Origin: Natronococcus sp. AD-5
GTDB lineage: Archaea; Halobacteriota; Halobacteria; Halobacteriales; Natrialbaceae
DNA length: 64,000 bases
Assembly (NCBI RefSeq): GCF_030734285.1
Contig: NZ_CP132294.1
Location: 2,108,001-2,172,000 of the forward strand
Direction of reading: 5' to 3'
A model generated the notes under the pieces. That model ran no database searches, was not told the origin of the DNA, and saw only the letters and a list, made by a program, of their open reading frames with translations. Position numbers and translations under genes: made by a program. Position 1 is the first letter of the stretch; each line of letters starts with the position of its first letter. Of this stretch, positions 1 through 64,000 are shown piece by piece.

Positions 1-410
1 TGTTCATCGAAAACGAGACCGAAAGAGGCGTGATGATCTTCGACCGTGCCGAAGAAGAACACGGCGACTTCATTCCGGACGCGTTGGTGACCGCTACCGC
101 TAACGGACGGACGGTGACCCGCGGACGGGATGGCCTCATGATGCACGACTCTCGCTCCAGCTGGTCGAAAGACGGGATGCATCAGTATGGACGGCCGACG
201 ATCGCCGATGAGACCGTTGTCGTCGCTTACAGCGTAAACGGATCACGGACCACCGACGAAATCATCGGATTCGACCTCGAGAGTGGCTCCGACCAATGGC
301 GGTTCACGTTCGACGAGGCACAATGGAACGACGGGTTCAACGTTGATTGTTTCGTTGCCGGCGAGACGGTGTACGTCAACAGGGACGGCTGTCTGACTGC
401 TCTTCGGTGA
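1..410 (+). CDS. PQQ-type beta-propeller protein, C-terminal part (runs off left edge)
   Basis: The frame is open from the window edge (first complete codon at 3) to the stop at 408-410, so only the C-terminus is present. It shows blades of the PQQ/quinoprotein-propeller type: 'GFDLESGSDQW' is the typical D-x-x-x-G-x-x-x-W strand motif, and the end 'GETVYVNRDG' is the usual closing strand. The last 50 or so residues resemble the end of the propeller in the gene at 20815-22572, so the two are probably paralogues. This copy ends straight after the last blade and has no acidic linker or membrane tail. The ligand is unknown; such repeats in haloarchaea are usually exported structural or binding domains rather than proven PQQ enzymes. 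Confidence 0.75.
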   Translation, partial: FIENETERGVMIFDRAEEEHGDFIPDALVTATANGRTVTRGRDGLMMHDSRSSWSKDGMHQYGRPTIADETVVVAYSVNGSRTTDEIIGFDLESGSDQWRFTFDEAQWNDGFNVDCFVAGETVYVNRDGCLTALR

Positions 411-915
411 GGGCGCCAAGCCTCCTGTCCTTGACGAGCGAGCCGAAGCCGAGCAAGTAGGGCGAGGTAACTTCTCACCCATCCGTCTTTAGCTAAGCGA
501 AGAACCGCATGGATCCGCTCGTGTGTCGAGCGGCGCGCTGGATATGACTTTCCGGAAGCCATTCGCCTGCTAATTCAACGATATCCATTCGCTGTTCGAA
601 TACCTGCTCATCAGCTCCTCGGCGCAACTTTCGCAGCCCCGAATCAATTTTTGGCCCGTTCAATGTATGTGGCGTCGAATGAGTTAACCTACAGTTCCGA
701 TCATATTCTACCGCACGGGGGTAACTACGTGTTCCGCTGCTCGAGCGAATCCAAGTTCTTTCTTTAAGTAGTTCTGGCAATGAAGAGAGGCTATAGCGGG
801 AGGCCGTTCTCTCGTATTTTAAATTCCGTAGCTTGGACTGTCGGTAACTACTTCCAGCAACTCGCGGGTTTCTATCCGGAAAGCGAGGCAACGCCGGCCG
901 ATGTACGGGCACTGT
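411..915. other. Gap of about 500 bp, no gene recognised
   Basis: No frame here has haloarchaeal protein character. The first 80 bases after the propeller gene are C+G-rich and look like the decayed end of an insertion sequence, but no family could be fixed. The stretch 640-860 is A/T-richer than its surroundings and leads into the transposase relic. Confidence 0.4.
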
Positions 916-1478
916 CTAGTTCTGCGCCTCCTCGGCTGGAGCTTTTCCGTTGAGAGTATGATGCGGTCTTTGATGGTTGTAGTAATGTATGAACTCTTCA
1001 AGCCACTCGCGGACGCTCGCCCGACTGCCCACCCACGAGTTATGGAAGCGGCCGATTCGCATTTTGAGGGTGTGAAATCCCTTTTCGATACGGTTTCGGT
1101 CGGTATAATTGACCCGACCGCTCAGTCCTAATCGAGAGAGGGGAGTCCGATAGCCGAATTGATCGACGAGAAACTCGGCATCCGAGAGATCGTGTTTCTC
1201 GCGGAGTTTCTGGAGAAATGCAGCTGCCGCATTAGTGCCGTGCCGACCAAACAACGCGACGTCGAGGATCAACTTTGAGTCGATATCGATTGCAGCATAC
1301 ACCTAAGACCACTCGCTGTTGGGCTTGACAGCGGTTTCGTCAACAGCGACCCGCGACGACGTCGCCGTCGCGGGTCGCGTCCGCTGTCAGCCAGCCGATG
1401 AACCCAATTCCAGACCGCTCCGTGAGAGCACTCTACGCCTAATTCATCTGCCGAAGTGATGAGACGCATCCGTTTCAC
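916..1478 (-). pseudogene. IS6-type DDE transposase relic, frameshift plus nonsense codon
   Basis: Read on the minus strand, the pieces join as a haloarchaeal IS6-like transposase. An N-terminal part contains 'GAVWNWVHRL' (HTH and linker), then 'VDETAVK' carries the first catalytic Asp, 'LVDQFGYRTP' the second Asp, and 'NRIEKGFHTLK' the Glu, followed by the usual 'YYNHQRPHH' end. Two lesions break it. A one-base frameshift lies near 1360-1375, just before 'VDETAVK'. A TGG-to-TAG change near 1306-1308 stops the frame just before 'VYAAIDID'. The N-terminus is also shorter than in complete family members. The element cannot make transposase and no intact terminal inverted repeats were found. Its upstream end abuts the MazF relic at 1455-1703. 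Confidence 0.8.
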
Positions 1479-1703
1479 GACGAAGAGGCACTGTATGTGG
1501 CGGCGACGACCCGCCGCGCAGCCGCCGGTTCACTCACGGACGACGACTTCGTGACCGGCGGGCTGCCGCGAGAGACGTACATCAACTCCTAGACTATCGC
1601 TTCGATCCGTTTTGTCGACATCCGGTGTGAAGAGGGGCGGCGCACGAAGGCAACGACAGAGACGATCGCCTAGGAAGCCGCCGGCTATCTCCGCATCCCG
1701 TGA
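1455..1703 (+). pseudogene. MazF/PemK-family toxin relic, two in-frame stops
   Basis: One plus-strand frame holds the conserved core and end of a PemK/MazF endoribonuclease: 'HPFHDEEALYVA', then 'TDDDFVTGGLPRETY', and a C-terminal 'EAAGYLRI' helix. The family normally has HPF, a run of Thr, D/E, GGLP and a closing L-x-x-Y-L. The frame is interrupted by TAG at 1590-1592 and again at 1671-1673 and ends at TGA 1701-1703. The N-terminal third with the start codon is missing, the sequence on that side being the IS6 relic. No antitoxin gene was recognised beside it; the RHH gene at 1985-2398 is close but on the other strand and longer than a usual MazE-type partner. It is a dead toxin gene. Confidence 0.7.
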
Positions 1704-1984
1704 GCCGCAGTCAGCGCCGCCGACCCAGCGGAGCGTACCTTCCCGACTATCGCGGTCGTCGTTTTCTGAGCGGATCGGCTGAGACCGGCTCCGTGTCCCG
1801 ACGAGCGAGACCGGTTGGGAGCAGCCACCGCCCAAATCGCCGTGTCCGGTGTCTCGTGGAGCGACGCAGGCCGCCAGGCGAGGCGCGAAGCGCCGTCGAA
1901 CTCCGAGCGTTCCCTCGCCTCACACTCGTTGGGATGCCCGTGTGACGAAAACGAGTCACCTGGTGTCCGACTACCACCGCACAG

Positions 1985-2398
1985 TTATTCGTCCGGTGTC
2001 GCCGTTCGCAGCTGGGTCGTGGCTGCTCCCTGGACGATCAAATCGAGTATCATGGCTCGTGGGCTATCCGGTGCGTATCGAGTGTCGATCAATTCACGCG
2101 CCGTCTCGATATCCCCCCGGACAGCGCATTGCCGGACGCGCCCTGCCGTGCCGAGAAAATCCCCCGATTCGGCGGTCTGGATGTATTCCGCTGCTTCGGG
2201 GTTCGCAGTGCCGAGCGCGTCCTGCTTGATCTCGTCGAACTCCGCTAACGTCGGGTCGTACTCGTCCTCGAGTTGGGTCAAGAGGTACTCCACGGCGAAT
2301 CGCTGGAACTCCGATTGGTTGGTGAACTCGCCCTCGTCAATCTGTTGTTCGACGACATCGAGCACTTCCTCCGGGAATCGGACCGTCGATTTGACCAT
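1985..2398 (-). CDS. Ribbon-helix-helix (CopG-like) DNA-binding protein
   Basis: The protein has 137 residues. The first 50 form a ribbon-helix-helix unit: beta strand 'KSTVRFPEEVL', then two helices with 'FTNQSEFQRFAVEYLL'. That layout matches haloarchaeal CopG/Arc-type regulators. The C-terminal two-thirds are acidic and helical and may hold an oligomerisation or partner-binding domain. A TATA-like stretch lies 25-35 bases upstream of the ATG on its strand, so the transcript is probably leaderless or nearly so. It stands alone; the nearest neighbour is the MazF relic, but nothing shows they were a pair. The target genes are unknown. Confidence 0.8.
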   Translation of the reverse strand: MVKSTVRFPEEVLDVVEQQIDEGEFTNQSEFQRFAVEYLLTQLEDEYDPTLAEFDEIKQDALGTANPEAAEYIQTAESGDFLGTAGRVRQCAVRGDIETARELIDTRYAPDSPRAMILDLIVQGAATTQLRTATPDE

Positions 2399-2852
2399 GC
2401 TCTCATAAACTTGTGAAAGTACATTATATCCTTCGACGGTGAATTATCACCGCCACACAACGGATGAGGGTAACGAGCGTGCGGTGAAGATCGAGGGATA
2501 GGTGCCACTCAGCCCGCGAATAGCGATCCGCCACGACCTAACGATCCGGTCTGATCGTCTCCGCCAGGATCGCTCCACAGCGGTTGTACGAATACCGTGT
2601 TGTGGCAGCTTGCGTGGCGCCTACCGATTCAGCAGATACACCTCACCGAGTGCCGCAGTCCACGGACTGCTCGCCATTACTCGAGCGAGCCGCCGGTGAG
2701 TGCGCTGCGACGATCCCCAGCGACCCGTCGAGGCCGATATCGTCTCCGAGCGGCGTCAGCTGGATCACGGGCCGATTCGACAGGACTCCTCCTCGAGGCA
2801 GCTGTCGATCGCGTCGAAACCTACCGGCGCGACCAGATCATGAAACGCTGTG
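2399..2852. other. Gap of about 450 bp, nothing recognised
   Basis: Apart from the A/T-rich promoter zone of the RHH gene (about 2405-2450), no frame gives a recognisable protein. Short frames on both strands have the biased composition of shadows or decayed sequence. Confidence 0.4.
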
Positions 2853-3310
2853 TTACGACGACCTGCGCTGACGGACTGCGTGCGCAGCCTGGTAGGCGAC
2901 GGCGTAGCCGACAACCGTAAAGCCAAGCGCCAGGACCACGTTGCCGACGAGCAGCCGCACGAGCACGTCGGTACCAGCATCGAGTCTGACGTCGTGGTGG
3001 GTGACACCGGGAACGGACCCGAGCAGGTGGATCCCGATGAGACACCTGGCCACGTAGACGCCGCCTTTCACCACCGGGTTCAAGACCGCGACGGCGGCGA
3101 CGAACGTGAATTTATTGGCCCACTCGAACCGCGGCTGGTCCACGCGAGCACGGGGAGACCGGTTCCGAGGCTCGGAAGCGTCGTGACGAAGAGTCCGAAC
3201 GCAAAACTCTTCGCGATCAGCCGTGGGGGTGATCCGACAAACGCCGCTCGGAGCGCATCTCGAACCCGCGTCAAAGCGTTCGTGTATCGACGGGAATCCA
3301 TGGTCTCCAC
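2853..3310 (-). pseudogene. DUF2062 membrane protein, single frameshift
   Basis: Two overlapping minus-strand frames join into one DUF2062-type protein of about 150 residues. The first (start ATG at 3308-3310) gives 'FVGSPPRLIAKSFA' and 'FVTTLPSLGTGLPVLAW'. The second gives 'RFEWANKFTFVAAVAVLNP' followed by two further hydrophobic segments. DUF2062 proteins are small integral membrane proteins with exactly this pattern. The join lies near 3135-3143, where one C appears to be missing in a C/G run, so Thr-Ser-Arg-Arg-Phe-Glu reads out of frame. Everything else is intact, so it is either a very recent pseudogene or a base-calling error. Confidence 0.7.
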
Positions 3311-3550
3311 CGGAACTCGCCGAGGCTACACTTCTCCACTGAAGGACAAAGACTCATACCCTGCGATCACGCCTCGTCGAGTTCCATGTCACCCAGCACG
3401 GCTCCCTCGTGGCGATACGGCGAGAAAAGACGGCTTCCCGTATCCGAGTGTTGTCTTCCGAGTGGAGATCATATATCTCTATGCAGATCGTGGGAATAAT
3501 TAAGTATCCTTGTTAGTTATTATTAATTATAACAGAGGCTGACTACAGAA

Positions 3551-3778
3551 ATGAACTCAGACGATGTGTCTTCAGAGAGCCACAGAGAAGGGGCCACTGA
3601 CGAGCAGTCTGCGGGCCAACGATCGAGAAACCAGGCGCAGCGCACACGGCCGCCTGCGATTCCAGACCGATACGCTGCACTCGATCTCGCAGAGGGAGAA
3701 CTAATCATCTACGATCAAGGCGAGGCCAATGCGTGGATTCAATCGAACGTCACTCACTCGCTCGAGCACACGGCGTAA
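3551..3778 (+). CDS. Small haloarchaeal protein of the DUF7331 kind
   Basis: The product has 75 residues with a disordered, charged N-terminal half and a conserved-looking end, 'RYAALDLAEGELIIYDQ' followed by 'NAWIQSN'. I recognise this C-terminal pattern (acidic strand, I/V-I-Y-D, then A-W-hydrophobic-Q-S) from a very common family of small haloarchaeal proteins of unknown function; the DUF number is from memory. The upstream region at 3500-3545 is A/T-rich and could hold its promoter. No enzymatic motif is visible and its role is unknown. Confidence 0.65.
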   Translation: MNSDDVSSESHREGATDEQSAGQRSRNQAQRTRPPAIPDRYAALDLAEGELIIYDQGEANAWIQSNVTHSLEHTA

Positions 3779-4189
3779 CCCTGGCCACTGGTGGAGAAGT
3801 GGTCAGTGGAATGGACGTATCTAGCGGGCCAGCTTATTGCCGGCGGTTCAGCCGTCAGGAGAGGAAGAAGAGCGCCTCGTTGCCCATCGCGCTCTCGACG
3901 CGGCTATTTAAGCGGAGATCGACCTCGAGCGGCTCGTTACTGATGAGCCAGACCGGAGGTCGATCTCCTGTTTGAGCTGTGGACCTGCTCGAGGCCTGCT
4001 AACTCATCGGCATGGCGACGCATACGCCGGCAGCTGGGACGTGTACGCCTGGCGACAACTGGGATCTCGAGCGGGCTACCCGACTGCTCAACGACTAGGC
4101 GATTGTCCGCGTGGTGATCCAGTTGGCCACGTCCGCTGCCGGAGCCCTCACTCGCGGCGTCGCCCCGCACGGCCATCACCCGTCGGTGA

Positions 4190-4453
4190 TCGCTTCTCCC
4201 GCGTGCGCGTTGGTGCCTTGGTGAGCTTGTTCACCTGGCGCACCGCGTGGTACGTGGCCGGCGGTATCTCGACGACGATCGGCTTCCTGCGTACTTCGCC
4301 GCGCTCGAGATCGCCCCCCGTTGTTCTCGTCGTGCCGCTGTTACAGCTCACGCCGCTACTCGTGGTCGTCTTGTCGGCGCTGTTCCTGCCGCGCCGACTC
4401 GACGCGTTAGCTGGCGCGTCGGCGCCGCAGCGCTCGTCGCCGTGTTAGGATAA
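4190..4453 (+). pseudogene. EamA/DMT-family permease relic
   Basis: Pieces of one membrane protein alternate between two plus-strand frames. 'WYVAGGISTTIGFL' is followed in the other frame by 'AYFAALEIAP', then back to 'VVLVVPLLQLTPLLVVV' and 'ALFLPRR', then 'SWRVGAAALVAVLG'. Together they match the last three membrane helices of an EamA (drug/metabolite) transporter. At least three frameshifts are needed. Upstream, 4060-4190 may hold more of the same gene ('HHPSVIAS') with in-frame stops. No function remains. Confidence 0.6.
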
Positions 4454-4714
4454 CATAGTCGGTACCGATTGCTACTGATCCGACTGTCGGTGGTGCGCCC
4501 GTCTCGGGCGCGTCGGTCGCCGCAATGCCGGCCCCTCGTGGTCCTGAACGTCCGTGAGAACGCCCGGCCTCCTCTTCGCGCTCGCCTCCAGTTGCGGAGG
4601 GAAAACAGCTCACGCAATCGGTAGCGGACGGTTACTGTCTCAGTTTCGTATATGAAAGCGGAGTGTCGTTGGTAGAGGGAGATTATTGATATCACATCAT
4701 AGGTATCGAAAAAT

Positions 4715-5317
4715 ATGGACAGACGAAACGTCCTGCTCGGCAGTGGCGCCGCGTTCGCGGCCGTCCTGGCCGGGTGTTCAAGCACTGAAACCGACGACCC
4801 GAAGTTGGACGAGGCGGACGATACGACCGAACCGCTCGACGACGGCGACGATTCGGGCGAGACTGACGACGGGAACGCGGAGAGCGACCGGGACGAGACT
4901 GACGAGGAAGACGCCGACGAGGCCAGTGGAGACGAGCGAGAGGTCGACGAAGCGGACGACGAGGACGTCCGGGAAGAGATCCCCGGCTTCGAAGCGACGG
5001 AGTTCGAAGCCGACAGCGACTCCGTTTCAGTCACGGACGTCACGCGCGATGACGACGCTGTAACCGTGCTCACGGAAGTGGATACGCTCGACGAAGACGA
5101 ACTGGACGCCGGCCTCGAATCCGGCGTCCTCGCGTTCGTGGACGCGATGGCCGACGTCGAGGCGTTCGCTGCAGAGATCAACACCGTTCCGTGGCACGTG
5201 GATTACAACGGGTTCAACGTCGCCATCTTCCACATCGAGGCCGAGTGGCTCGTGGAGTACGCGAACGGCGAGATCTCGGAAGACGAACTGGAAGAGCGGA
5301 TTCTCGAGACGGCCTAA
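4715..5317 (+). CDS. Exported acidic lipoprotein of unknown function
   Basis: The product has 200 residues. It starts with a short Tat-like signal, 'MDRRNVLLGSG', and a lipobox 'VLAGC' (Cys21), so it should be lipid-anchored outside the cell. Residues 22-95 are an almost pure Asp/Glu linker typical of haloarchaeal surface proteins. The remaining 105 residues form a compact domain with strands such as 'VTVLTEVDTLDEDEL' and 'NVAIFHIEAEWLVEYA'. I have seen this C-terminal domain in other haloarchaeal lipoproteins but cannot name a function. The gene is alone, and an A/T-rich stretch at 4680-4712 is the likely promoter. Confidence 0.8.
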   Translation: MDRRNVLLGSGAAFAAVLAGCSSTETDDPKLDEADDTTEPLDDGDDSGETDDGNAESDRDETDEEDADEASGDEREVDEADDEDVREEIPGFEATEFEADSDSVSVTDVTRDDDAVTVLTEVDTLDEDELDAGLESGVLAFVDAMADVEAFAAEINTVPWHVDYNGFNVAIFHIEAEWLVEYANGEISEDELEERILETA

Positions 5318-5733
5318 CCATCGGTGAATCGTGCCGATCTCGACGAGCGAGGTACAGGCCCGGTCTTGCGGCTTCAGGTTCGGATCGACAAATGCGTGAG
5401 TAACGAACTCGCAACCACCGTCTCGCCGACGGCGACCAGGATGATCGGTTTCTTCCATAACGGTCACCGAGAAGGCCACTCGGGACCACCGAGACCCGTC
5501 CGCGAGCCACATCCCCGACATGGCGACCCCGAACTGCGTGTTCGAGGCGGCGATGAACGGAAGACCCGGCCCAATCGTTAGACGGACGAAATAGGTCGCG
5601 AAAAAGGCGAGCAGATAGGTCTAGCGCGTCGGTCGGTACTCTATGCATCTCGGTAGTTAAAATTAGTCATCGGTTACAGTATCTACGAATGTTATAAATC
5701 ATTAAATAATGTCCTTTTGTCTTAAATATTGGA
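5318..5733. other. Gap of about 415 bp, possible membrane-protein relic on minus strand
   Basis: Between the lipoprotein and the phosphodiesterase a minus-strand frame gives 'LLAFFATYFVRLTIGPGLPF', which looks like the start of a membrane protein, but it soon leaves frame. No start codon, end or family could be fixed. The last 100 bases are A/T-rich promoter sequence. Confidence 0.35.
5692..5699 (+). promoter_or_regulatory. TATA box of the glycerophosphodiesterase gene
   Basis: The sequence TTATAAAT lies 35-42 bases before the ATG at 5734. Initiation about 25 bases downstream gives a very short 5' leader, as is usual in haloarchaea. A second A/T-rich block directly against the ATG (5720-5730) is too close to drive this start. 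Confidence 0.5.
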
Positions 5734-6720
5734 ATGGCTAACAATATTAACGACGTCGCTCGACGACGATTCCTGCAGGGCACCGGCGCGGCCGTGACCA
5801 CGACGGCGATCGGATCGACTGCATCAGCGAGCGACGCGACGGAGAAAGACGAGCCGACGAACGGGGCAAAACCGATGAAGACTAAACCAAACGAGGGGCC
5901 GGAGCTCATCGCCCATCGGGGGTTCGCCGGGAAGTATCCCGAGAACACGGCAGTGGCGGCGAAGGGATCGGTGCGAGACGGCGCGGACATGATCGAGATC
6001 GACGTCGTTCCGTGTGCCGACGGCGAGGTCGTCGTCTTCCACGACGACGGCCTGAGCGAGCGCGACGGCGGTGACAAAGGCCTCACCGACGTCGACGGAC
6101 TCGTCTGGGAGACCGACTGCGAGTCGGTCCTGAACGCCGAAGTGCTGGACTCGGGGGCGACGGTGCCCACGCTACGCGAGGTCTTAGAGGTCATTCCGGC
6201 TTCGGTCGGCGTGAACATCGAACTGAAGAATCCGGGCTCGAGCGACCTGCGGTTCGCCGAGAACCTTCACGGCGACGAACTGGCGACCCAGGAGGAGATC
6301 TGGCGGCCGTTCGTCCGGGACACGCTCGCCATCGCGGACGACTATCGGAACGAGATCCTCGTCTCGTCGTTCTACAAGGCCGCACTCTCGACGACTCGCG
6401 AAACGGATCCCTCGATACCGATCGCGTTCCTGTTCTGGAACGACATCGAAGCCGGACTCGAGATCACCCGCGAGTACGACGCCGAGGCGCTTCACCCGCC
6501 GTACAATCTCGTCCGAGGGTCGCCGTTCTTCGAGGACGATTACGCGGGTGGGGACGGCCCGTACGCCGATATCGACCTCGTCGAGGTCGCGCACGAGGAG
6601 GGCCGCGAGGTGAACGTCTGGACGATCCAGACGTGGTACCAGGCGACGCAACTGGCCGATGCGGGCGTCGATGGCCTCATCGCCGACTACCCAGATCTCC
6701 TCTTCAGGTCGCCCCAATAG
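5734..6720 (+). CDS. Exported glycerophosphodiester phosphodiesterase (GDPD family)
   Basis: The 328-residue protein opens with a Tat signal ('RRRFLQGTG' then a hydrophobic run ending near Ala-Ser-Ala) and no lipobox, so it should be secreted folded. The GDPD fold follows. 'LIAHRGFAGKYPENT' carries the catalytic His-Arg and the Glu metal ligand, 'IEIDVVPCADGEVVVFHD' has the Glu-Asp ligands and the second catalytic His, and 'VNIELKN' and 'VNVWTIQ' are the later conserved strands. The family hydrolyses glycerophosphodiesters to sn-glycerol 3-phosphate and an alcohol. In a haloarchaeon this would salvage glycerol phosphate or phosphate from lipid head groups. It is not in an operon. Confidence 0.92.
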   Translation: MANNINDVARRRFLQGTGAAVTTTAIGSTASASDATEKDEPTNGAKPMKTKPNEGPELIAHRGFAGKYPENTAVAAKGSVRDGADMIEIDVVPCADGEVVVFHDDGLSERDGGDKGLTDVDGLVWETDCESVLNAEVLDSGATVPTLREVLEVIPASVGVNIELKNPGSSDLRFAENLHGDELATQEEIWRPFVRDTLAIADDYRNEILVSSFYKAALSTTRETDPSIPIAFLFWNDIEAGLEITREYDAEALHPPYNLVRGSPFFEDDYAGGDGPYADIDLVEVAHEEGREVNVWTIQTWYQATQLADAGVDGLIADYPDLLFRSPQ

Positions 6721-6741
6721 CGCCGCGTGTTCGTTTGTACT

Positions 6742-6764
6742 GGACACCGCCTGACGCGGTGTCC
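6742..6764. terminator. Inverted repeat between convergent genes
   Basis: A perfect 9-bp stem (GGACACCGC and its complement) with a 5-base loop lies just after the phosphodiesterase stop codon, before the convergent IclR gene. Flanking GTAC on both sides could extend the pairing. Its position suggests transcript-end or 3'-end stability, although archaeal termination mostly relies on U-tracts. Confidence 0.5.
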
Positions 6765-6893
6765 GTACTCACTTCGCTTCCACAGCGACGGCACAACCGT
6801 TTGGCCTCCTCCCGCGCCTGCAGACGCGGATATGCGCTATCAGCTTGTATCAGGGTACTCGATACCTTCTATCTACGTATCCATATTCCTGGA

Positions 6894-7703
6894 TTATGCC
6901 TGTCCGTATCTCTCGTGGAACTCCTCTTCGATCTGGGCCTCGAAGCGTTCGGCCTGTTCCTTGAGCGTCTCGGCGGCCGACTGGCGCACGTCTTCAGTAG
7001 AGAGATACGTCGGTCCGCTCAAATTCAACGAACCACAGACGTCCCCGATCGGCGTTTTCACTGCTTTTGCAATCGCCCATAAGCCGTCAATCGCTTCCTC
7101 GTTGTTCGTCGCATACCCGCGTTCACGAACCGTTTCCAGTTCAGTGAGCAGTTTCTCTTCGTCTGTAATCGTGTGCTCCGTCTGTTCCGGTAATCCGACG
7201 TGCTGGATGATCTGCCGGACTTTGTCTTCCGAATACTCCGCCAACATCGCCTTCCCTGAGGCGGTACTATGAACGTGGAAGAATCGTCCGTCCGTAAGGA
7301 AGTGCGAACTATCAGAGAAGTTGAGTTTATTATAGAGAGAAATAACATGACCGTTTTCCTCAACCGCGAAGTCTGCCTCGAGTTTCGTTTGCTGTGCCAG
7401 TTCAGCGACGATCTCGCCAGCGATGAGATACTCGGGTTTGCGACGGCGAACGTAATCCCCGATGTGACAGAACTTTGCCCCCACATGATACGTATTCCCC
7501 TCCCGAACGATGTATCCGTACTGTGAGAGTGTGTTCAAGTGATTGTGGACTGTGCTGTGTGCAAAATCAAGTTCTGCTGCGAGGTCTGCAGCCGTCGCAC
7601 CACCTTCTTGAACGAGTGTATCTATCAGTTGTAACGACGCAGCCGTCGTCGTTAACGTTCGACTGGTCGTACTTGAGTCTCCACTTCCGTCTTTCCCCGC
7701 CAT
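6894..7703 (-). CDS. IclR-family transcriptional regulator
   Basis: The protein has about 269 residues from the Met chosen here; an in-frame ATG seven codons upstream (7724) is also possible. The N-terminal winged helix reads 'TAADLAAELDFAHSTVHNHL', the classic IclR recognition-helix region. The C-terminal half is the IclR effector-binding domain, with 'HSTASGKAML' and 'GLWAIAKAVKTPIGDVCGSL'. IclR proteins respond to small metabolites, often substrates of the catabolic genes beside them. The next genes to the right, read the other way, are the M24 hydrolase, FAD oxidoreductase and BCCT transporter. It is a good candidate regulator for that set, though about 1.1 kb separates them. Confidence 0.9.
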   Translation of the reverse strand: MAGKDGSGDSSTTSRTLTTTAASLQLIDTLVQEGGATAADLAAELDFAHSTVHNHLNTLSQYGYIVREGNTYHVGAKFCHIGDYVRRRKPEYLIAGEIVAELAQQTKLEADFAVEENGHVISLYNKLNFSDSSHFLTDGRFFHVHSTASGKAMLAEYSEDKVRQIIQHVGLPEQTEHTITDEEKLLTELETVRERGYATNNEEAIDGLWAIAKAVKTPIGDVCGSLNLSGPTYLSTEDVRQSAAETLKEQAERFEAQIEEEFHERYGQA

Positions 7704-8802
7704 TGCTGTGGTGTGGTGTAGCATGTAATATGACTCTGTCGTTCAGTTCATCTCAACGAACTGGTAAAAGCACCGTCATGGCCCCGAAGAGAGCGATCGA
7801 CGTGTCGAGACAGGTCACCAGTTTAAATAATATCTGTTTTAAATACTATCAAACCAAATATAATAATGGTATCAAACTCTTACCACGTGTCGGAGTATTT
7901 ACTACAAAGGACCGTGTTCACTACTCTAATCGGCATTTTCGAATGAATTAGAGTAGAGTGTCAAACCGGCCGAATAGACGGGTTCTATCCGAAATTGTGT
8001 AGGTGAAATAACGATAGACCGTCTATACTCGTATCTATGTAATCTTCACACCACTCTCGCCGGCAGATGGCGTCTAATATCGAAAAATCGTTATTTTTGT
8101 CTATCACTCTACTATCTAATATCTTGGTTCGGAAGTCACTCGCAGAACGGCGGCTCATACCCGATGTACTAATTTGCATTCGAAGTTTGATAGAAACGCT
8201 ATCGGAGATAGGCGGCTGAGGCGGACTCGTCCGATAACTTGCTTTCGCTACCGCTATTACAGCCATACGAGTGTAAATCTAGCCCGACTCCTAACTCGGT
8301 ATAAGGATCCGGAAATGCTGGACGTATCATTTTCTAAACTTTTTGGACTCGACGCACGCTCCGAGAACGGGTTCGGTCGCTGTTAACTCGTGTCTCCCTC
8401 GTGGGGCTATAAGGTGAGACCACGAGTAACGCACCTCTCCTGAAACGGATGAGCGCAGTTCTTAAAATGGGCCTGTTCCGACGACGCGGCTTTCATTCCC
8501 GATTAGTATATAATCATCCACAGATTCCGAACGGATGCTGAGGCAAAGCAGGCGAAGACAGTACCTGTCGCTACCTTCGTTCGACAGCGATCGTGATCAG
8601 TTCCAAAATAGTTCTTCGACTGACGACCCCACCGATCGGTGCCGCGGACCATCTCAGCATTTAAAAGGAATCGTCGCTCTACGGACGACCCGTTTCATGA
8701 TGTGAGCAATCCACGCTTCAAGAGTGATCCTCGCCCCGGGACTAGAACGCCGCTCTGGAACAGAGCTCCTGTAATTGAACCCATAAACCACCCGTACGAA
8801 GA
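7704..8802. other. A/T-rich 1.1-kb intergenic region
   Basis: This stretch between the IclR gene and the M24 gene is much richer in A/T than the surroundings. It contains several TATA-like runs around 7830-7870 and 8660. One inverted repeat (CTCGTGG and its complement, about 8398-8434) is visible. Short frames on both strands have no recognisable protein character. It probably holds the divergent promoters and decayed sequence. Confidence 0.45.
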
Positions 8803-8810
8803 ATTTATAT
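8803..8810 (+). promoter_or_regulatory. TATA box deciding the M24 start codon
   Basis: TTTATATT lies immediately before an in-frame ATG at 8812 and about 25 bases before a second ATG at 8833. Archaeal transcription begins about 25 bases after the box, so the ATG at 8812 would not be on the mRNA. The second, at 8833, would be at the 5' end of a leaderless transcript, and I chose it for that reason. Confidence 0.55.
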
Positions 8811-8832
8811 TATGAGCCATTTATGTGTGAGT

Positions 8833-10014
8833 ATGGCACAGTTAGCCAGGATACCGTTTAGTACGGCAGAGTATCGCGATCGACTCCACGAGACGCAACG
8901 ACGAATGGAAGACCGGGACCTCGATGTGCTGCTCGTCACAGATCCCGCAAACATGTTCTATCTGTCGGGGTACGACGCGTATTCGTTTTACGTTCCCCAG
9001 ATTCTCATCATCACACCGGAACAGGATCAACCGCTCTGGGTCGGACGCGAGCAAGACTATACGTGCGCAACCGAGACGACGTGGCTCGACCCTGACAATA
9101 TCGTCGTTTACACCGACGAATACGTCGACTCCGACAAGCACCCGATGAGTTTCGTCGCCGATATTCTCGCGGAGCAGGGGCTGGCAACGAGGGACATCGG
9201 TGTCGAGATGGACGCATACTATTTCTCCGCACACGCCTATCACGAACTCTCACGGGCGCTCCCGGAAGCGACATTGCATGACGTGACGAAGTTCGTCAAT
9301 CACGTCCGAATGATAAAAAGCGACGCTGAGGTCGACTGTCATCGACAGGCTGCAAGAATCTCCGAGCGAGCAATGCAGAAAGGGATCGATGCTATTGACG
9401 TCGGCGTCCGCCAAAGTGATGCTGCAGCGACCGTGTACGAAGCCCTGCTTGAAGGAACCGAAACGACTGGCGGCGACTACCCCGCGATCGTTCCCCTGAT
9501 GCCCTCCGGTGAGGGAACCGGATCGCCGCATCTCACCTGGACGAATGAGACGTACAAGGAGGGCGAACCGGTGATTCTGGAACTTGCCGGCGTAGTGAAT
9601 CGCTATCACTCGCCGTTGACTCGAACGATCTTCCTCGGTGAACCCCCGGAGAGAGTGCGCACTGCCTCGCAAATTATCGTCGACGGATTAGACGCAGCCA
9701 TCGACGCCGTCGAACCCGGAGTTACGTGTGAAACGGTCGAGCAGGCCTGGCGTGACGAAATCTCGGGCACGATCGTCGAGAAGGAGTCGCGTATCGGATA
9801 CTCGACGGGAATCGGCTATCCACCGTCGTGGGTCGAAAAGACCGCGAGCATTCGGCCCGGAGATACGACGGAGTTGCAACCTAACATGGTCTTTCATATG
9901 ATTCCCGGCGTCTGGTTCGACGAGTACGGAATCGAAATCAGCGAGTCGCTCGTCGTGATGGAGGACGGTGCCGAAGTACTCGCAGACGTCCCTCGAGAAC
10001 TGATCGTGAAATGA
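8833..10014 (+). CDS. M24-family hydrolase, ectoine hydrolase (DoeA/EutD)-like
   Basis: The 393-residue product has the two-domain creatinase/prolidase fold: an N-terminal domain ('DVLLVTDPANMFYLSGYDAY') and a C-terminal pita-bread domain from about residue 160. In metallo-M24 enzymes the region around residue 250 supplies two Asp ligands. Here it reads 'VILELAGVVNRYHSPLTRT', with Glu250 and a Pro in those places, and the end reads 'HMIPGVWFDEYGIEISES'. This matches ectoine hydrolase and creatinase-like enzymes, which work without metal; Glu250 aligns by eye with the Glu known to bind the substrate covalently in EutD. Location beside a BCCT transporter and an FAD amine oxidoreductase fits breakdown of an osmolyte or N-methylated amino acid. 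The exact substrate is inferred, not shown. Confidence 0.8.
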   Translation: MAQLARIPFSTAEYRDRLHETQRRMEDRDLDVLLVTDPANMFYLSGYDAYSFYVPQILIITPEQDQPLWVGREQDYTCATETTWLDPDNIVVYTDEYVDSDKHPMSFVADILAEQGLATRDIGVEMDAYYFSAHAYHELSRALPEATLHDVTKFVNHVRMIKSDAEVDCHRQAARISERAMQKGIDAIDVGVRQSDAAATVYEALLEGTETTGGDYPAIVPLMPSGEGTGSPHLTWTNETYKEGEPVILELAGVVNRYHSPLTRTIFLGEPPERVRTASQIIVDGLDAAIDAVEPGVTCETVEQAWRDEISGTIVEKESRIGYSTGIGYPPSWVEKTASIRPGDTTELQPNMVFHMIPGVWFDEYGIEISESLVVMEDGAEVLADVPRELIVK

Positions 10015-10246
10015 GTTCCGCGCTTTGGCTAAAACGATAAACGGCGAGGAAGAGTGTACGCGGCTCCCTGTGTTTTGACCGCGCTACACGCCTTCATCGG
10101 TTTCCAAACTGAGCGCTGTCAGCCGAACCGGAACGCCCTCTCTTCGGAATTACCCACTCGTTCACCACCTGTCGGTCATTGTGCGTTCGGATGCTGGCAT
10201 CGAGTCAGAGATAGAACTAAATGGATCGATCAACAACGCCGTGGGT

Positions 10247-11440
10247 ATGGAAGGCACACCCCCACTGCCGGAAGAGACGGATATCGTTATCATCGGCGGC
10301 GGCGTAATTGGAGCCAGTATCGCGTACTTTTTGGTCACCGAGTCTGATCGTGACGTCACGCTCATCGAGAAGAACGCGATCGGCTCGGGGTCGACTGGTG
10401 ATTCGTCCGCGATTATTCGCCACCACTACGGTGAAAAGGAGATCTATACCGAACTGGCCGAGTGGAGCCACCGATTCTACCAAGAGTTCGAAGACCAAGT
10501 CGGCGAACCGATCGCGTACAACGACAACCCTCGAGTTACGTTCGCCGAAGACGAGTCTGCTGATGCCGAGTACGCCGAAGCGGGGTACGACGTGTTGACT
10601 GATCGTGAGATCCCAGTTACCCGGTACGACGGCGAAGAACTCGACGAGGCGTTTCCGATGTTCAACCTCGAGACGTTTGACTTTGCTGTCAGCGACGATA
10701 CGGCGGCGTACTCTGACGGGACTGACGTCGCCGCCGGGTTCGTGCGCGCGGCGCAACAGCGAGGGGGGACGGTCGTTACAGGAACGACTGTCGAAGGGTT
10801 CGAAACCGATTCCGAGTCGATAACTGCCGTCCAGACCGATGACGGGGTGATCTCCTGCGAAAACGTCGTTCTCGCAGCCGGCCCCTGGACGCCCGCGCTC
10901 GGGGAAAAACTCGGCCTCGACATCCCCGTCACCCCGTCGCGTGAGCAGGTCATTCTCCTAGAACCGACGGAAGAGTACGAAAAAAAGTATCCGGACCTCG
11001 TTCCCACTGCGGGCTTGCCCAACGGCTGCTATATCCGTTCTGAGTTTAGTGAGGGGATTCTGATAGCGACTCATCACTCCGGTGATCAGTGCCATCCCGA
11101 TCACTACGATAAACAGCCAGATGAGGAAATGTTATTGGAGCTTCACGAAACGGTTTCCGAGCACATCCCGGAACTCAGTGACGCGGGGATCCAAGGCAAG
11201 TACACTGGCGTGTACTCGAATACACCGGATCACGACTTCATTCTCGATCAGTGCGGACCAGACGGGTGTTACATCGCGTGCGGGTTTTCCGGCCATGGGT
11301 TCAAGCAAGCACCGGCAGTTGGAAAGATGATGGCCGACCTGATCACCGGTCAAGAGTCGGGCCTCGCGGATCTGGAGTTCTTCTCACTATCGCGATTCGA
11401 GGACAGTGGGGAAGGACACGGTGGGGGGATCGAATACTGA
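10247..11440 (+). CDS. FAD-dependent amine/amino-acid oxidoreductase (DAO family)
   Basis: From the ATG at 10247 the protein has 397 residues. The Rossmann motif 'DIVIIGGGVIGASIAYFL' lies near the N-terminus, followed by 'LIEKNAIGSGSTGDSSA'; the later 'NVVLAAGPWTPAL' and the C-terminal 'CGFSGHGFKQAPAVGKMMADL' are hallmarks of the sarcosine oxidase-beta/glycine oxidase/dimethylglycine oxidase group. These enzymes oxidise N-methylated or secondary amino acids using FAD. It follows the M24 hydrolase by 233 bp, so it probably has its own promoter but belongs to the same pathway. An upstream in-frame start at 10181 would add 22 residues of poor quality; I prefer 10247. Confidence 0.88.
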   Translation: MEGTPPLPEETDIVIIGGGVIGASIAYFLVTESDRDVTLIEKNAIGSGSTGDSSAIIRHHYGEKEIYTELAEWSHRFYQEFEDQVGEPIAYNDNPRVTFAEDESADAEYAEAGYDVLTDREIPVTRYDGEELDEAFPMFNLETFDFAVSDDTAAYSDGTDVAAGFVRAAQQRGGTVVTGTTVEGFETDSESITAVQTDDGVISCENVVLAAGPWTPALGEKLGLDIPVTPSREQVILLEPTEEYEKKYPDLVPTAGLPNGCYIRSEFSEGILIATHHSGDQCHPDHYDKQPDEEMLLELHETVSEHIPELSDAGIQGKYTGVYSNTPDHDFILDQCGPDGCYIACGFSGHGFKQAPAVGKMMADLITGQESGLADLEFFSLSRFEDSGEGHGGGIEY

Positions 11441-12056
11441 GCTCCGCTTGCTCATCTCTGTAGTGCCCTGCAATCCAGAACGGTTTCTCTGCGTCGGCGA
11501 ATGCAGCGTTCTAGTCGAGAAGCAGGGTCACATATGTTCGATTCGTCATAGGTCGAAAAGTCGATCCCCTGGTTTCGTGAAATAGTGCCCGACCATACTC
11601 TGGATCCACTGGTATTCCTGAGGCAATGTATTAGGTGACCCATGGCTGAAGTCGTGAACTTCCACCGAAGCGATTTCGGTTCACCACCGATGAGATTCCT
11701 ATTACACAACTTTTATAATGATCGATCTAAATTACTTTTGTAGTGTTAGCTAATGACACGCGCAGAATATGGTAGAGACAGAGCGCAGAGATTACCGTGT
11801 CGAAAGAAGGGCCGAAGAGTGGTTAGGACGAGTGTAGATGGACGTCTTGATGAAACTGAGACAATAGAAGATGGCGAACCTATACGCGAGGCATCTTTCC
11901 TGACTAGTGGTTTCTTTCGTGGAAATCTCGAAGAGGCCGTGCTCAATCGCCGCTTGTCTATCGTTTCCCCTTCCCTCAGTACCGCTCAACAGCAGGTGGT
12001 GACAACGATGAACAGTCCATCGAATGAATCAGCCGTAATCAGCGTGAGGTGTACCA
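11441..12056. other. Gap of about 600 bp before the BCCT gene
   Basis: An A/T-rich segment at 11705-11750 with TATA-like runs is a likely promoter. Between it and the transporter, a plus-strand frame at 11753-12073 lacks recognisable homology and overlaps the transporter start, so I do not call it a gene. It may be a long leader or a relic. Confidence 0.35.
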
Positions 12057-13673
12057 ATGGCCAGTTCGGATAAACACGGAGCGATCGCAACGTTTGTCGA
12101 CGAGATCGATCCAGTGATTTTTCTCTTTGGTGCTGGACTGACGGTCACGTTTATCGCCATCTTCGCGTTCGATCCACAATTCGCCGCGGACTTGATGTGG
12201 GACGCGAACGAGACGATGCTCGGGTACATCAATTGGCTCGTCCTTGCGATTATGTTCATACTCGTCGTCTTTCTCTTGTTCCTGATTGTTGGTCCGTGGG
12301 GAAAGATCAAGCTCGGCGATGAACCGCCCGAATTCAGCTATCTTTCGTATTTTGCAATGTTGTATTCAATGGGGTCCGCGGCAGGCGTCGTCTTCTGGGG
12401 ACCGACCGAAGCGCTTCTCCATTACTCCGAAGTTCCCGCGCTCTACAGCGCGCCCGCGGAATCCGCTGAGGCGATGGTACTCGGTGTCCAGTATTCGATT
12501 TTCCACTGGAGTCTCACACCGTTGGCATGTTTTACGGTGATGGGGATTGCCACAGGATACTTCGCGTACAATTACGAGGATGTGCCGCTGCGGGTCTCCG
12601 CGCTTTTAACCCCACTAATCGGTGCTGACAACCTTGATGGCAACCTCGCGAAGTCGATCGACGTCGTCGCCGTTTTCGCGACCATCGGGGGCGTTGCCAC
12701 TTCACTCGGGTTCATGGGAAGCCAGTTCGTCAGTGGAATCCAATATCAATGGGGAATCGAACTCGGGAGCCTCGGCATTATCCTGGTCGTTACTGGGATG
12801 ACACTGCTGTTCACCGTCTCGCTTGTACTCGGGTTACACCGAGGAATACGGCGGCTGTCTAACTTCAACGTATCTCTGTTGGTATTTCTGATCGTCGTGA
12901 CCTTTATTCTTGGTCCAACGGTTTTCCTTATGGTACTTGGAACACAAGCTATCGGTGGCTTTCTGAGTGACTTTATTACCATGAGTCTCTACACCGATGC
13001 CGAGAACGGGAGCGCGTGGGCCAACCAGTGGACCGTATTCTACTGGGCCTGGGCACTCTCGTGGTCACCGTTCGCCGGATTGTTCATTGCCCGTATTTCA
13101 CGGGGGAGAACGCTTCGCGAGATCGCCTTCACTGGTATTATCGCGACTTCGATGGCGTCGGTCAGCTGGTTTATCGTCATCGGCGGGACGGCCGTGTGGG
13201 GACAGCACACTGGTGTCATGGACATTCTTGGTCCAGTTGATGCACAAGGCGAGGAGGTCGCTGGGTTTATCCTGTTTGAGGCGTTCCCGTTCGGGACGGT
13301 TCTTATGCTGTTATTCCTCGTGCTCGTGACGTCGTTCTTCGTCACGTCGGCCGACTCTGCGACGCTTGCCGTGTCGATGATGACGACTGGCGGCGAGGAG
13401 AACCCCTCGAAGATCAACCGACTTCTCTGGGGACTGTTGCTAGGCGCAACAGCCTCAGTGCTTATGATTATCGGCGGCGTCGAAGCACTTCAGGCAGCAG
13501 GCGTAATCACCGGTGGTCCGTTCGCGCTCGTTTGCTTAATCGCTGTGGCCGGATTACTCAAAGAGTTCAGAAGCAAACATGGCCGTCTTCTGTTACAGGA
13601 AGAAACGCAACTCATCGGCGATACGAACGAACGATCGACTCGCTCACCGGCGGTTGAGGCAGACGATGATTGA
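12057..13673 (+). CDS. BCCT-family betaine/carnitine/choline-type transporter
   Basis: The 538-residue membrane protein has about 12 helices. The BCCT signature lies in the substrate-binding region, 'WTVFYWAWALSWSPFAGLF' followed by 'ARISRGRTLREI'. The earlier conserved 'MGSAAGVVFWGPTEALLHY' is also typical. BCCT carriers import quaternary-ammonium compounds such as glycine betaine, choline, carnitine or dimethylsulfoniopropionate, some also ectoine, usually with Na+ or H+. With the M24 hydrolase and the DAO-family oxidase upstream, uptake for catabolism is as likely as uptake for osmoprotection. The cytoplasmic C-terminus is short and charged. It starts at an ATG that overlaps nothing. Confidence 0.93.
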   Translation: MASSDKHGAIATFVDEIDPVIFLFGAGLTVTFIAIFAFDPQFAADLMWDANETMLGYINWLVLAIMFILVVFLLFLIVGPWGKIKLGDEPPEFSYLSYFAMLYSMGSAAGVVFWGPTEALLHYSEVPALYSAPAESAEAMVLGVQYSIFHWSLTPLACFTVMGIATGYFAYNYEDVPLRVSALLTPLIGADNLDGNLAKSIDVVAVFATIGGVATSLGFMGSQFVSGIQYQWGIELGSLGIILVVTGMTLLFTVSLVLGLHRGIRRLSNFNVSLLVFLIVVTFILGPTVFLMVLGTQAIGGFLSDFITMSLYTDAENGSAWANQWTVFYWAWALSWSPFAGLFIARISRGRTLREIAFTGIIATSMASVSWFIVIGGTAVWGQHTGVMDILGPVDAQGEEVAGFILFEAFPFGTVLMLLFLVLVTSFFVTSADSATLAVSMMTTGGEENPSKINRLLWGLLLGATASVLMIIGGVEALQAAGVITGGPFALVCLIAVAGLLKEFRSKHGRLLLQEETQLIGDTNERSTRSPAVEADDD

Positions 13674-14459
13674 GAGGAGTTCACCACGTACCCGTCGTAC
13701 TCTCTGCTGATTATCCTGATCGCTTTTTCACTTGTCGTATCGAGAGAAACAGATGAGAGTCCAATGAAACGAGAACTAACGCCACACGGCATAATGTGAC
13801 TCGGTCTCCCACTATCTCTTCAAATACTATCATATTAATATACTATATCTATTGTAGAGAGGTTGGAATCATGGAGATTCGTTCAACTATTAATGAGTGA
13901 AATGACCAGATTGCGTTTGATCGCTAAAACGAGAAACCCAGACGAGACCAGCACCAGAGCCGATAGAGAGGCGATTCGGACAGTACAGTCGCTGCTAGTG
14001 GAGTATCGTGACGGGAGTTCCGGCAAGGAATTTCGGCGGGTAGTCAACGAGGAGAACGAAACCGCTACACTGACGCTTCACAGCAACGGCGTACAAAAAT
14101 GTCCGTTAAGCGTACCAACTAGTAGACGAGCGAAAGATGATCATAATCGTCGAATACGACTCAAAGAGGGATCTGTGCACCCCCCGGCTCGCGATTGCTG
14201 AACGGTGATTGAAGGGCTAAACGCTACCAATTTTTGTGAACCCCTTCGAGGCTTTTCCGGCCACATATTCAAGACAGCTACAGCTAACTTCTCGAGTCGC
14301 GTGAATGGGGCTGTTTCAATGTCTAATATTTTAGATGAACTACAAAATGACACATATCAGTGATATGGGTTCAAACAACTGTTATACCATCCTCTGTCGA
14401 AAGTTGGCTGTAATGGAATAAGTCATCGGCGGCTTTCCGCACGGGCGATCTGTAGATCG
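13674..14459. other. Gap of about 790 bp, no convincing gene
   Basis: A plus-strand frame at 13863-14201 starts in an A/T-rich zone but has no family resemblance and a composition unlike haloarchaeal proteins. A short minus-strand frame at 14141-14353 contains 'FTRLEKLAVAVLNMWPEKP', which looks protein-like and may be a relic, but I cannot assign it. Confidence 0.3.
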
Positions 14460-14636
14460 AGACTGTCGGCTCCAGATAGCCGTCGTGTACGCCGTTGAGG
14501 GTGGTCACCAGTTCGCGTTCCGGCCCTTCACGGGTGCGAATTTTTGTCGACTCAGCGAACGATCGAGTGCGCCCTCGTCCCCGAACAGACTGTCGTCGGG
14601 CACGGTCTTATCGAAAAGGTCGTCGTACTTGCTCGT
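14460..14636 (-). pseudogene. Orc1/Cdc6 N-terminal relic, copy A
   Basis: The minus strand reads 'SKYDDLFDKTVPDDSLF' and then 'GDEGALD', the standard N-terminus of haloarchaeal Orc1/Cdc6 initiators. After a frameshift it continues as 'LNGVHDGYLEPTVSIY', the segment just before the Walker A loop. The initiating ATG has become ACG (14634-14636). After 'SIY' the Gly-Pro-Pro-Gly-Thr-Gly-Lys loop is gone and the sequence becomes unrecognisable. It is therefore an N-terminal fragment of an initiator gene. A similar fragment lies at 31053-31136, and both face the same kind of intergenic region and ABC permease gene. Confidence 0.8.
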
Positions 14637-15325
14637 ACGTGTCGAGTTCCAGCGGACCGATGAGTGTGTCTCCTCCACATCAGTCACACTGGGTTGGGGT
14701 CCGCGCCCGGGTACACGCGGAACCGTCTCGGCCGAGGATAGTGCCGACTGTCACCGTCGCGGCGCGGCCACAGAAGCCGATCGGCCCGCTGCGTGACGCG
14801 CTTTAGTATTCGGATCGACTGTCTGCCCTTCAGCGGTGATCCCATGCGAGAAACCCAGTGGATCGCCAGTGGGCACGGTTGCGAGTGCTACAACAGTTAC
14901 AGACGCGGCTTACTGATCCTGAATCGCTCTCAAGATGATTCGCCGATGCCAGTCGTCCAGCAGCCGTTTAGCACGCGGTACAGCTCTGATCTGAGGAGAT
15001 GGACACTTCGGTAGCCACCATTTATACGGGCAGCCGATCGGAGTAATTTGGTCAGTAACAATGGTTCAAACGAGCGTTCGCTGTGCTACATCAATTGTAT
15101 GAACAGTCGTCGATTGCGAACGGAGGGCGCCCAAACCGGGTCGAACGCTGATCGCCGACGCGGCCGTGCTGTGCAGCGGCCGTCTCGAGGAAGCAGTTCT
15201 CACTCAAGGGTGCGACGACGTCGAGCAGATAGCGAAGGCTGCAGAAGCGGCTCGTAACGCGCCGTAAGATCTCCAATCGACCACCGGACACGGTAACCAG
15301 CTCGGTACGTTCAAACGAGATTGAC
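14637..15325. other. Intergenic region between orc1 relic and ABC permease (copy A)
   Basis: In haloarchaea the region beside an orc1/cdc6 start often holds a replication origin. Here no clear origin recognition box was found. The stretch 15045-15095 ('cagtaacaatg', then 'cgaacgagcgttc') matches 31655-31695 in copy B with few differences, which ties the two loci together. No intact gene was seen. Confidence 0.45.
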
Positions 15326-16594
15326 ATGACATCACACGATTCGAAACCGGACGACGAAGCCACCGGAAGTCGGTTCGCTCGGTGGCGGGGTCTCCTCGCA
15401 GTTGCGCTGGCCAGCGTCCGCACACAGACGGTGGCCGCGCGGGGACGAACGCTCGCCACGATCTGCATCGTTGCGCTGATCGTTGCGAACCTCCTGCTCG
15501 TGACGGGCGTCGCGCTCGCGCTCGCCGACGACGACCCCGTCGATCACGACGCCGACCTACGGATCGTTCCTGACGACAACGACGTCCACTCCTCGGTTAC
15601 CGGTGTTGAGGGAACCCGACTGGGCGAGAGCCACGACCGGGCCGCAACGATTGCTGAGCGCGAGGGGATCACCCACGCCACGCCGATGCTCGCCGAACCG
15701 CTCAAGGTCGAGAACCCCGAGAGCGGCCGGAGCGAGTATATTCTCGTCGTCGGAATCGTGCCCGGTGAAGAGCCGATGACGGCTGCCGGCCTCCCTACCG
15801 ACTCGCTCGAGCCCGGCGACGCTCACTATGCCGACGGTGCGTACGATGGCTCGCCAACGGGCGAGATCGTCCTCTCGACGGCCGCAGCCGACTCACTCGA
15901 GGCGGATGCTGATGGGGCGCTCGTCCTCGATAGCGAGAACGGTGAGCTCGAGACACAGTACACCGTTACCGCCATCGAAGACGCCGAAGGCAGTGAGACC
16001 GAAACTCCGGTCGCGCTCGTCCATTTGAGTGAACTACAATCGCTGACGGGTGCCGATGAGGGTGGGCTCGCAGACCGGGTGCTCGTGTGGGGTGACGCCG
16101 ATGCCGCTCAGGCGGGGGCTGGTGAAGCCTATCCGAACGCAGCGGTGGTGACGGACGGGAGCCCTACCGTTCACTCCTTGTTCGATGACAGGCTCGCGCT
16201 CGTAACGAGCGTGCTCGCGCTGCTGGTCGCGACCACCACCTGTTCGCTGTTGGTCGCGATAACCGCTGGCCTCCAGGTCGAGGCAGACCGACAGATGCTT
16301 GCGACTCTCGGCACGGTCGGCTTTCCAACCGGGAGCCGGCTCGTAGTTGTTGCGGCGACGACGCTAATCACGGCAGCCGTCGGCGCGGCACTCGGACTCG
16401 GTCTCGGCGTCGGTGGGATCGTGACGACCAACGCCATCGCCACGGCAACCGTCGCCCCCGAGTCGGTGGCAGTCGTCCACTCGCTGTTCGTCCCGTACGC
16501 GTTCCTCGTCGCGCTGCTGTCGACGCTACTGGCGCTTCCCTACCCGCTCCTGCTCGCCGCTCGAACGGAGATCCTCACGGAGGTGGGCCGATGA
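15326..16594 (+). CDS. FtsX/MacB-like ABC transporter permease (first of pair)
   Basis: The 422-residue protein has one N-terminal membrane helix (near residues 40-70), a large acidic extracellular domain (about 70-285) and three C-terminal helices from about 290 ('LALVTSVLALLVATTTCSLL', then two more). This is the layout of MacB/FtsX/LolE-type permeases. It overlaps the next permease by 4 bases (ATGA), so the two are translationally coupled and probably form a heterodimer. No ATP-binding partner gene is present on either side, which is unusual for this family. Such systems usually work in envelope stress, lipoprotein handling or export, not in bulk nutrient uptake. Confidence 0.85.
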   Translation: MTSHDSKPDDEATGSRFARWRGLLAVALASVRTQTVAARGRTLATICIVALIVANLLLVTGVALALADDDPVDHDADLRIVPDDNDVHSSVTGVEGTRLGESHDRAATIAEREGITHATPMLAEPLKVENPESGRSEYILVVGIVPGEEPMTAAGLPTDSLEPGDAHYADGAYDGSPTGEIVLSTAAADSLEADADGALVLDSENGELETQYTVTAIEDAEGSETETPVALVHLSELQSLTGADEGGLADRVLVWGDADAAQAGAGEAYPNAAVVTDGSPTVHSLFDDRLALVTSVLALLVATTTCSLLVAITAGLQVEADRQMLATLGTVGFPTGSRLVVVAATTLITAAVGAALGLGLGVGGIVTTNAIATATVAPESVAVVHSLFVPYAFLVALLSTLLALPYPLLLAARTEILTEVGR

Positions 16595-17817
16595 GTCTAC
16601 ACGGTGTGATCGTCCGGCTACGGGCTGTCGTCGGACTCGGAACTGCACAGTTGCGTCACTCGCCCGGGCGGACCACGCTTGCGGTGTGTGGTGTCGTGCT
16701 GGCTGTGCTCTCCGTGACGCTGCTCGCAAGTCTCGGCATCGGCGTCATCGAGACGGGCCAGGAGCAGTTCAACGAGGCTGGACGCGACATCTGGATCACT
16801 GGTGGACCCGGCGCGGAGGCGTCGGCTGGGGCCGAGAACGAGGTCGTCGACACACAAGCCGTCGCAGCCGACGTTCGTGAACGCGACGGTGTCGGTGACG
16901 TATCGACGATCGCGATGCACGACGTCTATATCGGGGCCAATCCCGAGACGGTCGAACCCATCACCGCTATCGGCATCCAGGGCATCCATAGCCACTTCGA
17001 GTTCGAAGCGGGCGGCGGATTTGACCGGGTGGCAGACGCGGATGAAGACGTCGGCGACGAGGAGATCCCGGCCGATGTCGTCGTTCTCGATCCGGCCGTC
17101 GCCGACCGACACAACGTCGACGTCGGCGACACCGTCTACATCGGCGCGAGCCAACATCACACCCGGTCGTACACCGTCGTTGGGATCGGCTCGTACTACT
17201 CGCAATTCCTGGGGACGGAGACGGTGACGATGCGACTCGAGGAACTCCAGATGGCGACCGGGACCGCTGGCTCGGATCGAGCAGCGTTCGTCACCGTCAA
17301 CGTTGACGACGATGCCGACCGAGAGGCCCTCCGGAAGGGAATTCAGGCGGACTATCCGGCCTACGACGTTCGGACCAGCGACGACCAGTTCGGAGCGATG
17401 CTCACCGATCGCCTTCTCGTCGTCGCGAGCGGGGTTACCTTGATCGGGCTTGCAACCGTCGGCGGCGTCGCACTGACGGCAAACCTGTTCGTGTTGGTTG
17501 CCTCCCAGCAACGCGAAACGCTCGTGGCGCTGCGTGCGCTCGGACTCTCCCGGTGGCTCCTAGCCGGAATGATCGGCATCCAAGGGTCTATCATTGGCCT
17601 CATCGGCGGGACACTCGGGCTTGCAGCGACCCCAGTGCTCGTACGCGGACTGAACTACCTCTCGACGTCCGTGCTCGGTTTCGAGCGGCTCGTTCGGACG
17701 AGCCTCGAGGTGTACGTCCTCGGCCTCGCCGTCGCGTTCGTCGTCGGTACGGCTGCGGCGGTCGTCACAGGGTGGCACGCGAGTCGATCCGTAACCCTTG
17801 CGTCGCTCGAGTCGTGA
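16591..17817 (+). CDS. FtsX/MacB-like ABC transporter permease (second of pair)
   Basis: The 408-residue protein has the same layout: an N-terminal helix ('TTLAVCGVVLAVLSVTLL'), an extracellular domain of about 230 residues and three C-terminal helices. Its conserved end 'GWHASRSVTLASLES' reappears, with a few changes, in the relic at 31928-32065. Together with the upstream gene it forms the membrane half of an ABC system. The ATPase would have to come from elsewhere in the genome. The start overlaps the upstream stop. Confidence 0.85.
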   Translation: MSLHGVIVRLRAVVGLGTAQLRHSPGRTTLAVCGVVLAVLSVTLLASLGIGVIETGQEQFNEAGRDIWITGGPGAEASAGAENEVVDTQAVAADVRERDGVGDVSTIAMHDVYIGANPETVEPITAIGIQGIHSHFEFEAGGGFDRVADADEDVGDEEIPADVVVLDPAVADRHNVDVGDTVYIGASQHHTRSYTVVGIGSYYSQFLGTETVTMRLEELQMATGTAGSDRAAFVTVNVDDDADREALRKGIQADYPAYDVRTSDDQFGAMLTDRLLVVASGVTLIGLATVGGVALTANLFVLVASQQRETLVALRALGLSRWLLAGMIGIQGSIIGLIGGTLGLAATPVLVRGLNYLSTSVLGFERLVRTSLEVYVLGLAVAFVVGTAAAVVTGWHASRSVTLASLES

Positions 17818-18177
17818 CGGTGGCGAACGCCTCTCAGGCGTGCTGCGCCGTCTTAAGCTGGGCCGAGCGTCACGTTCGGGTCCGAGACTGGGCATATTAG
17901 TATCGCCCGCTAATATCGCCCGATCACATACGCTATACTATGACGTCAATGCGGCGATAATTATATGCGGAGCTCGCTATGACCGACGACAGCTCGGTCG
18001 TCGGGCGGTACGGAACGGTCGCAGCACAACGAAAACCCAGAACGGGATCGAAACGCGAGTCTTCGAGGTGCCCGTGAGCGCGACCGGCGCGCCGTCAGGC
18101 CCTATCCCAGACGTGGCAGCAACGAGTGGTCCACGGCTATACAGTAAGTACCGACAGTATAACGGTCAGCTCACCCG
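17818..18177. other. Gap of 360 bp, nothing recognised
   Basis: This follows the permease pair. A short A/T-rich block at about 17890-17960 could be a promoter, but no gene of recognisable family starts from it. Confidence 0.35.
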
Positions 18178-18546
18178 GTGACCGTCATCCCACCATCGGG
18201 CGCCTGTGCTTTCAGATCGGCGATGGCCTCGCGCGCGTCGGTACGCGTCGCGTCCGTTCGCGTGCTCTCGAGCATCGGCTCGCCGCACGTATCGGCTAAC
18301 TGTCAGGCCCATCCGTCCGCGGCCGCGTGCAGTTCGAAGGTGGCGCTATCGTGCTTGAGCACGCTCGCCCGGCCGAGGAGCCGCTGTACCGCGGCGAGCG
18401 TCTCGCGGGCGGCCGCTTTCGACACGTGGGCGTGGGCGCCACTCGCGACGGTGTCACCGTCAGCATCGAGCAGCCGCCACCGCCAGCGGTCGGTCTCGGT
18501 TACGACGAGATCGAACGACGGATCTCCGACACCGAGAGCGAGTAGA
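18178..18546 (-). pseudogene. DUF1508 (YegP/HVO_2922-like) protein relic
   Basis: The minus strand encodes two tandem DUF1508 units. The first has 'RWRWRLLDADGDTVASG' and a following helix 'SKAAARETLAAVQRL'; the second has 'FELHAAADGWA', a TGA codon where Trp is expected, then 'QLADTCGEPMLEST' and 'AREAIADLKAQAPDGG'. In this family the motif is W-x-W-x-L followed by a Ser/Lys/Ala-rich helix. The TGG-to-TGA change lies near 18303-18305. The 5' end of the gene stops at the 69-bp repeat at 18549-18617, so the start codon is gone as well. Family members are small cytosolic proteins of uncertain function. Confidence 0.7.
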
Positions 18547-18548
18547 CA

Positions 18549-18617
18549 ATGGCTCCATCGTCGGCGGACTAAATACGATGATACGACATCCTAACCCGAA
18601 AATCAGTATACAGAACG
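18549..18617 (+). repeat. 69-bp dispersed repeat, copy A
   Basis: This stretch matches 27934-28002 at 63 of 69 positions in the same orientation, ending with 'aatcagtatacagaacg' in both. At this copy the left boundary coincides with the broken 5' end of the DUF1508 relic. It is probably the terminal or internal part of a mobile element or MITE. Confidence 0.7.
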
Positions 18618-18821
18618 GTCGCCCACGGTGATCTGCTCCCGATCCAACAACTCGCGCAGATGGACGAGGAGATACGCCGACCCACAATCAGTGCGCTCCC
18701 GACGCGCCTCGCCGCGAAACTCTGGCAAGCCCGCACCGACCCGATCGCCGGCGATGATCCCTGGCAAATAGGCTGTAAGACCGTCCGCGAGTACGTCAAA
18801 GCCAGCGATCTGAAACACTGA
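18618..18821 (+). pseudogene. C-terminal fragment of an unidentified protein
   Basis: Directly after the repeat, one frame is open to a stop at 18819-18821 and reads with normal haloarchaeal composition ('LPIQQLAQMDEEIRRP', ending 'TVREYVKASDLKH'). It has no start codon of its own. It could be the C-terminal part of the gene interrupted by the repeat or of a gene carried by the element. The family is not recognised. Confidence 0.35.
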
Positions 18822-18860
18822 ATCCGCCGTCCTCAGAGATCAAAGATTTCTGATGGGCTG

Positions 18861-18881
18861 CACAAAAGCTTCGCTTTTGTG
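18861..18881. repeat. Hairpin, possible IS200/IS605-type end
   Basis: A perfect 9-bp stem (CACAAAAGC and complement) with a 3-base loop. Imperfect or perfect subterminal hairpins of this size are typical of IS200/IS605 ends, and a second one lies at 19126-19145. Confidence 0.4.
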
Positions 18882-18892
18882 AACGCCAAGGG

Positions 18893-19111
18893 AGCGGTAT
18901 CAGTGACACATATGCGAAGAGACTCGTCTCGCGGACGATCGACGCGCTTCTCGAGCTCTCGAAACACCGGTTGGCGGTTCGCAAGAAGACCGAACGCGAG
19001 AACGGGCTCTCGTACACCGAACGCCGGGTCCTGATCACGACCGGCGCCGAGATTCCCGATGAGTCACCCACCGACTCACTGGAGACGGCTGACGCCCACG
19101 GCTGGGACTGA
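18893..19111 (+). pseudogene. C-terminal fragment of an unidentified protein
   Basis: A frame ending at TGA 19109-19111 reads 'SDTYAKRLVSRTIDALLELS' and, further on, 'GLSYTERRVLITTGAEIP'. It has real-protein character but no start codon near the hairpin. It may be the remains of a gene carried by, or disrupted by, the element whose ends are marked by the two hairpins. The family is not recognised. Confidence 0.35.
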
Positions 19112-19121
19112 CCACGGAGAC

Positions 19122-20171
19122 TCATCCCACGGCTTTAGCCGTGGGTTTTCGCCTCACATTTTCTATAACGCCGCAGCCGTTCCAACTACTCAGGAGAAGC
19201 ATAACGATGACGAGTGGGAGAACGCCGTGGACGAACGGCAACACCCAGAGCGCGAGTATACAGCCACCAAACGACAGGATGAGCGTTCGCCAGGGCTCGA
19301 TTCGGTCCATCATGTTGCCAGCAATCGGCTGAATGATCGCTCCGATAGCGAAGAAGACGCCGAACAAGGTGGCCGCCAGTTCTGGCGACGCGCCTTTTGT
19401 GGCGGTAAGATACGTCGGGTAAAAGGATGAAAATCCCTGTATGATGAATGAGACGGTGGTTTGGATCGCGACGATGGTCGGAATGGACTCGCGAGTGACG
19501 CCGCGCGTAATCCGCCTGACCGTCCGGAGTGAAACCGCGTCGACTGCGCTTGTTCGGCTCGAGGTACGGCCGGGCACGGCCAGCCAGAGCGCGATCAGGA
19601 CGAGCACGAACAGCGGGAAAAAGACGCCGAATCCGAATCGCCACGCCAGGTACGTCGCGAGAACTGTCGCGACGACCGGGGGCCCTGCATTATCAAGACT
19701 GCCGGCAGCCATTGTCAGCCCGATCGCCGATCCAGCCTGCTTCGCGTAGATGTCGGTCAAAATGGTGAACCGCGTTGGTCCGCACAGCGCAGTTGCGAGT
19801 CCGAAAGTGATCGTTCCAGCGAACAACATCCAGACGTTCACTGCTGTAACGACGACGAGAACGGCCCCCGCCGAAATCGCCGTGCTGAGGACCAAGATAT
19901 TCCCCTCCCCGATCCGATCACCGATGATCCCGCCGGGGACGTGGCCGATAGCATACGCCCCCCAGAGCACCGTCAAGAGGACGCCGGTCGTAGTTAACCC
20001 GTGAAACTCAGATTGGAGAAACGGTACCAGGGCGGGATACACGAATCGCATGCCGATAGAAAGCGCCCACCCTGTGCTAACGGCAAGTAGAATCCAGCCC
20101 CGCCCCTCAGACAACAAATTTTGTGTTACTGTTCTAACTTCAGATCTGGCGGTGTGCAGCAGGTCTCCCAC
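19122..20171 (-). CDS. MFS transporter, truncated after about ten helices
   Basis: The 349-residue protein begins like a complete major-facilitator permease ('WILLAVSTGWALSIGMRF') and has the loop 2-3 motif as 'GGIIGDRIGEG'. I count about ten hydrophobic segments; a normal MFS has twelve and about 390-420 residues. After 'LLLSSWNGCGVIENV' the reading frame runs through the hairpin at 19126-19145 and stops at once, giving an artificial tail of about ten residues. The last two helices have been lost, apparently to the insertion whose end is the hairpin. The product is probably non-functional. The substrate cannot be deduced. Confidence 0.75.
   Translation of the reverse strand: MGDLLHTARSEVRTVTQNLLSEGRGWILLAVSTGWALSIGMRFVYPALVPFLQSEFHGLTTTGVLLTVLWGAYAIGHVPGGIIGDRIGEGNILVLSTAISAGAVLVVVTAVNVWMLFAGTITFGLATALCGPTRFTILTDIYAKQAGSAIGLTMAAGSLDNAGPPVVATVLATYLAWRFGFGVFFPLFVLVLIALWLAVPGRTSSRTSAVDAVSLRTVRRITRGVTRESIPTIVAIQTTVSFIIQGFSSFYPTYLTATKGASPELAATLFGVFFAIGAIIQPIAGNMMDRIEPWRTLILSFGGCILALWVLPFVHGVLPLVIVMLLLSSWNGCGVIENVRRKPTAKAVG
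19126..19145. repeat. Perfect hairpin typical of an IS200/IS605 right end
   Basis: CCCACGGCT and its complement are separated by two T's and followed by TTTTC. Hairpins of this sequence type are common at the right end of haloarchaeal IS200/IS605 (TnpB) elements, as I recall. No tnpA or tnpB gene remains nearby. The hairpin provides the last codons and stop of the truncated MFS gene. Confidence 0.5.
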
Positions 20172-20814
20172 GTGATGGTCCGTATCAGTCGTAGACGGTC
20201 AGCAAATAATCCGTGTTCTGACGCCGGCTAATGCTTCCGGAACCGGATTGGTTCTTCGACCCTGGCACGGGGAAGTGGACACGCAGTGGGGTGAGAGTAC
20301 GCCTGTTGAGCGGCGTTTCCTGGCAGCGTGAGTGCAGCAGCCGTTTCCGAGACCGGACGAAGTCGTGCATGGGTCCGCTCTCCTCGAGATCGTCCGATCC
20401 GGACCGAGTCAGCCGATCCTGGCGAACCCGTGCCGCGGCGGAGCCGTCATAGGCGGTAGTCCAGTCGGCTGCGTTTAATTCCGCTCCCGGCCGCAGCGAC
20501 GAGAGCAAGTGTCTCGATACTGGACCGATCCGAGGACGGCCGGCTCCGCGCGGGCAAGGCGTACAACCGAGCCGCGAACTCAAAGAGCGTCGCTGCCGGG
20601 GGGTAACACAGAAACGGCCCGTACTCTCACGAGGGGCGATATAATGTCAGACGCGCGCATGACGCCTGTACGCCGCGTTTCAGTTGATTCGGGGTGTGGC
20701 GCCGGCAGAGGCGATCTCCCCGGTGATCGCCGCCGACGGGTATCGACGGCGCCTCCTGCGACCTGCACCGCCGTCGCTCCCTGTGACGCGACTGCCAGCG
20801 GCTCGCTGAACGCC
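20172..20814. other. Gap of about 640 bp, nothing recognised
   Basis: The region between the MFS and PQQ-propeller genes, both leftward, contains only short frames without family resemblance. A terminal stretch near 20520-20605 reads like the end of a protein on the plus strand, but it could not be assigned. Confidence 0.35.
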
Positions 20815-22572
20815 TTACGCTTCTGGGTCGTCCGCGGCGCGACGCCGGAGCCACTCGAGGGAGAGTGCACCCCCGACGAGGCCGGCGCCAGTTGTGAAAC
20901 CGGGAACGCTATCGGCAGTGATGTCAACAGCGGCGTCGGCGTCATCCGCTGCCTCGCCGGGTTCCTGGTCAGTGGCGTCCTCGTCATCGGCTGGCGCTTC
21001 AGACTTGTCTGCGTCATCAGTTCCGGTGTCAGCGCTGCCAGCTGCCTCATCCACGTCGTCGCCGTCGGACTCGTCGGTATCGCCCGCCGCTCCTTCGTCC
21101 TCGTCGCTCTCACCGCCACCGTCGCCTTCCGTCGTCTCGGTATCGCCTGTGTCGCTGTCGTCGCGCCCGTCATCGCCCTGTTCGGCGTCATCGGTCTCGT
21201 CCGTGCGCTCCTCGTCGTCCCTCTCGACAGCATCTGCCCGGGCTGATCGAAGGGCGAACAGTCCCTCATCGTTGGCAATATAGAGGGTGGTCTCGTCCGC
21301 AAGAAGTGTCTCAAGACCTCCGAGGTCGTCGAATGAAACCGCCCACTTCTCGGTCCCGTCTTCGATATCGAATCCGAGAACCGAGTAGGGTTCGTACTCC
21401 CTCTCCGAGCGAGTCCGCATCTGTTCTACGATCTCCGCTGATGCGTTGTGGGCAACGATAACCGTCTCCCCGACAATCAACTGATCGGAGAACGGGAACG
21501 TTACTGCCGAGCCCACATAGCCTTCATTCCAGCCCGATCCGTCACGCTCGAGGTCCGACACAGTCACGGAATACTCGCCGGTTGTGACCCTGTACTCGTC
21601 ATTGCTTGCGACCGGGTGCACGGACCAACTGCCCCGGGATCCGTCGCCGGACGCCAGATCGAGCCCGCCAGCGAAATCGTTATCGACGCCGCCCAGTCCA
21701 GAGCCGACGTAGAGTACCTCGCCGGTCACGGCGGGGCCCCAGTCCCCGACGGACCTCGTCTGGTGTCCGAAATCGTGGGTCCACCGCCGGTCACCCGTCA
21801 GTGCGTCGAGCGCGACGACGGCGGCGAACTCGCTGACGTCGTCGAGGTCCTCGTTCGGCGCAGCCTCGGTACAGGCGTAGACGGTTTCGCGTGCGACGGC
21901 CACCGGTGTCGGCCGGAACGCCCGGTTTTCGGTAATCTCCTTGCGGCCACCCGGAACGTCGGCGGGCCGGACGGCCTCGACGCCGACGGTGTCGCGCTCC
22001 CAGACGATCGAGCCGTCGACCGCGTCGACCGCACACAGGCTCCCGTCCGCAACGACGTAGACCGTCTCGTATGCGACTGTCGGGCTCGCCATCGACGCAG
22101 CCCCGTCGAACGTCACCCGCCACTCGACCTCGCCGGTTGCGGCGTCGAGCGCGGTGAGTTGGTTTCCAGTCACGTAGACCGTCCCGTCAGCGACCGCCGG
22201 CGTTCCCTGCGGCTCGAACGGGACCTCCGTCAGCGTGAGGGCGGTCCGTTTCCACTCGAGGGCGCCGTCCTGGGCGTCGAGCGCGTGGAGCTCGCCGGCG
22301 TCCGTTCGCAGGTAGACCGTGCCGTTGACGGCGGCGAGCGCGCCGGATTCTTCGTACACCCAGGCGAGATCGTCCGGTTCCGGGAACTCGTCCGTCGCGA
22401 CGGCCCCGGCGTTCCCCGCGTTCCCCCGATACGACGACCAGCCCGGCCGCTCCGCGACCGGCTCCGGCTGCTCGCCGTTCGTCTCGGCCGCCGCCCCCAC
22501 GGCGCCGACCGTTCCGCCAGCTGCGAGTGCCACACCACTTGCGAGAACCGATCGCCGCTGCCAATCAGACAT
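20815..22572 (-). CDS. Exported PQQ-type beta-propeller protein with PGF-CTERM-like tail
   Basis: The 585-residue protein starts with a Tat signal ('WQRRSVLASG' and a hydrophobic run). Residues 45-440 form a propeller of repeated blades such as 'LTALDAATGEVEWRVTF' and 'LCAVDAVDGSIVWERD'. An acidic Asp/Glu/Thr linker of about 110 residues follows, then 'VPGFTTGAGLVGGALSL' and a basic end 'WLRRRAAD'. That last piece fits the PGF-CTERM pattern processed by archaeosortase A (Pro-Gly-Phe, hydrophobic helix, Arg cluster), so surface anchoring through a lipid is likely. No catalytic residues of a quinoprotein dehydrogenase were identified, so it is best taken as a surface or binding protein. It resembles the fragment at the left edge of the window. 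Confidence 0.85.
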   Translation of the reverse strand: MSDWQRRSVLASGVALAAGGTVGAVGAAAETNGEQPEPVAERPGWSSYRGNAGNAGAVATDEFPEPDDLAWVYEESGALAAVNGTVYLRTDAGELHALDAQDGALEWKRTALTLTEVPFEPQGTPAVADGTVYVTGNQLTALDAATGEVEWRVTFDGAASMASPTVAYETVYVVADGSLCAVDAVDGSIVWERDTVGVEAVRPADVPGGRKEITENRAFRPTPVAVARETVYACTEAAPNEDLDDVSEFAAVVALDALTGDRRWTHDFGHQTRSVGDWGPAVTGEVLYVGSGLGGVDNDFAGGLDLASGDGSRGSWSVHPVASNDEYRVTTGEYSVTVSDLERDGSGWNEGYVGSAVTFPFSDQLIVGETVIVAHNASAEIVEQMRTRSEREYEPYSVLGFDIEDGTEKWAVSFDDLGGLETLLADETTLYIANDEGLFALRSARADAVERDDEERTDETDDAEQGDDGRDDSDTGDTETTEGDGGGESDEDEGAAGDTDESDGDDVDEAAGSADTGTDDADKSEAPADDEDATDQEPGEAADDADAAVDITADSVPGFTTGAGLVGGALSLEWLRRRAADDPEA

Positions 22573-23655
22573 CTTTTACGTCACTATATCGAAACAATTC
22601 ACATTGCTATCCAGTTCATAGCCCGTTTTTGGGTGCCGCCGAACAGTTGCAAATCGCAAAGCGGCGACGATTTTTGCGGGTGCGTCCGTAACACGGTTGT
22701 GGACGGCAACTGAGACTGCGCCACGCGCAGTGGAGAGGCGGTCGCTCGTCCGCGTCGCCAGTTGAAGAGTGTTGGTCCTCAGCTCGCGACCCGCTCTCTC
22801 TGTGCCAGTCTTTCGAGCCGTGTTCGTCTCACCGCGCTCCAGGGCATAGGCCGGTCCTCGTCGCGCTCGATTGATCCTCTGACCGTGAGCCGTTCCGGAT
22901 CGAAGCGGAGAGGGGCCGAAATCGCGGCGAGCACGACCGGCGGACGGCTGTGGGTCTCTGGAATTCCACTGCCTGTTAACAGACCGAGCGCATCCGTGTC
23001 AGATCGCCAACGGTCGAGTTACCGAAGCGTATCGAGTACAGATTTATTCACGGTCGTCCGACTCGAGGTCACGCAACTGCACTGACGCGCCCGCTCGTCC
23101 CGCCAGCGCTGGGCCCGCGCCGCGGGCCAGTCGGCTGGGTCCTCAGCCGCTGGCTCTACGGTCGCGTCGATCTCAGCGGGCGCCTCGTCCCATATTGGGG
23201 AGGGGGGGACCGAATCCGTTCGAGCAGTCCCTCCTTCGGTCTCGAGTCCCGCGACGAGTGGTCGTCGGCGAACACCAGCACATACGCGTACCCAAACCCC
23301 ATGTCGGCGCGCTCGGTGGCCGACCTGCTGTCGGATCGTCCCCGGGAACGTCGATCAGGCTTAACTCGAGCGCCGCTCCTCCTCGAGGACCGACGTGGAA
23401 TCGACCGTGACGAGCTCGAACTCGTCGTGCTCGAGCCACGACAGGCGGGCCCAAGAACTTCGTCGCCGCGTCGGTCAGCCGCTGGCCGCCGGTAGATCGG
23501 CGCCTCGACGACCCGGGCGGTCGGGGAACTGTGCTGGAGCCGATCGGTTCCACCGCTTCCTCCGGACGCCTTCCGCCAGTCACCCCTCGAGCCGTGTCCC
23601 CGCTCAACAGTAGTCGGATCCGTGTCGAGTGTATCAGCCGGAACGGTGTGCGGTG
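22573..23655. other. Gap of about 1.1 kb with a small relic
   Basis: No intact gene. On the minus strand near 23365-23450 a short piece reads 'SWLEHDEFELVTVDSTSV' and stops. A closely related piece lies at about 26465-26580. They look like C-terminal remains of the same unidentified gene family on both sides of the M24/symporter pair. The first 100 bases right of the PQQ gene are A/T-rich and should contain its promoter. Confidence 0.4.
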
Positions 23656-24825
23656 TTACTCGGCGCGAAGCACGCCATCGGGCGAGGGGGTGAGCCGTTC
23701 GGCCCCGTCGTCACCGACGACGAGCGTATCGGAGTGGCGCAGCGCGAGTCCGTCGTCTTCGAAATAGAGCCCCGGTTCGACACTGATCACCATCCCTGGT
23801 TCGAGCGTCCCCTGCGTCCGGGCGTTCAGCGCCGGCCCTTCGTGGATGGTGATTCCCTCGCCGTGCCCGGTTCGGTGAACGAGTTGGTCCGCGTACCCTG
23901 CCGCTCGCAGCTCGCCGGCCGCGAACTCGTCGATCTCGTGGGTTCCGATGCCGGGTCCAACACGGTCCATCGTCTCGTTGCGCACCTCGACGAGCGTTGC
24001 CATCGCGTCCTCGATGTGGGCTGGGACGTCGCCGACGAGAACCGTTCGTTCTTCCTCACAGACGTACCCCTGAATCGACGGCAGCGCGATTCCGACGACG
24101 CTGTCGCCGGAGTCAATGACGCGTGCCGTCGAGAGACTGTGTGGTTCGAGCGCATGCTCGCTGGTGAGGACGCTGGCAAAGCCGTACTGTCCGAGTTCGT
24201 TCGCCGTTCCGATATCGTACTCTGGGAACTCCTCGAGATACGTTTCGTAGTACGCCTGCTGTACGTCGGCGAGCACCTCGAGTTCGGTCACGCCGCGTTC
24301 GACACCATCGAGGTACGCCTCCATGCCGGCCGTTGCCAGTTTCCGCGCGCGACGGATCATCTCCACTTCCCACGGCGTTTTCACCGCTCGCAGGTCGAGA
24401 AACGCGTCCGTCGTCTCCTGGATCGTGACGGCACAGGCCGCCTCGAACTGTGCAACCCAGTCCGGCTTCGCCGACGCCTTGTCATAGCCGAGTACGTCGA
24501 CGTTGGTCTCGGCGATGGCCGTCGCGAGCACGTCGAACGGATCATCGGTATCCGCGTACACGAGCGCGCGATCCGTCCATGCGGTTCGGGTTACTTTCGT
24601 GCGTTCGATTTCCGGTGTGAGGACGAGGCTCGTCTCGGGCGTCACGAGGGCGATGACCGGCCGTGAGTACATGCCCGCATAGCCGCCGCTGAGATAGTAC
24701 GAGTTCGCCGGGGAGAAGGCGAGCAACCCGTCGACGGGGAGCGTAGCGAGGTGGTCGCGAATCCGGGGAAGACGATCGGGATCGACAAACCGCGACGCCG
24801 GCTCTGGGACAATCTCTCGCATCAC
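23656..24825 (-). CDS. M24-family peptidase/hydrolase with incomplete metal site
   Basis: The 389-residue protein has the N-terminal creatinase-like domain ('LPVDGLLAFSPANSYYLSGG') and a pita-bread domain with 'HRTGHGEGITIHEGPAL' (conserved His) and 'ISVEPGLYFED' (one Glu ligand). The two Asp ligands expected earlier are absent: that strand reads 'GIALPSIQGYVCEEERT', and the last Glu ligand position has Arg ('GLALRHSDTLVV'). It therefore is not a normal di-metal Xaa-Pro peptidase and may be a hydrolase for a small amide. It is divergent from a sodium:solute symporter 97 bp away, so the pair probably takes up and hydrolyses the same compound. Confidence 0.82.
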   Translation of the reverse strand: MMREIVPEPASRFVDPDRLPRIRDHLATLPVDGLLAFSPANSYYLSGGYAGMYSRPVIALVTPETSLVLTPEIERTKVTRTAWTDRALVYADTDDPFDVLATAIAETNVDVLGYDKASAKPDWVAQFEAACAVTIQETTDAFLDLRAVKTPWEVEMIRRARKLATAGMEAYLDGVERGVTELEVLADVQQAYYETYLEEFPEYDIGTANELGQYGFASVLTSEHALEPHSLSTARVIDSGDSVVGIALPSIQGYVCEEERTVLVGDVPAHIEDAMATLVEVRNETMDRVGPGIGTHEIDEFAAGELRAAGYADQLVHRTGHGEGITIHEGPALNARTQGTLEPGMVISVEPGLYFEDDGLALRHSDTLVVGDDGAERLTPSPDGVLRAE

Positions 24826-24922
24826 TGTCGACCAGGGAGATGATCTGAAAGAGCCTTCTTATACTGCCCGTTACTTACCGGTAGGTTCTAGATTTAATAC
24901 ACCTGTTTGGCCATGCCATAGC
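24826..24922. promoter_or_regulatory. Divergent promoter region of the M24 and symporter genes
   Basis: The 97-bp spacer carries A/T-rich stretches on both sides, for example 'ttcttatactg' facing left and 'agatttaatac' facing right, about 25-35 bases before each start. Shared control of both genes is likely. Confidence 0.45.
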
Positions 24923-26332
24923 ATGGCTGTTGAATCGGATATTACGTTGTTCTACGTCGTTGCCGCCTATCTCGGAGTGATGCTCGGGGTAGGCGGGTGG
25001 GCGTACCGGAAGACAGACACTGCGGAAGATTTCATGCTTGCCGGGCGGAGTCTCGGTGCCGTCATCATCGCCGGCACGCTGATGGCAACCTGGATGGGCT
25101 CGGGCACGGTCACTGGAGGCAGTAACTCGATCGCCTACGGTCACGGGCTGTGGCCGGCCATCCTGTTCGGTACCGCTGCCCTTCTCGGGATCGGCATCCT
25201 CAAAGTGCTTGCGCCGCGCATCCGGCGGTTCGATAAGATCACCATTCCCGAGATGATCGAGGCGGAACTCGGCCAAGAAGGCCGGGTTATCAGTTTGCTC
25301 GTCATCGCGTTCGCCTACATCGGAATCGTCTCCTACCAGTTCATCGGGTTCGGATTCGTCCTGAACGTGACGACGGGCGTCTCCGTGACCCATGGGACGC
25401 TTATCGCGACCGTGATCATCATCGCCCTCGCAGCGATGGGGGGACTCATGTCGGTCTCGTATACGGACGCGATCAGTGCGTTTCTGATGATCATCGGGCT
25501 GTTTATCGCGCTCCCCTATGTGATCGCCGGGGCCGGTGGCTGGGGCAACATTGTGTCGACCGTGCCGGAGACGCACCTCGAGCCGCTTGGTAACCTTTCG
25601 GTCATCCAGTTTCTGGGTTTCTGGGGACCGTTCTTCCTGCTCATTCTCGCCGATCAAAACATGTACCAGCGGATTCTCGCCGGCGAGACGGATGCGGGGA
25701 CCGGCCGAGGGCTCGTTGGCTGGTTTCTCGGCGTTGCGGTCGGAATGACGATCATTCCGGTGATCGCACTGGCTTCCCGTGCGATGTTTCCCGAATTGGA
25801 TCCCGGGATGGCGCTGATCGCGACGACGACGGTCATTCCGACGTGGGTTGGCGGCATTCTGCTGGCCGCCGCCTCGGCGTTCATTATCACGACCGGGAGT
25901 TCGTATCTGCTGTCCGCCAGTACGAACCTCTCCCACGACCTGTACAAGGGCCTGATCAACCCTGACGCGCCGGATCAGCGCGTCTTTTGGCTGACACGAA
26001 CGTTGGTGATCGGGCTCGGGGTCTTCGCCTTCGTCCTGGGACAGTACTTCCCGACGATCCTCGAAGTCCAGATGTACTCCTATACCGCCTACGGAGCCGC
26101 GATCACCCCGCCGCTCTTGGCGATCTTCCTGATGCGAGACCGGCTCACCAAAACGGGTGGCCTCGCAGGCATGATCGCTGGTGCCGTGCTCGCGATCACG
26201 TGGGATACCGCGCTCGGAAGCCCCTTCGGGGCCGATGCCGTGATCGTCGCGGCCCCAGTCTCTGCACTGCTGATTCTCACAGTGAGCTATCTGACTGCAG
26301 ATGGTGCTACACCCGCGCCAGTTGAGGCCTGA
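24923..26332 (+). CDS. Sodium:solute symporter (SSS family)
   Basis: The 469-residue membrane protein has about 13 helices. Typical SSS features are 'AEDFMLAGRSLGAVIIAGTL' at helix 1, 'GGSNSIAYGHGLWPAI' at helices 2-3, and the signature-like 'GGLMSVSYTDAISAFLMI' in the middle. The family imports sugars, amino acids, proline, pantothenate or other organic solutes with sodium. The best clue to its substrate is the divergently transcribed M24 hydrolase, suggesting a peptide-like or amide compound. The start ATG at 24923 is supported by the A/T-rich box upstream. Confidence 0.9.
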   Translation: MAVESDITLFYVVAAYLGVMLGVGGWAYRKTDTAEDFMLAGRSLGAVIIAGTLMATWMGSGTVTGGSNSIAYGHGLWPAILFGTAALLGIGILKVLAPRIRRFDKITIPEMIEAELGQEGRVISLLVIAFAYIGIVSYQFIGFGFVLNVTTGVSVTHGTLIATVIIIALAAMGGLMSVSYTDAISAFLMIIGLFIALPYVIAGAGGWGNIVSTVPETHLEPLGNLSVIQFLGFWGPFFLLILADQNMYQRILAGETDAGTGRGLVGWFLGVAVGMTIIPVIALASRAMFPELDPGMALIATTTVIPTWVGGILLAAASAFIITTGSSYLLSASTNLSHDLYKGLINPDAPDQRVFWLTRTLVIGLGVFAFVLGQYFPTILEVQMYSYTAYGAAITPPLLAIFLMRDRLTKTGGLAGMIAGAVLAITWDTALGSPFGADAVIVAAPVSALLILTVSYLTADGATPAPVEA

Positions 26333-26811
26333 GTCCGGCCGCTTCACAGCGACTTCTGTGTGGGTTATCGGATACTCGCCATGATCGTAGCCGGGAAACG
26401 TGTTAGCGTGCGTTGGTTGATGACCTCCCACAGATCGTCCGGCATCAGAGCCTCAGCTGGATTTACCTCGGGCGCAGCTCGTCCGGAACCGACTCAGGAT
26501 CGGCTGTGACGAGCTCGAACTCGTCGGCCTCCCCGATCCACGACGGAACGATCCCGAGAATCTCGTAGCCACGTTGTTGACTGTTCGATCATCCGTCGGC
26601 TGGGAGCTGGCTCCAGGTGGCGGCTGCGCTGACCGGTGAAACACGGTCGGATGCTGCACGAACGATCGCTATGGGACCGTCGATCCAGCAGAGCCAGTAA
26701 CCGAGAGGTGTCGATCTGTGTAGCGCAAAGTCATCAGTCGGCCGTGACAACGCGACTCAATACGTAGCGGTCTAAGAAAGTCTTACAAGCCAGTATTGGT
26801 AAGCACGCTCG
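26333..26811. other. Gap of about 480 bp with a small relic
   Basis: On the minus strand about 26465-26580 reads 'RGYEILGIVPSWIGEADEFE' and then 'LVTADPESVPDELRPR' to a stop. It is related to the piece near 23365-23450. No start was found and the family was not recognised. The last 60 bases have the promoter of the acyltransferase gene. Confidence 0.4.
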
Positions 26812-27957
26812 ATGACCGACCGGATTCATAGCATCGATTCCTTACGCGCGATTGCTATCTTTTTCGTCGTCGTTGCCCATGCAAACCCCTTCAAGGGGAT
26901 GGGGGCCGAAGGAAATGCGATTTACTTCGTGTTGGATACTATCGGCCAGTTCGACGTTCCGTTTTTCTTCATGGCGTCCGGCTATTTCCTCGCGACGAAA
27001 CTCGCCACGAACGACCCTCGCTCATACATCCCGGCTACGGTCCGCAAACTGGCGTCAATCTATGTCTTCGGGATAGTGATTTACTTTCCAGTACTCGTCG
27101 CGTGGACCGCGAGAGGGGCGGTTCGTGCCGGAGACGACGTCTCCGGAACGCTTACGGCTCGACTGCTTGAAGCCTTCTCCCCGATCGGCCTGCTATACTA
27201 CGGTGACTCGATCGCGTTTCATCTCTGGTTCTTGACGGCACTAATCTTCGCGATTTGTATTATCGCGGCGTTCGTCGCCGCTGACAAGACAGTCTATATC
27301 CTCCCGACTGCCGCACTGTTCCACGCCGTCGGCCTGGTTGCGGAGAACTACCCCATGATCGCCACGATCCCGCTTCAGACACGCGATGGGCTCTTTTTCG
27401 GGTTCTTCTACGTTGCCCTCGGATTTGCACTCCGGTCGTCCGACTGGTCGCCGCGGACAGATCGGCGTTGGCTCTATCTCGTCGGGTTAGCAGTGCTTGT
27501 CGCCGTGCAATTCGCCGAGCGGTACGCCGTAGGATATCTACTCTCGGATGCGACGTTCAGCCAGAGCGCGTTTGGGACACCCTACGCTGTGTCGACGGTG
27601 TTTCTCACGCTCGCTCTCTTTGCTGCTGCTCTGTCCTATCCCACGTGGACGAAGGGAACGCCGCTGCCGGAACTCGGAGAGTATGCCGTCGGCGTCTACA
27701 TCCTCCACGTGCCGGTGTTGCGCGTACTCGAGATGATGAGTGAGGCGATCGCCGCAGTAGCCGGAGTCAGCTTGCAGGCGACGATCGCATGGCAGCTCCT
27801 CATCACTCCAGTCGTCTTCCTGACCGCCTTAGGACTCTATATCCGCGCCGGGAGGATCGGGCTCATCGATATTGGCGGGAGTCACACTCCATGGTTAGAT
27901 CGACTGTGGAACAGAGTCGCGAGCGAGCAGACCATGGCTCCATCTTCGGCGGACTAA
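26812..27957 (+). CDS. Acyltransferase_3-family membrane acyltransferase, altered C-terminus
   Basis: The 381-residue protein begins 'IHSIDSLRAIAIFFVVVAHA', the usual first helix of the Acyltransferase_3 (OafA/NodX-like) family with the R-A-I-A and catalytic-type His. About ten membrane helices follow. Such enzymes O-acetylate or otherwise acylate surface sugars and small molecules. The last residues, 'TMAPSSAD', are encoded inside the 69-bp repeat (27934-28002), which also supplies the stop codon. The natural C-terminus has therefore been replaced, though all predicted helices seem present, so activity may be kept. It is monocistronic. Confidence 0.82.
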   Translation: MTDRIHSIDSLRAIAIFFVVVAHANPFKGMGAEGNAIYFVLDTIGQFDVPFFFMASGYFLATKLATNDPRSYIPATVRKLASIYVFGIVIYFPVLVAWTARGAVRAGDDVSGTLTARLLEAFSPIGLLYYGDSIAFHLWFLTALIFAICIIAAFVAADKTVYILPTAALFHAVGLVAENYPMIATIPLQTRDGLFFGFFYVALGFALRSSDWSPRTDRRWLYLVGLAVLVAVQFAERYAVGYLLSDATFSQSAFGTPYAVSTVFLTLALFAAALSYPTWTKGTPLPELGEYAVGVYILHVPVLRVLEMMSEAIAAVAGVSLQATIAWQLLITPVVFLTALGLYIRAGRIGLIDIGGSHTPWLDRLWNRVASEQTMAPSSAD

Positions 27958-28002
27958 ATACGATGAGACAACACCCTACCCCAAAAATCAGTATACAGAA
28001 CG
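27934..28002 (+). repeat. 69-bp dispersed repeat, copy B
   Basis: This matches 18549-18617 in the same orientation with six mismatches. Its first bases encode the last codons and stop of the acyltransferase gene, so it marks an insertion or recombination junction. What lies to its right (28003-28225) is not related to what lies right of copy A. Confidence 0.7.
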
Positions 28003-28225
28003 CCGAGACGACTCATATCGGTTCGTCTGAGAACACCAATCGTCACTGGAGACTGCTTTCAGCCGATCGGATCGCTGGGCCGCTACTCAGTGCGTATAGC
28101 AGACCGACTAACCCATCCCTGATCGAAATCCATCGCCAGTTCGGGGAAGACGACGAAGAAAGCACTGCAACGGGGGGAGGAGCGCAGCGACCCCTCGACT
28201 CGTTCGGGCCAGCGACTTTCGAGAT

Positions 28226-28489
28226 CTATTCCTCGAATCCCTCGAGTTCACTCACATCAAGTTCGCCGTCGAGATATGCCTGACCAGCCTCCGTAAGTTG
28301 ATAGAGGCCGGTGTCGACGGATTCGAGAAGTCCGGCATCAGTAAGCGTCCGGCATCGTTTGCTCACGTATTGCCGATCGTACTCGATGTTCGCTGCGAGC
28401 ACTTTCGGAGAGACCTGGATCGGGTGCTCGTCGAAAAAGAGTATGATTTCGTAGTCGACGGGAGACATCCAGGGAACCCGCTCTACCAT
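28226..28489 (-). CDS. Winged-helix DNA-binding protein (PhiH1 repressor-like)
   Basis: The 87-residue protein is a single winged helix: 'SPVDYEIILFFDEHP', then 'SPKVLAANIEYDRQYVSKRC' as the HTH with recognition helix, then the wing 'LESVDTGLYQLTEAGQAYL'. It matches the small haloarchaeal regulators related to the phage phiH1 repressor. The translation may begin at the first ATG or at the Met in 'WMSPVDY' (28468). About 60-95 bp upstream lie two similar 12-bp near-palindromes that could be its own operators. It is not in an operon. Confidence 0.82.
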   Translation of the reverse strand: MVERVPWMSPVDYEIILFFDEHPIQVSPKVLAANIEYDRQYVSKRCRTLTDAGLLESVDTGLYQLTEAGQAYLDGELDVSELEGFEE

Positions 28490-28548
28490 CTATTCACAAT
28501 ACCCCGCTCGCAGAACGGAAAAATCAGTACTATCCGCGAGAGGTCAAG

Positions 28549-28583
28549 CTACGTTCGTAGAGATGGCTAAACGACGTACGTAG
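28549..28583. promoter_or_regulatory. Two spaced near-palindromic sites upstream of winged-helix gene
   Basis: CTACGTTCGTAG (28549-28560) is a perfect 5-bp inverted repeat around TT. CGACGTACGTAG (28572-28583) is a near copy whose start lies 23 bp further, about two helical turns. Spacing on one DNA face and closeness to a regulator gene suggest autoregulation. Confidence 0.4.
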
Positions 28584-28722
28584 TTAAACTTATGTCAGTA
28601 GAACGTATTGTTCTCGGTGCGGAAGCTGCATGTGACTCATTTAATCCAAGAGTCGCAGAATAGCGGACCGGTGTTTGGGCCACCGGATCCGCGCAAGCCT
28701 CCGTAACCTACCTACGGAAGCC

Positions 28723-29124
28723 ATGACGAACGACGATTCGCGGGGTAATCAAAGCCCCGACCGACGGAACGCACCGCAATCCGATTACGGCCCCCTCCTC
28801 GAGCTGATCGACAGTCGCGCGACCACCATACTCGAGACCGTCGAGCACGACGCCGACCTCGAGCCCGAGACCCGACGGACGGCGAAACGCCATCCGCGCG
28901 AACTCGAGTGGGCACACCGGGCGCTCTGCGACGCACCCGAGCTACCGGTTGCGTCCCGAGAGGGACCGATGACGGTAATCCAGAGTCCGACGACGGCGGC
29001 CGTCGAGGCGGCACGCCAGCGGACGCGCGAGCGTGCGGCGATCGCGGACGCTCGAGAACCCAGGACGGACCGTCTGCACGAACCGCCAGAGAAGAACGGC
29101 TCTCGCGAGCAAAACGGCGAGTGA
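28723..29124 (+). CDS. Hypothetical acidic haloarchaeal protein
   Basis: From the ATG at 28723 the product has 133 residues and is predicted largely helical, with 'YGPLLELIDSRATTILETVE' and 'REGPMTVIQSPTTAAVEAAR'. Its charge and codon pattern are those of a real haloarchaeal gene, but I recognise no family. An alternative upstream start (28675) adds residues of poor quality. Long antisense frames over the same stretch have Arg/Ser-rich composition typical of shadows. Confidence 0.5.
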   Translation: MTNDDSRGNQSPDRRNAPQSDYGPLLELIDSRATTILETVEHDADLEPETRRTAKRHPRELEWAHRALCDAPELPVASREGPMTVIQSPTTAAVEAARQRTRERAAIADAREPRTDRLHEPPEKNGSREQNGE

Positions 29125-29529
29125 AGGCTTTCTCGAGCACGACGCTCGTGACACTCGCCTGCCGGGACAACAACCAGCGAACAAATCGCTCGACGACCGG
29201 TTCGGTTCCCAGGCGCCCGAACGGCTCGAGTCGATTCGGCCGGCCACGTCGGTTGGCGATGCAGCAGGAGACCAACTGCAATTGGACGGTCGCCAGCACC
29301 GGCGTCAGTTGCGGATGCGTCGGAGGATATGATCGGCGTCCCGGTCGTCTCTTGCGCGTCGGTCACCGCAGCGCCCGAAATATTGGGGTAAGCCGGATAC
29401 ACCCCACCCGATCGTCGGTGTTCACCCAGTTATCACTCGGGCCGGGGATTGATTGCCGGCCGCTCGCGGATCGCCACGCTGACCGGTCTCGTCCGTATGC
29501 TTATTGTGATCTAGTACCATACATAGCGT

Positions 29530-29685
29530 ATGGAACGACGACGGTTCCTCGCCGCAACTGCGACCATCACAGCGATCGGGGTGGCTGGGTGTAGTGAGCC
29601 AGAAGACGAGGGCGATGACGGTGGTGGCGGGTACACCCTCACTGAACCGACACAGAAGGGCTCCCGGAACGATCCGCAGGTATGA
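29530..29685 (+). CDS. Very short Tat lipoprotein (51 residues), probably truncated
   Basis: The frame begins 'MERRRFLAATATI', a Tat signal, followed by 'GVAGC' as a lipobox, then a Gly/Asp-rich piece and a stop after 51 residues. The signal is convincing but there is almost no mature protein ('YTLTEPTQKGSRND'), so the gene is either a relic with its body lost or a genuine mini-lipoprotein. It starts shortly after an A/T-rich block (29495-29525). No function can be given. Confidence 0.5.
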   Translation: MERRRFLAATATITAIGVAGCSEPEDEGDDGGGGYTLTEPTQKGSRNDPQV

Positions 29686-30021
29686 GGTGAGAGCAGCCGT
29701 ACTGAGTCCGCCTGGAAGCATCAGTAGAGACCGGCCTGTCTACTCTGGCGGTCGATGAGTGGTTCAGATAATTCAGTTCCGTCTACTGCCGCTCGATCGA
29801 TGCAGTCCATCGCCGTCGAGTTCGGCTGGGTCTCCGTCGCGATTGAGAATAACTGATCGGGCGGCGCATTCGATCATCCCGTCTCTTCGCCGTTGCAGAT
29901 CGGTAGTGAACGCATTTGAGACGGCGGGGCTCGGCCCACAGCACGTCACCGGGCGAAGCGAGGGTGAGCCGGTCTTCCCCGTCATCGGTGCTACCGAACG
30001 TCTCGGCGTACAGCGCGGTGG
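29686..30021. other. Gap of about 335 bp, nothing recognised
   Basis: The region lies between the mini-lipoprotein and the end of the TFB gene. No recognisable frame or repeat was seen. Confidence 0.35.
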
Positions 30022-30987
30022 CTATTCGTGAACCCCCATCGCGGCGATCTGTTCCTGGTACCGGTTTCGGATGGTCACCTCGGTTACCTGGGCCACGTCG
30101 GCGACCTCCCGTTGGGTCCGTTTTTCGTTACAGAGGAGCGAGCCGGCATAGATCGCCGCGGCTGCGTAGCCGGTCGGTGATTTCCCCGATAACAGTCCCT
30201 GTTCGGCAGTGGTATCGATAATTTCGTTGACCTTCGTTTGTACCTCCGCGGAGACCTCCAGCTCGGAACAGAATCGAGGGACGTACTTCTTCGGGTTGAC
30301 GGGCTCGAGCTCCAAGCCGAGTTCCTGGGCGATATACCGGTACGTGCGCCCGATCTCCTTGCGGTCGACGCGTGAGACCGCTGCGACCTCCTCCAGCGAG
30401 CGCGGGATCCCCTCCATGCGACAGGCTGCGTACAGCGTACTGGTGGCGACGCCCTCGATCGAGCGGCCCTGAATAAGGTCCTTTTCGAGCGTGCGTCGGT
30501 AGAGGACGCTGGCGACCTCTCGGACTGAACGGGGGATGCCGAGGCCGGAGGCCATTCGGTCGGTTTCGGAGAGTGCGAACTGCAGGTTCCGCTCGCCGGC
30601 ATCCTTCGTTCGGATTCGGGTTTGCCATTTTCGCAGCCGGTTCATCTGATTCCGCTTGTCTGCGGAGAGCGAGCGGCCGTGGGCGTCTTTATCCTTCCAG
30701 TCGATCGCTGTCGTCAATCCCTTATCGTGCATCGTCTGCGTCGTCGGCGCGCCCACACGGGACTTGGTTTGCCGTTCCTGGTGGTTGAAGGCACGCCACT
30801 CCGGCCCCTGATCGATGCGCTCTTCCTCGAGGAGTAACCCGCAGTCCTCGCAACTGAGTTCGCTCTCATCCGGACTCCGGAGAAGCGCCCGCGATTCGCA
30901 TTCAGGACAGGTTTGGACGCCCGTATCGGCATCTGTGTCGCGTTCCCGCTGATCGTCACGGTCTTTCTGGCGAGCTGGGCGTACCAT
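30022..30987 (-). CDS. tfb: Transcription initiation factor IIB (TFB)
   Basis: The 321-residue protein has an N-terminal zinc ribbon ('CPECES' and, 17 residues on, 'CEDCG'). The B-reader/linker follows ('GPEWRAF', 'SRVGAP'), then two cyclin-like repeats ('ATSTLYAACRMEGIPRSLEE' and 'AAAIYAGSLLCNEKRTQREV'). The C-terminal 'VTEVTIRNRYQEQ' is typical. TFB binds TBP-DNA and recruits RNA polymerase. Haloarchaea carry many TFB paralogues that select different promoters, so this copy may be specialised. An orc1 relic begins about 65 bp upstream, and no partner gene is linked. All key Cys ligands are present, so it should be functional. Confidence 0.95.
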   Translation of the reverse strand: MVRPARQKDRDDQRERDTDADTGVQTCPECESRALLRSPDESELSCEDCGLLLEEERIDQGPEWRAFNHQERQTKSRVGAPTTQTMHDKGLTTAIDWKDKDAHGRSLSADKRNQMNRLRKWQTRIRTKDAGERNLQFALSETDRMASGLGIPRSVREVASVLYRRTLEKDLIQGRSIEGVATSTLYAACRMEGIPRSLEEVAAVSRVDRKEIGRTYRYIAQELGLELEPVNPKKYVPRFCSELEVSAEVQTKVNEIIDTTAEQGLLSGKSPTGYAAAAIYAGSLLCNEKRTQREVADVAQVTEVTIRNRYQEQIAAMGVHE

Positions 30988-31052
30988 TGATCGAGTAGAC
31001 GGTCATCCCCCAGACGGTTAAATAACGGGTTCGATTTATGTAAGAATGCTAT

Positions 31053-31136
31053 TCCTGACGGCCCGTCGATCGAGACCGTCGGCGGCAGGTAGCCGTCAAG
31101 GATGGACTCGTCGAAAAGGTCGTCGTACTTGCTCAT
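31053..31136 (-). pseudogene. Orc1/Cdc6 N-terminal relic, copy B
   Basis: The minus strand begins at an intact ATG and reads 'MSKYDDLFDES' joined directly to 'LDGYLPPTVSIDGPSG'. In complete haloarchaeal Orc1/Cdc6 about 50 residues separate these two segments, so an internal deletion has occurred. The Walker A loop is broken: after 'GPSG' the Gly-Lys-Thr is absent and the frame continues into unrelated sequence. It cannot encode an ATPase. Copy A at 14460-14636 is a different decayed version of the same N-terminus. Confidence 0.75.
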
Positions 31137-31173
31137 GCGCGTCGAGTTCGATCGGGACTATGAGTGTGTCTAC

Positions 31174-31189
31174 CCTCCGGAAACGGAGG
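31174..31189. promoter_or_regulatory. Origin-recognition-box-like inverted repeat
   Basis: CCTCCG-GAAA-CGGAGG is a perfect 6-bp inverted repeat containing the GGAAAC core and the following G-rich run that characterise archaeal ORB sites. It lies 38 bp upstream of the orc1 relic start, where such boxes are usually found. Only one clear copy was seen. Confidence 0.45.
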
Positions 31190-31927
31190 CGACGTGTGTT
31201 CGTGGGTTTGCTCCGAGTGTTCTTCTTTTCAGATAACGAGATCTTCGCGGGGGTGGGTGTACTCGATCCCGACACGCAGGCGGACGTAAAAGACGACGTC
31301 GAACGGCTGAGCCAAGGCCCGCTGTCGCGACTCGACGACGAACTGTGATACGTCGGTCCTCGTCGATATCGATCGCGGTGGAGTCGACGACTGGGTGGTG
31401 AAAGCAGACGGCCAGTATGCACGCCATCGGCGGTAACTACGATGCTCGCCTCCCGAGTCGCGGGTCGGTTGACGTACTTTTGTGAGCGTCGCAACGATCA
31501 CGGACGCACCTTACTGCTCACGATCACCCTCAGAAAGGTGCGCCGATACCGAATCGTCTGTCGATCAGGTCGCGACGCAGAACGACTCTAATTGGTGGGC
31601 TGGTTGTCTCGGCAATCCCCATCTGTACGGGTATCCAACCGAGGGAAACCGACCAGTAACAATACCTCGAACGAGCGTTCACTGCGCTAGAATCGATCGT
31701 GTATCGAGTCACCGATTGTATAGGAACGTTCGAACGAGGTCGAACAAACGGGGACGGTGATGAGGTTTCGTTACACAGCGGCCGTCTCGAAGCCCGTAGC
31801 CCACAGTTCTTGCTCGAGGTACCGACGCCGCACACGCGACGACCGCGACAGCGTCGGCTCGTAGCACGTCGTGAGTCCCACATCGATCGCTGAACGCAGT
31901 AGCCCGTCCAGCACACGCGAGTTCGTC
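31190..31927. other. Region between orc1 relic and permease relic (copy B)
   Basis: Parts at 31655-31800 resemble 15045-15215 of copy A. The middle (31200-31500) is not shared with copy A and has frames on both strands with some protein character, for example 'GVLDPDTQADVKDDVERLSQ', but no family or intact gene. It may be an old insertion. Confidence 0.4.
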
Positions 31928-32065
31928 ATCGACCGACTCGTCCGGATCGGCCTCGAGGTGTACGTTCTCGGACTCGCCGTTGCGCTCGTCGTCGGGACGA
32001 CCGTGGCTGTCGTCACCGGTTGGCACGCAAGCCGCTCTGCGACCCTCGCTTCGCTCGAGTCGTGA
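31928..32065 (+). pseudogene. C-terminal relic of FtsX/MacB-like permease, copy B
   Basis: The frame reads 'RLVRIGLEVYVLGLAVALVV' and ends 'GWHASRSATLASLES', matching the last 45 residues of the permease at 16591-17817 almost residue for residue. Everything between the shared upstream region and this segment (about 2.4 kb in copy A) is missing. It documents an internal deletion after duplication of the locus. Confidence 0.8.
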
Positions 32066-32587
32066 CGACCACCCTACTTCTGCGGTACGTAGACGTTCCG
32101 TCGACTGGGATCGCTGCTCACCGTGCTCTCGGAGCGTCAGTGATGTACCGTGTTTTATCCCTACCTATCACCTCGAGCAGGTCGCGACCCCCCTTCGATG
32201 GCCTCGTACACGGGGAGCAAGCGGAACTGATTCGGGACTCGCCGGTTGGGATGCCGAGTCGGATGAACTCGACTCGCGGTTCGGGTCGAGACTTCTCAAG
32301 TCTTATCCCGCTTCCACGAGTATCTGTATTGTATTCGAATCCCCTTCTGTTCGATCGAGTCGGATGGGACGACGTCTCGTCTGATGTGGGCGCTACCACC
32401 GTATCCCAGAGGGCGAAACAGCCGGGAATTCTCGTCAGGGCCGTCCTGAACGGGTAGCGATTGTGACCACGTGAGAGAACATGATAACTAGTAGATCACT
32501 TAGTGTACAGTTTCGGGGCAGAACGCGGGCATATATCGGAGTCCGATCGTTGTTGCGCATTGGCCGGTGGAGAAGCACCAGCAGCGT
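32066..32587. other. Gap of about 520 bp, nothing recognised
   Basis: Between the permease relic and the Nramp-like gene there are no recognisable frames. A/T-rich sequence near 32480-32520 is the likely promoter of the transporter. Confidence 0.35.
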
Positions 32588-33850
32588 ATGAGCACGGAGA
32601 ACTTCACCCCGTTTCGGGACCTGACCGGGCTCACACGGAAGTACGGGCTGGCGTTCGTGATGGTCGCCAGCTACTTCGGCTCCGGCTCGGTGTTCATCGC
32701 CAGCCAGGCCGGCGTGATGCACGGCTACACGCTGCTGTGGGCCGCCGTGGGAGCGGCGGTCCTCGGATTCGTCGCCCAGGACATGAGCGCCCGACTCGGC
32801 ATCCACGGAGAGTCGCTGATGGTGTTCACCCGCGAGAAACTGGGCCGGCCGCTGGCGACGACGATCGCGGTCTTCCTGTCGGTCGGCTGCGTCGCCTGGA
32901 CGATCGGGCTGGTCGCTGCGGTCGGCGCCGGCGTCTCGTTCCTGCTCGGGGGCGCCGTGACGTGGCAGCCGATCGCCGTCCTCACGACGTTCGTTGCGAT
33001 CGGCGTCGGACTGTTACGGTACGACACCGTCGAGAACATGATGATCGCGATGATGCTCTCGCTGATGGTCGTGTACGTGATCGTCGCCCTGCCGAGCGGC
33101 GCCGACCCGGGCAGCGTCACGATCGGATTCGTACCGGGCACCGACACGCTGGGCGCGCTGGCGATGGCAGCGGGCCTGCTCGGGACGACCGCGCTGTGGC
33201 CCAACTTCTTCCTCGAGTCGATCCTCGTCCACACCAAGGGCTGGACCGACGGGAGCGATCTGCCGGCGGCGCGGACGGACCTGGCGATCGGCTACGCCGT
33301 CGGCGGGATCGCGACGATCGCGATCCTGATCGCCGCGGCCGCGCTGCTGCGCCCGATGGGCTACACGGAACTCGAGTCGTTCATCACGCCGGGCGAGGCG
33401 CTCGTCGAGGTGTTCGGCACGTGGGCGATGGTGTTGTTCGTCGGCGGCGTGATCGCCGCGGCGTTCAACAGCATCATCCCGATCATGTGGGCGCCAGCCT
33501 ACATTATTCCGCAGGCCGCGGGCTACACGGTTCAGAAGGGCGATCGGCTCTTCAACGCGCTGTTCGCGGGGCTGACCGGGATCGGTGTGTTCTCGCCGCT
33601 GGTAAGCTGGTGGCTAGACCTCTCGGTCGTCGATATGGTGATCCTGTTTCCGATGTACAACGGGATCTTCGCGCTTCCGGTCGCGGCCGGGTTGCTGTTC
33701 TGGGCGGTCAACGACCGCGAGACGATGGGTACGCACTGCAACACCGGTGCACTGAACCTCGTCAACGCGCTGCTCGTACTCCTCGCAGTCCTTCTGGCGG
33801 CCCTGTCTATCCAGGACTTCGTCGAACTCATCACTGGCGGTGGGTTCTGA
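32588..33850 (+). CDS. Nramp/SLC11-related transporter with non-canonical motifs
   Basis: From the ATG at 32588 the product has 420 residues and about 11 membrane helices in the Nramp order. In classical Nramp proteins helix 1 carries Asp-Pro-Gly-Asn and helix 6 Met-Pro-His, the metal ligands. Here helix 1 reads 'ASYFGSGSVFIASQAG' and helix 6 'TTALWPNFFLESILVHTKG', so Asp, Asn, Met and His are all replaced. The protein therefore belongs to an outgroup of the family and may move something other than Mn2+/Fe2+, for example Mg2+ or an organic substrate. An in-frame upstream ATG at 32567 is possible but adds only seven residues. It is alone. Confidence 0.75.
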   Translation: MSTENFTPFRDLTGLTRKYGLAFVMVASYFGSGSVFIASQAGVMHGYTLLWAAVGAAVLGFVAQDMSARLGIHGESLMVFTREKLGRPLATTIAVFLSVGCVAWTIGLVAAVGAGVSFLLGGAVTWQPIAVLTTFVAIGVGLLRYDTVENMMIAMMLSLMVVYVIVALPSGADPGSVTIGFVPGTDTLGALAMAAGLLGTTALWPNFFLESILVHTKGWTDGSDLPAARTDLAIGYAVGGIATIAILIAAAALLRPMGYTELESFITPGEALVEVFGTWAMVLFVGGVIAAAFNSIIPIMWAPAYIIPQAAGYTVQKGDRLFNALFAGLTGIGVFSPLVSWWLDLSVVDMVILFPMYNGIFALPVAAGLLFWAVNDRETMGTHCNTGALNLVNALLVLLAVLLAALSIQDFVELITGGGF

Positions 33851-34020
33851 CGGGCTGCCCGCTTCGTGTGCTCGCAGCGCTGCTGCCGTCGAGTTAGAAC
33901 GCTGTGTGATAGGAGTTCAACGAGAACCCGTACTCTCGGCTGCCGACCGCGTCATGAGCAAGGTCTCGACGACCAGGTCGCCGTCGAGACGACGGTCGAT
34001 ACTGGCCGACGTCGTGATGG

Positions 34021-34668
34021 TCACGGTCGGTTCCAATGGACCCACGACCGAACGGCGGTGATCCGCCGGCGGATCACACGCCTGAGTTCGCGGAGGCCCG
34101 GGCACCCATCGTGGAGCCAGACGACCCCCGCGAGCGCGACGATGCCGAGTCTGACGAGGACCTCCCCGGTCGGCTCGAGCGCGACCAGCGAGGGATAGGC
34201 CCCGGACAGGATGTCGCCGGTCTGCTCGACCACCCCGCCGGCGACCGGCTCGGTCGCCTCGGACGAAGAATCGCCGATTCGCTCGGCCGACGGCTGGTAG
34301 ATTATGATCGGCCAGAGGACACCCGCGAGACTCACCGAGCCGCCCGGATAGAGGGAGACGGTGTCGGTCGCCAGATGCGAGAGGTAACCGATCGCGAACG
34401 CGGCTCCGAGCGGGGTCGCCTCGTGACGGCGGGCGACGGCAAGCACCACGAGAGCGAGCAGGACGGCGACGAACACCGAGTGGGCGAGCGAGCGGCCGCT
34501 CGGGATGAGGGCAAACTGCCAGGCCAGCGTTTTGTCGATCAGGTCGGGCAGTTGCGAGGCGACGAGCACGACGAGGGCGGCCCGCCCCGCAGGCGACGCT
34601 CCGGTGTGCCACCGCGCGTAGCCGGCGTAAAGTAGGTACGCGACCGCGGCGTGCTCCCACGGGTACAT
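34021..34668 (-). CDS. YdjM/DUF457-type membrane-bound metal-dependent hydrolase
   Basis: From the Met chosen at 34668 the protein has 215 residues and reads 'YPWEHAAVAYLLYAG', the usual start of the haloarchaeal YdjM/LexA-regulated metal-dependent hydrolase family. 'ASQLPDLIDKTLAW' supplies the Pro-Asp-hydrophobic-Asp-Lys motif, 'SLAHSVFVAV' and 'YLSHLATDTVSLYPGG' the conserved His residues. Four to five membrane helices are predicted. The family belongs to the phospholipase C/P1-like metal-binding superfamily, but its substrate is unknown. A longer frame continues 31 codons upstream (34761) without conserved features, so I start at the Met-Tyr-Pro-Trp. Confidence 0.82.
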   Translation of the reverse strand: MYPWEHAAVAYLLYAGYARWHTGASPAGRAALVVLVASQLPDLIDKTLAWQFALIPSGRSLAHSVFVAVLLALVVLAVARRHEATPLGAAFAIGYLSHLATDTVSLYPGGSVSLAGVLWPIIIYQPSAERIGDSSSEATEPVAGGVVEQTGDILSGAYPSLVALEPTGEVLVRLGIVALAGVVWLHDGCPGLRELRRVIRRRITAVRSWVHWNRP

Positions 34669-35044
34669 ACGCTGTCGTTCAGCGTCGCCGCATATGGTGG
34701 CTTCGTCTGGGAGCGTGAAGTGAGCATCACGCAGGTCTGGTGACAGGAAGTACCCTATCAAATCGACGGTCTCGCGATTGATCGTCTTCGCGAGCCGGCT
34801 GTATTTGGAATTTTAACCCCAGTGCTTCGCTCTGTGGGCCGCTGCGGCTATCTACTACAACCGGTGTCGCGTGCCCCGGAGCACAAGATCGGAGCCAGTG
34901 AGAGCTGAATTTCGCACAGCAACGGATCACCATCGGTGTACTTCTCCACAGTGACCGGATGGCAGTGTGAGAGGCGGCCTGGCCCTCCAGATCACCGGCC
35001 CTCTCCCGTGATCAACAACGGTCTGTCTCAACAGAGTAGCGTAC
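34669..35044. other. Gap of about 375 bp, nothing recognised
   Basis: Contains the promoter of the YdjM-like gene and the downstream end of the CBS gene. No recognisable frame, RNA gene or repeat was found. Confidence 0.35.
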
Positions 35045-35479
35045 TCAAGTGTGTTCGTACGGCGGGATTTCGGCTTCGATGACGTCGCCGAGCAACTTGA
35101 GTTCGCGGCCGAGAAGGATGACGAAGTCGTCGAACGCGACGATCCCGGCGAGGTTCCCATCCGCGTCGGTAGCCGGTATCCGTCGCACGTTCGATTCCTC
35201 CATGGTCCGGAGGACGTCGAAGATTCCGCTCTCCGTCTCGACCGTCACGAGGTCTTCGCTCATCACGTCTGCAGCGGTCACCGACGTCGGATCTTCCCCT
35301 CGAGCGACCACGTTGATCGTGATATCGCGATCCGTCACGATCCCCTGCGGGCGGTCGTCGTCGACGATGACGACGCTGCCGACGTTCTCCTCGTCCATCA
35401 GTTGTGCGACGTCGGCGAGGGAAGAATCTGGGGACGAACTCACGACCTGTTCACGGACGATTGATTTGACTTCGGGCAT
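35045..35479 (-). CDS. CBS-domain pair protein
   Basis: The 144-residue protein is two CBS domains and nothing else. The first has 'SSLADVAQLMDEENVGSVV' and 'PQGIVTDRDI'; the second has 'ESGIFDVLRTMEESNVRRIP' and 'LAGIVAFDDFVI'. Such stand-alone Bateman modules bind adenine nucleotides and regulate partner enzymes or channels, or act in signalling. Haloarchaea encode many. No partner is linked here, and the neighbouring genes give no hint of its target. Confidence 0.92.
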   Translation of the reverse strand: MPEVKSIVREQVVSSSPDSSLADVAQLMDEENVGSVVIVDDDRPQGIVTDRDITINVVARGEDPTSVTAADVMSEDLVTVETESGIFDVLRTMEESNVRRIPATDADGNLAGIVAFDDFVILLGRELKLLGDVIEAEIPPYEHT

Positions 35480-36188
35480 ACACGGTCACCGTTCCGTCGC
35501 CGCAGCGGCCGATCTTCGGCGACAAGAACGCCTTCGCGCAACGAAGAGATAAACCCCTCTCGGCGTTAGATTACTTGTTACCATTGCAATAAGTGATTCT
35601 CTCAAACGGTCTTCTCGGATCCGTCCTTCCATAGCTCGAGCTGCGGGCCCGCTCGCACCGCCGGCGTTCTGCACTCGTCGCAGTCCGGTCGGCCGGATCT
35701 GCCTCCGCAGGTGAGACAGTACGATAGCGCATACTCGCGTCTGTAGACGCGGAAGGAGGTCAATATCTGTAGGTGGCGGAGTCAGTCTCGAGGGCGAGGA
35801 CGGCGAGACAACGGCAACGAAGAGAGTGAAATGCATACGTATTCGAGAATATAAATGAACGGGATCGGTCACGAGTAGATCGTGCAGATAGGTCGTTCTT
35901 CTCAAATATATGATATTATGAACGACCAATGTGACCGTGCAGTACAACGTATCGGTGAGACGTAAGTTAATTACTGAAATATACTATCAAGTCCAGTGAT
36001 ATACCTTGTCAGGCTAATATAGGGACACATCCGCTAGATCAAGAAGTATAATATCGGAAACGGTTTTATTCTAATCAGAAGTGCTGACTGTCGCGTTTTC
36101 GTTAATAATTACAGTATGGTGATGAGTTTGTGGACGACGTACTTCGGAAGTATTATTACCTGGTTCCAAAAGCTTATCGTGTGAGAGT
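35480..36188. other. A/T-rich gap of about 700 bp
   Basis: No gene was recognised. The segment 35850-36180 is clearly A/T-richer than what follows and ends with the promoter of the dicarboxylate symporter. It also marks the change from the loosely packed left half to the compact right half of the window. Confidence 0.45.
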
Positions 36189-37511
36189 ATGACTGGGATG
36201 CTTACGTCAGCGTGGCACCAGTACCGGTCGGTCCCGATCGTCTACCGAATCGCGATAGCCTTCGTTCTCGGTGCGCTCGTCGGACTGGCCGTCGGCCAGC
36301 CGGCGATGGCGCTTCAGCCGATCGGAGATCTGTTCGTCCGGTTGCTCGAGATGATCATCGTTCCCATCATCGTCTTCACGCTGTTGATGGCGACGCGGGA
36401 ACTATCACCGAAGAATCTGGGGAAGGTCGGTGGACAGGTCGTGGCCCTGTACCTCGCCACGACGGCCGTCGCCATCGGGCTGGGACTCGGCGTGAGCAAT
36501 CTCATCGAGCCCGGGTCGGGAATGACCTTAGAGCAGACGGACGTCGAGACCGAACAGGCGCCGCAGCTCATGGATCAGGTGTTCAGTATCGTCCCCGAGA
36601 ACCCGATCGCCGCGATGGCCGAGGGGAACATCCTCGCGATCATCTTCTTCACGCTCGTCTTCGGCCTCGGGATGACGATGGTGCGAGCGGAAGTTGAATC
36701 CGACTCGACCGTCCGGAACGGCATCGATATCATCTTCGATACCGTCGACGCCGGCGCGGAAGTGATGTTCAAAATCGTCTGGGGCGTCATGGAGTTCGGC
36801 GTCCTCGGCGTGTTTGCACTGATGGCAGCGCTGTTCGGAGAAGTCGGCCTTCAGGCCATCGGGGCGTATTTCTCCCTCGCGATGGCGCTCACGATCGCCA
36901 TTGGACTCCAGATTACGCTGGTCTACCTTCTGGTCATCATTCGAGGCACGGTCGGCGTTTCGCCCGTCGCCTTCCTGCGTGGCATCAAGGAGGCGCTCAT
37001 CACGGCGCTCAGTATTCGGTCGTCCTCCGCGACGCTCCCCATCACGATGTCGGACGCCGACGAGAACCTGCGGATCAAAGAGCGCGTGTACGGCTTCTCG
37101 CTTCCGCTGGGGGCGACGATCAACATGGACGGGACGGCGATGTACCTCGGCATCGTCGCCATCTTCGCGGCGAACCTCGCCGGCGCCTCGCTCACGCTAT
37201 TCGAACAGCTCACGATCCTGCTGACCGCGCTCCTCATGAGCATCGGCACTGCGGGCGTTCCCAGCGCGAGTCTGGTCATGATGACCGCGGTGTTGACCCA
37301 GGTCGGGCTGCCGCTCGAGGTAATCGGGATGATCGCGGGCATCGATCCGCTGCTCGACCGCCTTCGGACGATGAACAACATCGCCGGCGATCTGGCAGTG
37401 ACCACCGTCGTCGCGAAGTGGAACGACGCGATCGACCTCACGTCCGGCGTGTGGGCCGACGCACCCGCCGAGTTCGGTGAAGGGACCGCCAGTGCGACGA
37501 ACGACGACTGA
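36189..37511 (+). CDS. Dicarboxylate/amino acid:cation symporter (DAACS, GltP/DctA-like)
   Basis: The 440-residue membrane protein has the full glutamate-transporter signature. 'SIRSSSATLPITM' is the Ser-rich hairpin HP1, 'GATINMDGTAMYLGI' holds the Asn-Met-Asp-Gly-Thr in helix 7, 'GTAGVPSASLVMM' is HP2, and 'DPLLDRLRTMNNIAGD' is helix 8 with the substrate-binding Asp and Arg/Asn. It imports glutamate, aspartate or C4-dicarboxylates with sodium or protons. It is 8 bp upstream of the aminotransferase gene and is probably co-transcribed with it, suggesting uptake of an amino acid used by that enzyme. Confidence 0.93.
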   Translation: MTGMLTSAWHQYRSVPIVYRIAIAFVLGALVGLAVGQPAMALQPIGDLFVRLLEMIIVPIIVFTLLMATRELSPKNLGKVGGQVVALYLATTAVAIGLGLGVSNLIEPGSGMTLEQTDVETEQAPQLMDQVFSIVPENPIAAMAEGNILAIIFFTLVFGLGMTMVRAEVESDSTVRNGIDIIFDTVDAGAEVMFKIVWGVMEFGVLGVFALMAALFGEVGLQAIGAYFSLAMALTIAIGLQITLVYLLVIIRGTVGVSPVAFLRGIKEALITALSIRSSSATLPITMSDADENLRIKERVYGFSLPLGATINMDGTAMYLGIVAIFAANLAGASLTLFEQLTILLTALLMSIGTAGVPSASLVMMTAVLTQVGLPLEVIGMIAGIDPLLDRLRTMNNIAGDLAVTTVVAKWNDAIDLTSGVWADAPAEFGEGTASATNDD

Positions 37512-37519
37512 ACGCGATC

Positions 37520-38836
37520 ATGACAGAGGAATTTTCGACGAACGCGGACCGAAACGAACCGGTCGTCGACCGCGCTCGCGAGCTTATCCCCGGCGGCGCA
37601 CAGACGGGGCTGCGGGCGCAGGCGTACGACACGGGCGACGTCGCCTTCGAGTCGGCGTCGGACGCCACGCTGACGACCGTCGCCGGCGAGCGGTACACCG
37701 ACTACCACCTCGGGTTCGGCCCGATCGTCCTCGGCCACGCCCACGAGGACGTCGACGCGGCGGCTCGAGCGGCCATCGACGACGGCGTGTTGTACGGGGC
37801 GGGCACGACACCCCTCGAGGTCGAGGTCGCCGAACGGCTCGTCGACCTCGTCCCGAGCGTCGAGATGGTGAACTTCTGCAACAGCGGGAGCGAAGCGACC
37901 TATCACGCGATCCGGCTCGCGCGAGCCGCTACCGGCAACGAGAAAGTGCTGAAATTCGAGGGCTGCTATCACGGCTGGCACGACTACGTCGACGTCAGCG
38001 TCTACCCGCCCGCCGATCGCATCGGCGAGCGCTATCCCGAGTCTGACGGCATGCTCTCGGCGGCCGTCGAGAACACGCTGGTCGCTCCGTTCAACGATCC
38101 CGACGCGGTCGACGAGATCGTCCGCGAGCACGGCGACGACCTCGCAGCGGTCATCCTCGAGCCCGTGCCCCACTCCGTCGGATGTCTGCTCCCGCGCGCG
38201 GAATTTCTCGAGACGCTTCGCGAGGTGACCGACGCGCACGACGTCCCGCTCGTCTTCGACGAGGTCATCAGCGGATTCCGTCACTCGCCGCGCGGTGTCC
38301 AGGGCGAGTTCGGGGTTACGCCCGATCTCACGTGCGTCGCGAAGGCCCTCGGCAACGGGTATCCCGTGGCGGCCGTCGGCGGCCGGGCGGACCTGCTCGC
38401 ACAGGCGGGCGGCGACAACGAGTCCGGCGTCGTCATCAGTGGGACGTACTCCGGCAGTCTCCCGGGGCTGGCCGCCGCACGCGAGACGATCGATACCATC
38501 GTCGACGAGAACGTCCAGGGGTACCTGACCGAACTCGGCGACCGGTATCGCGACGGTCTGACCGACCTGCTCGAGGACCACGACGTCGACGGGCGGGTCG
38601 TCGGCCACCGGAGTATCTTTAGCCTCCAGTTCGGGGTGCACGGCGAACCACGAACCTACGAGGACGTGATCGGCCTTGACGAGGAGCGCTTCCGTGCGTT
38701 CGCGGCGGGTATGCGAGAGCGCGGCCACTTCTTCACGCCGAACCCGTACAAGCGCCATCACCTCTCGTTCGCTCACGACGAGGCCCACCTCGAGTCCTAT
38801 CTCGACGCCGCCGACGCGGCGCTCGCTGAACTCTGA
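37520..38836 (+). CDS. Class-III aminotransferase, glutamate-1-semialdehyde aminomutase-like
   Basis: The 438-residue PLP enzyme resembles HemL. It has 'ELIPGGAQTG' near the start, 'NFCNSGSEATYHAIRLAR' for phosphate binding, 'FEGCYHGWHDY', 'PLVFDEVISGFR' with the PLP-pyridine Asp, and 'CVAKALGNGYPVAAVGG' with the Schiff-base Lys. True HemL serves tetrapyrrole synthesis and is usually found with other hem genes. This copy sits behind a dicarboxylate/amino acid symporter and is more likely a catabolic or biosynthetic aminotransferase of the same subfamily, for example for a beta- or gamma-amino acid. The substrate is not determined. Confidence 0.88.
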   Translation: MTEEFSTNADRNEPVVDRARELIPGGAQTGLRAQAYDTGDVAFESASDATLTTVAGERYTDYHLGFGPIVLGHAHEDVDAAARAAIDDGVLYGAGTTPLEVEVAERLVDLVPSVEMVNFCNSGSEATYHAIRLARAATGNEKVLKFEGCYHGWHDYVDVSVYPPADRIGERYPESDGMLSAAVENTLVAPFNDPDAVDEIVREHGDDLAAVILEPVPHSVGCLLPRAEFLETLREVTDAHDVPLVFDEVISGFRHSPRGVQGEFGVTPDLTCVAKALGNGYPVAAVGGRADLLAQAGGDNESGVVISGTYSGSLPGLAAARETIDTIVDENVQGYLTELGDRYRDGLTDLLEDHDVDGRVVGHRSIFSLQFGVHGEPRTYEDVIGLDEERFRAFAAGMRERGHFFTPNPYKRHHLSFAHDEAHLESYLDAADAALAEL

Positions 38837-38852
38837 CTCGGCAAGTAAACCT

Positions 38853-38873
38853 CCTCGGGATCGAGCCCCGAGG
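38853..38873. terminator. Hairpin between convergent genes
   Basis: CCTCGGG and its complement form a 7-bp stem with a 7-base loop, 16 bases after the aminotransferase stop and before the convergent ABC-importer gene. A role in 3'-end formation is likely. Confidence 0.5.
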
Positions 38874-39052
38874 CAGTTCACCGTCGACGTCCGCAACTAC
38901 GACGACGTAGCGGCCGATCGGCGACGCTGATTACGGGTTGGAGGCCGGAGCTAATCGACGAAACGCGTCTGCCGGTACGACGGCGCCCGGTCCTCCCCGT
39001 CGGCAAGGACGACCGGTACGTCCGACAAACTGGACGGAGTGACCGACCGGGA

Positions 39053-41668
39053 TCAGCCGTCGGTTTTACCGTCACCTGCGGGTTGGTGGTCGCCGGCGGA
39101 TTCGGTCGTCGAGAGTTTTTCGGCCGCGTCGACGAGTCGCCCGGTCTGTTCGCGGTCGGGTTCGCGGAGGATCGACGCCACGGACGCCTGCTCGACGATC
39201 CGTCCGTCGTGGAGGACGGCGATCTCGTCGGCGAACGTGCTCGCCTGGGCGACATCGTGAGTGATATGGAGCAAGGTGATCCCGCGTTCGGCGACCAGTT
39301 CGTAGAGGAGTTCGAGGAGTTCCTCCTGAAGCGGCGCATCCAGCATCGACGTGGGCTCGTCGGCGACGAGCAGCGAGGGCTCGAGGACGAGGGCTCGAGC
39401 GAGGGCCACTCGCTGGCGCTCGCCGCCGGACAATTCGGACGAGTAGCGGCGGGCGTACGCCGCGGCGGGCTCGAGACCGACGTCGGCGAGCGCCGCCCGG
39501 ACGCGCTCGGTGCGCGCCGATTCCGCTCCCACCTCGTGGATGTCGAGCGGTTCCCGAACGATCCGCTCGACGGTCCGGTTGGGGGCGAGCGAGCTGTAGG
39601 GGTCCTGGAACAGGTAGTGGTCCTCTCGTCCGCGGCGCTTCGGATCGAGTGACGACCACTGGCCGACGGGCTCGCCGTCGATCCGGACGACCCCCGAGTC
39701 GGGTGTGAGTAACCCGAGGGCCATCTTGCCGAGCGTGGTCTTGCCGGCGCCGCTCTCGCCGAGGAGTGCGACCGACCGGCCCCGGTCGACGCGGAGGTCG
39801 GCGCCGTCGAGCACGCGCTCGTCGCCGAAGGATTTGGTGATATCCTCGTAAACCAGATGCGGATCCGTTTGGTCTGCGGGCGGCCGCCCGTCCGTCGCCT
39901 GATCGAGCGACGGCATCGTCGTTCGGGCGTCGAGTAACGCTTCGGTGTAGGGATGGGCCGGCGCCGTTCGAAGCCGGTCCGTGGCCCCGACCTCGACGAC
40001 CGTCCCGTCCCGCATCACGGCGATCCGATCCGCGAGGCGAGTTACCGCCGCCAGGTCGTGGGAGATCACCACCAGCGAGAAGTCCCGCTTCGCCTGGAGC
40101 CCCTCGAGCAGTTCGAGGACGCGCACCGTCGTCACCACGTCGAGGCCCGTCGTCGGTTCGTCGACGACGAGCACCGCGGGATCGTTCACGAGCGCCATCG
40201 CGATCACGCCGCGCTGGCACATGCCGCCGCTGAGTTCGTGGGGATGCCGGTCGTAGCTCTCCGGGGGTAATCCGACGCTCTCGAGGGTATCGCGCGCGAT
40301 TTCCGCCGCCCGGTCGCGCTCGACCGGCCGATGGACCCGTACCGCCTCGACGAGTTGCTCTTCGAGAGTCAGTCGCGGATCGAGGGCGTTCATCGCCTCC
40401 TGGGGAACGAACGAGATCGCGTCGCCGCGAACGTCCGCGAGGTCGACGGATTCAGCGCGGTCGCGGTCGGCGTACAGCGTGACGCGGCCGTCGGTGACCC
40501 GGGCCGGAGGCCTGAGGAGATCGAGCAGTGCGAGCGCGACGCTGCTCTTCCCGCTGCCGGACTCGCCGACGATTCCGAGGCGTTCGCCCGCCCGCAGGTC
40601 GAGATCGACGTCGTCGACCGCGGCGTCGGGGCCGGTATCGTACTCGACGGTGAGATCGGCGACCTCGAGGACGGGCGCCGAATCGAGACGCGATCCGCCG
40701 TCGGTGGTCGCGCCGCCCTCGTCTCCGCTCGAGCGCGGCTCGTCGCGGCCGGTCCGGACGACGTCGATGTCGGCGCCCGGGACCGTCGTGCCGACGCTGC
40801 GACGGCGTGCGCCGGTACGTCGCTCGACGCCGAGCGTGACGAAGATGAACGACAGGACGCTGCAGGTGATGGCCAGGCCCGGCGGAATCACCCACCACTT
40901 CCACGCTTCGGTCAAAAACGCGCTTCGCTGCTGGGCGTAGAACAGGATCGTCCCCCAGCTCGGCGCCGTCGGGTCGCCGAGTCCGAGGAAGGAAAGCGCC
41001 GCCTCGAGCAGGATGGCCATGCTCACGGCCCTGGCGTACTGTGCGACGACGATCAGCGACACCGCGGGGACGACGTACCGCGTGGCGACGTGGAACGCGG
41101 ACGCGCCCATCGACCGCGAGGCTTCGATGTACTCCCGGTTCCGGATCGAGAGGACCTCGGAGCGGAGCTCCCTGGCGGGCCGCGCCCACATCACGGCCGA
41201 CAGGACGCCGATGGTCGTCCACAGCCCCGGCCCCAGCACCGCCGCGACGACGATGATCAGGGGGAGAAACGGGATCGTCAGGACGATGTCGACGAACCGC
41301 ATCACGCTCCGATCGGTCCGACCGCCGAGGAGCCCCGCGGTGACGCCGACGGCGGTGCCGACGAGGATGGCGACCGTTCCGGCCACGATCCCGACGAGCA
41401 TCGAGACCCGCGCCCCGACCAGCAGCAGCGAGAGGATGTCGTGGCCCACGTCGTCGGTGCCGAGGAGGTGGTCCTCGCCGGGCTCCGCAAACGGCGGGCC
41501 GACCATCTCGTCGGCCGGATACGGCGCGAGCGCCGGTCCAAGCGCGCCGACGGCGACGAAGACGAGGACGCCGATGCCGCCGACGACGGCGAACCACTCG
41601 CGCCGTCCGCCGGCTGCCGGCGCGGAGGCGAGCAAGCGGCCGAGAACGCCGTTCCGGTCGTCGCTCAC
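39053..41668 (-). CDS. Fused nickel/peptide ABC importer: permease + two ATPase domains
   Basis: One 871-residue chain carries what is normally three proteins. Residues about 1-300 are a DppC/NikC permease ('DHLLGTDDVGHDILS', then the EAA loop 'EYIEASRSMGASAF'). About 325-590 is a DppD/NikD-type ATPase with Walker A 'GESGSGKSS' and signature 'LSGGMCQRG'. About 605-865 is a DppF/NikE-type ATPase with 'GESGAGKTT', 'LSGGERQRV' and 'LVADEPTSMLD'. The start is a GTG overlapping the stop of the upstream permease (GTGA), so coupling is tight. The PepT family moves oligopeptides, nickel or other solutes. Position beside a complete [NiFe]-hydrogenase maturation set favours nickel, but that is inference. 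Confidence 0.9.
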   Translation of the reverse strand: MSDDRNGVLGRLLASAPAAGGRREWFAVVGGIGVLVFVAVGALGPALAPYPADEMVGPPFAEPGEDHLLGTDDVGHDILSLLLVGARVSMLVGIVAGTVAILVGTAVGVTAGLLGGRTDRSVMRFVDIVLTIPFLPLIIVVAAVLGPGLWTTIGVLSAVMWARPARELRSEVLSIRNREYIEASRSMGASAFHVATRYVVPAVSLIVVAQYARAVSMAILLEAALSFLGLGDPTAPSWGTILFYAQQRSAFLTEAWKWWVIPPGLAITCSVLSFIFVTLGVERRTGARRRSVGTTVPGADIDVVRTGRDEPRSSGDEGGATTDGGSRLDSAPVLEVADLTVEYDTGPDAAVDDVDLDLRAGERLGIVGESGSGKSSVALALLDLLRPPARVTDGRVTLYADRDRAESVDLADVRGDAISFVPQEAMNALDPRLTLEEQLVEAVRVHRPVERDRAAEIARDTLESVGLPPESYDRHPHELSGGMCQRGVIAMALVNDPAVLVVDEPTTGLDVVTTVRVLELLEGLQAKRDFSLVVISHDLAAVTRLADRIAVMRDGTVVEVGATDRLRTAPAHPYTEALLDARTTMPSLDQATDGRPPADQTDPHLVYEDITKSFGDERVLDGADLRVDRGRSVALLGESGAGKTTLGKMALGLLTPDSGVVRIDGEPVGQWSSLDPKRRGREDHYLFQDPYSSLAPNRTVERIVREPLDIHEVGAESARTERVRAALADVGLEPAAAYARRYSSELSGGERQRVALARALVLEPSLLVADEPTSMLDAPLQEELLELLYELVAERGITLLHITHDVAQASTFADEIAVLHDGRIVEQASVASILREPDREQTGRLVDAAEKLSTTESAGDHQPAGDGKTDG

Positions 41669-42663
41669 GGTGCCGACCCCTCCCGTTCGGCGGTCGTCCG
41701 CGGATCGAGCCGCGCGTACGTCAGGTCGGCGACCAGGTTCGCCCCGATCACGGTGACGGTGAGGAGCAGAAACGCCCCCTGCAGCGTCGGGTAATCGCGA
41801 GCGACGGCGGCGTCGAAGATCAGCCGCCCGACGCCGGGATAGGTGAAGACGGTCTCGATCACCACGGCTCCGCCGATCGCGGCGCCGACCTGGAGGGTGA
41901 ACCGGGTGTACACCGGCAGGAGCGAGTTCGGAACCGCGTGTCGGAGCAGCACTTCCCGGTCCGAGCACCCCTTGGCCCGCGAGAGCAGCAGGAAGTCCTC
42001 GCCGAGCGTCGACAGCACCGAGTTCCTGGCGATGAGGTAGATCCCGCCCAGGTGGGTGAGCGACAGGGCCGCGACCGGCAGCGTCAGGTGCCAGAGCACG
42101 TCGCGGATCGCTCCGAGAGCGGTCGTTCCGGCGTCGAGCGACCGCATCCCGTAGGAGGGGAACCAGCCGAGCCAGGCCGCGAAGATCGCGATGAACAGCA
42201 TGCCGACCCAGAACCCCGGCGCCGACATCGCGAAGACGACCGCGGTCACGAGCCCGACGTCGGTCCGGTCTCCCTCGTGCCAGGCCGAGAGCGCCCCGAG
42301 CAGCGTCCCGCAGACGACGGCGATGAGGAGCGCCGACCCGACCAACAGCAGCGTCCACGGGAGCCGGGCGAGCAGTACGTCGCTCACGGGCTGGCCGTAC
42401 ATGACCGACGTACCGAGGTCTCCCCGGAGGATGCCGACGAGGTACTCCCAGAACTGAACGGGCAGCGGCCGATCGAGCCCGTACACCGCGAGCACCTCCC
42501 GGCGTTCCTCGGGGCCGAGTTCGGTGGCCTCGGGGCCGATGAGGTACAGCAGCGGATCGCCCGGCGCGAGGCGGGGCAGCGCGAAGTTGATCGCTATCGC
42601 AATCAGGAACGTCATCCCGTACTCGAGCGTTCGCCGACCCCACGTCCCGGCTGCCCGCTCCAT
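41665..42663 (-). CDS. DppB/NikB-type ABC permease
   Basis: The 332-residue permease has six helices. 'FLIAIAINFALPRLAPGDP' opens the family, 'VLAVYGLDRPLPVQFWEYL' is the conserved periplasmic-side segment, and 'LLSRAKGCSDREVLLRHAVP' is the EAA loop that contacts the ATPase. It lies two bases behind the binding-protein gene and overlaps the fused permease-ATPase gene by 4 bases, so the three form one operon for one importer. The Met at 42663 gives the standard length; the frame continues upstream without conserved features and overlaps the binding-protein gene. Confidence 0.92.
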   Translation of the reverse strand: MERAAGTWGRRTLEYGMTFLIAIAINFALPRLAPGDPLLYLIGPEATELGPEERREVLAVYGLDRPLPVQFWEYLVGILRGDLGTSVMYGQPVSDVLLARLPWTLLLVGSALLIAVVCGTLLGALSAWHEGDRTDVGLVTAVVFAMSAPGFWVGMLFIAIFAAWLGWFPSYGMRSLDAGTTALGAIRDVLWHLTLPVAALSLTHLGGIYLIARNSVLSTLGEDFLLLSRAKGCSDREVLLRHAVPNSLLPVYTRFTLQVGAAIGGAVVIETVFTYPGVGRLIFDAAVARDYPTLQGAFLLLTVTVIGANLVADLTYARLDPRTTAEREGSAP

Positions 42664-42665
42664 GG

Positions 42666-44438
42666 TCAGTCGAACGTTCTGGTGACCGCCGCGTCGCGCG
42701 CGTCCGACTCGAGGAACGAGTACTTGTGCGTGATCCCGAAGCCAGGCGATTCGGCCCACGCGTCGTGGGAGTCGGGTCGGTACGCCTGCAGCGACAGAGG
42801 GTACCAGAGCGGAATCGCGACCGGCTGCTCGTTGTGGAGGCGGTGCATCTCGTGGAGCGCGTCGACCTGCTCGTCGATCGTCTCCGCGTCGAAGTACTCC
42901 TCCTCCAACTCCTCGTACGTCGGGTACTCGAGGTCCTCCGGATCGACGTCGTGATCGCCCAGCAGCCCCTGGTCCGGATCGACGTTCCACAGCAGGTTCG
43001 GCCCGCCGCGGTGGTTCATTAGGAACTGATCGGGGTCCGCCGAGAGGTGGAGGTTGGTAAACGAGATGTACATGTCGAAGGCGTCGAGGTCGCCGAAGAA
43101 CCCGCGGACGGTTCCGGGATCGGTCGTCACCACCTCGAGGTCGAACCCGAAGTCGTCGAGCTGGGCGGCGATGAGCTGGGCGGCGCGGATGTACTGCGGT
43201 TCGTTGGAGGCGACGGTCAGCTCGAAGGAGAGCGGCTCGCCCTCCGGCGACTCTCGGATTCCGTCGTCGCGCTCCTCGTAGCCGAGGTCGTCGAACGCCT
43301 CGCGAGCCTCCTCGGGACGGTACGGAATCTCCAGGTCGGGCGCCGTCCACGGCGAGCGGGGGTGCGGGAACCCCTCGGTGCCGGAGATCGCCTCCCCGAG
43401 CATGACGACGTCGACGATCGCGTCGATGTCGAGCGCTCGCGACAGCGCCCACCTGAAGTCGTGATCCCGGAACGGAAGCTGCGAGAAGTTGAGCCTGAGT
43501 TCGACCCCCTGGAGCTGGGTCGCCCTCGCGACCTCGATCTCGTCGTTTCCCTCGAACTCCCGGAGCGTCTCCGGCGGAATCGAGCGAACCGTCGAGTCGA
43601 GTTCACCCGTCTTTAGCGCCGTGAACGTCGCGGACGGGTCCGGAATGATCGGCACGACGATCTCGTCGACGGTCGTCTCGCCGAGGTAGTACTCGTCGGT
43701 CGCCTCGAACCGGAGGCGTTCGCCCTCCTCGTACTCGACGAGTTCGTACGGACCGGTCCCGACGGGCATCCCCTGGTACTCGAGGGGCTCTTCGACCTCC
43801 GACCAGACGTGTTCGGCCATGATCGGTAGATCGGCGAAGGTGAGCTGCTCGAGCGTCGGCACCGGATACGCGGTCTCGAAGCGAACCGTCTCGTCGTCCT
43901 CGGCTTCGATCGTCGGGATCTCCGGCACCTGGCCGACGTGGTGGGCGTGTCTGGAGTGGGGGCCGTCGCGATAGAAGCGGTAGGAGAACACGACGTCGTC
44001 GACGGTGAACGGTTCGCCGTCGTGCCACTCGACGCCGTCGCGAACGGTCGCCAGCCACGTCGTCTCGTCGACCCGTTCTGATTCGGTCGCGAGCGCGGGC
44101 ACCGGCTCGTCCACCTGGGGAGAGGGCAGGAACAGTCGGTCGAACACGAGGTCGTTGAGCCAGTCCCACCTGGCGTTCATCGCGATGTAGGAGTTAAGCG
44201 GCGCGCCGGGATCGAGGATGATGGAGATCCGGAGCGCGTCGTCGCTCGCCCCGTCGTCCTCGGCGCCGATGTCGCCGTCCTCGAGCAGTCCGCCACAGCC
44301 CGCGAGCGACGCTGCACCGGCCGCTCCGAGCGACGAGAGGACGGCTCGGCGTCGAGCCGAGACGCCCGCTCTCGATTCGCGCGATCGGTCGGACGCTGGC
44401 GAGCGATCCCGCCCTGAGGGGTTGTTTGGGTCGATCAT
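42666..44438 (-). CDS. Family-5 extracellular solute-binding lipoprotein (NikA/DppA-like)
   Basis: The 590-residue protein has a Tat signal ('SARRRAVLSSLGAAG') with lipobox 'SLAGC', so it is lipid-anchored outside. The family-5 binding-protein core follows: 'VEWHDGEPFTVDDVVFSYRF', 'TGPYELVEYEEGERLRFEA', 'LRLNFSQLPFRDHDFRWALS' and a C-terminal 'PVAIPLWYPLSLQAY'. It catches substrate for the two downstream permease components. Binding pockets for peptide and for nickel cannot be separated by eye. A TATA-like box and an inverted repeat lie just upstream (44501-44541). Confidence 0.92.
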   Translation of the reverse strand: MIDPNNPSGRDRSPASDRSRESRAGVSARRRAVLSSLGAAGAASLAGCGGLLEDGDIGAEDDGASDDALRISIILDPGAPLNSYIAMNARWDWLNDLVFDRLFLPSPQVDEPVPALATESERVDETTWLATVRDGVEWHDGEPFTVDDVVFSYRFYRDGPHSRHAHHVGQVPEIPTIEAEDDETVRFETAYPVPTLEQLTFADLPIMAEHVWSEVEEPLEYQGMPVGTGPYELVEYEEGERLRFEATDEYYLGETTVDEIVVPIIPDPSATFTALKTGELDSTVRSIPPETLREFEGNDEIEVARATQLQGVELRLNFSQLPFRDHDFRWALSRALDIDAIVDVVMLGEAISGTEGFPHPRSPWTAPDLEIPYRPEEAREAFDDLGYEERDDGIRESPEGEPLSFELTVASNEPQYIRAAQLIAAQLDDFGFDLEVVTTDPGTVRGFFGDLDAFDMYISFTNLHLSADPDQFLMNHRGGPNLLWNVDPDQGLLGDHDVDPEDLEYPTYEELEEEYFDAETIDEQVDALHEMHRLHNEQPVAIPLWYPLSLQAYRPDSHDAWAESPGFGITHKYSFLESDARDAAVTRTFD

Positions 44439-44500
44439 CGCGTTACTTCTGATTGCCGAACCGAATTCGACATTTTGGAGTGTGCTGCATCAACGACCGG

Positions 44501-44541
44501 TAAATAGTTTGCTGCGTATTGACAGGTCGGTGAGTGTCAAT
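44501..44541 (-). promoter_or_regulatory. Promoter and inverted-repeat operator of the ABC-importer operon
   Basis: Read leftwards, a TATA-like 'actattta' (44501-44508) lies about 65 bases before the start codon. Directly upstream is the inverted repeat ATTGACA-N10-TGTCAAT (44518-44541). An inverted repeat touching the upstream edge of the TATA/BRE region is the usual place for an archaeal repressor or activator site. The HxlR regulator 270 bp away is one candidate ligand. Confidence 0.5.
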
Positions 44542-44713
44542 TCCGATTAGGTGTTCGCAACCGATTCGCCGGTCGTGATCCGATCGCGAGGTGCGGCTAT
44601 CGGACATATTTCGGCAGCGCGTCCGGCCGGACAGATACGCAACGACCGAAAGGCCAATCCAAAAGGAGATCTCTGGTGCCAAGGACGACGGGAACGCCCG
44701 CGACTGCGTTGTG

Positions 44714-45085
44714 CTAGTCTTCCGCCGCCGCCCACTCCAGCAACGGCTGGATTCGCGTCTCGAGTTCCCGACCGCGGGGCGTCAGCGAGTACTCGACGCG
44801 GGGCGGGATCTCGTCGAAGCTCCGGCGCTCGAGGATCCCCTCGTCGGTCAACTCCTCGAGGCGTTCCGAGAGGAGCGACGAACTCGTCGCGTTCAGCCGG
44901 TCCTCGAGTTCGCCGTAGCGCATCGGCCCGTGCGCACCGACCAGTCCGACGATCTGGAGGGCGTACTTCTTGCTGATCGTCTCGATGACGCCGTCGACCG
45001 GGCAGTAACACACCGCACCGTCTCCCGACGGCACCGCGCCGTTGGCGGAGGGCGAACAGCAATCGCAACTCCCGTGTTGTGACAT
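44714..45085 (-). CDS. HxlR-family regulator with N-terminal cysteine cluster
   Basis: The 123-residue protein has a standard HxlR winged helix from about residue 30 on: 'KKYALQIVGLVGAHGPMRYG', 'LEDRLNATSSSLLSERLEEL', and the wing 'PRVEYSLTPRGRELE'. In front lies an unusual segment of 29 residues with Cys at 7, 9, 10, 26 and 28 ('CDCC' and 'CYC') plus one His. Most HxlR proteins have at most a single redox Cys there. The cluster could bind nickel or another metal, or an Fe-S cluster. It lies between hypF-trmO and the nickel/peptide importer, on the same strand as both, so metal-dependent control of this island is a reasonable idea. Confidence 0.85.
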   Translation of the reverse strand: MSQHGSCDCCSPSANGAVPSGDGAVCYCPVDGVIETISKKYALQIVGLVGAHGPMRYGELEDRLNATSSSLLSERLEELTDEGILERRSFDEIPPRVEYSLTPRGRELETRIQPLLEWAAAED

Positions 45086-45136
45086 ACCTTCACGTACGAG
45101 ACCGAGCGGTATAACGGTCCGGCCCGCTCCCGGTAC

Positions 45137-45679
45137 TCACCGGGGACGACGTGCCATCAGGCGAACCGTACAGTCGTCGGGCGTTACGTCGATCGGTTCC
45201 TCGTAGCGGACGATCCGCAAACCGAGGCACGCGCGGAGGAGTTCGTTCGACCGCACGCGAAAGCGGCGGTCTTCGCCGGTCTCGAGCCGATGCTCGTAAC
45301 AGAGCACGCCGCCCGGCGCGAGCGCGTCGACGAGGTCCGGCAGGCGCTCTCGCGTTCGGAAGTACGTGACGACGATGACGTCGTACGCGCCCTCCTCGAG
45401 GTCGACGTCGTTCGCGTCGGCCCGCACGAAGTCGACGTCGACGCCGGCGTCGTCGGCGCGACGGCGAGCGTGCGCGAGCGCCTCGTCGGAGACGTCGATT
45501 CCCGTCACGTCGAAGTCGCGCTCCGCGAGAAAGATCGCGTTCCGGCCGCCGCCACACGCCAGGTCGAGGGCGGTTCCGCGGGGAAGGTCGGCGGCGTGCT
45601 CCCGAACGATCGCCGCGGGCTCTTCCGGCGGCGCGTCCTCCCGATACCGGTCGTTCCAGCGGTCGCGGTCGTCGGTCAT
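45137..45679 (-). CDS. Class I SAM-dependent methyltransferase (TehB-like)
   Basis: The 180-residue protein begins 'DRWNDRYREDAPPEEP', and has motif I 'ALDLACGGGRNAIFLAE', motif II 'VTGIDVSDEAL', and 'VDFVRADANDVDLEEGAYD'. It fits the small TehB/UbiE-like group often found in haloarchaea. The start was placed at the Met before 'TDDRDRW', which gives the usual length; the frame continues 58 codons upstream without conserved features. It follows trmO by 28 bp in the same direction, so it is probably part of the hypF operon. The substrate is unknown; thiol or oxyanion methylation are possibilities. Confidence 0.85.
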   Translation of the reverse strand: MTDDRDRWNDRYREDAPPEEPAAIVREHAADLPRGTALDLACGGGRNAIFLAERDFDVTGIDVSDEALAHARRRADDAGVDVDFVRADANDVDLEEGAYDVIVVTYFRTRERLPDLVDALAPGGVLCYEHRLETGEDRRFRVRSNELLRACLGLRIVRYEEPIDVTPDDCTVRLMARRPR

Positions 45680-45707
45680 CCCGTGAGAGGTGGGTCCGTC
45701 GGCGGGA

Positions 45708-46088
45708 TCAACGCTCCGCTTGCAGCGCCGGTTTGCAGTCCACGACCGGCGAGCCGTCGAGCCCGCGAACGCGGAGTTCCCGACCCGTGCGATCCGGTAG
45801 CAGGCACGAGCAGATCCCGAGCGGGTTCGGTCGGTGCGGCGTTCGCTTTGCAAACGCGCCGACGCCGTTCTCGTCGACGAGCGCGTCGCGGTCGGCGCGG
45901 TCGGCCCAGTAGACGACGGTCAGCCGGTAACAGTCGTCGATTCCGGCGAGCGCGTCCGCGTACGGTTCGAAGACCTCGATCGTCGCTTCGGCGTCGGCGG
46001 CGAAGCCCTGGTGCGGGGCGTCCTCGGGCGACTCGTACGGCGTGCGAGCGACGCCGACGGGGACGAGTTCCGGACGGTGAGCCGTCAC
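45708..46088 (-). CDS. trmO: TrmO/YaeB-family tRNA methyltransferase
   Basis: The 126-residue product belongs to the UPF0066/TsaA family, now known as TrmO, which methylates N6-threonylcarbamoyladenosine at position 37 of some tRNAs. Conserved pieces are 'VGVARTPYESPEDAPHQG', 'IEVFEPYADALAGID', 'RTPHRPNPLGI' and 'LRVRGLDGSPVVDCKP'. It overlaps the end of hypF by 4 bases, so translation is coupled. HypF and the t6A enzymes share YrdC and Kae1 folds, which makes the linkage to a t6A-modifying enzyme curious. It may only be a shared operon. Confidence 0.85.
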   Translation of the reverse strand: MTAHRPELVPVGVARTPYESPEDAPHQGFAADAEATIEVFEPYADALAGIDDCYRLTVVYWADRADRDALVDENGVGAFAKRTPHRPNPLGICSCLLPDRTGRELRVRGLDGSPVVDCKPALQAER

Positions 46089-48475
46089 GGCTCGACCCCC
46101 CCTCGAGCGGCTGCCACCGCGACCTGGCCGTAGGCGATCCCGCCGTCCCCCGGCGGGACGCGCTCGTTGCCGAGGAACTCGAACCCCGCATCGGTGACCC
46201 GCTCGCGGACCCGCGTCGCGATACGATCGTTGTACGCAACGCCGCCGGTCAGCGCGACGGCCTCCCGGCTCCGCTCGGCCGCCGCGTCGACGGCGATGGT
46301 CGCCAGTCCGCGAGCCAGCGCGTCCTGAGCGGTGGCCGCGACGCGCGCCCGGGAGCGCCCCGACTCGAGCAGGTCGACGAGCGCGGCGAAGAGTCCGGGG
46401 GTGTCCACCACCGGTCGCCCGTCGACCCGGCCGAAGGGGACGCCGATGCCGACCGGCGTTCCGTCGACTGCGAGCGCCTCGAGCTTCATCGCCGGCTCGC
46501 CCTCGTAGCGCCGCTCGCCGCAGACGCCGAGCAGGGCGGCGACCGCGTCGAGGAACCGGCCGGCGCTGCTCGTCGCGGGGACGTTGACGTCAGTCTCGAG
46601 CTGCTGGCGGACGAGGTTGCGCTCCGCGTCGCCGTCCGGGAACGGTACGCCGTGTCGGACGAGCGTTCGAACGGCGGCGTCCGGGTCGCGGGCGTAGAGC
46701 AGCCCCGCGGCCATCCGACCGGGGTGGCGCGTCGCCCGGTCGCCGCCCGGCATCGGCACCGACGCGAGCCCGCCGACCCGCTCGAAGTCGGCCAGGGCCG
46801 CGTCGAGCACCTCGCCGCCCCAGACGGTCCCGTCCGGGCCGTACCCCACCCCGTCGAGCGTGAGCGCGATCGCGCGATCGAGGTCGTGCTCGGCGAGGAC
46901 GCTCGCGGCGTGGGCGTGGTGGTGCTGGACGGCGACGCTGCGCTCGGCGAGGCCGTCGGCGACCAGCCGGCGGGCGTAGTCGGTCGTGTTGAACTCGGGG
47001 TGGGCGTCGTGGGCGACGATCGGGGGATAGTCAAGTCCGGCGACGCCGAGCAGGTGGTCGACGGCGTCCTCGAAGAAGGCGAGCGTCTCGACGTCGTCGA
47101 CGTCGCCGACGTACTGGGTGAGATAGCACTCGCCCTCGTGCAGGACGCCGGCGGTCGCGTCGAGTTCGGGTCCCGTTCCGAGGACGGGCGTCGAGGGCGC
47201 GTTCTCGAGCGGGACCGGAACCGGGGCGAACCCTCGCGAGCGGCGGACGAGCCGCCGATCGCCGTCGACGATCCGCGCGAGGCAGTCGTCACAGCGGGCG
47301 ACGATGCGCCGGTCGTGGAGCAAGGCGCCGTCGGCGACGGCCCCGAGGCCGTCGAGCAGCGGGCCGTTGTCGGTCAGCATCGGCGTCCCGGGGAGGTTCG
47401 CGGACGTCATCACCAGCGGCGCGTCGACTTCGTCGAACAGGAGGTGATGGAGCCCCGAGTACGGCAGCATCGCGCCGACGGTGTGGAGGCCGGGCGCGAC
47501 GCCGGCCGCGATCGGGGTCGCGCGGGCGTTCGAGGCCGTAGCGGCTCGATCCCGTTCGAGCAGGAGAATCGGTCGCTGGGGGGACTCGAGCGCCGCCCGC
47601 TCGGGTTCGGAAACGCTCGCGAACGACTTGATCGCGTCGACGTTCGGCGCCATCACGGCGAACGGCTTCTCCGGGCGACCGGTCCGCTCGCGGAGCCGCG
47701 CGACGGCCGCGGCGTCCGTCGCGTCGCAGGCGAGGTGGGCGCCCCCGATCCCCTTCAGTACGACCGTCTCGCCGCGGCCGAGCGCCCCGGCGGCGCGTTC
47801 GATCGCCGCCCGTCCGTCGGCCGGCTCTTCGAGGTCGGGGAACGGATCCCGGCCCTCGTCCGCGCCGTTCTTCACCGCTGCACCCTCGCGAACGCGGCCG
47901 TACCGCAGCGTCGGACCGCAGTTCGGACAGGCGATCGTCTGGGCGTGGTAGCGGCGATCGGTCGGCTCCTCGTACTCCTCGCGGCAGGCGTCGCAGAGGG
48001 GAAACGCCGCCATCGAGGTCGTCGGCCGATCGTACGGCAGGGACTCGATGACGGTAAAGCGCGGACCGCAGTCGACGCAGGAGGTCGCCCAGTACCCGCG
48101 GTACCGGGAGTCCGAGTCGCGGACGTCCGCGAGGCACGGCTCGCAGATCGCCGTATCCGGCGGGATGGTCCCGCCGCCGTCCTCGTCGGTCCCGGCGGAG
48201 TCGACGATCTCGAAGGTCTCGAACGCGGGATCGTCGACCGGCTCTCTGTCGACTCGAACGCTCTCGACCCGCGAGAGCGGCGGCGCGTTCTCCCGCAGGT
48301 CCGCGAGCAGCGCGTCGATCGCGTCGCTCGCACCCTCGAGTTCGATGCGAACGCCGGCGTCGCCGAGGTTTTGGACGGTCCCGCGCAGTCCGCGGGCGGC
48401 CGCGCGCCGGTGGACGAACGGGCGAAACCCCACGCTCTGGACGACGCCGGTTACGCGGACGGTCGCGCGTTCCAT
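46085..48475 (-). CDS. hypF: Carbamoyltransferase HypF
   Basis: The 796-residue protein makes the thiocarbamate that becomes the cyanide ligand of [NiFe]-hydrogenase. It has an N-terminal acylphosphatase domain ('RVTGVVQSVGFRPFVHR'), two zinc-finger pairs ('CEPCLADV', 'CVDCG', 'CDACREEY', 'CPNCG'), a YrdC domain ('LKGIGGAHLACDATD'), and a C-terminal Kae1-like carbamoyltransferase domain with 'VAVQHHHAHAASVLAE' and 'VALTGGVAYND'. All domains are complete and the length is normal. It uses carbamoyl phosphate and ATP and passes the group to HypE. It is divergent from hypC-hypD-hypE, with 190 bp between. trmO overlaps its 3' end. Confidence 0.97.
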   Translation of the reverse strand: MERATVRVTGVVQSVGFRPFVHRRAAARGLRGTVQNLGDAGVRIELEGASDAIDALLADLRENAPPLSRVESVRVDREPVDDPAFETFEIVDSAGTDEDGGGTIPPDTAICEPCLADVRDSDSRYRGYWATSCVDCGPRFTVIESLPYDRPTTSMAAFPLCDACREEYEEPTDRRYHAQTIACPNCGPTLRYGRVREGAAVKNGADEGRDPFPDLEEPADGRAAIERAAGALGRGETVVLKGIGGAHLACDATDAAAVARLRERTGRPEKPFAVMAPNVDAIKSFASVSEPERAALESPQRPILLLERDRAATASNARATPIAAGVAPGLHTVGAMLPYSGLHHLLFDEVDAPLVMTSANLPGTPMLTDNGPLLDGLGAVADGALLHDRRIVARCDDCLARIVDGDRRLVRRSRGFAPVPVPLENAPSTPVLGTGPELDATAGVLHEGECYLTQYVGDVDDVETLAFFEDAVDHLLGVAGLDYPPIVAHDAHPEFNTTDYARRLVADGLAERSVAVQHHHAHAASVLAEHDLDRAIALTLDGVGYGPDGTVWGGEVLDAALADFERVGGLASVPMPGGDRATRHPGRMAAGLLYARDPDAAVRTLVRHGVPFPDGDAERNLVRQQLETDVNVPATSSAGRFLDAVAALLGVCGERRYEGEPAMKLEALAVDGTPVGIGVPFGRVDGRPVVDTPGLFAALVDLLESGRSRARVAATAQDALARGLATIAVDAAAERSREAVALTGGVAYNDRIATRVRERVTDAGFEFLGNERVPPGDGGIAYGQVAVAAARGGVEP

Positions 48476-48666
48476 ACGGAACGAGTTCGCGTCCCGACCA
48501 CATAATCGTGGTACCGAGTGTCACGAGTTGACCGCGAGAGACGATCCGGGGGCGAGACGCCTCGAGCGGTCGCCGAACGCCGTTGGTTCGCTCTTCAGAA
48601 GCTGATTCGCGGTATCGAAGCCGCTCACGGCAAAGTTCTTTGCGTGCGTGGCACTTTCTAGCGGAC

Positions 48667-49044
48667 ATGTGTCTCGGAGTACCCGGCGAAGTGAAATCGG
48701 TCGACGGGTTGCGGGCGACCGTCGACTTCTGGGGGGTGAAAAAAGAGGTTCGACTCGACACGGTCGACGCGCCCGTCGAACCGGGCGACTACATCCTCAA
48801 TCACGTCGGATTCGCGATTCGCCGCATCCCGGACGACGAGATCGACGAGACGCTGGCGCTGTACGAGTCGTTCGTGGACGGCGACCCGGACGACATGCTG
48901 CGGGAGGACGTCGTCGACGAGATCGAAGCCGGCGGCAGCGTCCCGGCGAACGCGGCCGACGGAGCGCTCGCGGGAGACGACGACGAACCGGCCGACGCGG
49001 ACGACGCCGAGGACCTCCTCGAGGAGTTGGGAATCGATGTCTGA
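48667..49044 (+). CDS. hypC: Hydrogenase chaperone HypC, with acidic C-terminal extension
   Basis: The start was set at the Met of 'MCLGVPGEV', because HypC needs Cys2 for holding the Fe(CN)2CO group; an upstream in-frame start would bury it. The OB-fold continues ('VDFWGVKKEVRLDTVD', 'PGDYILNHVGFAIRRI'). Normal HypC has about 75-95 residues. This one has 125, the last 45 being an Ala/Asp/Glu tail ('DDDEPADADDAEDL'), a typical haloarchaeal addition. HypC works with HypD and shuttles the iron centre to the large subunit. It overlaps hypD by 8 bases. Confidence 0.95.
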   Translation: MCLGVPGEVKSVDGLRATVDFWGVKKEVRLDTVDAPVEPGDYILNHVGFAIRRIPDDEIDETLALYESFVDGDPDDMLREDVVDEIEAGGSVPANAADGALAGDDDEPADADDAEDLLEELGIDV

Positions 49045-50197
49045 GACGCCTTTCGACGAAGCGACCGGCGGCCTCCCGTCCGCGGACGGTCACAACGACC
49101 TCGAGTTCCGCGACCCGGAGAAGGCGCGAGCGATCGCCGACACGCTCGAGCGGCTGGGCGAGGAGCTCGAGGACCCGCCGGCGACGATCATGCACGTCTG
49201 CGGAAGCCACGAGCAGTCGATCGCCAAGTTCGGCATCCGAAGCATGCTGCCCGACGCGGTGCGACTGATCATGGGACCGGGCTGTCCCGTCTGCATCACC
49301 GACATGCCGGAGGTCGACGAGGCGGTCGCGCTCGCCGAGGACGGCGTCACGGTCGCGACGTACGGCGACATGCTGAAGGTCCCGGGGACGACGAGGTCGC
49401 TCGACGACGCCCGCGCGGCCGGCGCCGACGTCCGGATCGTCTACAGCGCCGCCGACGTCGTCGAGATCGCCGAGGAGGAGGACGGCGAGGTGGTCTTCTT
49501 CGCGACCGGGTTCGAGACGACGGCCGCGCCGACGGCGGCGGTCGTCCTGTCCGAGCCGCCGGCGAACCTGTCGATCCTCTCGGCGCACAAGTACGTCCCG
49601 CCGGCGATGGAGATCGTCGCGGAGTTGCCCGACACCGATATCCAGGGCTACCTCGCCGCCGGCAACGCGGCGATCATCACCGGCTCGGGGATCTTCGAGG
49701 ACCTGGCCGAGCGCCACGAGCTCCCGGTCGTCGTCGGGGGGTTCGAACCGCTCGACATCCTCGCCGGCGTCACCAAGCTCGTCGAGATGATCCGCGACGG
49801 CGAGGCGGGCGTCGAGAACGCCTACCCGCGGTGCGTAACGCGAGAGGGGAACGAACCCGCCCAGGAGCAGCTCTGGGACGTGTTCGAGGCGGTCGGCGGC
49901 CAGTGGCGCGGCATCGCGGAGATTCCCGGCGCCAACCTCGTCCTCCGGGAGGAGTACGCCGAGTACGACGCCCGCGAGCGGTTCGACATCGACGCCGACT
50001 CCCTCGGAGCCGACGGCGCCTCGCGGCTGGCGGACGACTGCATCTGCGGCGACATCATGTCCGGCACCGCCGAGCCGACCGACTGCGAGATGTTCGGCAA
50101 GGAATGTACGCCGGACAATCCCGTCGGCGCCTGCATGGTGAGCAGCGAGGGAACCTGCAAGATCTGGCACGAGTACGGAGGCCGTCCGAACCTATGA
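49037..50197 (+). CDS. hypD: Hydrogenase assembly protein HypD
   Basis: The 386-residue protein has all the landmarks of HypD, on which the Fe(CN)2CO centre is built: 'IMHVCGSHEQSIAKFG' with the active-site Cys, 'GPGCPVCIT' with the redox Cys pair, 'FFATGFETTAAPTA', and the C-terminal [4Fe-4S] site made from 'CICGDI', 'CEMFGKECTPDNPVGAC' and 'EGTCKIW'. It lies between hypC (8-base overlap) and hypE (4-base overlap), a single translationally coupled operon. Nothing is missing. Confidence 0.97.
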   Translation: MSETPFDEATGGLPSADGHNDLEFRDPEKARAIADTLERLGEELEDPPATIMHVCGSHEQSIAKFGIRSMLPDAVRLIMGPGCPVCITDMPEVDEAVALAEDGVTVATYGDMLKVPGTTRSLDDARAAGADVRIVYSAADVVEIAEEEDGEVVFFATGFETTAAPTAAVVLSEPPANLSILSAHKYVPPAMEIVAELPDTDIQGYLAAGNAAIITGSGIFEDLAERHELPVVVGGFEPLDILAGVTKLVEMIRDGEAGVENAYPRCVTREGNEPAQEQLWDVFEAVGGQWRGIAEIPGANLVLREEYAEYDARERFDIDADSLGADGASRLADDCICGDIMSGTAEPTDCEMFGKECTPDNPVGACMVSSEGTCKIWHEYGGRPNL

Positions 50198-51246
50198 GCG
50201 ACGCGACGGATCCGGCGACGGCCGGCGACGAGCGGCGCGTCGAACTCAAACACGGCGCCGGCGGCACGGCGACCCGGGATCTGGTCAGCGAAACGCTCGC
50301 GGCGGACTTCGCGGATCCCGGCGACGCGCTCGTCGGGCTCGCGGACATGGACGACGGCGCGGTCGTGCCGGTCGGCGACGCGAACCTCGTGGTGACGACC
50401 GACACCCACGTGATCGATCCGCCCTTTTTCCCCGGCGGCGACATCGGCCGACTCGCCGTCTCCGGCACCGTCAACGATCTCGCGGTGATGGGCGCGACGG
50501 ACGTGCGGGCGCTCACGAGCGCCGTCGTCGTCGAGGCGAACTACCCGATCGCGAACTTAGCGCGGATCGCCGACTCGATGGCGGCGACCTGCGCCGAAGC
50601 CGACGCGAGCGTCGTCACCGGCGACACCAAAGTGATGGGACACGGCGACCTCGACGGCGTCGTGATCAACACGACCGGCGTCGGCGTCGCCGAGCACGTC
50701 GTCCGGGACGCCGGCCTCTCGCCGAGCGACGTTCTCATCGTCACCGATTCGGTCGGCGAGCACGGCATTTCGCTGCTCGCCGAGCGCGAGGGCATCGAGT
50801 TCGGCAGCGACCTCGAGTCGGACGTGAAACCGCTGAACGACCTGCTCGCGGTCGCCCTCGAGACGGCCGGCGCGGACGTCGCCGCGATGAAGGACCCGAC
50901 CCGGATGGGGCTGGCCGGCGCGCTCAACGAGATGGCCGAAAAGAGCGGTGTCGGGATAGAAATCCGCGAGGAGCGCGTTCCCGTGACCAGCGACGTGAAG
51001 GGTGCCGGCGAGATGCTCGGCCTCGACCCCTTCCAGATCGCCAACGAGGGCGTGGCCGTCCTCGGCGTCGCCCCGAAAGCGGCCGCGGACGTCCTCGCCG
51101 CGCTGCGCGAGCATCCGAAGGGCCGGAACGCGGCGGCGATCGGCAAGGCGATCGACGACCACCGCGGCAGGGTCGTCCTCGACACCGGGATGGGGAACCG
51201 CTACCTCCGGGAGCCCGCGAGCGAGCCGGCGCCGCGGATCTGTTAA
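50194..51246 (+). CDS. hypE: Hydrogenase expression/formation protein HypE
   Basis: The 350-residue protein converts the thiocarbamate on its C-terminal Cys to thiocyanate using ATP. The AIR-synthase-like fold is clear: 'VELKHGAGGTATRDLV', 'DTHVIDPPFFPGGDIGRLAV', 'TGDTKVMGHGDLDGVVINT', 'DPTRMGLAGALNEMAE' and 'NEGVAVLGVAP'. It ends '-PRIC', the carrier-cysteine motif. It starts at an ATG overlapping the hypD stop (ATGA). The gene is intact. Confidence 0.97.
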   Translation: MSDATDPATAGDERRVELKHGAGGTATRDLVSETLAADFADPGDALVGLADMDDGAVVPVGDANLVVTTDTHVIDPPFFPGGDIGRLAVSGTVNDLAVMGATDVRALTSAVVVEANYPIANLARIADSMAATCAEADASVVTGDTKVMGHGDLDGVVINTTGVGVAEHVVRDAGLSPSDVLIVTDSVGEHGISLLAEREGIEFGSDLESDVKPLNDLLAVALETAGADVAAMKDPTRMGLAGALNEMAEKSGVGIEIREERVPVTSDVKGAGEMLGLDPFQIANEGVAVLGVAPKAAADVLAALREHPKGRNAAAIGKAIDDHRGRVVLDTGMGNRYLREPASEPAPRIC

Positions 51247-51339
51247 GTCGTCGCGTTCGCGTCGGGGTCCCTCGCGCGCGATCGGCCAGGGTGCCGAAGG
51301 GGTGCCAGTTTTATCGTCCCCGGTCGCAGGAGGAGTCCT

Positions 51340-52329
51340 ATGTCCGATACGGATGCGGGCGAGCGTCGAGCCGCCGACCTCGACCCGAACGTGCGAGCGT
51401 TCCTGGAGACGGCCGCGGCGCTCGACGCGCCCGATCTCACCCACCTCTCGATCGAGCAGGCTCGAGCGGCCCTCGAGGGGCTGTACACGCCGGACGTCGA
51501 ACCGGAGCGCGTCGCCGACGTAACCGACCGAACGATCCGAGCGCCGGCGCGCGACGTCCGGCTTCGAATCTACGATCCGGCGCCCGGCGCGGCGCTCCCG
51601 GCGGTCGTCTACTTCCACGGGGGCGGCTGGATCGCCGGGGACCTCGAGACCCACGACTCGGTCGCCCGCTCGCTGGCCCTCCGGGGCGACTGCGTCGTCG
51701 TCGCCGTCGACTACCGGAAGGCGCCGGAGCACCCGTTTCCCGCGGCCGTCGAGGACGCCTACCTCGCCACGAAGTGGGCGGCGGACAACGCCGCCGAGAT
51801 CGGCGCCGGCGAAGGCCTGGCCGTCGCCGGAGACAGCGCGGGCGGGACCCTCGCGGCCGTCGTCCCGCAAATGGCCGCTGAGAAGACTATCGACGCGCCG
51901 AAGATCGACCACCAGGTGCTGCTCTACCCGGCGACGAATCGCGCGTTCGACACCCCCTCCTACGAGCAGAACGCCGACGGGTTCGCGCTGACGGCGCGGG
52001 CGATGGTGTGGTTCTGGACCCACTACCTCCGCGGCGACGTCGACGGGGCGAACCCGCTGGCGTCGCCGCTTCGCGCCCGCGAAAGCGTCCTTTCGGACCT
52101 CCCCTCGGCGACCGTCTTCACCTGCGGTTTCGATCCGCTCCGAGACGAGGGGGTCGCGTACGCCGAGGCGCTCGAGCGCGCGGGCGTTCCGGTCGAGCAC
52201 GCGAACTACGACGACCTGATTCACGACGTCGCCAACATGCGGCGGCTCCCCGACCCGTTTCCGGACGTCGAGGCGGCCGACGACGTGCTCGAGCGCGCGG
52301 GAGAGGCCCTTCGGACGGCCTTCGAGTAG
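51340..52329 (+). CDS. Alpha/beta hydrolase, HSL-family carboxylesterase
   Basis: The 329-residue protein belongs to the hormone-sensitive-lipase group. 'VVYFHGGGWIAGDLETHD' gives the His-Gly-Gly-Gly oxyanion hole, 'VAGDSAGGTLAAV' the nucleophile Ser, 'CGFDPLRDEG' the catalytic Asp, and 'YDDLIHDVANM' the catalytic His. The HSL family cleaves esters of short to medium acids. It follows hypE by 94 bp in the same direction, but there is no obvious link to hydrogenase, so it may simply be carried along. Confidence 0.9.
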   Translation: MSDTDAGERRAADLDPNVRAFLETAAALDAPDLTHLSIEQARAALEGLYTPDVEPERVADVTDRTIRAPARDVRLRIYDPAPGAALPAVVYFHGGGWIAGDLETHDSVARSLALRGDCVVVAVDYRKAPEHPFPAAVEDAYLATKWAADNAAEIGAGEGLAVAGDSAGGTLAAVVPQMAAEKTIDAPKIDHQVLLYPATNRAFDTPSYEQNADGFALTARAMVWFWTHYLRGDVDGANPLASPLRARESVLSDLPSATVFTCGFDPLRDEGVAYAEALERAGVPVEHANYDDLIHDVANMRRLPDPFPDVEAADDVLERAGEALRTAFE

Positions 52330-52405
52330 CGCTCTCGGCGGCTCCGATTTCGACTCGAGGGCGAAACGTCTCGGTCTTCACGTGCTTCCTGTCCGTGGGA
52401 ATCGT

Positions 52406-52591
52406 ATGGACATCGACCGCGAGGCGATCCGCGAGCGAAAGGACGTCTGCGCCGGCTGCGGGAGCCCGCTTCGTGAAGTGGGATCGCTCGAGGGCGACCG
52501 ACGGGGCGACGTCTTCGAGTGCAGCACGGACGGCTGCGGCTACACGGAACACCGGCTGTACGGCGACCGGTACTACGAGACGAGAGAGTAA
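52406..52591 (+). CDS. Small zinc-ribbon protein
   Basis: The 61-residue protein has one zinc ribbon formed by 'CAGCGSPL' and, about 20 residues later, 'CSTDGCGYTEH'. This is the layout of many haloarchaeal zinc-finger microproteins, often wrongly left out of annotations. The Met before 'DIDREAIRERK' was taken as the start. The ligand is likely zinc, and its partner (nucleic acid or protein) is unknown. It stands between the esterase and the convergent unknown gene. Confidence 0.75.
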   Translation: MDIDREAIRERKDVCAGCGSPLREVGSLEGDRRGDVFECSTDGCGYTEHRLYGDRYYETRE

Positions 52592-52632
52592 GTGTCCGCT
52601 CGAGATCCTGGTGAACGACTCGCGGGATCCGC

Positions 52633-53223
52633 CTAGAGCCCGACGTCAGCGTCGACCAGCCCGAGGTAATCGCGCGGCTCCTCGCCGATCAGCTCCGGCG
52701 GGAGCGCGCGCTCGTAGTTCGAGATGTCGCCCTCCGGAATGAGCGTTCGGCCGCTGGGACGGTAGATGAAACACGGTGCGTCGGCCTCGCGGGCGCGCTC
52801 CTCGAGGTCGGACCAGACGGCCGTCGGCTGGAGGGACAGCCCGAACGAGAACCGTCCCGCCCCGATAGCTCCCGATTTCTCGTCGAACCGGTCGGCCTCC
52901 TCGGCCTCGAACTCCGCGTCGGTCATCCAGGCCAGGTACGGCGCGTCAGCCGGCGGCCGGGCGAAGAAGACGTCCCACGCCCGGTCGGCGTCGAACGTCA
53001 CCCACGCGCCGCGGTCGTCGACGCCGTCGATCACGAGTTCGAACGTTCCCCCTTCGTCGTGCCAGACGAACGTCGCGTTGTGGCCGGGAACCCGGACGCC
53101 GCGGTGATGGTAGAGCACGCCGCCGACGTCGTCGCCCAGGTTCTCGCGGACGTCGTGGACGCCGGTCTCGCGAACCTGGGCGAGGAACTCGGGAAGGTGG
53201 TACAGCGCCGTTCGGTCGGCCAT
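52633..53223 (-). CDS. Unknown protein co-transcribed with CooC-like ATPase
   Basis: The 196-residue protein has no family I recognise. It has two halves with good globular character: 'GVLYHHRGVRVPGHNATFVW' with strand-rich sequence and several His, and 'APYLAWMTDAEFEAEEADRF' followed by 'GRFSFGLSLQPTAVW'. There is no signal peptide or membrane segment. It follows the CooC-like gene by 27 bp in the same direction, so the two are almost surely one transcript. Given its neighbours it may be an accessory factor in nickel or hydrogenase handling, but this rests on position only. Confidence 0.7.
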   Translation of the reverse strand: MADRTALYHLPEFLAQVRETGVHDVRENLGDDVGGVLYHHRGVRVPGHNATFVWHDEGGTFELVIDGVDDRGAWVTFDADRAWDVFFARPPADAPYLAWMTDAEFEAEEADRFDEKSGAIGAGRFSFGLSLQPTAVWSDLEERAREADAPCFIYRPSGRTLIPEGDISNYERALPPELIGEEPRDYLGLVDADVGL

Positions 53224-53250
53224 GGCAGCGGGTAGTCCCCTTCGGTCTCC

Positions 53251-54021
53251 TCAGGTGTGCGTCTCGAGCAGGTCGTCGGCCAGCTCTCGAATCGCCCTGA
53301 CGCCCGGCGCGTCGGGGTCCTGGTCGATCGGCGCGGCTCCCTCCTGGTCTGCGTGGCGAATCGCGTCGTCGAACGGAACGGTGGCGGCGATCTCGAGGTC
53401 GTTCTCCGCGCAGAACTCCTCGATGGCCTCGCGGTCGTGGTCGTCGCGGACCTTGTTCGCGACGACGCGCACGTCGGGGATGTCCAACTCGTCGGCGAGG
53501 TCGCGGGTTCGTCGGCCCGTCTCGAGGGACTTGTAGTAGGGCTCGACGACGACCAGCAGCGTGTCGACGTCCTTCGCGGTTCCCCGTCCGAGGTGCTCGA
53601 CGCCGGCGACCATGTCCATCACGGTCACCTCCTCGCGGTCCTCGACGACCTCCGAGAGCACCTCGCGGGCGGTCGAGTGGGCGCGACACATGCAGCCGCT
53701 GCCGGCGTGCTCGACCTCGCCCATCTTGAGCAGCCGGATTCCGTCGGGAGCCTCGACGCCGTAGTCGTCGATGATCACCCCCGGCGTCTTCGCGAGCTCG
53801 AGTTCCGTCTCGCCGTCGGCGGTTTCGACCCGCTTGAGCAGGTCGCCGGGGATCGGCGCCACGTCGCGCTCGCGCGGAATGCCGAGCGTGAGCGCGAGGT
53901 TCGGATTCTCGTCGTCGTCGATCGCCAGGACGTCGCACCCCTCCACCGCGAAGGATCGCGCGAGCGTCCCCGAGACGGTGGTCTTTCCCGAACCGCCCTT
54001 GCCTGACACTGCGACTTTCAT
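53251..54021 (-). CDS. cooC: CooC-like MinD/ParA ATPase, candidate nickel-insertion factor
   Basis: The 256-residue protein begins with the deviant Walker A 'KVAVSGKGGSGKTTVSG'. It then has 'VLAIDDDENPNLALTLG', and the Cys-x-Cys pair 'GSGCMCRAH' (Cys110, Cys112), the nickel-binding motif of CooC that inserts nickel into carbon monoxide dehydrogenase. 'VMDMVAGVEHLGRGTAKDVD' and 'VVANKVRDDHD' are family switch and adenine regions. No CO dehydrogenase gene is in view. The gene lies inside a hydrogenase island that lacks HypB, the usual nickel GTPase, so it may serve the hydrogenase instead. CooC relatives are, however, also used by other nickel and acetyl-CoA enzymes. Confidence 0.88.
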   Translation of the reverse strand: MKVAVSGKGGSGKTTVSGTLARSFAVEGCDVLAIDDDENPNLALTLGIPRERDVAPIPGDLLKRVETADGETELELAKTPGVIIDDYGVEAPDGIRLLKMGEVEHAGSGCMCRAHSTAREVLSEVVEDREEVTVMDMVAGVEHLGRGTAKDVDTLLVVVEPYYKSLETGRRTRDLADELDIPDVRVVANKVRDDHDREAIEEFCAENDLEIAATVPFDDAIRHADQEGAAPIDQDPDAPGVRAIRELADDLLETHT

Positions 54022-54280
54022 GTGCTACACGTTAGTCGCCACACACTATGATGGTTGGGGGCAAGCATCGCGGTTCGGTCTGGCGTGGGAATCCCTTTCG
54101 GCTTTAACAGTAGATAGTAGCACGATTTCTTTATTCAGACTACCGCGTGAAACTCACGTTACGTGCAGGCGAACTCGATACCACCACGAATTACTCTTAT
54201 GTCTTTCTCAGTATGGCGTACGGAATATAGAACTATTATTATCACAAATAGTTTAAATTTGAAATGCGTTGATGGCAACT
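54022..54280. other. A/T-rich spacer before the lipoprotein gene
   Basis: The stretch 54115-54270 is markedly A/T-richer than both sides. TATA-like 'gtttaaattt' at 54251-54260 can drive the lipoprotein gene. No other gene is seen. Confidence 0.45.
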
Positions 54281-54700
54281 ATGTGGTCACGCCGACGTGT
54301 CCTCCAAGTAGGAAGCCTCTCTACCCTCATTGGCTTATCTGGCTGTACAGCACTACCATTTGTCGGGACAATAGGATTCAATCTTCGTAATTACATGGAA
54401 GAACCACACGACTCACGTGTCAAAATTCAACTCTACGGACAAACGGTGTTTGAACAGGCATATCAATTGTCGACTGCAAGCGGAGACGACCCATACGTAC
54501 AGACGGAGACTGCTGCTGTCACGAATGTCCCAACTGGTGTGACCTATACTGTCTCCCTGTTCCTTGATGGGACGGAAGTGCAAACCACCGAGGTGACTAT
54601 GGATTGTACTGACCGTGAAGAACAAATAGATGAAGAAATCGACATCAACATCGGGTTTGGGTCTGGTGATGCAGTAATGATAGCTGATACGCAGTGTTAA
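54281..54700 (+). CDS. Small Tat lipoprotein in an A/T-rich insert
   Basis: The 139-residue product begins 'MWSRRRVLQVGSL' (Tat) with lipobox 'GLSGC', so it is lipid-anchored outside. An ATG three codons earlier (54272) is possible. The mature part is a beta-rich domain ('SRVKIQLYGQTVFEQAY', 'GVTYTVSLFLDGTEVQTTEV'), ending '-IADTQC'. Its codon use favours A/T in third positions, unlike all neighbours in the hydrogenase island, which points to recent arrival. It is a single gene without a recognised family. Confidence 0.75.
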   Translation: MWSRRRVLQVGSLSTLIGLSGCTALPFVGTIGFNLRNYMEEPHDSRVKIQLYGQTVFEQAYQLSTASGDDPYVQTETAAVTNVPTGVTYTVSLFLDGTEVQTTEVTMDCTDREEQIDEEIDINIGFGSGDAVMIADTQC

Positions 54701-54809
54701 GTACGCATCTGCACGTAACGAATCAGCCGATTCAAATCCGCGGTCTATACTGAATAAAGAAACCGTATTACCAACTACTGTTAAGCTCCTTCGGGTTCGA
54801 ATAACGGGT

Positions 54810-55511
54810 ATGGACGCCTGGACGCGACTGCGAGCGGTCGCGAGCCGCGGAGGCCGGAGGCCAGCCGCCGACCGGCTCCGGACGGACGGTGGCGACCGAC
54901 CGGATCGAGAGGATCGTCCGGCGGAAGAGCAAGAACCCGACTCGGGAGCGGACGAGTCGGAGGAGGCGCCGCCCGACGTCGAGGAGTCGTCCGTCGACGT
55001 CGTCGAATCCGGCGAGGCCGAGCCGGCGGAGCCGCGCTGGGAACGGATCGATCCGGACGACATCCCGGAGTTCGAGATCCGCGCCGACGAACCGGTCGTC
55101 TCCGGATCGACGGGCGACTCCAGTGTAGCGGACGACGAGGCCGATCCGGCGGCGGGCCGACCGAACGCGGCGCGAAGCCCCGGGCAATCCCGCATCAAAC
55201 GGGAGGGAACCGAAGGGTACGTCGCCGCGCTCGAGATCTGTGCGCGGCTGCCCGACGACGTTCGGCTTCCCGAGGAAGCGGCGGAGGTCGTCCCGGCCGC
55301 CGTCGAGGCGGAACTCGAGGAGGACATTCGGGCGTTCGCGCTCGCGGAGTTCGGAACCGACGCGCCCTCGGTCGAGACGCTGTCGTTCGACGAGGTCGAC
55401 GGCGAGATCTGGATGCGCCTCCGACTCGGCATCACGCCGGAGGCGTTTACGGATCTCGATCCCGACGAGATCCGCACGCACGCCCTCCAGGAGCTCGAGG
55501 GATTCCTCTGA
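54810..55511 (+). CDS. Haloarchaeal protein with disordered N-terminus and C-terminal domain of unknown function
   Basis: The 233-residue protein has about 125 residues of charged, low-complexity sequence (Arg-rich first, then Asp/Glu-rich). A conserved-looking domain of about 100 residues follows, from 'GTEGYVAALEICARLPDDVR' to 'ALAEFGTDAPSVETLSF' and 'IWMRLRLGITPEAFTDLDP'. I have seen this C-terminal domain in other haloarchaea but know no function. There is no signal or membrane helix. Confidence 0.65.
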   Translation: MDAWTRLRAVASRGGRRPAADRLRTDGGDRPDREDRPAEEQEPDSGADESEEAPPDVEESSVDVVESGEAEPAEPRWERIDPDDIPEFEIRADEPVVSGSTGDSSVADDEADPAAGRPNAARSPGQSRIKREGTEGYVAALEICARLPDDVRLPEEAAEVVPAAVEAELEEDIRAFALAEFGTDAPSVETLSFDEVDGEIWMRLRLGITPEAFTDLDPDEIRTHALQELEGFL

Positions 55512-55637
55512 GCGACGCCGACCGGTTGACGGAACTGGTCGGATCGATCGACGCCGGCGCGGCCGGTCGACCGAGGTAGCGTCCGCCGGCAGTGATAGCT
55601 AATATCACGCAATGCCTCTCTACACCTGGGGAGTACC

Positions 55638-56111
55638 ATGACGCCACCCGAAGCAATGACGCCGACCGAGGAGAACGCAGACGTCGTTATCCGCGCCTCG
55701 TTCGAAACGTACACCGAAGGAGCGACGGAAGAGATCGACGAACTCGTGAGCGAGGAGTACGTGCTTCACGATCCCACGAGTCCCGAGGAGATCCGCGGTC
55801 GGGAGGAGTTCAGAGAACACGTCGAATCGATCCGGTCGGCCTTCCCGGACCTCTCCGCGACGATCGAACACATCGTCGCCAAGGACGACTCCGTCGCGGT
55901 ACGGTTCACGGTTCGCGGAACCTACGAGGGAGCGGAGTCGCTGCCCGGACTCGACGTCGAACCGACGGGGGAATCGTTCGAGATCGACGGCATGGAGTTC
56001 GACCGGCTCGAGGACGGGATGCTGGCCGAAACCTGGCTCTCGTTGGACACGTACGGGCTGATGGAACAGCTGGGAGTGCTCTCCGAGGCGGGCGCACCCG
56101 GCACGGAGTAG
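55638..56111 (+). CDS. SnoaL-like ester cyclase/nuclear transport factor 2 fold protein
   Basis: The 157-residue protein matches the SnoaL-type ester-cyclase pattern: 'ADVVIRASFETYTEGATEEI', 'SEEYVLHDPTSPEEIRG', 'FPDLSATIEHIVAKDDSVAV' and 'WLSLDTYGLMEQLGVL'. These are small alpha+beta barrels used for varied reactions or binding of small molecules. No pathway is suggested by the neighbours. An A/T-rich block before the start at 55590-55610 may hold the promoter. Confidence 0.8.
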   Translation: MTPPEAMTPTEENADVVIRASFETYTEGATEEIDELVSEEYVLHDPTSPEEIRGREEFREHVESIRSAFPDLSATIEHIVAKDDSVAVRFTVRGTYEGAESLPGLDVEPTGESFEIDGMEFDRLEDGMLAETWLSLDTYGLMEQLGVLSEAGAPGTE

Positions 56112-56158
56112 TCGCCTCGTGCACTTCCGATCCCATTTTTCGGACGCCGTGCCGCGAG

Positions 56159-56542
56159 TCAGTGGTGCGCGTGGTCGTGTTCGGACGGACACTCCTCCGC
56201 GGCGTGATCGGGATCATGGCACCAACAGTCCGGCCCACAGTCGGTGTGCGAAGCGGTAAATCCCTGCATCTCCGCGAACTCGTCGGCGAACCGTCGCTTG
56301 GCCTCCCGTTCGCCGCTCTCGGTGAAGACGTACCCGCGAGGCGTCTCCCGGATCCGCTCTCGCGCCTCGAGGTCCGCGAACGTTCGCTCGACGACGTCGG
56401 CCGGCGCGTCGAGGAACCCCCGGAGATCCCCCGTGGCGACGGCCTCCTCGATCCCCTCGCCGATCATCCAGTACATCGCCTCCAGCACCTCGTCGCGCCA
56501 GAACAGTTCGTCGACCTCGTCGGTGCCGGCGTCGCGGGCCAT
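56159..56542 (-). CDS. Small helical protein with Cys/His-rich C-terminal tail
   Basis: The 127-residue protein (an alternative Met nine codons upstream exists) is helical and winged-helix-like over residues 10-95 ('RDEVLEAMYWMIGEGIEEAV', 'ETPRGYVFTESGEREAKRRF'). It ends in a tail with Cys at 102, 106, 108 and 118 and His at 99, 109, 113, 122, 124, 126 and 127. Such tails bind nickel or zinc, as in HypB, SlyD and UreE. It is not HypA: the Met-His-Glu start and zinc-ribbon spacing are absent. It is divergent from the hydrogenase protease gene 74 bp away, so a role in nickel storage, delivery or sensing for the hydrogenase is plausible. Confidence 0.75.
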   Translation of the reverse strand: MARDAGTDEVDELFWRDEVLEAMYWMIGEGIEEAVATGDLRGFLDAPADVVERTFADLEARERIRETPRGYVFTESGEREAKRRFADEFAEMQGFTASHTDCGPDCWCHDPDHAAEECPSEHDHAHH

Positions 56543-56616
56543 GACTCGAGGTACCGCTCCCGGCGCCATAAACCTGTGCGGCGTGGTAGCACAAGGATTA
56601 TCGTCGCCATCGGCGA

Positions 56617-57135
56617 ATGGGTCGTGTGAGCGACCGAATCCTCGTCGCGTGCATGGGGAACCTGCTTCGCGGAGACGACGGCTTCGGCGTCGCGGTCGCG
56701 GAGGCGCTCGAGGAGCGCGACTTCCCGCCGTCGGTGACGGTCGTCGAGGTCGGCATCTCCGGCGTGAGCATGGCCCAGGAACTGCTCGACGAGTACGACG
56801 CGCTCGTCCTGGTCGACGCGATGGAACGCGGCGACGAGCCGGGCACGCTCTACGTCGAACGAGCGACGGTCCCGAGCCTGGAGGGGTACTCGAAACGCGA
56901 GATCGGCGGCTTCGCGGCCGACATGCACCAGACCGATCCGTCGAAGGTGTTGGTGCTCGGGGAAGCCCTCGGCGTCCGTCCGGAGCCGACGATTCTGGTC
57001 GGCTGCGAGCCGTACGAGACCGACGACCTCGAGGACCGACTGAGCGACCCGGTTCGGGAGGCGGTGCCGCGAGCCGTCGAACACATCGAACTCGTCCTCG
57101 ACGAACTCCGCTCGAACGGACGGGTCGACGGCTGA
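56617..57135 (+). CDS. Hydrogenase maturation endopeptidase (M52, HyaD/HybD-like)
   Basis: The 172-residue protease has the M52 fold: 'RILVACMGNLLRGDDGFGVA' with the nickel-ligand acid (Asp21 here, Glu in HybD), 'ALVLVDAMERGDEPGT' with Asp67, and 'ADMHQTDPSKVLVLG' with His104. These correspond to Glu16, Asp62 and His93 of HybD. The enzyme removes the C-terminal peptide of the large subunit after nickel insertion. It is 71 bp upstream of the small-subunit gene in the same direction. Its length is usual. Confidence 0.93.
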   Translation: MGRVSDRILVACMGNLLRGDDGFGVAVAEALEERDFPPSVTVVEVGISGVSMAQELLDEYDALVLVDAMERGDEPGTLYVERATVPSLEGYSKREIGGFAADMHQTDPSKVLVLGEALGVRPEPTILVGCEPYETDDLEDRLSDPVREAVPRAVEHIELVLDELRSNGRVDG

Positions 57136-57158
57136 GCTATTACTTCTATTTTTCGAAC

Positions 57159-57174
57159 CGGGCATTTATGCCCG
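57159..57174. promoter_or_regulatory. Palindrome over the TATA region of the hydrogenase operon
   Basis: CGGGCAT-TT-ATGCCCG is a perfect 7-bp inverted repeat whose centre, 'catttatg', sits where a TATA box for the small-subunit gene is expected (32-47 bases before its ATG). A protein bound here would compete with TBP/TFB. Confidence 0.45.
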
Positions 57175-57205
57175 CCGTCGCCCTTACTGCTACCAGTGAT
57201 TGGTA

Positions 57206-58420
57206 ATGGATAGCACACTCGACGAACCGACCCGGGCGGCGGAGAACGACGAGATCGGCCTCGAGTCGGACACCGACGAGGGTGCGCTGTGGCCCGAGGA
57301 TCCGGAGGGAACGGCGGAAGGGTTGCGGGCCGGCGAGAGCGAGACGGTAGCGGAAGAAGGGGACGTCCTGCACGCCTACTGGCTCGCCGGCGAGAGCTGC
57401 GACGGCTGTTCGGTGTCGGTGCTCTCGGCCACGGAGCCGGGGCTCGAGCACCTGCTGCGGGGCGACATTCCCAATCTGCCGCGGATCGAACTCCACCACC
57501 CCGTCCTGTCCGTCGAGTGGGGAGACGAGTACGTCGCCGAGTTCCAGGCGGCCGCGAACGGCGAGCGGGACCCGTACGTGGTGATCGTCGAAGGGAGCGT
57601 GCCGAACGAGCGCCTCATCGAGGGCGACGGCTACTGGATCTCCCTCGGCGAGCAGGACGGCGAACCCGTCAAGATGGTCGACTGGCTCGACCGGCTCGCC
57701 CCGGGCGCGGCCGCGGTGCTGGCCATCGGCACCTGCGCCACCTGGGGCGGCATTCCGGCGGCGAAGGGGAACGCCACCGACGCGATGGGGACGATGGACT
57801 ACCTCGGACGGGACTACCGGAGCGTCCTCGGGCTTCCCGTCGTCAACGTCCCTGGCTGTGCGCCGATCGGCGACAACTTCATCGAGACCGTCGCACACCT
57901 CCTGTTCTACGTCGAGGACGTCGGTCCGCTGCCCGAACTCGACGAACTCGGCCGACCGAAGTGGCTGTTCGGCGAGACCGTCCACAGGCGGTGTGAACGC
58001 GGCTCGTACTACGAGGAGGGCGACTTCGCCGAGGAGTACGGGAGCGAGAAGTGTCTCGTCAAGGTGCCCGGCTGCTGGGGCCCCGTCGTGAAGTGTAACA
58101 TGCCTTCGCGGCGCAACAGCGACGGGATCGGCGGTTGCATGAACATGGGCGGAAAGTGCATCGGCTGTACGATGCCCGGCTTCCCGGACAAGTTCACCCC
58201 GTACTTCACGCAACCGCCGGGCGCGGGCATCTCCTCGACGGCCTCGAAGTTCCTCGGCGGCGTCATGCGGCGGCTCCGCCAGCGCTCCATCGAGAAGGCC
58301 GATCGCGAGGTCCGCTGGGACGAGGCCCCCGGCATCGAAGAGCGCATGTACCGGTGGATGCAGCGCCGCGACGCACACTACGCGGAGGAGGAAAAGCCCG
58401 AACCGGAGTGGGGTGGCTGA
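57206..58420 (+). CDS. [NiFe]-hydrogenase small subunit, group 1h/5-like
   Basis: The 404-residue electron-transfer subunit has an acidic N-terminal extension of about 55 residues and no Tat signal. The proximal cluster ligands are 'AGESCDGCSV' (Cys65, Cys68), 'AIGTCATWGG' (Cys177) and 'PGCAPIGDN' (Cys218). The distal ligands are His260 and Cys263 ('TVHRRC'), Cys283 and Cys290 ('KCLVKVPGCWGP'); the medial are Cys297, 311, 318 and 321. The pattern 'LFGETVH', 'GCWGPVVKCN' and 'CTMPGFPDKF' matches the actinobacterial-type uptake group. That group normally has Asp instead of Cys68. It lacks a membrane helix at its C-terminus. It is 71 bp after the protease and 5 bp before the 94-residue protein gene. 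Confidence 0.95.
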   Translation: MDSTLDEPTRAAENDEIGLESDTDEGALWPEDPEGTAEGLRAGESETVAEEGDVLHAYWLAGESCDGCSVSVLSATEPGLEHLLRGDIPNLPRIELHHPVLSVEWGDEYVAEFQAAANGERDPYVVIVEGSVPNERLIEGDGYWISLGEQDGEPVKMVDWLDRLAPGAAAVLAIGTCATWGGIPAAKGNATDAMGTMDYLGRDYRSVLGLPVVNVPGCAPIGDNFIETVAHLLFYVEDVGPLPELDELGRPKWLFGETVHRRCERGSYYEEGDFAEEYGSEKCLVKVPGCWGPVVKCNMPSRRNSDGIGGCMNMGGKCIGCTMPGFPDKFTPYFTQPPGAGISSTASKFLGGVMRRLRQRSIEKADREVRWDEAPGIEERMYRWMQRRDAHYAEEEKPEPEWGG

Positions 58421-58425
58421 GTCGC

Positions 58426-58710
58426 ATGTGTTTCAGTAACCTTCCGATCGAGTTCGACGACGAGGGAAATCCGCACCTCGCGAGCGAGGCCGACGGCGTC
58501 GAGCGACCTGGGGCGGAAACCGAATCGGTCGCCTGTGATTGCGACGACGCGACGGCCGACGTCCCGCTCGAGGATGCGGACCCCGAGGCGATGTACGAGG
58601 CGATTCTGGCGGAGATGCCACGGGAAGCCCGCGAGCGGCTCACCAGCCGGGCCGGCCGGTCGCGTCGTCCGGCCTCGTCCGACCGAACGGAACGACCCAC
58701 GAACCCATGA
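58426..58710 (+). CDS. 94-residue protein between hydrogenase subunits, sharing the large-subunit N-terminus
   Basis: The start 'MCFSNLPIEFDDEGNPHL' nearly repeats the large subunit's own start 'MTFDNLPIEFDDEGNPIL', and the DNA is almost identical over about 35 bases. The rest is different: a middle with 'SVACDCDDATADVPLED' and a helix 'DPEAMYEAILAEMPREARER', ending in a basic tail. The gene overlaps the large-subunit ATG by 4 bases, so it is translated together with both subunits. Known roles for such in-operon proteins are scaffold or chaperone functions; none can be assigned here. The two Cys in 'CDC' may bind metal. No family is recognised. Confidence 0.8.
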   Translation: MCFSNLPIEFDDEGNPHLASEADGVERPGAETESVACDCDDATADVPLEDADPEAMYEAILAEMPREARERLTSRAGRSRRPASSDRTERPTNP

Positions 58711-60680
58711 CATTCGACAACCTTCCAATCGAGTTCGACGACGAGGGGAATCCGATCCTCACCGATGAAGCGCGGTTCGCCGTCCCCGGTAAACACGACG
58801 GCGTGGCGGCGAACGGCCTCGGCGACGGCGAAACCAATGGCGGCGAACGGGTGGCCGAAGAGCCGGCGGAACGCGACGGCCACCTCGGCGAGAGCGTCAA
58901 GGACGTGAACATCGATCCGGTGACGCGCGTCGCCGGGGCGCTCGCGTTCCACGCGAAGGCCGACCTCGAGAACCGCGAGGTGCTCGAGGCCCACTCGCAG
59001 GCGACGCTGTTCCGCGGCTACGAGATCATCCTCGAGGGGCGCGATCCGCGAGACGCCATCGACCTCTCGAGTCGCGCCTGCGGCGTCTGCGGGGCGGTGC
59101 ACTCGATCGTCTCGTCGATGGCCCTCGAGATGGCCTTCCCCGTCGAACCGCCGCCGATGGGCGTCTGGGCGCGAAACATGGGACAGGCCGCGGCGTTCCT
59201 CTACGACCACTCGCTGCACCTGTTCCTGCTGGCCGGCCCGGACTACTCGGAATCGCTGCTCTCCCAGAGCAACCCGGACGTGGTCGAGCAGGCGAAGCGG
59301 ACGAGCGCGCCCCACGCCGACGTCCACGGCTACGAGACGGTCGGCGAGATCATGACCGCGATGAACCCGCTCGAGGGCGAACTCTACCTGGAGGCGCTCG
59401 AGAACACCCGCGAGGCGCGGCAGGCGGCGTCGCTCATGCTCGGCAAGTACCCTCACCCGTCGACCATCGCGCCGGGCGGGCTGACGACGACGCTCACCCG
59501 GACGTCGTTCCAGCAGTTCTACACGCGGCTCAACCACTTCTTCGACTACGCGAAGAAGGTCGCGTTCGTCTGGGACGACCTGCTCGACTTCCTGCTCGAG
59601 AATCTGGAGGGATACGAGCACGTCGGCGAGCGACCGATCAACCTCGTCGGAACGGGCATCTGGGACGATCCCGCGGCGTACAACGCCCGCTACGAGGACG
59701 CCGACGAGTGGGGGCTGGCCCGACTGTCGACGCCCGGCGTCATCGTCGACGGCGAACTGGTGACGACGAACCTGACGGACGTGGACATGGGCATAGAGGA
59801 GTTCGTCGACCACTCCTACTACGAGGACTGGACCGACGACGATGAGCCGCGCTTCTCGGAGACGCCGTCAGGCGGTCCGATCAGCCCGTACCATCCCTGG
59901 AACAAGGAGACGCGCCCGAAGCCGGAGGGGAAGTCCTGGCGCGAGAAGTACACGTGGGGGACTTCGCCCCGATGGGACCGTCAGGTGATGGAGACCGGCC
60001 CCCACTCCCGGCACTGGCTGACCGCGATGGCCGAGGAGGTGGAGAACCCGTACATCGAGCCGACCGGCGACGGACTGAACCTCCACCTGCCCGAGACCGA
60101 ACAGCCCGAGATGACGCTGCGCTGGGACGTTCCCGACCGGTTGAACGCGGCCGAGCGGATGCGGGCGAAGGCCTACCACGTCGCCTACTGCTCGCTCGTC
60201 TGTTACACCGGGTTCGTCGAGGCGCTCGATCTCTTAAAACAGGGCGAGTCGGACATCCACGCGCCGTTCGAGGTTCCCTCCTCGGGCACCCGGCGGGGCG
60301 TCGGCTTCTGGGAGGCCGGTCGCGGCTACCTCACCCACCACGTCGTCATCGAGGACGGCGTCATCGACACCTACCAGATCCTGACGCCGAGTACCTGGAT
60401 GGCGTCGCCCACCGATCCCTTCGGTAACCCCGGCCCCTACGAAGAGGCGGCGCTGAACACGCCGCTGCTCGAGGACTTCACCGACGAGGAGGACTTCTCC
60501 GGGATGGACATCCTCCGGTCGATCCGGAGCTTCGACCCGTGTATGCCGTGTACGGTCCACCTGCACACGGACCGCCAGCGCGACGTCATCGCGGAGGACG
60601 TCACCTCCTGCGGCTGTTCGTTCACCGACGGCGACCAGCCCGCAGAGGAGGCGATCCGCGACATCATCAGCGGGGACTGA
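58707..60680 (+). CDS. [NiFe]-hydrogenase large subunit, group 1h/5-like
   Basis: The 657-residue subunit carries the active site. L1 is 'SRACGVCGAVHS' (Cys125, Cys128) and L2 is 'FDPCMPCTVH' (Cys612, Cys615, His618), all four nickel-iron ligands being present. The sequence between ('LFRGYEIILEGRDPRDA', 'PHADVHGYETVGEIM', 'YYEDW', 'GRGYLTHHVVIEDG', 'NPGPYEEAALNTPLLEDF') closely follows the actinobacterial-type high-affinity group. About 65 residues of acidic extension precede the conserved start 'NIDPVTRVAGAL'. After His618 a 39-residue extension with 'SCGC' remains for removal by the M52 protease. No signal peptide is present. H2 oxidation in the cytoplasm with electrons passed to the respiratory chain is inferred. 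Confidence 0.96.
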   Translation: MTFDNLPIEFDDEGNPILTDEARFAVPGKHDGVAANGLGDGETNGGERVAEEPAERDGHLGESVKDVNIDPVTRVAGALAFHAKADLENREVLEAHSQATLFRGYEIILEGRDPRDAIDLSSRACGVCGAVHSIVSSMALEMAFPVEPPPMGVWARNMGQAAAFLYDHSLHLFLLAGPDYSESLLSQSNPDVVEQAKRTSAPHADVHGYETVGEIMTAMNPLEGELYLEALENTREARQAASLMLGKYPHPSTIAPGGLTTTLTRTSFQQFYTRLNHFFDYAKKVAFVWDDLLDFLLENLEGYEHVGERPINLVGTGIWDDPAAYNARYEDADEWGLARLSTPGVIVDGELVTTNLTDVDMGIEEFVDHSYYEDWTDDDEPRFSETPSGGPISPYHPWNKETRPKPEGKSWREKYTWGTSPRWDRQVMETGPHSRHWLTAMAEEVENPYIEPTGDGLNLHLPETEQPEMTLRWDVPDRLNAAERMRAKAYHVAYCSLVCYTGFVEALDLLKQGESDIHAPFEVPSSGTRRGVGFWEAGRGYLTHHVVIEDGVIDTYQILTPSTWMASPTDPFGNPGPYEEAALNTPLLEDFTDEEDFSGMDILRSIRSFDPCMPCTVHLHTDRQRDVIAEDVTSCGCSFTDGDQPAEEAIRDIISGD

Positions 60681-60688
60681 TCCCGCCG

Positions 60689-61369
60689 ATGACGACCGAC
60701 GACGGGTGCGAGGACGACTCTCAGCCGCTGTTCGACGGCCGCGCGGGGACGCTCCGCGATGGAACGGAGTCGGGACCGCTGTTCGACGACGCTTATCAGC
60801 CCGGGGAGTCGGGGGCGGCGGCAGGTCTCGTCGGCGGACGGGACGACGACCCGGTGCTGGTCGCCGGCGTCGGCTACCCGCTGCTCGGCGACCTCGCGCT
60901 CGGAACGGTCGTCGCCTACCGCGTCCTCGAGTGGAACCTCCCCGGCGTAGCGGTCGCCGACTGTAGCCACACGCCCATCGCAGCCTACCAGACGATCGAC
61001 GAGGGCGCCTACGAGACCGTGATCCTGGTCGGAACCGAGAAGCGCGGCGGCGAACTGAACGACGGCGAGCCCTCGGCGAACCCCGGCACCGTCCGCGAGT
61101 ACGACCCCGCGGAGTTCGCGGTCTCCGACGACGACCTCGTCGCGCGGATCGGCGAGTGCGCGATGGGGTCGAACACCGTCGAGAACGTCGTCGTTATCGC
61201 GAACGCGTTCGACGCCCTCCCCGACGAGACGCGAATCATCACGGTCGAACCCGGATACGACTCGTGGGGGACGACCGTCGAGGAATTCACCGCTCCCGTC
61301 GAGGAGGCGCTCGAGGACGTCCTCGAACGGGTGCTCGAGTCCGTAGAGGGTGCCCTCGCCGAGGCGTAG
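60689..61369 (+). CDS. Degenerate M52-protease-like protein
   Basis: The 226-residue protein has an acidic head of about 50 residues, then the M52 core: 'VLVAGVGYPLLGDLALGTVV' lines up with the protease start, and 'ETVILVGTEKRGGE' with the Leu-Val-Asp-Ala strand. The metal ligands are not conserved: Ala replaces the first acid and Gly-Thr the second. A catalytic role is therefore unlikely. It follows the large subunit by only 8 bp and must belong to the operon. It might bind the uncleaved large-subunit tail or act as a chaperone. The homology is by eye, but strand order and length of the core agree. Confidence 0.7.
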   Translation: MTTDDGCEDDSQPLFDGRAGTLRDGTESGPLFDDAYQPGESGAAAGLVGGRDDDPVLVAGVGYPLLGDLALGTVVAYRVLEWNLPGVAVADCSHTPIAAYQTIDEGAYETVILVGTEKRGGELNDGEPSANPGTVREYDPAEFAVSDDDLVARIGECAMGSNTVENVVVIANAFDALPDETRIITVEPGYDSWGTTVEEFTAPVEEALEDVLERVLESVEGALAEA

Positions 61370-61443
61370 GCCGTTCCCCAAGGGTCAGAAATTCGATTCC
61401 GATACCGAAGATCGGAGTTGTCACGAGCGCACCGAACGGCGGA

Positions 61444-61818
61444 TCACGCGGCGTCTGCGAGTTCCCACCCGGCTTTCTCGGCTGCCTCCTCGAGCGGCAG
61501 GTATTCCCAGCCGAGCGCCTGTGCGGTCGCGCGCACCTCGTCGTCCGTTCCAACGACGACGTACCGGTCGGTCGAGAAGCGCTGGCGGACCGCCGCGAGG
61601 CTGCCCGTCGTTCCCTTTCGCCCGGAGACGAAGTCCGGATCGGCGTCCGCCCGCTCGAGCGCGCCCGTCACCGCGTCGGGTGCGTCGTCGGCGATGACGC
61701 CCACGATCGTACTCCACCTGCGCGCGTCGTCGATCGTCGCGGCTGGATCGGCGAGGCGCTCGAGCGCGTCAAGCGTGAGCACGAGCGTCAGTCGGCCGGG
61801 GTCGTCCGCGCCGTCCAT
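61444..61818 (-). CDS. DUF7124-type haloarchaeal protein
   Basis: The 124-residue protein ('RLTLVLTLDALERLADPAAT', 'ARRWSTIVGVIADDAPDAV', 'STDRYVVVGTDDEVRATAQA', 'GWEYLPLEEAAEKAGWEL') corresponds to a widely conserved haloarchaeal family, which I know as DUF7124. It is small, acidic and cytosolic, with a Rossmann-like alternation of strands and helices. Function unknown. The Met before 'DGADDPG' was taken as start since the 18 upstream residues are not conserved-looking. It is convergent with the hydrogenase operon end. Confidence 0.75.
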   Translation of the reverse strand: MDGADDPGRLTLVLTLDALERLADPAATIDDARRWSTIVGVIADDAPDAVTGALERADADPDFVSGRKGTTGSLAAVRQRFSTDRYVVVGTDDEVRATAQALGWEYLPLEEAAEKAGWELADAA

Positions 61819-61931
61819 ACCGACGTCTGGGCCGGCACGCGCAAAACCCCTCGGTCGCTCCGTCCGACTCACCGGCCGGGGTACCCGCGTTCCGCGAAAC
61901 CGTCTTGATCGCGCCGGTCGAGACGTTCGAT

Positions 61932-62375
61932 ATGAACGAGCCCGCAGTAACGCTTCGCCGAGCCGACGCCGAGACCCTCGCGGTCGTCGAAACGCTGCTC
62001 GAGGAGAACGAGTTGCCGTCGGCGGACGTTCGCTCGAACCCGAAGCGCTTCTACGTCGGCTACGACGGCGACGACCGGATCGGGGTCGGCGGCGTCGAGC
62101 GCTACGGAACCGCCGGGCTCCTCCGGTCGGTCGTCGTCGAGCGGTCGGCGCGCGGAGGCGGGTACGGAACGGCGCTCTGTGCGGCGCTCGAGTCGGCCGC
62201 TCGAGACGAGGGGGTCGAAACGCTGTACCTGCTCACGACGACCGCTGCCGGATTCTTCGCGTCCCAGGGGTACGCGGAGATCGAGCGCACCGAACCGCCC
62301 ACCGCCGTTCGGGAAACCGCGCAGTTCGGGGAGCTTTGCCCGGCGACGGCGACCTGCATGCGAAAACGCCTGTAG
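61932..62375 (+). CDS. GNAT acetyltransferase, ArsN2-like
   Basis: The 147-residue protein shows the GNAT fold: 'TLRRADAETLAVVETLLEEN', 'VGGVERYGTAGLLRSVVVER', the acetyl-CoA loop 'ARGGGYGTALC', and the ArsN2-type end 'TTAAGFFASQGYAEIERTEP' with 'LCPATATCM'. ArsN2 proteins are found with arsenic-resistance genes and acetylate an arsenical or small molecule; here no ars genes are linked. The Met in 'FDMNEPAV' (61932) gives the usual length; a frame start 27 bases upstream is less likely. Confidence 0.85.
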   Translation: MNEPAVTLRRADAETLAVVETLLEENELPSADVRSNPKRFYVGYDGDDRIGVGGVERYGTAGLLRSVVVERSARGGGYGTALCAALESAARDEGVETLYLLTTTAAGFFASQGYAEIERTEPPTAVRETAQFGELCPATATCMRKRL

Positions 62376-62443
62376 CCTCTGGTACGAGCGGAACGTCGGT
62401 TTGCACAACGTTTTTCGTGTCCTGCGTTGGCATAGAGCACATT

Positions 62444-62860
62444 ATGGCTACCGCGACGACGCGATCGACCGAATCGGGGACGGACGGCGTGCGACGGGAC
62501 CCACAGCGGAACCCGGCGACCCAGTTCGGCGCGGCGCTGGTGGCGCTCGGCGTCATCGACGCGAGCGGCGTGCTGTCGAACGACGAACGGCTCCTCGGGA
62601 TCTTTCGTATCCCGCCGTCTCTCAACGTCGTCCACGTTCTGACGGGTCTCCTCGGGCTGGTTTTATCTCGCTACGTAGGCGGCGGAACGCTGTTCAACAA
62701 GGTCGGCGGACTCGTGTACGCGATCGTCGCGCTCGGCGGCGTGCTCAGCGTCCTGGCCGGACGCGACGGCGTCAATTGGCCGACCAACGTCCTTCACCTC
62801 GTTCTCGCCGCCGTCGTCGGATGGACCGGCTTCGAGGGTGGCAAACGACGACCCTCGTGA
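62444..62860 (+). CDS. DUF4383 four-helix membrane protein
   Basis: The 138-residue protein has a polar N-terminus and four membrane helices: 'TQFGAALVALGVIDASGVL', 'SLNVVHVLTGLLGLVLSRYV', 'KVGGLVYAIVALGGVLSVLA' and 'NVLHLVLAAVVGWTGF'. Conserved His in helices 2 and 4 and 'GGGTLFN' between helices fit the DUF4383 family, found in many haloarchaea and actinobacteria. Its function is unknown. It starts at an ATG placed well after the acetyltransferase gene. Confidence 0.8.
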   Translation: MATATTRSTESGTDGVRRDPQRNPATQFGAALVALGVIDASGVLSNDERLLGIFRIPPSLNVVHVLTGLLGLVLSRYVGGGTLFNKVGGLVYAIVALGGVLSVLAGRDGVNWPTNVLHLVLAAVVGWTGFEGGKRRPS

Positions 62861-62867
62861 GCCGCGT

Positions 62868-63878
62868 TCACTTGGATCGGTCGACCGATCCCAGCCGCCC
62901 CGGCAGGTTGGCCGCGGTGGTGCGTTGCCCGCCGCTCGGCGGAAGCGGGGGCTGCCGGCTGTAGACCGTCGCGTCCGGGACGCCCTCGGTGAGCGCGTTC
63001 CAGAGCAGGAGCTCCATCTCCTGCAGGATCTCTCTGAGATCGGGATCGTCGAAGAACGCCAGTAGCGTTGAGGGCCGGACGGTTCGCACGTGCGTCTCGG
63101 CGTCCGCTTCGGTGATCGTCACCGACAGCGGAACGAAGACGGCGACATCGGGGTCGATCGCGAGCGCCTTGTGTGCCTGACCCGGGTTCCCGACCAGCAG
63201 CGTGTCGCCGACCTCGCCGAGGACCTTCTGTCCGCGGCGATCCAGGGCGTCGCGCAGCTCTGCTTCGACCTGGTCTCGCGGGAGCGGACTCGAGACGTGG
63301 ATGCTGTACTCGGCGTCGACCAGCGTGAGCACGAGGTTGAGCGCCCCCTTGATCCGCGCTCGAGTTTGCTCCTCGCCGGGCGCGAGCGGGGGCTCCTCGC
63401 TGCGGAGTTCGGCGTCGGGAACGCCCGCCGTGAGCGCCCGCCAGAGGGCCGCCTCGGTCTCCCGAATGACCCGTCGGAGGCCGTCGTCGGTAAACAGCGC
63501 GAGCAGCGTCGTCGGTCGAATCGCGCTCACCCGCGTCTCCCCGTCGAGGTCGTAGACGATCACCGACAGCGGCACGAACGCGCCGAGCCCCGGATCGATC
63601 TCCATCCCCGCCTCCAACTGCTCCCGGTCGCCAACGCAGAGGATTTTGAACTCGGGGTACTCGAGGTTGTAGTGGTGATGAATGTCCTGAACGTCTACCT
63701 CCGCCAGTATCTCGAGCCCTTCCTCCGCGAGGGACTCGCGGAGGGCCGCTTCGGCATCCGAAACGGAGACGGGCGTCGCGACACGGATAGCCGTCTCGAT
63801 ACCGAGACGATCGATCACCGGGTGGAGCCCCTTCTTGACCAGCTCGCGAACGAGCTGATAGGTGTCCTTGTCTGTCAT
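62868..63878 (-). CDS. Protein with two DUF302 domains
   Basis: The 336-residue protein contains two copies of DUF302. The first covers about 30-165 ('SVSDAEAALRESLAEEGLEI', 'EFKILCVGDREQLEAGMEID', 'FVPLSVIVYDLDGETRVSAI'). The second covers about 185-325 ('DQVEAELRDALDRRGQKVLG', 'NPGQAHKALAIDPDVAVFVP'). Each ends with 'EALLW..ALTEGVPDA'-like helices. DUF302 folds as a small alpha+beta unit in bacterial and archaeal proteins of unknown role, sometimes near sulfur or metal genes. The tandem arrangement is a fused duplication. No signal peptide. The second Met was chosen as start (MTDKD). Confidence 0.88.
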   Translation of the reverse strand: MTDKDTYQLVRELVKKGLHPVIDRLGIETAIRVATPVSVSDAEAALRESLAEEGLEILAEVDVQDIHHHYNLEYPEFKILCVGDREQLEAGMEIDPGLGAFVPLSVIVYDLDGETRVSAIRPTTLLALFTDDGLRRVIRETEAALWRALTAGVPDAELRSEEPPLAPGEEQTRARIKGALNLVLTLVDAEYSIHVSSPLPRDQVEAELRDALDRRGQKVLGEVGDTLLVGNPGQAHKALAIDPDVAVFVPLSVTITEADAETHVRTVRPSTLLAFFDDPDLREILQEMELLLWNALTEGVPDATVYSRQPPLPPSGGQRTTAANLPGRLGSVDRSK

Positions 63879-64000
63879 TGACACGCACTAGTTAGCAACA
63901 GTCCGAACGAGTGTATTAGTGTTTCCTTCGTTCACGGTCGAACGGGAGAGTTTCGAATGTCCGACACCGGTCGTTCTCGAAGGGTGATCGGTTTCCACCG
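63879..64000. other. Promoter region at the right edge
   Basis: The last 120 bases include the upstream region of the DUF302 gene, with a TATA-like 'ctaatacac' on its strand about 35 bases before the start. No other gene begins here. Confidence 0.4.

Follow-up and report, generated by a model that had tools for sequence, protein, structure and literature searches.

The window, i.e., the whole stretch of DNA analysed (64,000 nucleotides; Natronococcus sp. AD-5, contig NZ_CP132294.1, positions 2,108,001 to 2,172,000, forward strand), contains a [NiFe]-hydrogenase island at 39053–61369 with the following genes:

39053–42643, minus strand: ABC importer of Ni/peptide type; NikD-like and NikE-like ATPase domains joined in frame to a DppC/NikC-like permease (NikD equivalog 367.9 bits, cut-off 318.7)
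42666–44438, minus strand: substrate-binding lipoprotein of the importer, OppA/NikA family (Opp5A_nikA, 2.6e-33, under the equivalog cut-off)
46085–48475, minus strand: hypF, carbamoyltransferase, CN ligand synthesis (TIGR00143, 778 bits)
48667–49044 (start approximate), plus strand: hypC, chaperone (PF01455, TIGR00074)
49037–50197, plus strand: hypD (TIGR00075, 410 bits)
50194–51246 (start approximate), plus strand: hypE (TIGR02124, 358 bits)
52633–53223, minus strand: conserved haloarchaea-only locus protein (44–82% identity in six other loci, 52% in L054); no Pfam/NCBIfam match
53251–54021, minus strand: cooC-type MinD-family ATPase (Walker GKGGSGKT, C110-x-C112)
54810–55511, plus strand: conserved haloarchaea-only acidic locus protein (present in 9 of 9 haloarchaeal loci); no Pfam/NCBIfam match
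56159–56569, minus strand: winged-helix protein with Cys/His tail (invariant H-x2-C-x3-C-x-C-x9-C)
56617–57135, plus strand: M52 hydrogenase maturation protease (TIGR00072, 116 bits)
57206–58420 (start approximate), plus strand: [NiFe]-hydrogenase small subunit (proximal motif CDGC)
58707–60680 (start approximate), plus strand: [NiFe]-hydrogenase large subunit (C-terminal extension, 39 aa past His674, ORF numbering)
60689–61369 (start approximate), plus strand: M52 paralogue, pseudo-protease (hhalign 99.94% to the M52 family)

All parts named in the initial annotation (both subunits, hypF, hypC, hypD and hypE, the M52 protease and the nickel/peptide ABC importer) were found in the sequence, and the NiFe and Fe–S ligands claimed there are present: the large subunit has both CxxC motifs (RACGVC; DPCMPC) with all four cysteines that ligate the NiFe site, and the C-terminal His for processing; the small subunit retains its Fe–S cysteines and His. 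No twin-arginine motif was visible by eye at the N-terminus of either subunit, in agreement with the earlier statement that a Tat signal is lacking. Not covered by the initial annotation were the CooC ATPase, the winged-helix Cys/His-tail protein, and the finding that this genome as a whole has neither hypA nor hypB. The start of the large subunit was set at ATG 58707 (657 aa), where conservation begins; the TTG-started ORF is overlong. The opening ca. 320 codons of the importer ORF (39053–42643) resemble out-of-frame sequence. In the M52 protease the three metal ligands (D20, D67, H104) are all conserved; the pseudo-protease (ORF first listed as 60539–61369) has lost two of the three and is conserved in 1l, 1m and haloarchaeal loci. 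A lipase gene (51340–52329) and a DUF302 gene (62868–63884) were seen in near relatives only and were not counted as parts of the island.

The protein encoded at 56159–56569 had no Pfam/NCBIfam family match; it shows a weak MntR/DtxR-like winged-helix likeness, its tail residues H108, C111, C115, C117 and C127 are invariant, and it is a candidate metal-binding maturation factor or regulator of an unnamed family. Profile comparison showed no similarity of this protein, or of the products of 52633–53223 and 54810–55511, to NifU, DUF5947, DUF6084 or HypA, as whose diverged forms they had been considered. The haloarchaeal locus codes for no electron acceptor; the NifU-Rieske electron carrier of the bacterial loci was found in none of the haloarchaeal ones.

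Identity to bacterial group 1h was 40–42%, vs 27–30% to other group 1 enzymes; the best PDB match of the subunits was HofG/HofK (5aa5). In the tree the enzyme lies inside a 1h/1l/1m superclade (100/100, long stem), apart from the other group 1 and the group 2 enzymes; a placement with group 1g, 1e or 3, named beforehand as the contrary outcome, did not occur. The haloarchaeal enzymes form a clade of their own (support 100/99), and the 1h rows form one clade at 100/100 without any haloarchaeal row; the closest relatives outside the haloarchaea by identity are of 1l/1m type (47–56%, large subunit). Grouping of the haloarchaeal enzymes with 1h gave p-AU 0.375, and the trees do not fix the branching order among the haloarchaeal clade, 1h, 1l and 1m. 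The fourth ligand of the proximal cluster is Asp (CDGD) in 25 of the 25 1h small subunits read, and Cys (CDGC) in every haloarchaeal and 1l/1m-type small subunit read. The haloarchaeal hydrogenase belongs to the 1h/1l/1m lineage but stands outside group 1h proper, membership of which fails on the clade, the Asp ligand and HypA/HypB. From the 1h/5-like type assigned initially, the 1h-type lineage was retained (identity, 5aa5, superclade) and group 1h itself was dropped (Cys ligand, CooC, separate 1h clade).

HypA and HypB are described as standard in the maturation of [NiFe]-hydrogenases, and a 2025 review lists six Hyp proteins as necessary, CooC being unmentioned (PMC12134894). Genome-wide searches were made for HypA and HypB in haloarchaea and for HypA alone in bacteria; the haloarchaeal sample comprised 35 hydrogenase-bearing genomes, 28 with other hydrogenases and 7 with the island-type enzyme. 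Found genome-wide: HypA over cut-off – 28/28 (other hydrogenases), 0/7 (island type); HypB – 28/28 (other hydrogenases), 0/7 (island type). Listed completeness of the seven carrier genomes is 98.8–100%, and four of them are in one to three contigs; they come from four genera, so that few independent events may lie behind the pattern. It is most improbable that the two genes were lost in assembly gaps or overlooked by the search: there are genomes below 100% completeness, but both genes are missing in all seven, and the same searches gave 28/28 in the sister genomes. One carrier genome (G220) yielded an 82-bit HypB-like match, in the score range of second hits beside true HypB in other genomes; this protein is probably UreG, and no UreG-range matches were obtained from the other six. 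Among bacteria, HypA and HypB were present in 22 of 25 1h loci and in none of the 1l/1m-type loci; HypA was missing from 35 of 44 1l/1m-type genomes, the remaining nine also holding another hydrogenase.

The ATPase encoded at 53251–54021 has the traits of the CooC family (MinD-type ATPase, CxC metal site, nearest to CooC); its nearest solved structure was CooC1 (3kje; E 1.2e-37, CxC conserved), ahead by about 80 bits. Assignment as a Thermococcus-type HypB was ruled out (E 0.47 vs 3vx3). A close CooC (at least 76% identity) occurs in exactly 7 of 391 haloarchaeal genomes, namely the seven with this hydrogenase, and within the locus. Elsewhere CooC serves CO dehydrogenase; retention for that purpose was ruled out, the seven carrier genomes containing no Prismane/CODH protein. 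In eight other haloarchaea CooC was found at 36–41% identity, with the CO dehydrogenase catalytic subunit adjoining in 6 of 6 tested, and in the tree a 100/99 branch splits the hydrogenase-linked from the CODH-linked CooC. Bacterial 1l/1m-type loci contain CooC; it was found in 0 of 25 1h loci, and in the DNA examined the Halobacteriales MAG loci L054 and L055 showed no CooC and no hyp gene. At the first cysteine of the CxC pair, the cooC reading frame has a TGA codon in 10 of 39 non-haloarchaeal loci, which marks the residue as functionally special; a SelA sequence was present in 10 of 10 genomes with a TGA-containing cooC, and the TGA probably encodes selenocysteine. A nickel chaperone with selenocysteine, if true, would represent a selenoprotein family that the selenoprotein reviews examined do not list.

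The CooC-type ATPase is proposed to be a nickel insertase replacing HypA/HypB. It is unlikely that CooC is instead a regulator or general assembly ATPase without a nickel role, nickel being inserted, after loss of HypA/HypB, by a generic route, either through a UreG-like protein or without help when nickel is high. UreG was proposed to serve hydrogenase in HypB-lacking bacteria (Nitrosococcus oceani; PMC7285500), G220 holds its probable UreG, and MinD-family ATPases have many roles; the lack of UreG-range matches in the other six genomes, the 80-bit lead of CooC with its retained CxC metal site, its linkage to such loci in both archaea and bacteria, and the probable selenocysteine in ten loci all speak against this alternative.

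Comparison with known systems. Group 1h (HofGK/AHH of Cupriavidus necator, 5aa5; Hhy of actinobacteria) is alike in superclade, identity (40% large, about 50% small subunit), absence of a Tat signal, adjacent small- and large-subunit genes, M52 protease and nearby hypFCDE; the haloarchaeal enzymes differ in their separate clade and in Cys instead of Asp at the proximal cluster, and their loci lack HypA/HypB and the DUF5947, DUF6084 and NifU genes and carry CooC, the Cys/His-tail protein and the pseudo-protease. Group 1l (Hyl; Antarctic and desert soil and marine bacteria) shares CDGC, CooC, the Cys/His-tail protein, the pseudo-protease and a locus without HypA/HypB, with the large-subunit identity of 47–56% to the haloarchaeal enzyme; unlike the haloarchaea, bacterial 1l loci encode NifU-Rieske and, between the genes for the small and large subunits, five short membrane proteins (HylTM1-5; PMC9561532). 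No HylTM1-5-type ORFs were found between the haloarchaeal subunit genes, which are adjacent. Group 1m (Hhm, Actinobacteriota) likewise has adjacent subunit genes, CDGC and a CooC-type ATPase, the latter previously noted by Ray 2022 (PMC9561532); the TPR, BirA-like and small membrane proteins of 1m loci were not found in haloarchaea. CooC of Ni-CO dehydrogenase (Carboxydothermus CooC1, 3kje) has the same MinD-type Walker A and CxC site, but the carrier genomes have no CO dehydrogenase and the hydrogenase-linked CooC stands apart. The ATP-type archaeal HypB of Thermococcus (Mrp/MinD family, 3vx3, 5aun) is also a MinD-family ATPase for nickel loading of hydrogenase in archaea; it works with HypA, a partner absent from the carrier genomes, and scores poorly against the island CooC.

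Taken together, the island probably encodes an uptake [NiFe]-hydrogenase of the 1h/1l/1m lineage matured by CooC without HypA/HypB. Cyanide ligands would be made by HypF and HypE, and the Fe(CN)2CO unit built and delivered by HypC/HypD; nickel would enter via the ABC importer and be inserted by the CooC-type ATPase, its CxC pair carrying the metal. Two further products, the dead M52 paralogue and the winged-helix Cys/His-tail protein, probably help in assembly, after which the M52 protease would cut the large subunit behind its C-terminal His. The predicted enzyme would oxidise H2 on the cytoplasmic side, aerobically and possibly with high affinity, and pass electrons to a respiratory carrier encoded outside the locus. 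On balance, we favour the existence of a second, HypA/HypB-independent nickel-insertion pathway (CooC-type ATPase, winged-helix Cys/His-tail protein, dead protease paralogue) common to haloarchaea, a Thermoproteota MAG and many 1l/1m-type bacterial phyla, the nickel ligand of CooC being selenocysteine in some bacteria. Such lineage-wide replacement, if true, would alter heterologous expression of these hydrogenases, and CooC with no HypA/HypB would be a simple genomic marker for trace-gas-type hydrogenases beyond group 1h.

The presence of the enzyme in haloarchaea is not new, since a 1h/1l-like hydrogenase in Halopiger (Halopiger salifodinae) was noted by Leung 2024 (PMC11018855), where haloarchaeal use was suggested; the maturation route proposed here, if true, would make it testable whether haloarchaea scavenge H2, as suggested for Halopiger. 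Use of atmospheric H2 by the carrier haloarchaea is plausible. That the genes encode an ordinary uptake hydrogenase of low affinity, or are a legacy set in little use, with no use of trace or atmospheric H2, is a real though less favoured possibility: neither Robiginitalea biformata nor Marinovum algicola, both of which encode 1l hydrogenases, took up H2 in culture (PMC10305171), and the distribution is patchy, the island's hydrogenase occurring in 2 of 9 species of the genus. Against this reading stand the nearest families, 1h and 1l, which include enzymes described as high-affinity (PMC9561532), and the two carrier species of the genus, whose subunits are 94–96% identical with full ligand set and maturation genes, which argues for selection.

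Both strands were read with NCBIfam and Pfam for the gene calls. Contig C1, the main replicon of a haloarchaeal genome of 5.17 Mb (98.8% complete, two contigs), carries the hydrogenase island, which contains:

39053–44438, minus strand: nickel/peptide-type ABC importer (NCBIfam/Pfam)
46085–48475, minus strand: hypF (NCBIfam/Pfam)
48667–51246, plus strand: hypC, hypD and hypE (NCBIfam/Pfam)
51340–52329: LipP1-type lipase, flanked by hypE and the CooC block
52633–53223, minus strand: conserved unknown gene
53251–54021, minus strand: MinD-family ATPase (CooC-type)
54810–55511, plus strand: second conserved unknown gene
56159–56569, minus strand: 136-aa protein
56617–57135, plus strand: M52 protease
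then, in order: small subunit; large subunit (true start ca. 58707); second M52-like gene (60689–61369)

The initial annotation had read 39053–61369 as a hydrogen-oxidation island, and this was confirmed: both subunits with their ligands, hypF, hypC, hypD, hypE, the M52 protease and the nickel/peptide-type importer were all located. Every NiFe ligand and the C-terminal His are kept in the large subunit, the only [NiFe] large subunit in the genome, and all cluster ligands in the small one; the sequence supports an intact, selected uptake hydrogenase with its maturation kit. The lipase is common to the window and one species of the same genus; a double DUF302 protein (62868–63884) adjoins the island and is 83% conserved in two other genomes, where it also adjoins the island; G+C is ca. 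0.49–0.58 at 7000–14000 vs 0.66–0.75 across most of the island.

HofG and HofK of C. necator were the top solved-structure matches for the two subunits; large-subunit identity was 40–42% to plasmid-encoded group 1h enzymes of bacteria and 27–30% to the other listed group 1 enzymes. In the named-genome scan the closest relatives were two Halobacteriales MAGs (73–76%), followed by a large bacterial set (47–56%) and one Aeropyrum MAG (53%), with classic 1h ranking after these (41–45%). Ray et al. 2022 (PMC9561532) give as marks of groups 1l and 1m small membrane genes that separate the two subunit genes, or TPR and BirA-like genes; most of the bacterial set carries one or the other, and the set is named 1l/1m-type on the basis of this gene content. 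The loci that carry the genes typical of group 1m fell into two large-subunit clades (L068, L070 and L110; L096, L098, L103 and L106), and a single clade for them was rejected (p-AU 0.034). In the maximum-likelihood tree the haloarchaea joined 1h and the 1l/1m-type set in one clade (100/100), far from 1d, 1c, 2a, 2b and other haloarchaeal hydrogenases; the haloarchaeal rows (100/99) and the 1h rows (100/100) were each monophyletic, and among the possible orders of the deep branches a haloarchaea + 1h grouping was not rejected (p-AU 0.375). The earlier group 1h-type reading therefore held for the shared 1h/1l/1m lineage but not for the group itself: judged by its sequence, the window enzyme is a member of a separate haloarchaeal clade outside 1h. 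The fourth proximal-cluster position was Asp (CDGD) in all 1h small subunits examined, and Cys (CDGC) in all haloarchaeal window-type and 1l/1m-type ones examined; its ligand role is presumably that known from the C. necator enzyme (5aa5). A non-1h haloarchaeal hydrogenase (L004/L137, genome G346) has CSGD (Asp) at this position and a CODH–CooC pair nearby.

Aerobic H2 oxidation would follow from the family of the enzyme; oxidation down to atmospheric levels is plausible, because its relatives are described as high-affinity (PMC9561532). Two 1l isolates took up no H2 in culture (PMC10305171). Enzymes of 1h/1l type in haloarchaea are already known: that of Halopiger salifodinae clusters with 1h/1l, with atmospheric H2 use possible (Leung et al. 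2024, PMC11018855). The anaerobic hydrogenases of Natrarchaeobaculum, unlike the window enzyme, are of another type, with cytochrome b and HypA/HypB. The NifU–Rieske protein of bacterial loci was not found in the haloarchaeal loci.

The result of interest is the apparent replacement of HypA/HypB, the usual nickel-loading proteins, by CooC, the CO-dehydrogenase-type nickel ATPase, a pattern general across the 1l/1m/haloarchaeal lineage. Neither HypA nor HypB was found above cut-off in the whole genome of the window. Among 35 hydrogenase-bearing haloarchaea both were absent from all seven genomes with the window-type hydrogenase and both present in 28/28 with only other types; such a clean 7-of-35 split has a chance of ca. 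1.5e-7 (one in 6.7 million choices) if genomes are independent, which they are not, so that the true surprise is smaller. All seven carry a CooC-type ATPase within the hydrogenase locus (75–92% identity), and among 391 Halobacteria genomes only these have CooC at ≥76%. The window ATPase matches Carboxydothermus CooC1 (E 1.2e-37) with the CxC metal site kept; against the ATP-type HypB of Thermococcus E was only 0.47. Eight further haloarchaea (G346, G178, G069, G273, G129, G317, G359, G227; loci L137–L144) have CooC at 36–41%, adjoined in 6/6 tested by the catalytic subunit of anaerobic Ni-type CO dehydrogenase; no Prismane/CODH protein was found in the seven. CooC, the 136-aa Cys/His-tail protein and hyp genes are all missing from the available DNA that flanks the subunit genes of L054 and L055 (Halobacteriales MAGs, same hydrogenase clade).

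In the 1l/1m-type set (L054–L111; loci as fetched, many contigs short) CooC was present in 39/58 loci and HypA/HypB in 0/58; of the 1h loci, 0/25 had CooC and 22/25 HypA and HypB together. HypA was missing genome-wide in 35/44 genomes of the 1l/1m-type set; all nine HypA-positive ones encode the large subunit of another hydrogenase, in several cases with hypA sharing its contig, and 6/6 1h control genomes have HypA. Hydrogenase-linked and CODH-linked CooC are split by a 100/99 branch. Ray et al. (PMC9561532) note that group 1m clusters include a Ni ATPase of CooC type; loss of HypA/HypB in such hydrogenases is not mentioned in the literature searched, which did not cover the original group 1l description.

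The 136-aa protein, to which Pfam and NCBIfam give no family, is present in 54/65 loci of the lineage, with H108, C111, C115, C117 and C127 invariant. An MntR/DtxR-like winged helix was predicted (mean pLDDT 82.5), a modest fold call since the best Foldseek E was just 0.003; the protein could be a regulator that senses metal, or a nickel carrier in the place of HypA. Profile comparison clearly relates the second M52-like protein to the protease (99.94% probability), but it has lost two of three metal ligands; this dead paralogue is conserved beside the active protease, also in 1l/1m-type loci.

The window CooC has a plain CxC without TGA; in ten bacterial hydrogenase-linked CooC genes (L059, L061, L062, L064, L072, L077, L078, L080, L098, L109) an in-frame TGA replaces the first Cys. 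Hosts are Chloroflexota, Thermomicrobia, Gemmatimonadota, SAR324, Acidobacteriota, Rubrobacteraceae and Thermoleophilaceae. These CooC are probably selenoproteins; CooC is not named in two reviews of prokaryotic selenoproteins. Past the TGA the reading frame mostly continues at 43–49% identity (frameshift downstream in L109); SelA sequence was found in 10/10 TGA genomes (one a fragment) vs 12/28 CxC genomes (Fisher p 0.002; 0.012 without the fragment); and stem-loops follow the TGA, the 45 bases 3' of it folding more stably than those after Cys codons (mean z −1.28 vs −0.05, p 0.004).
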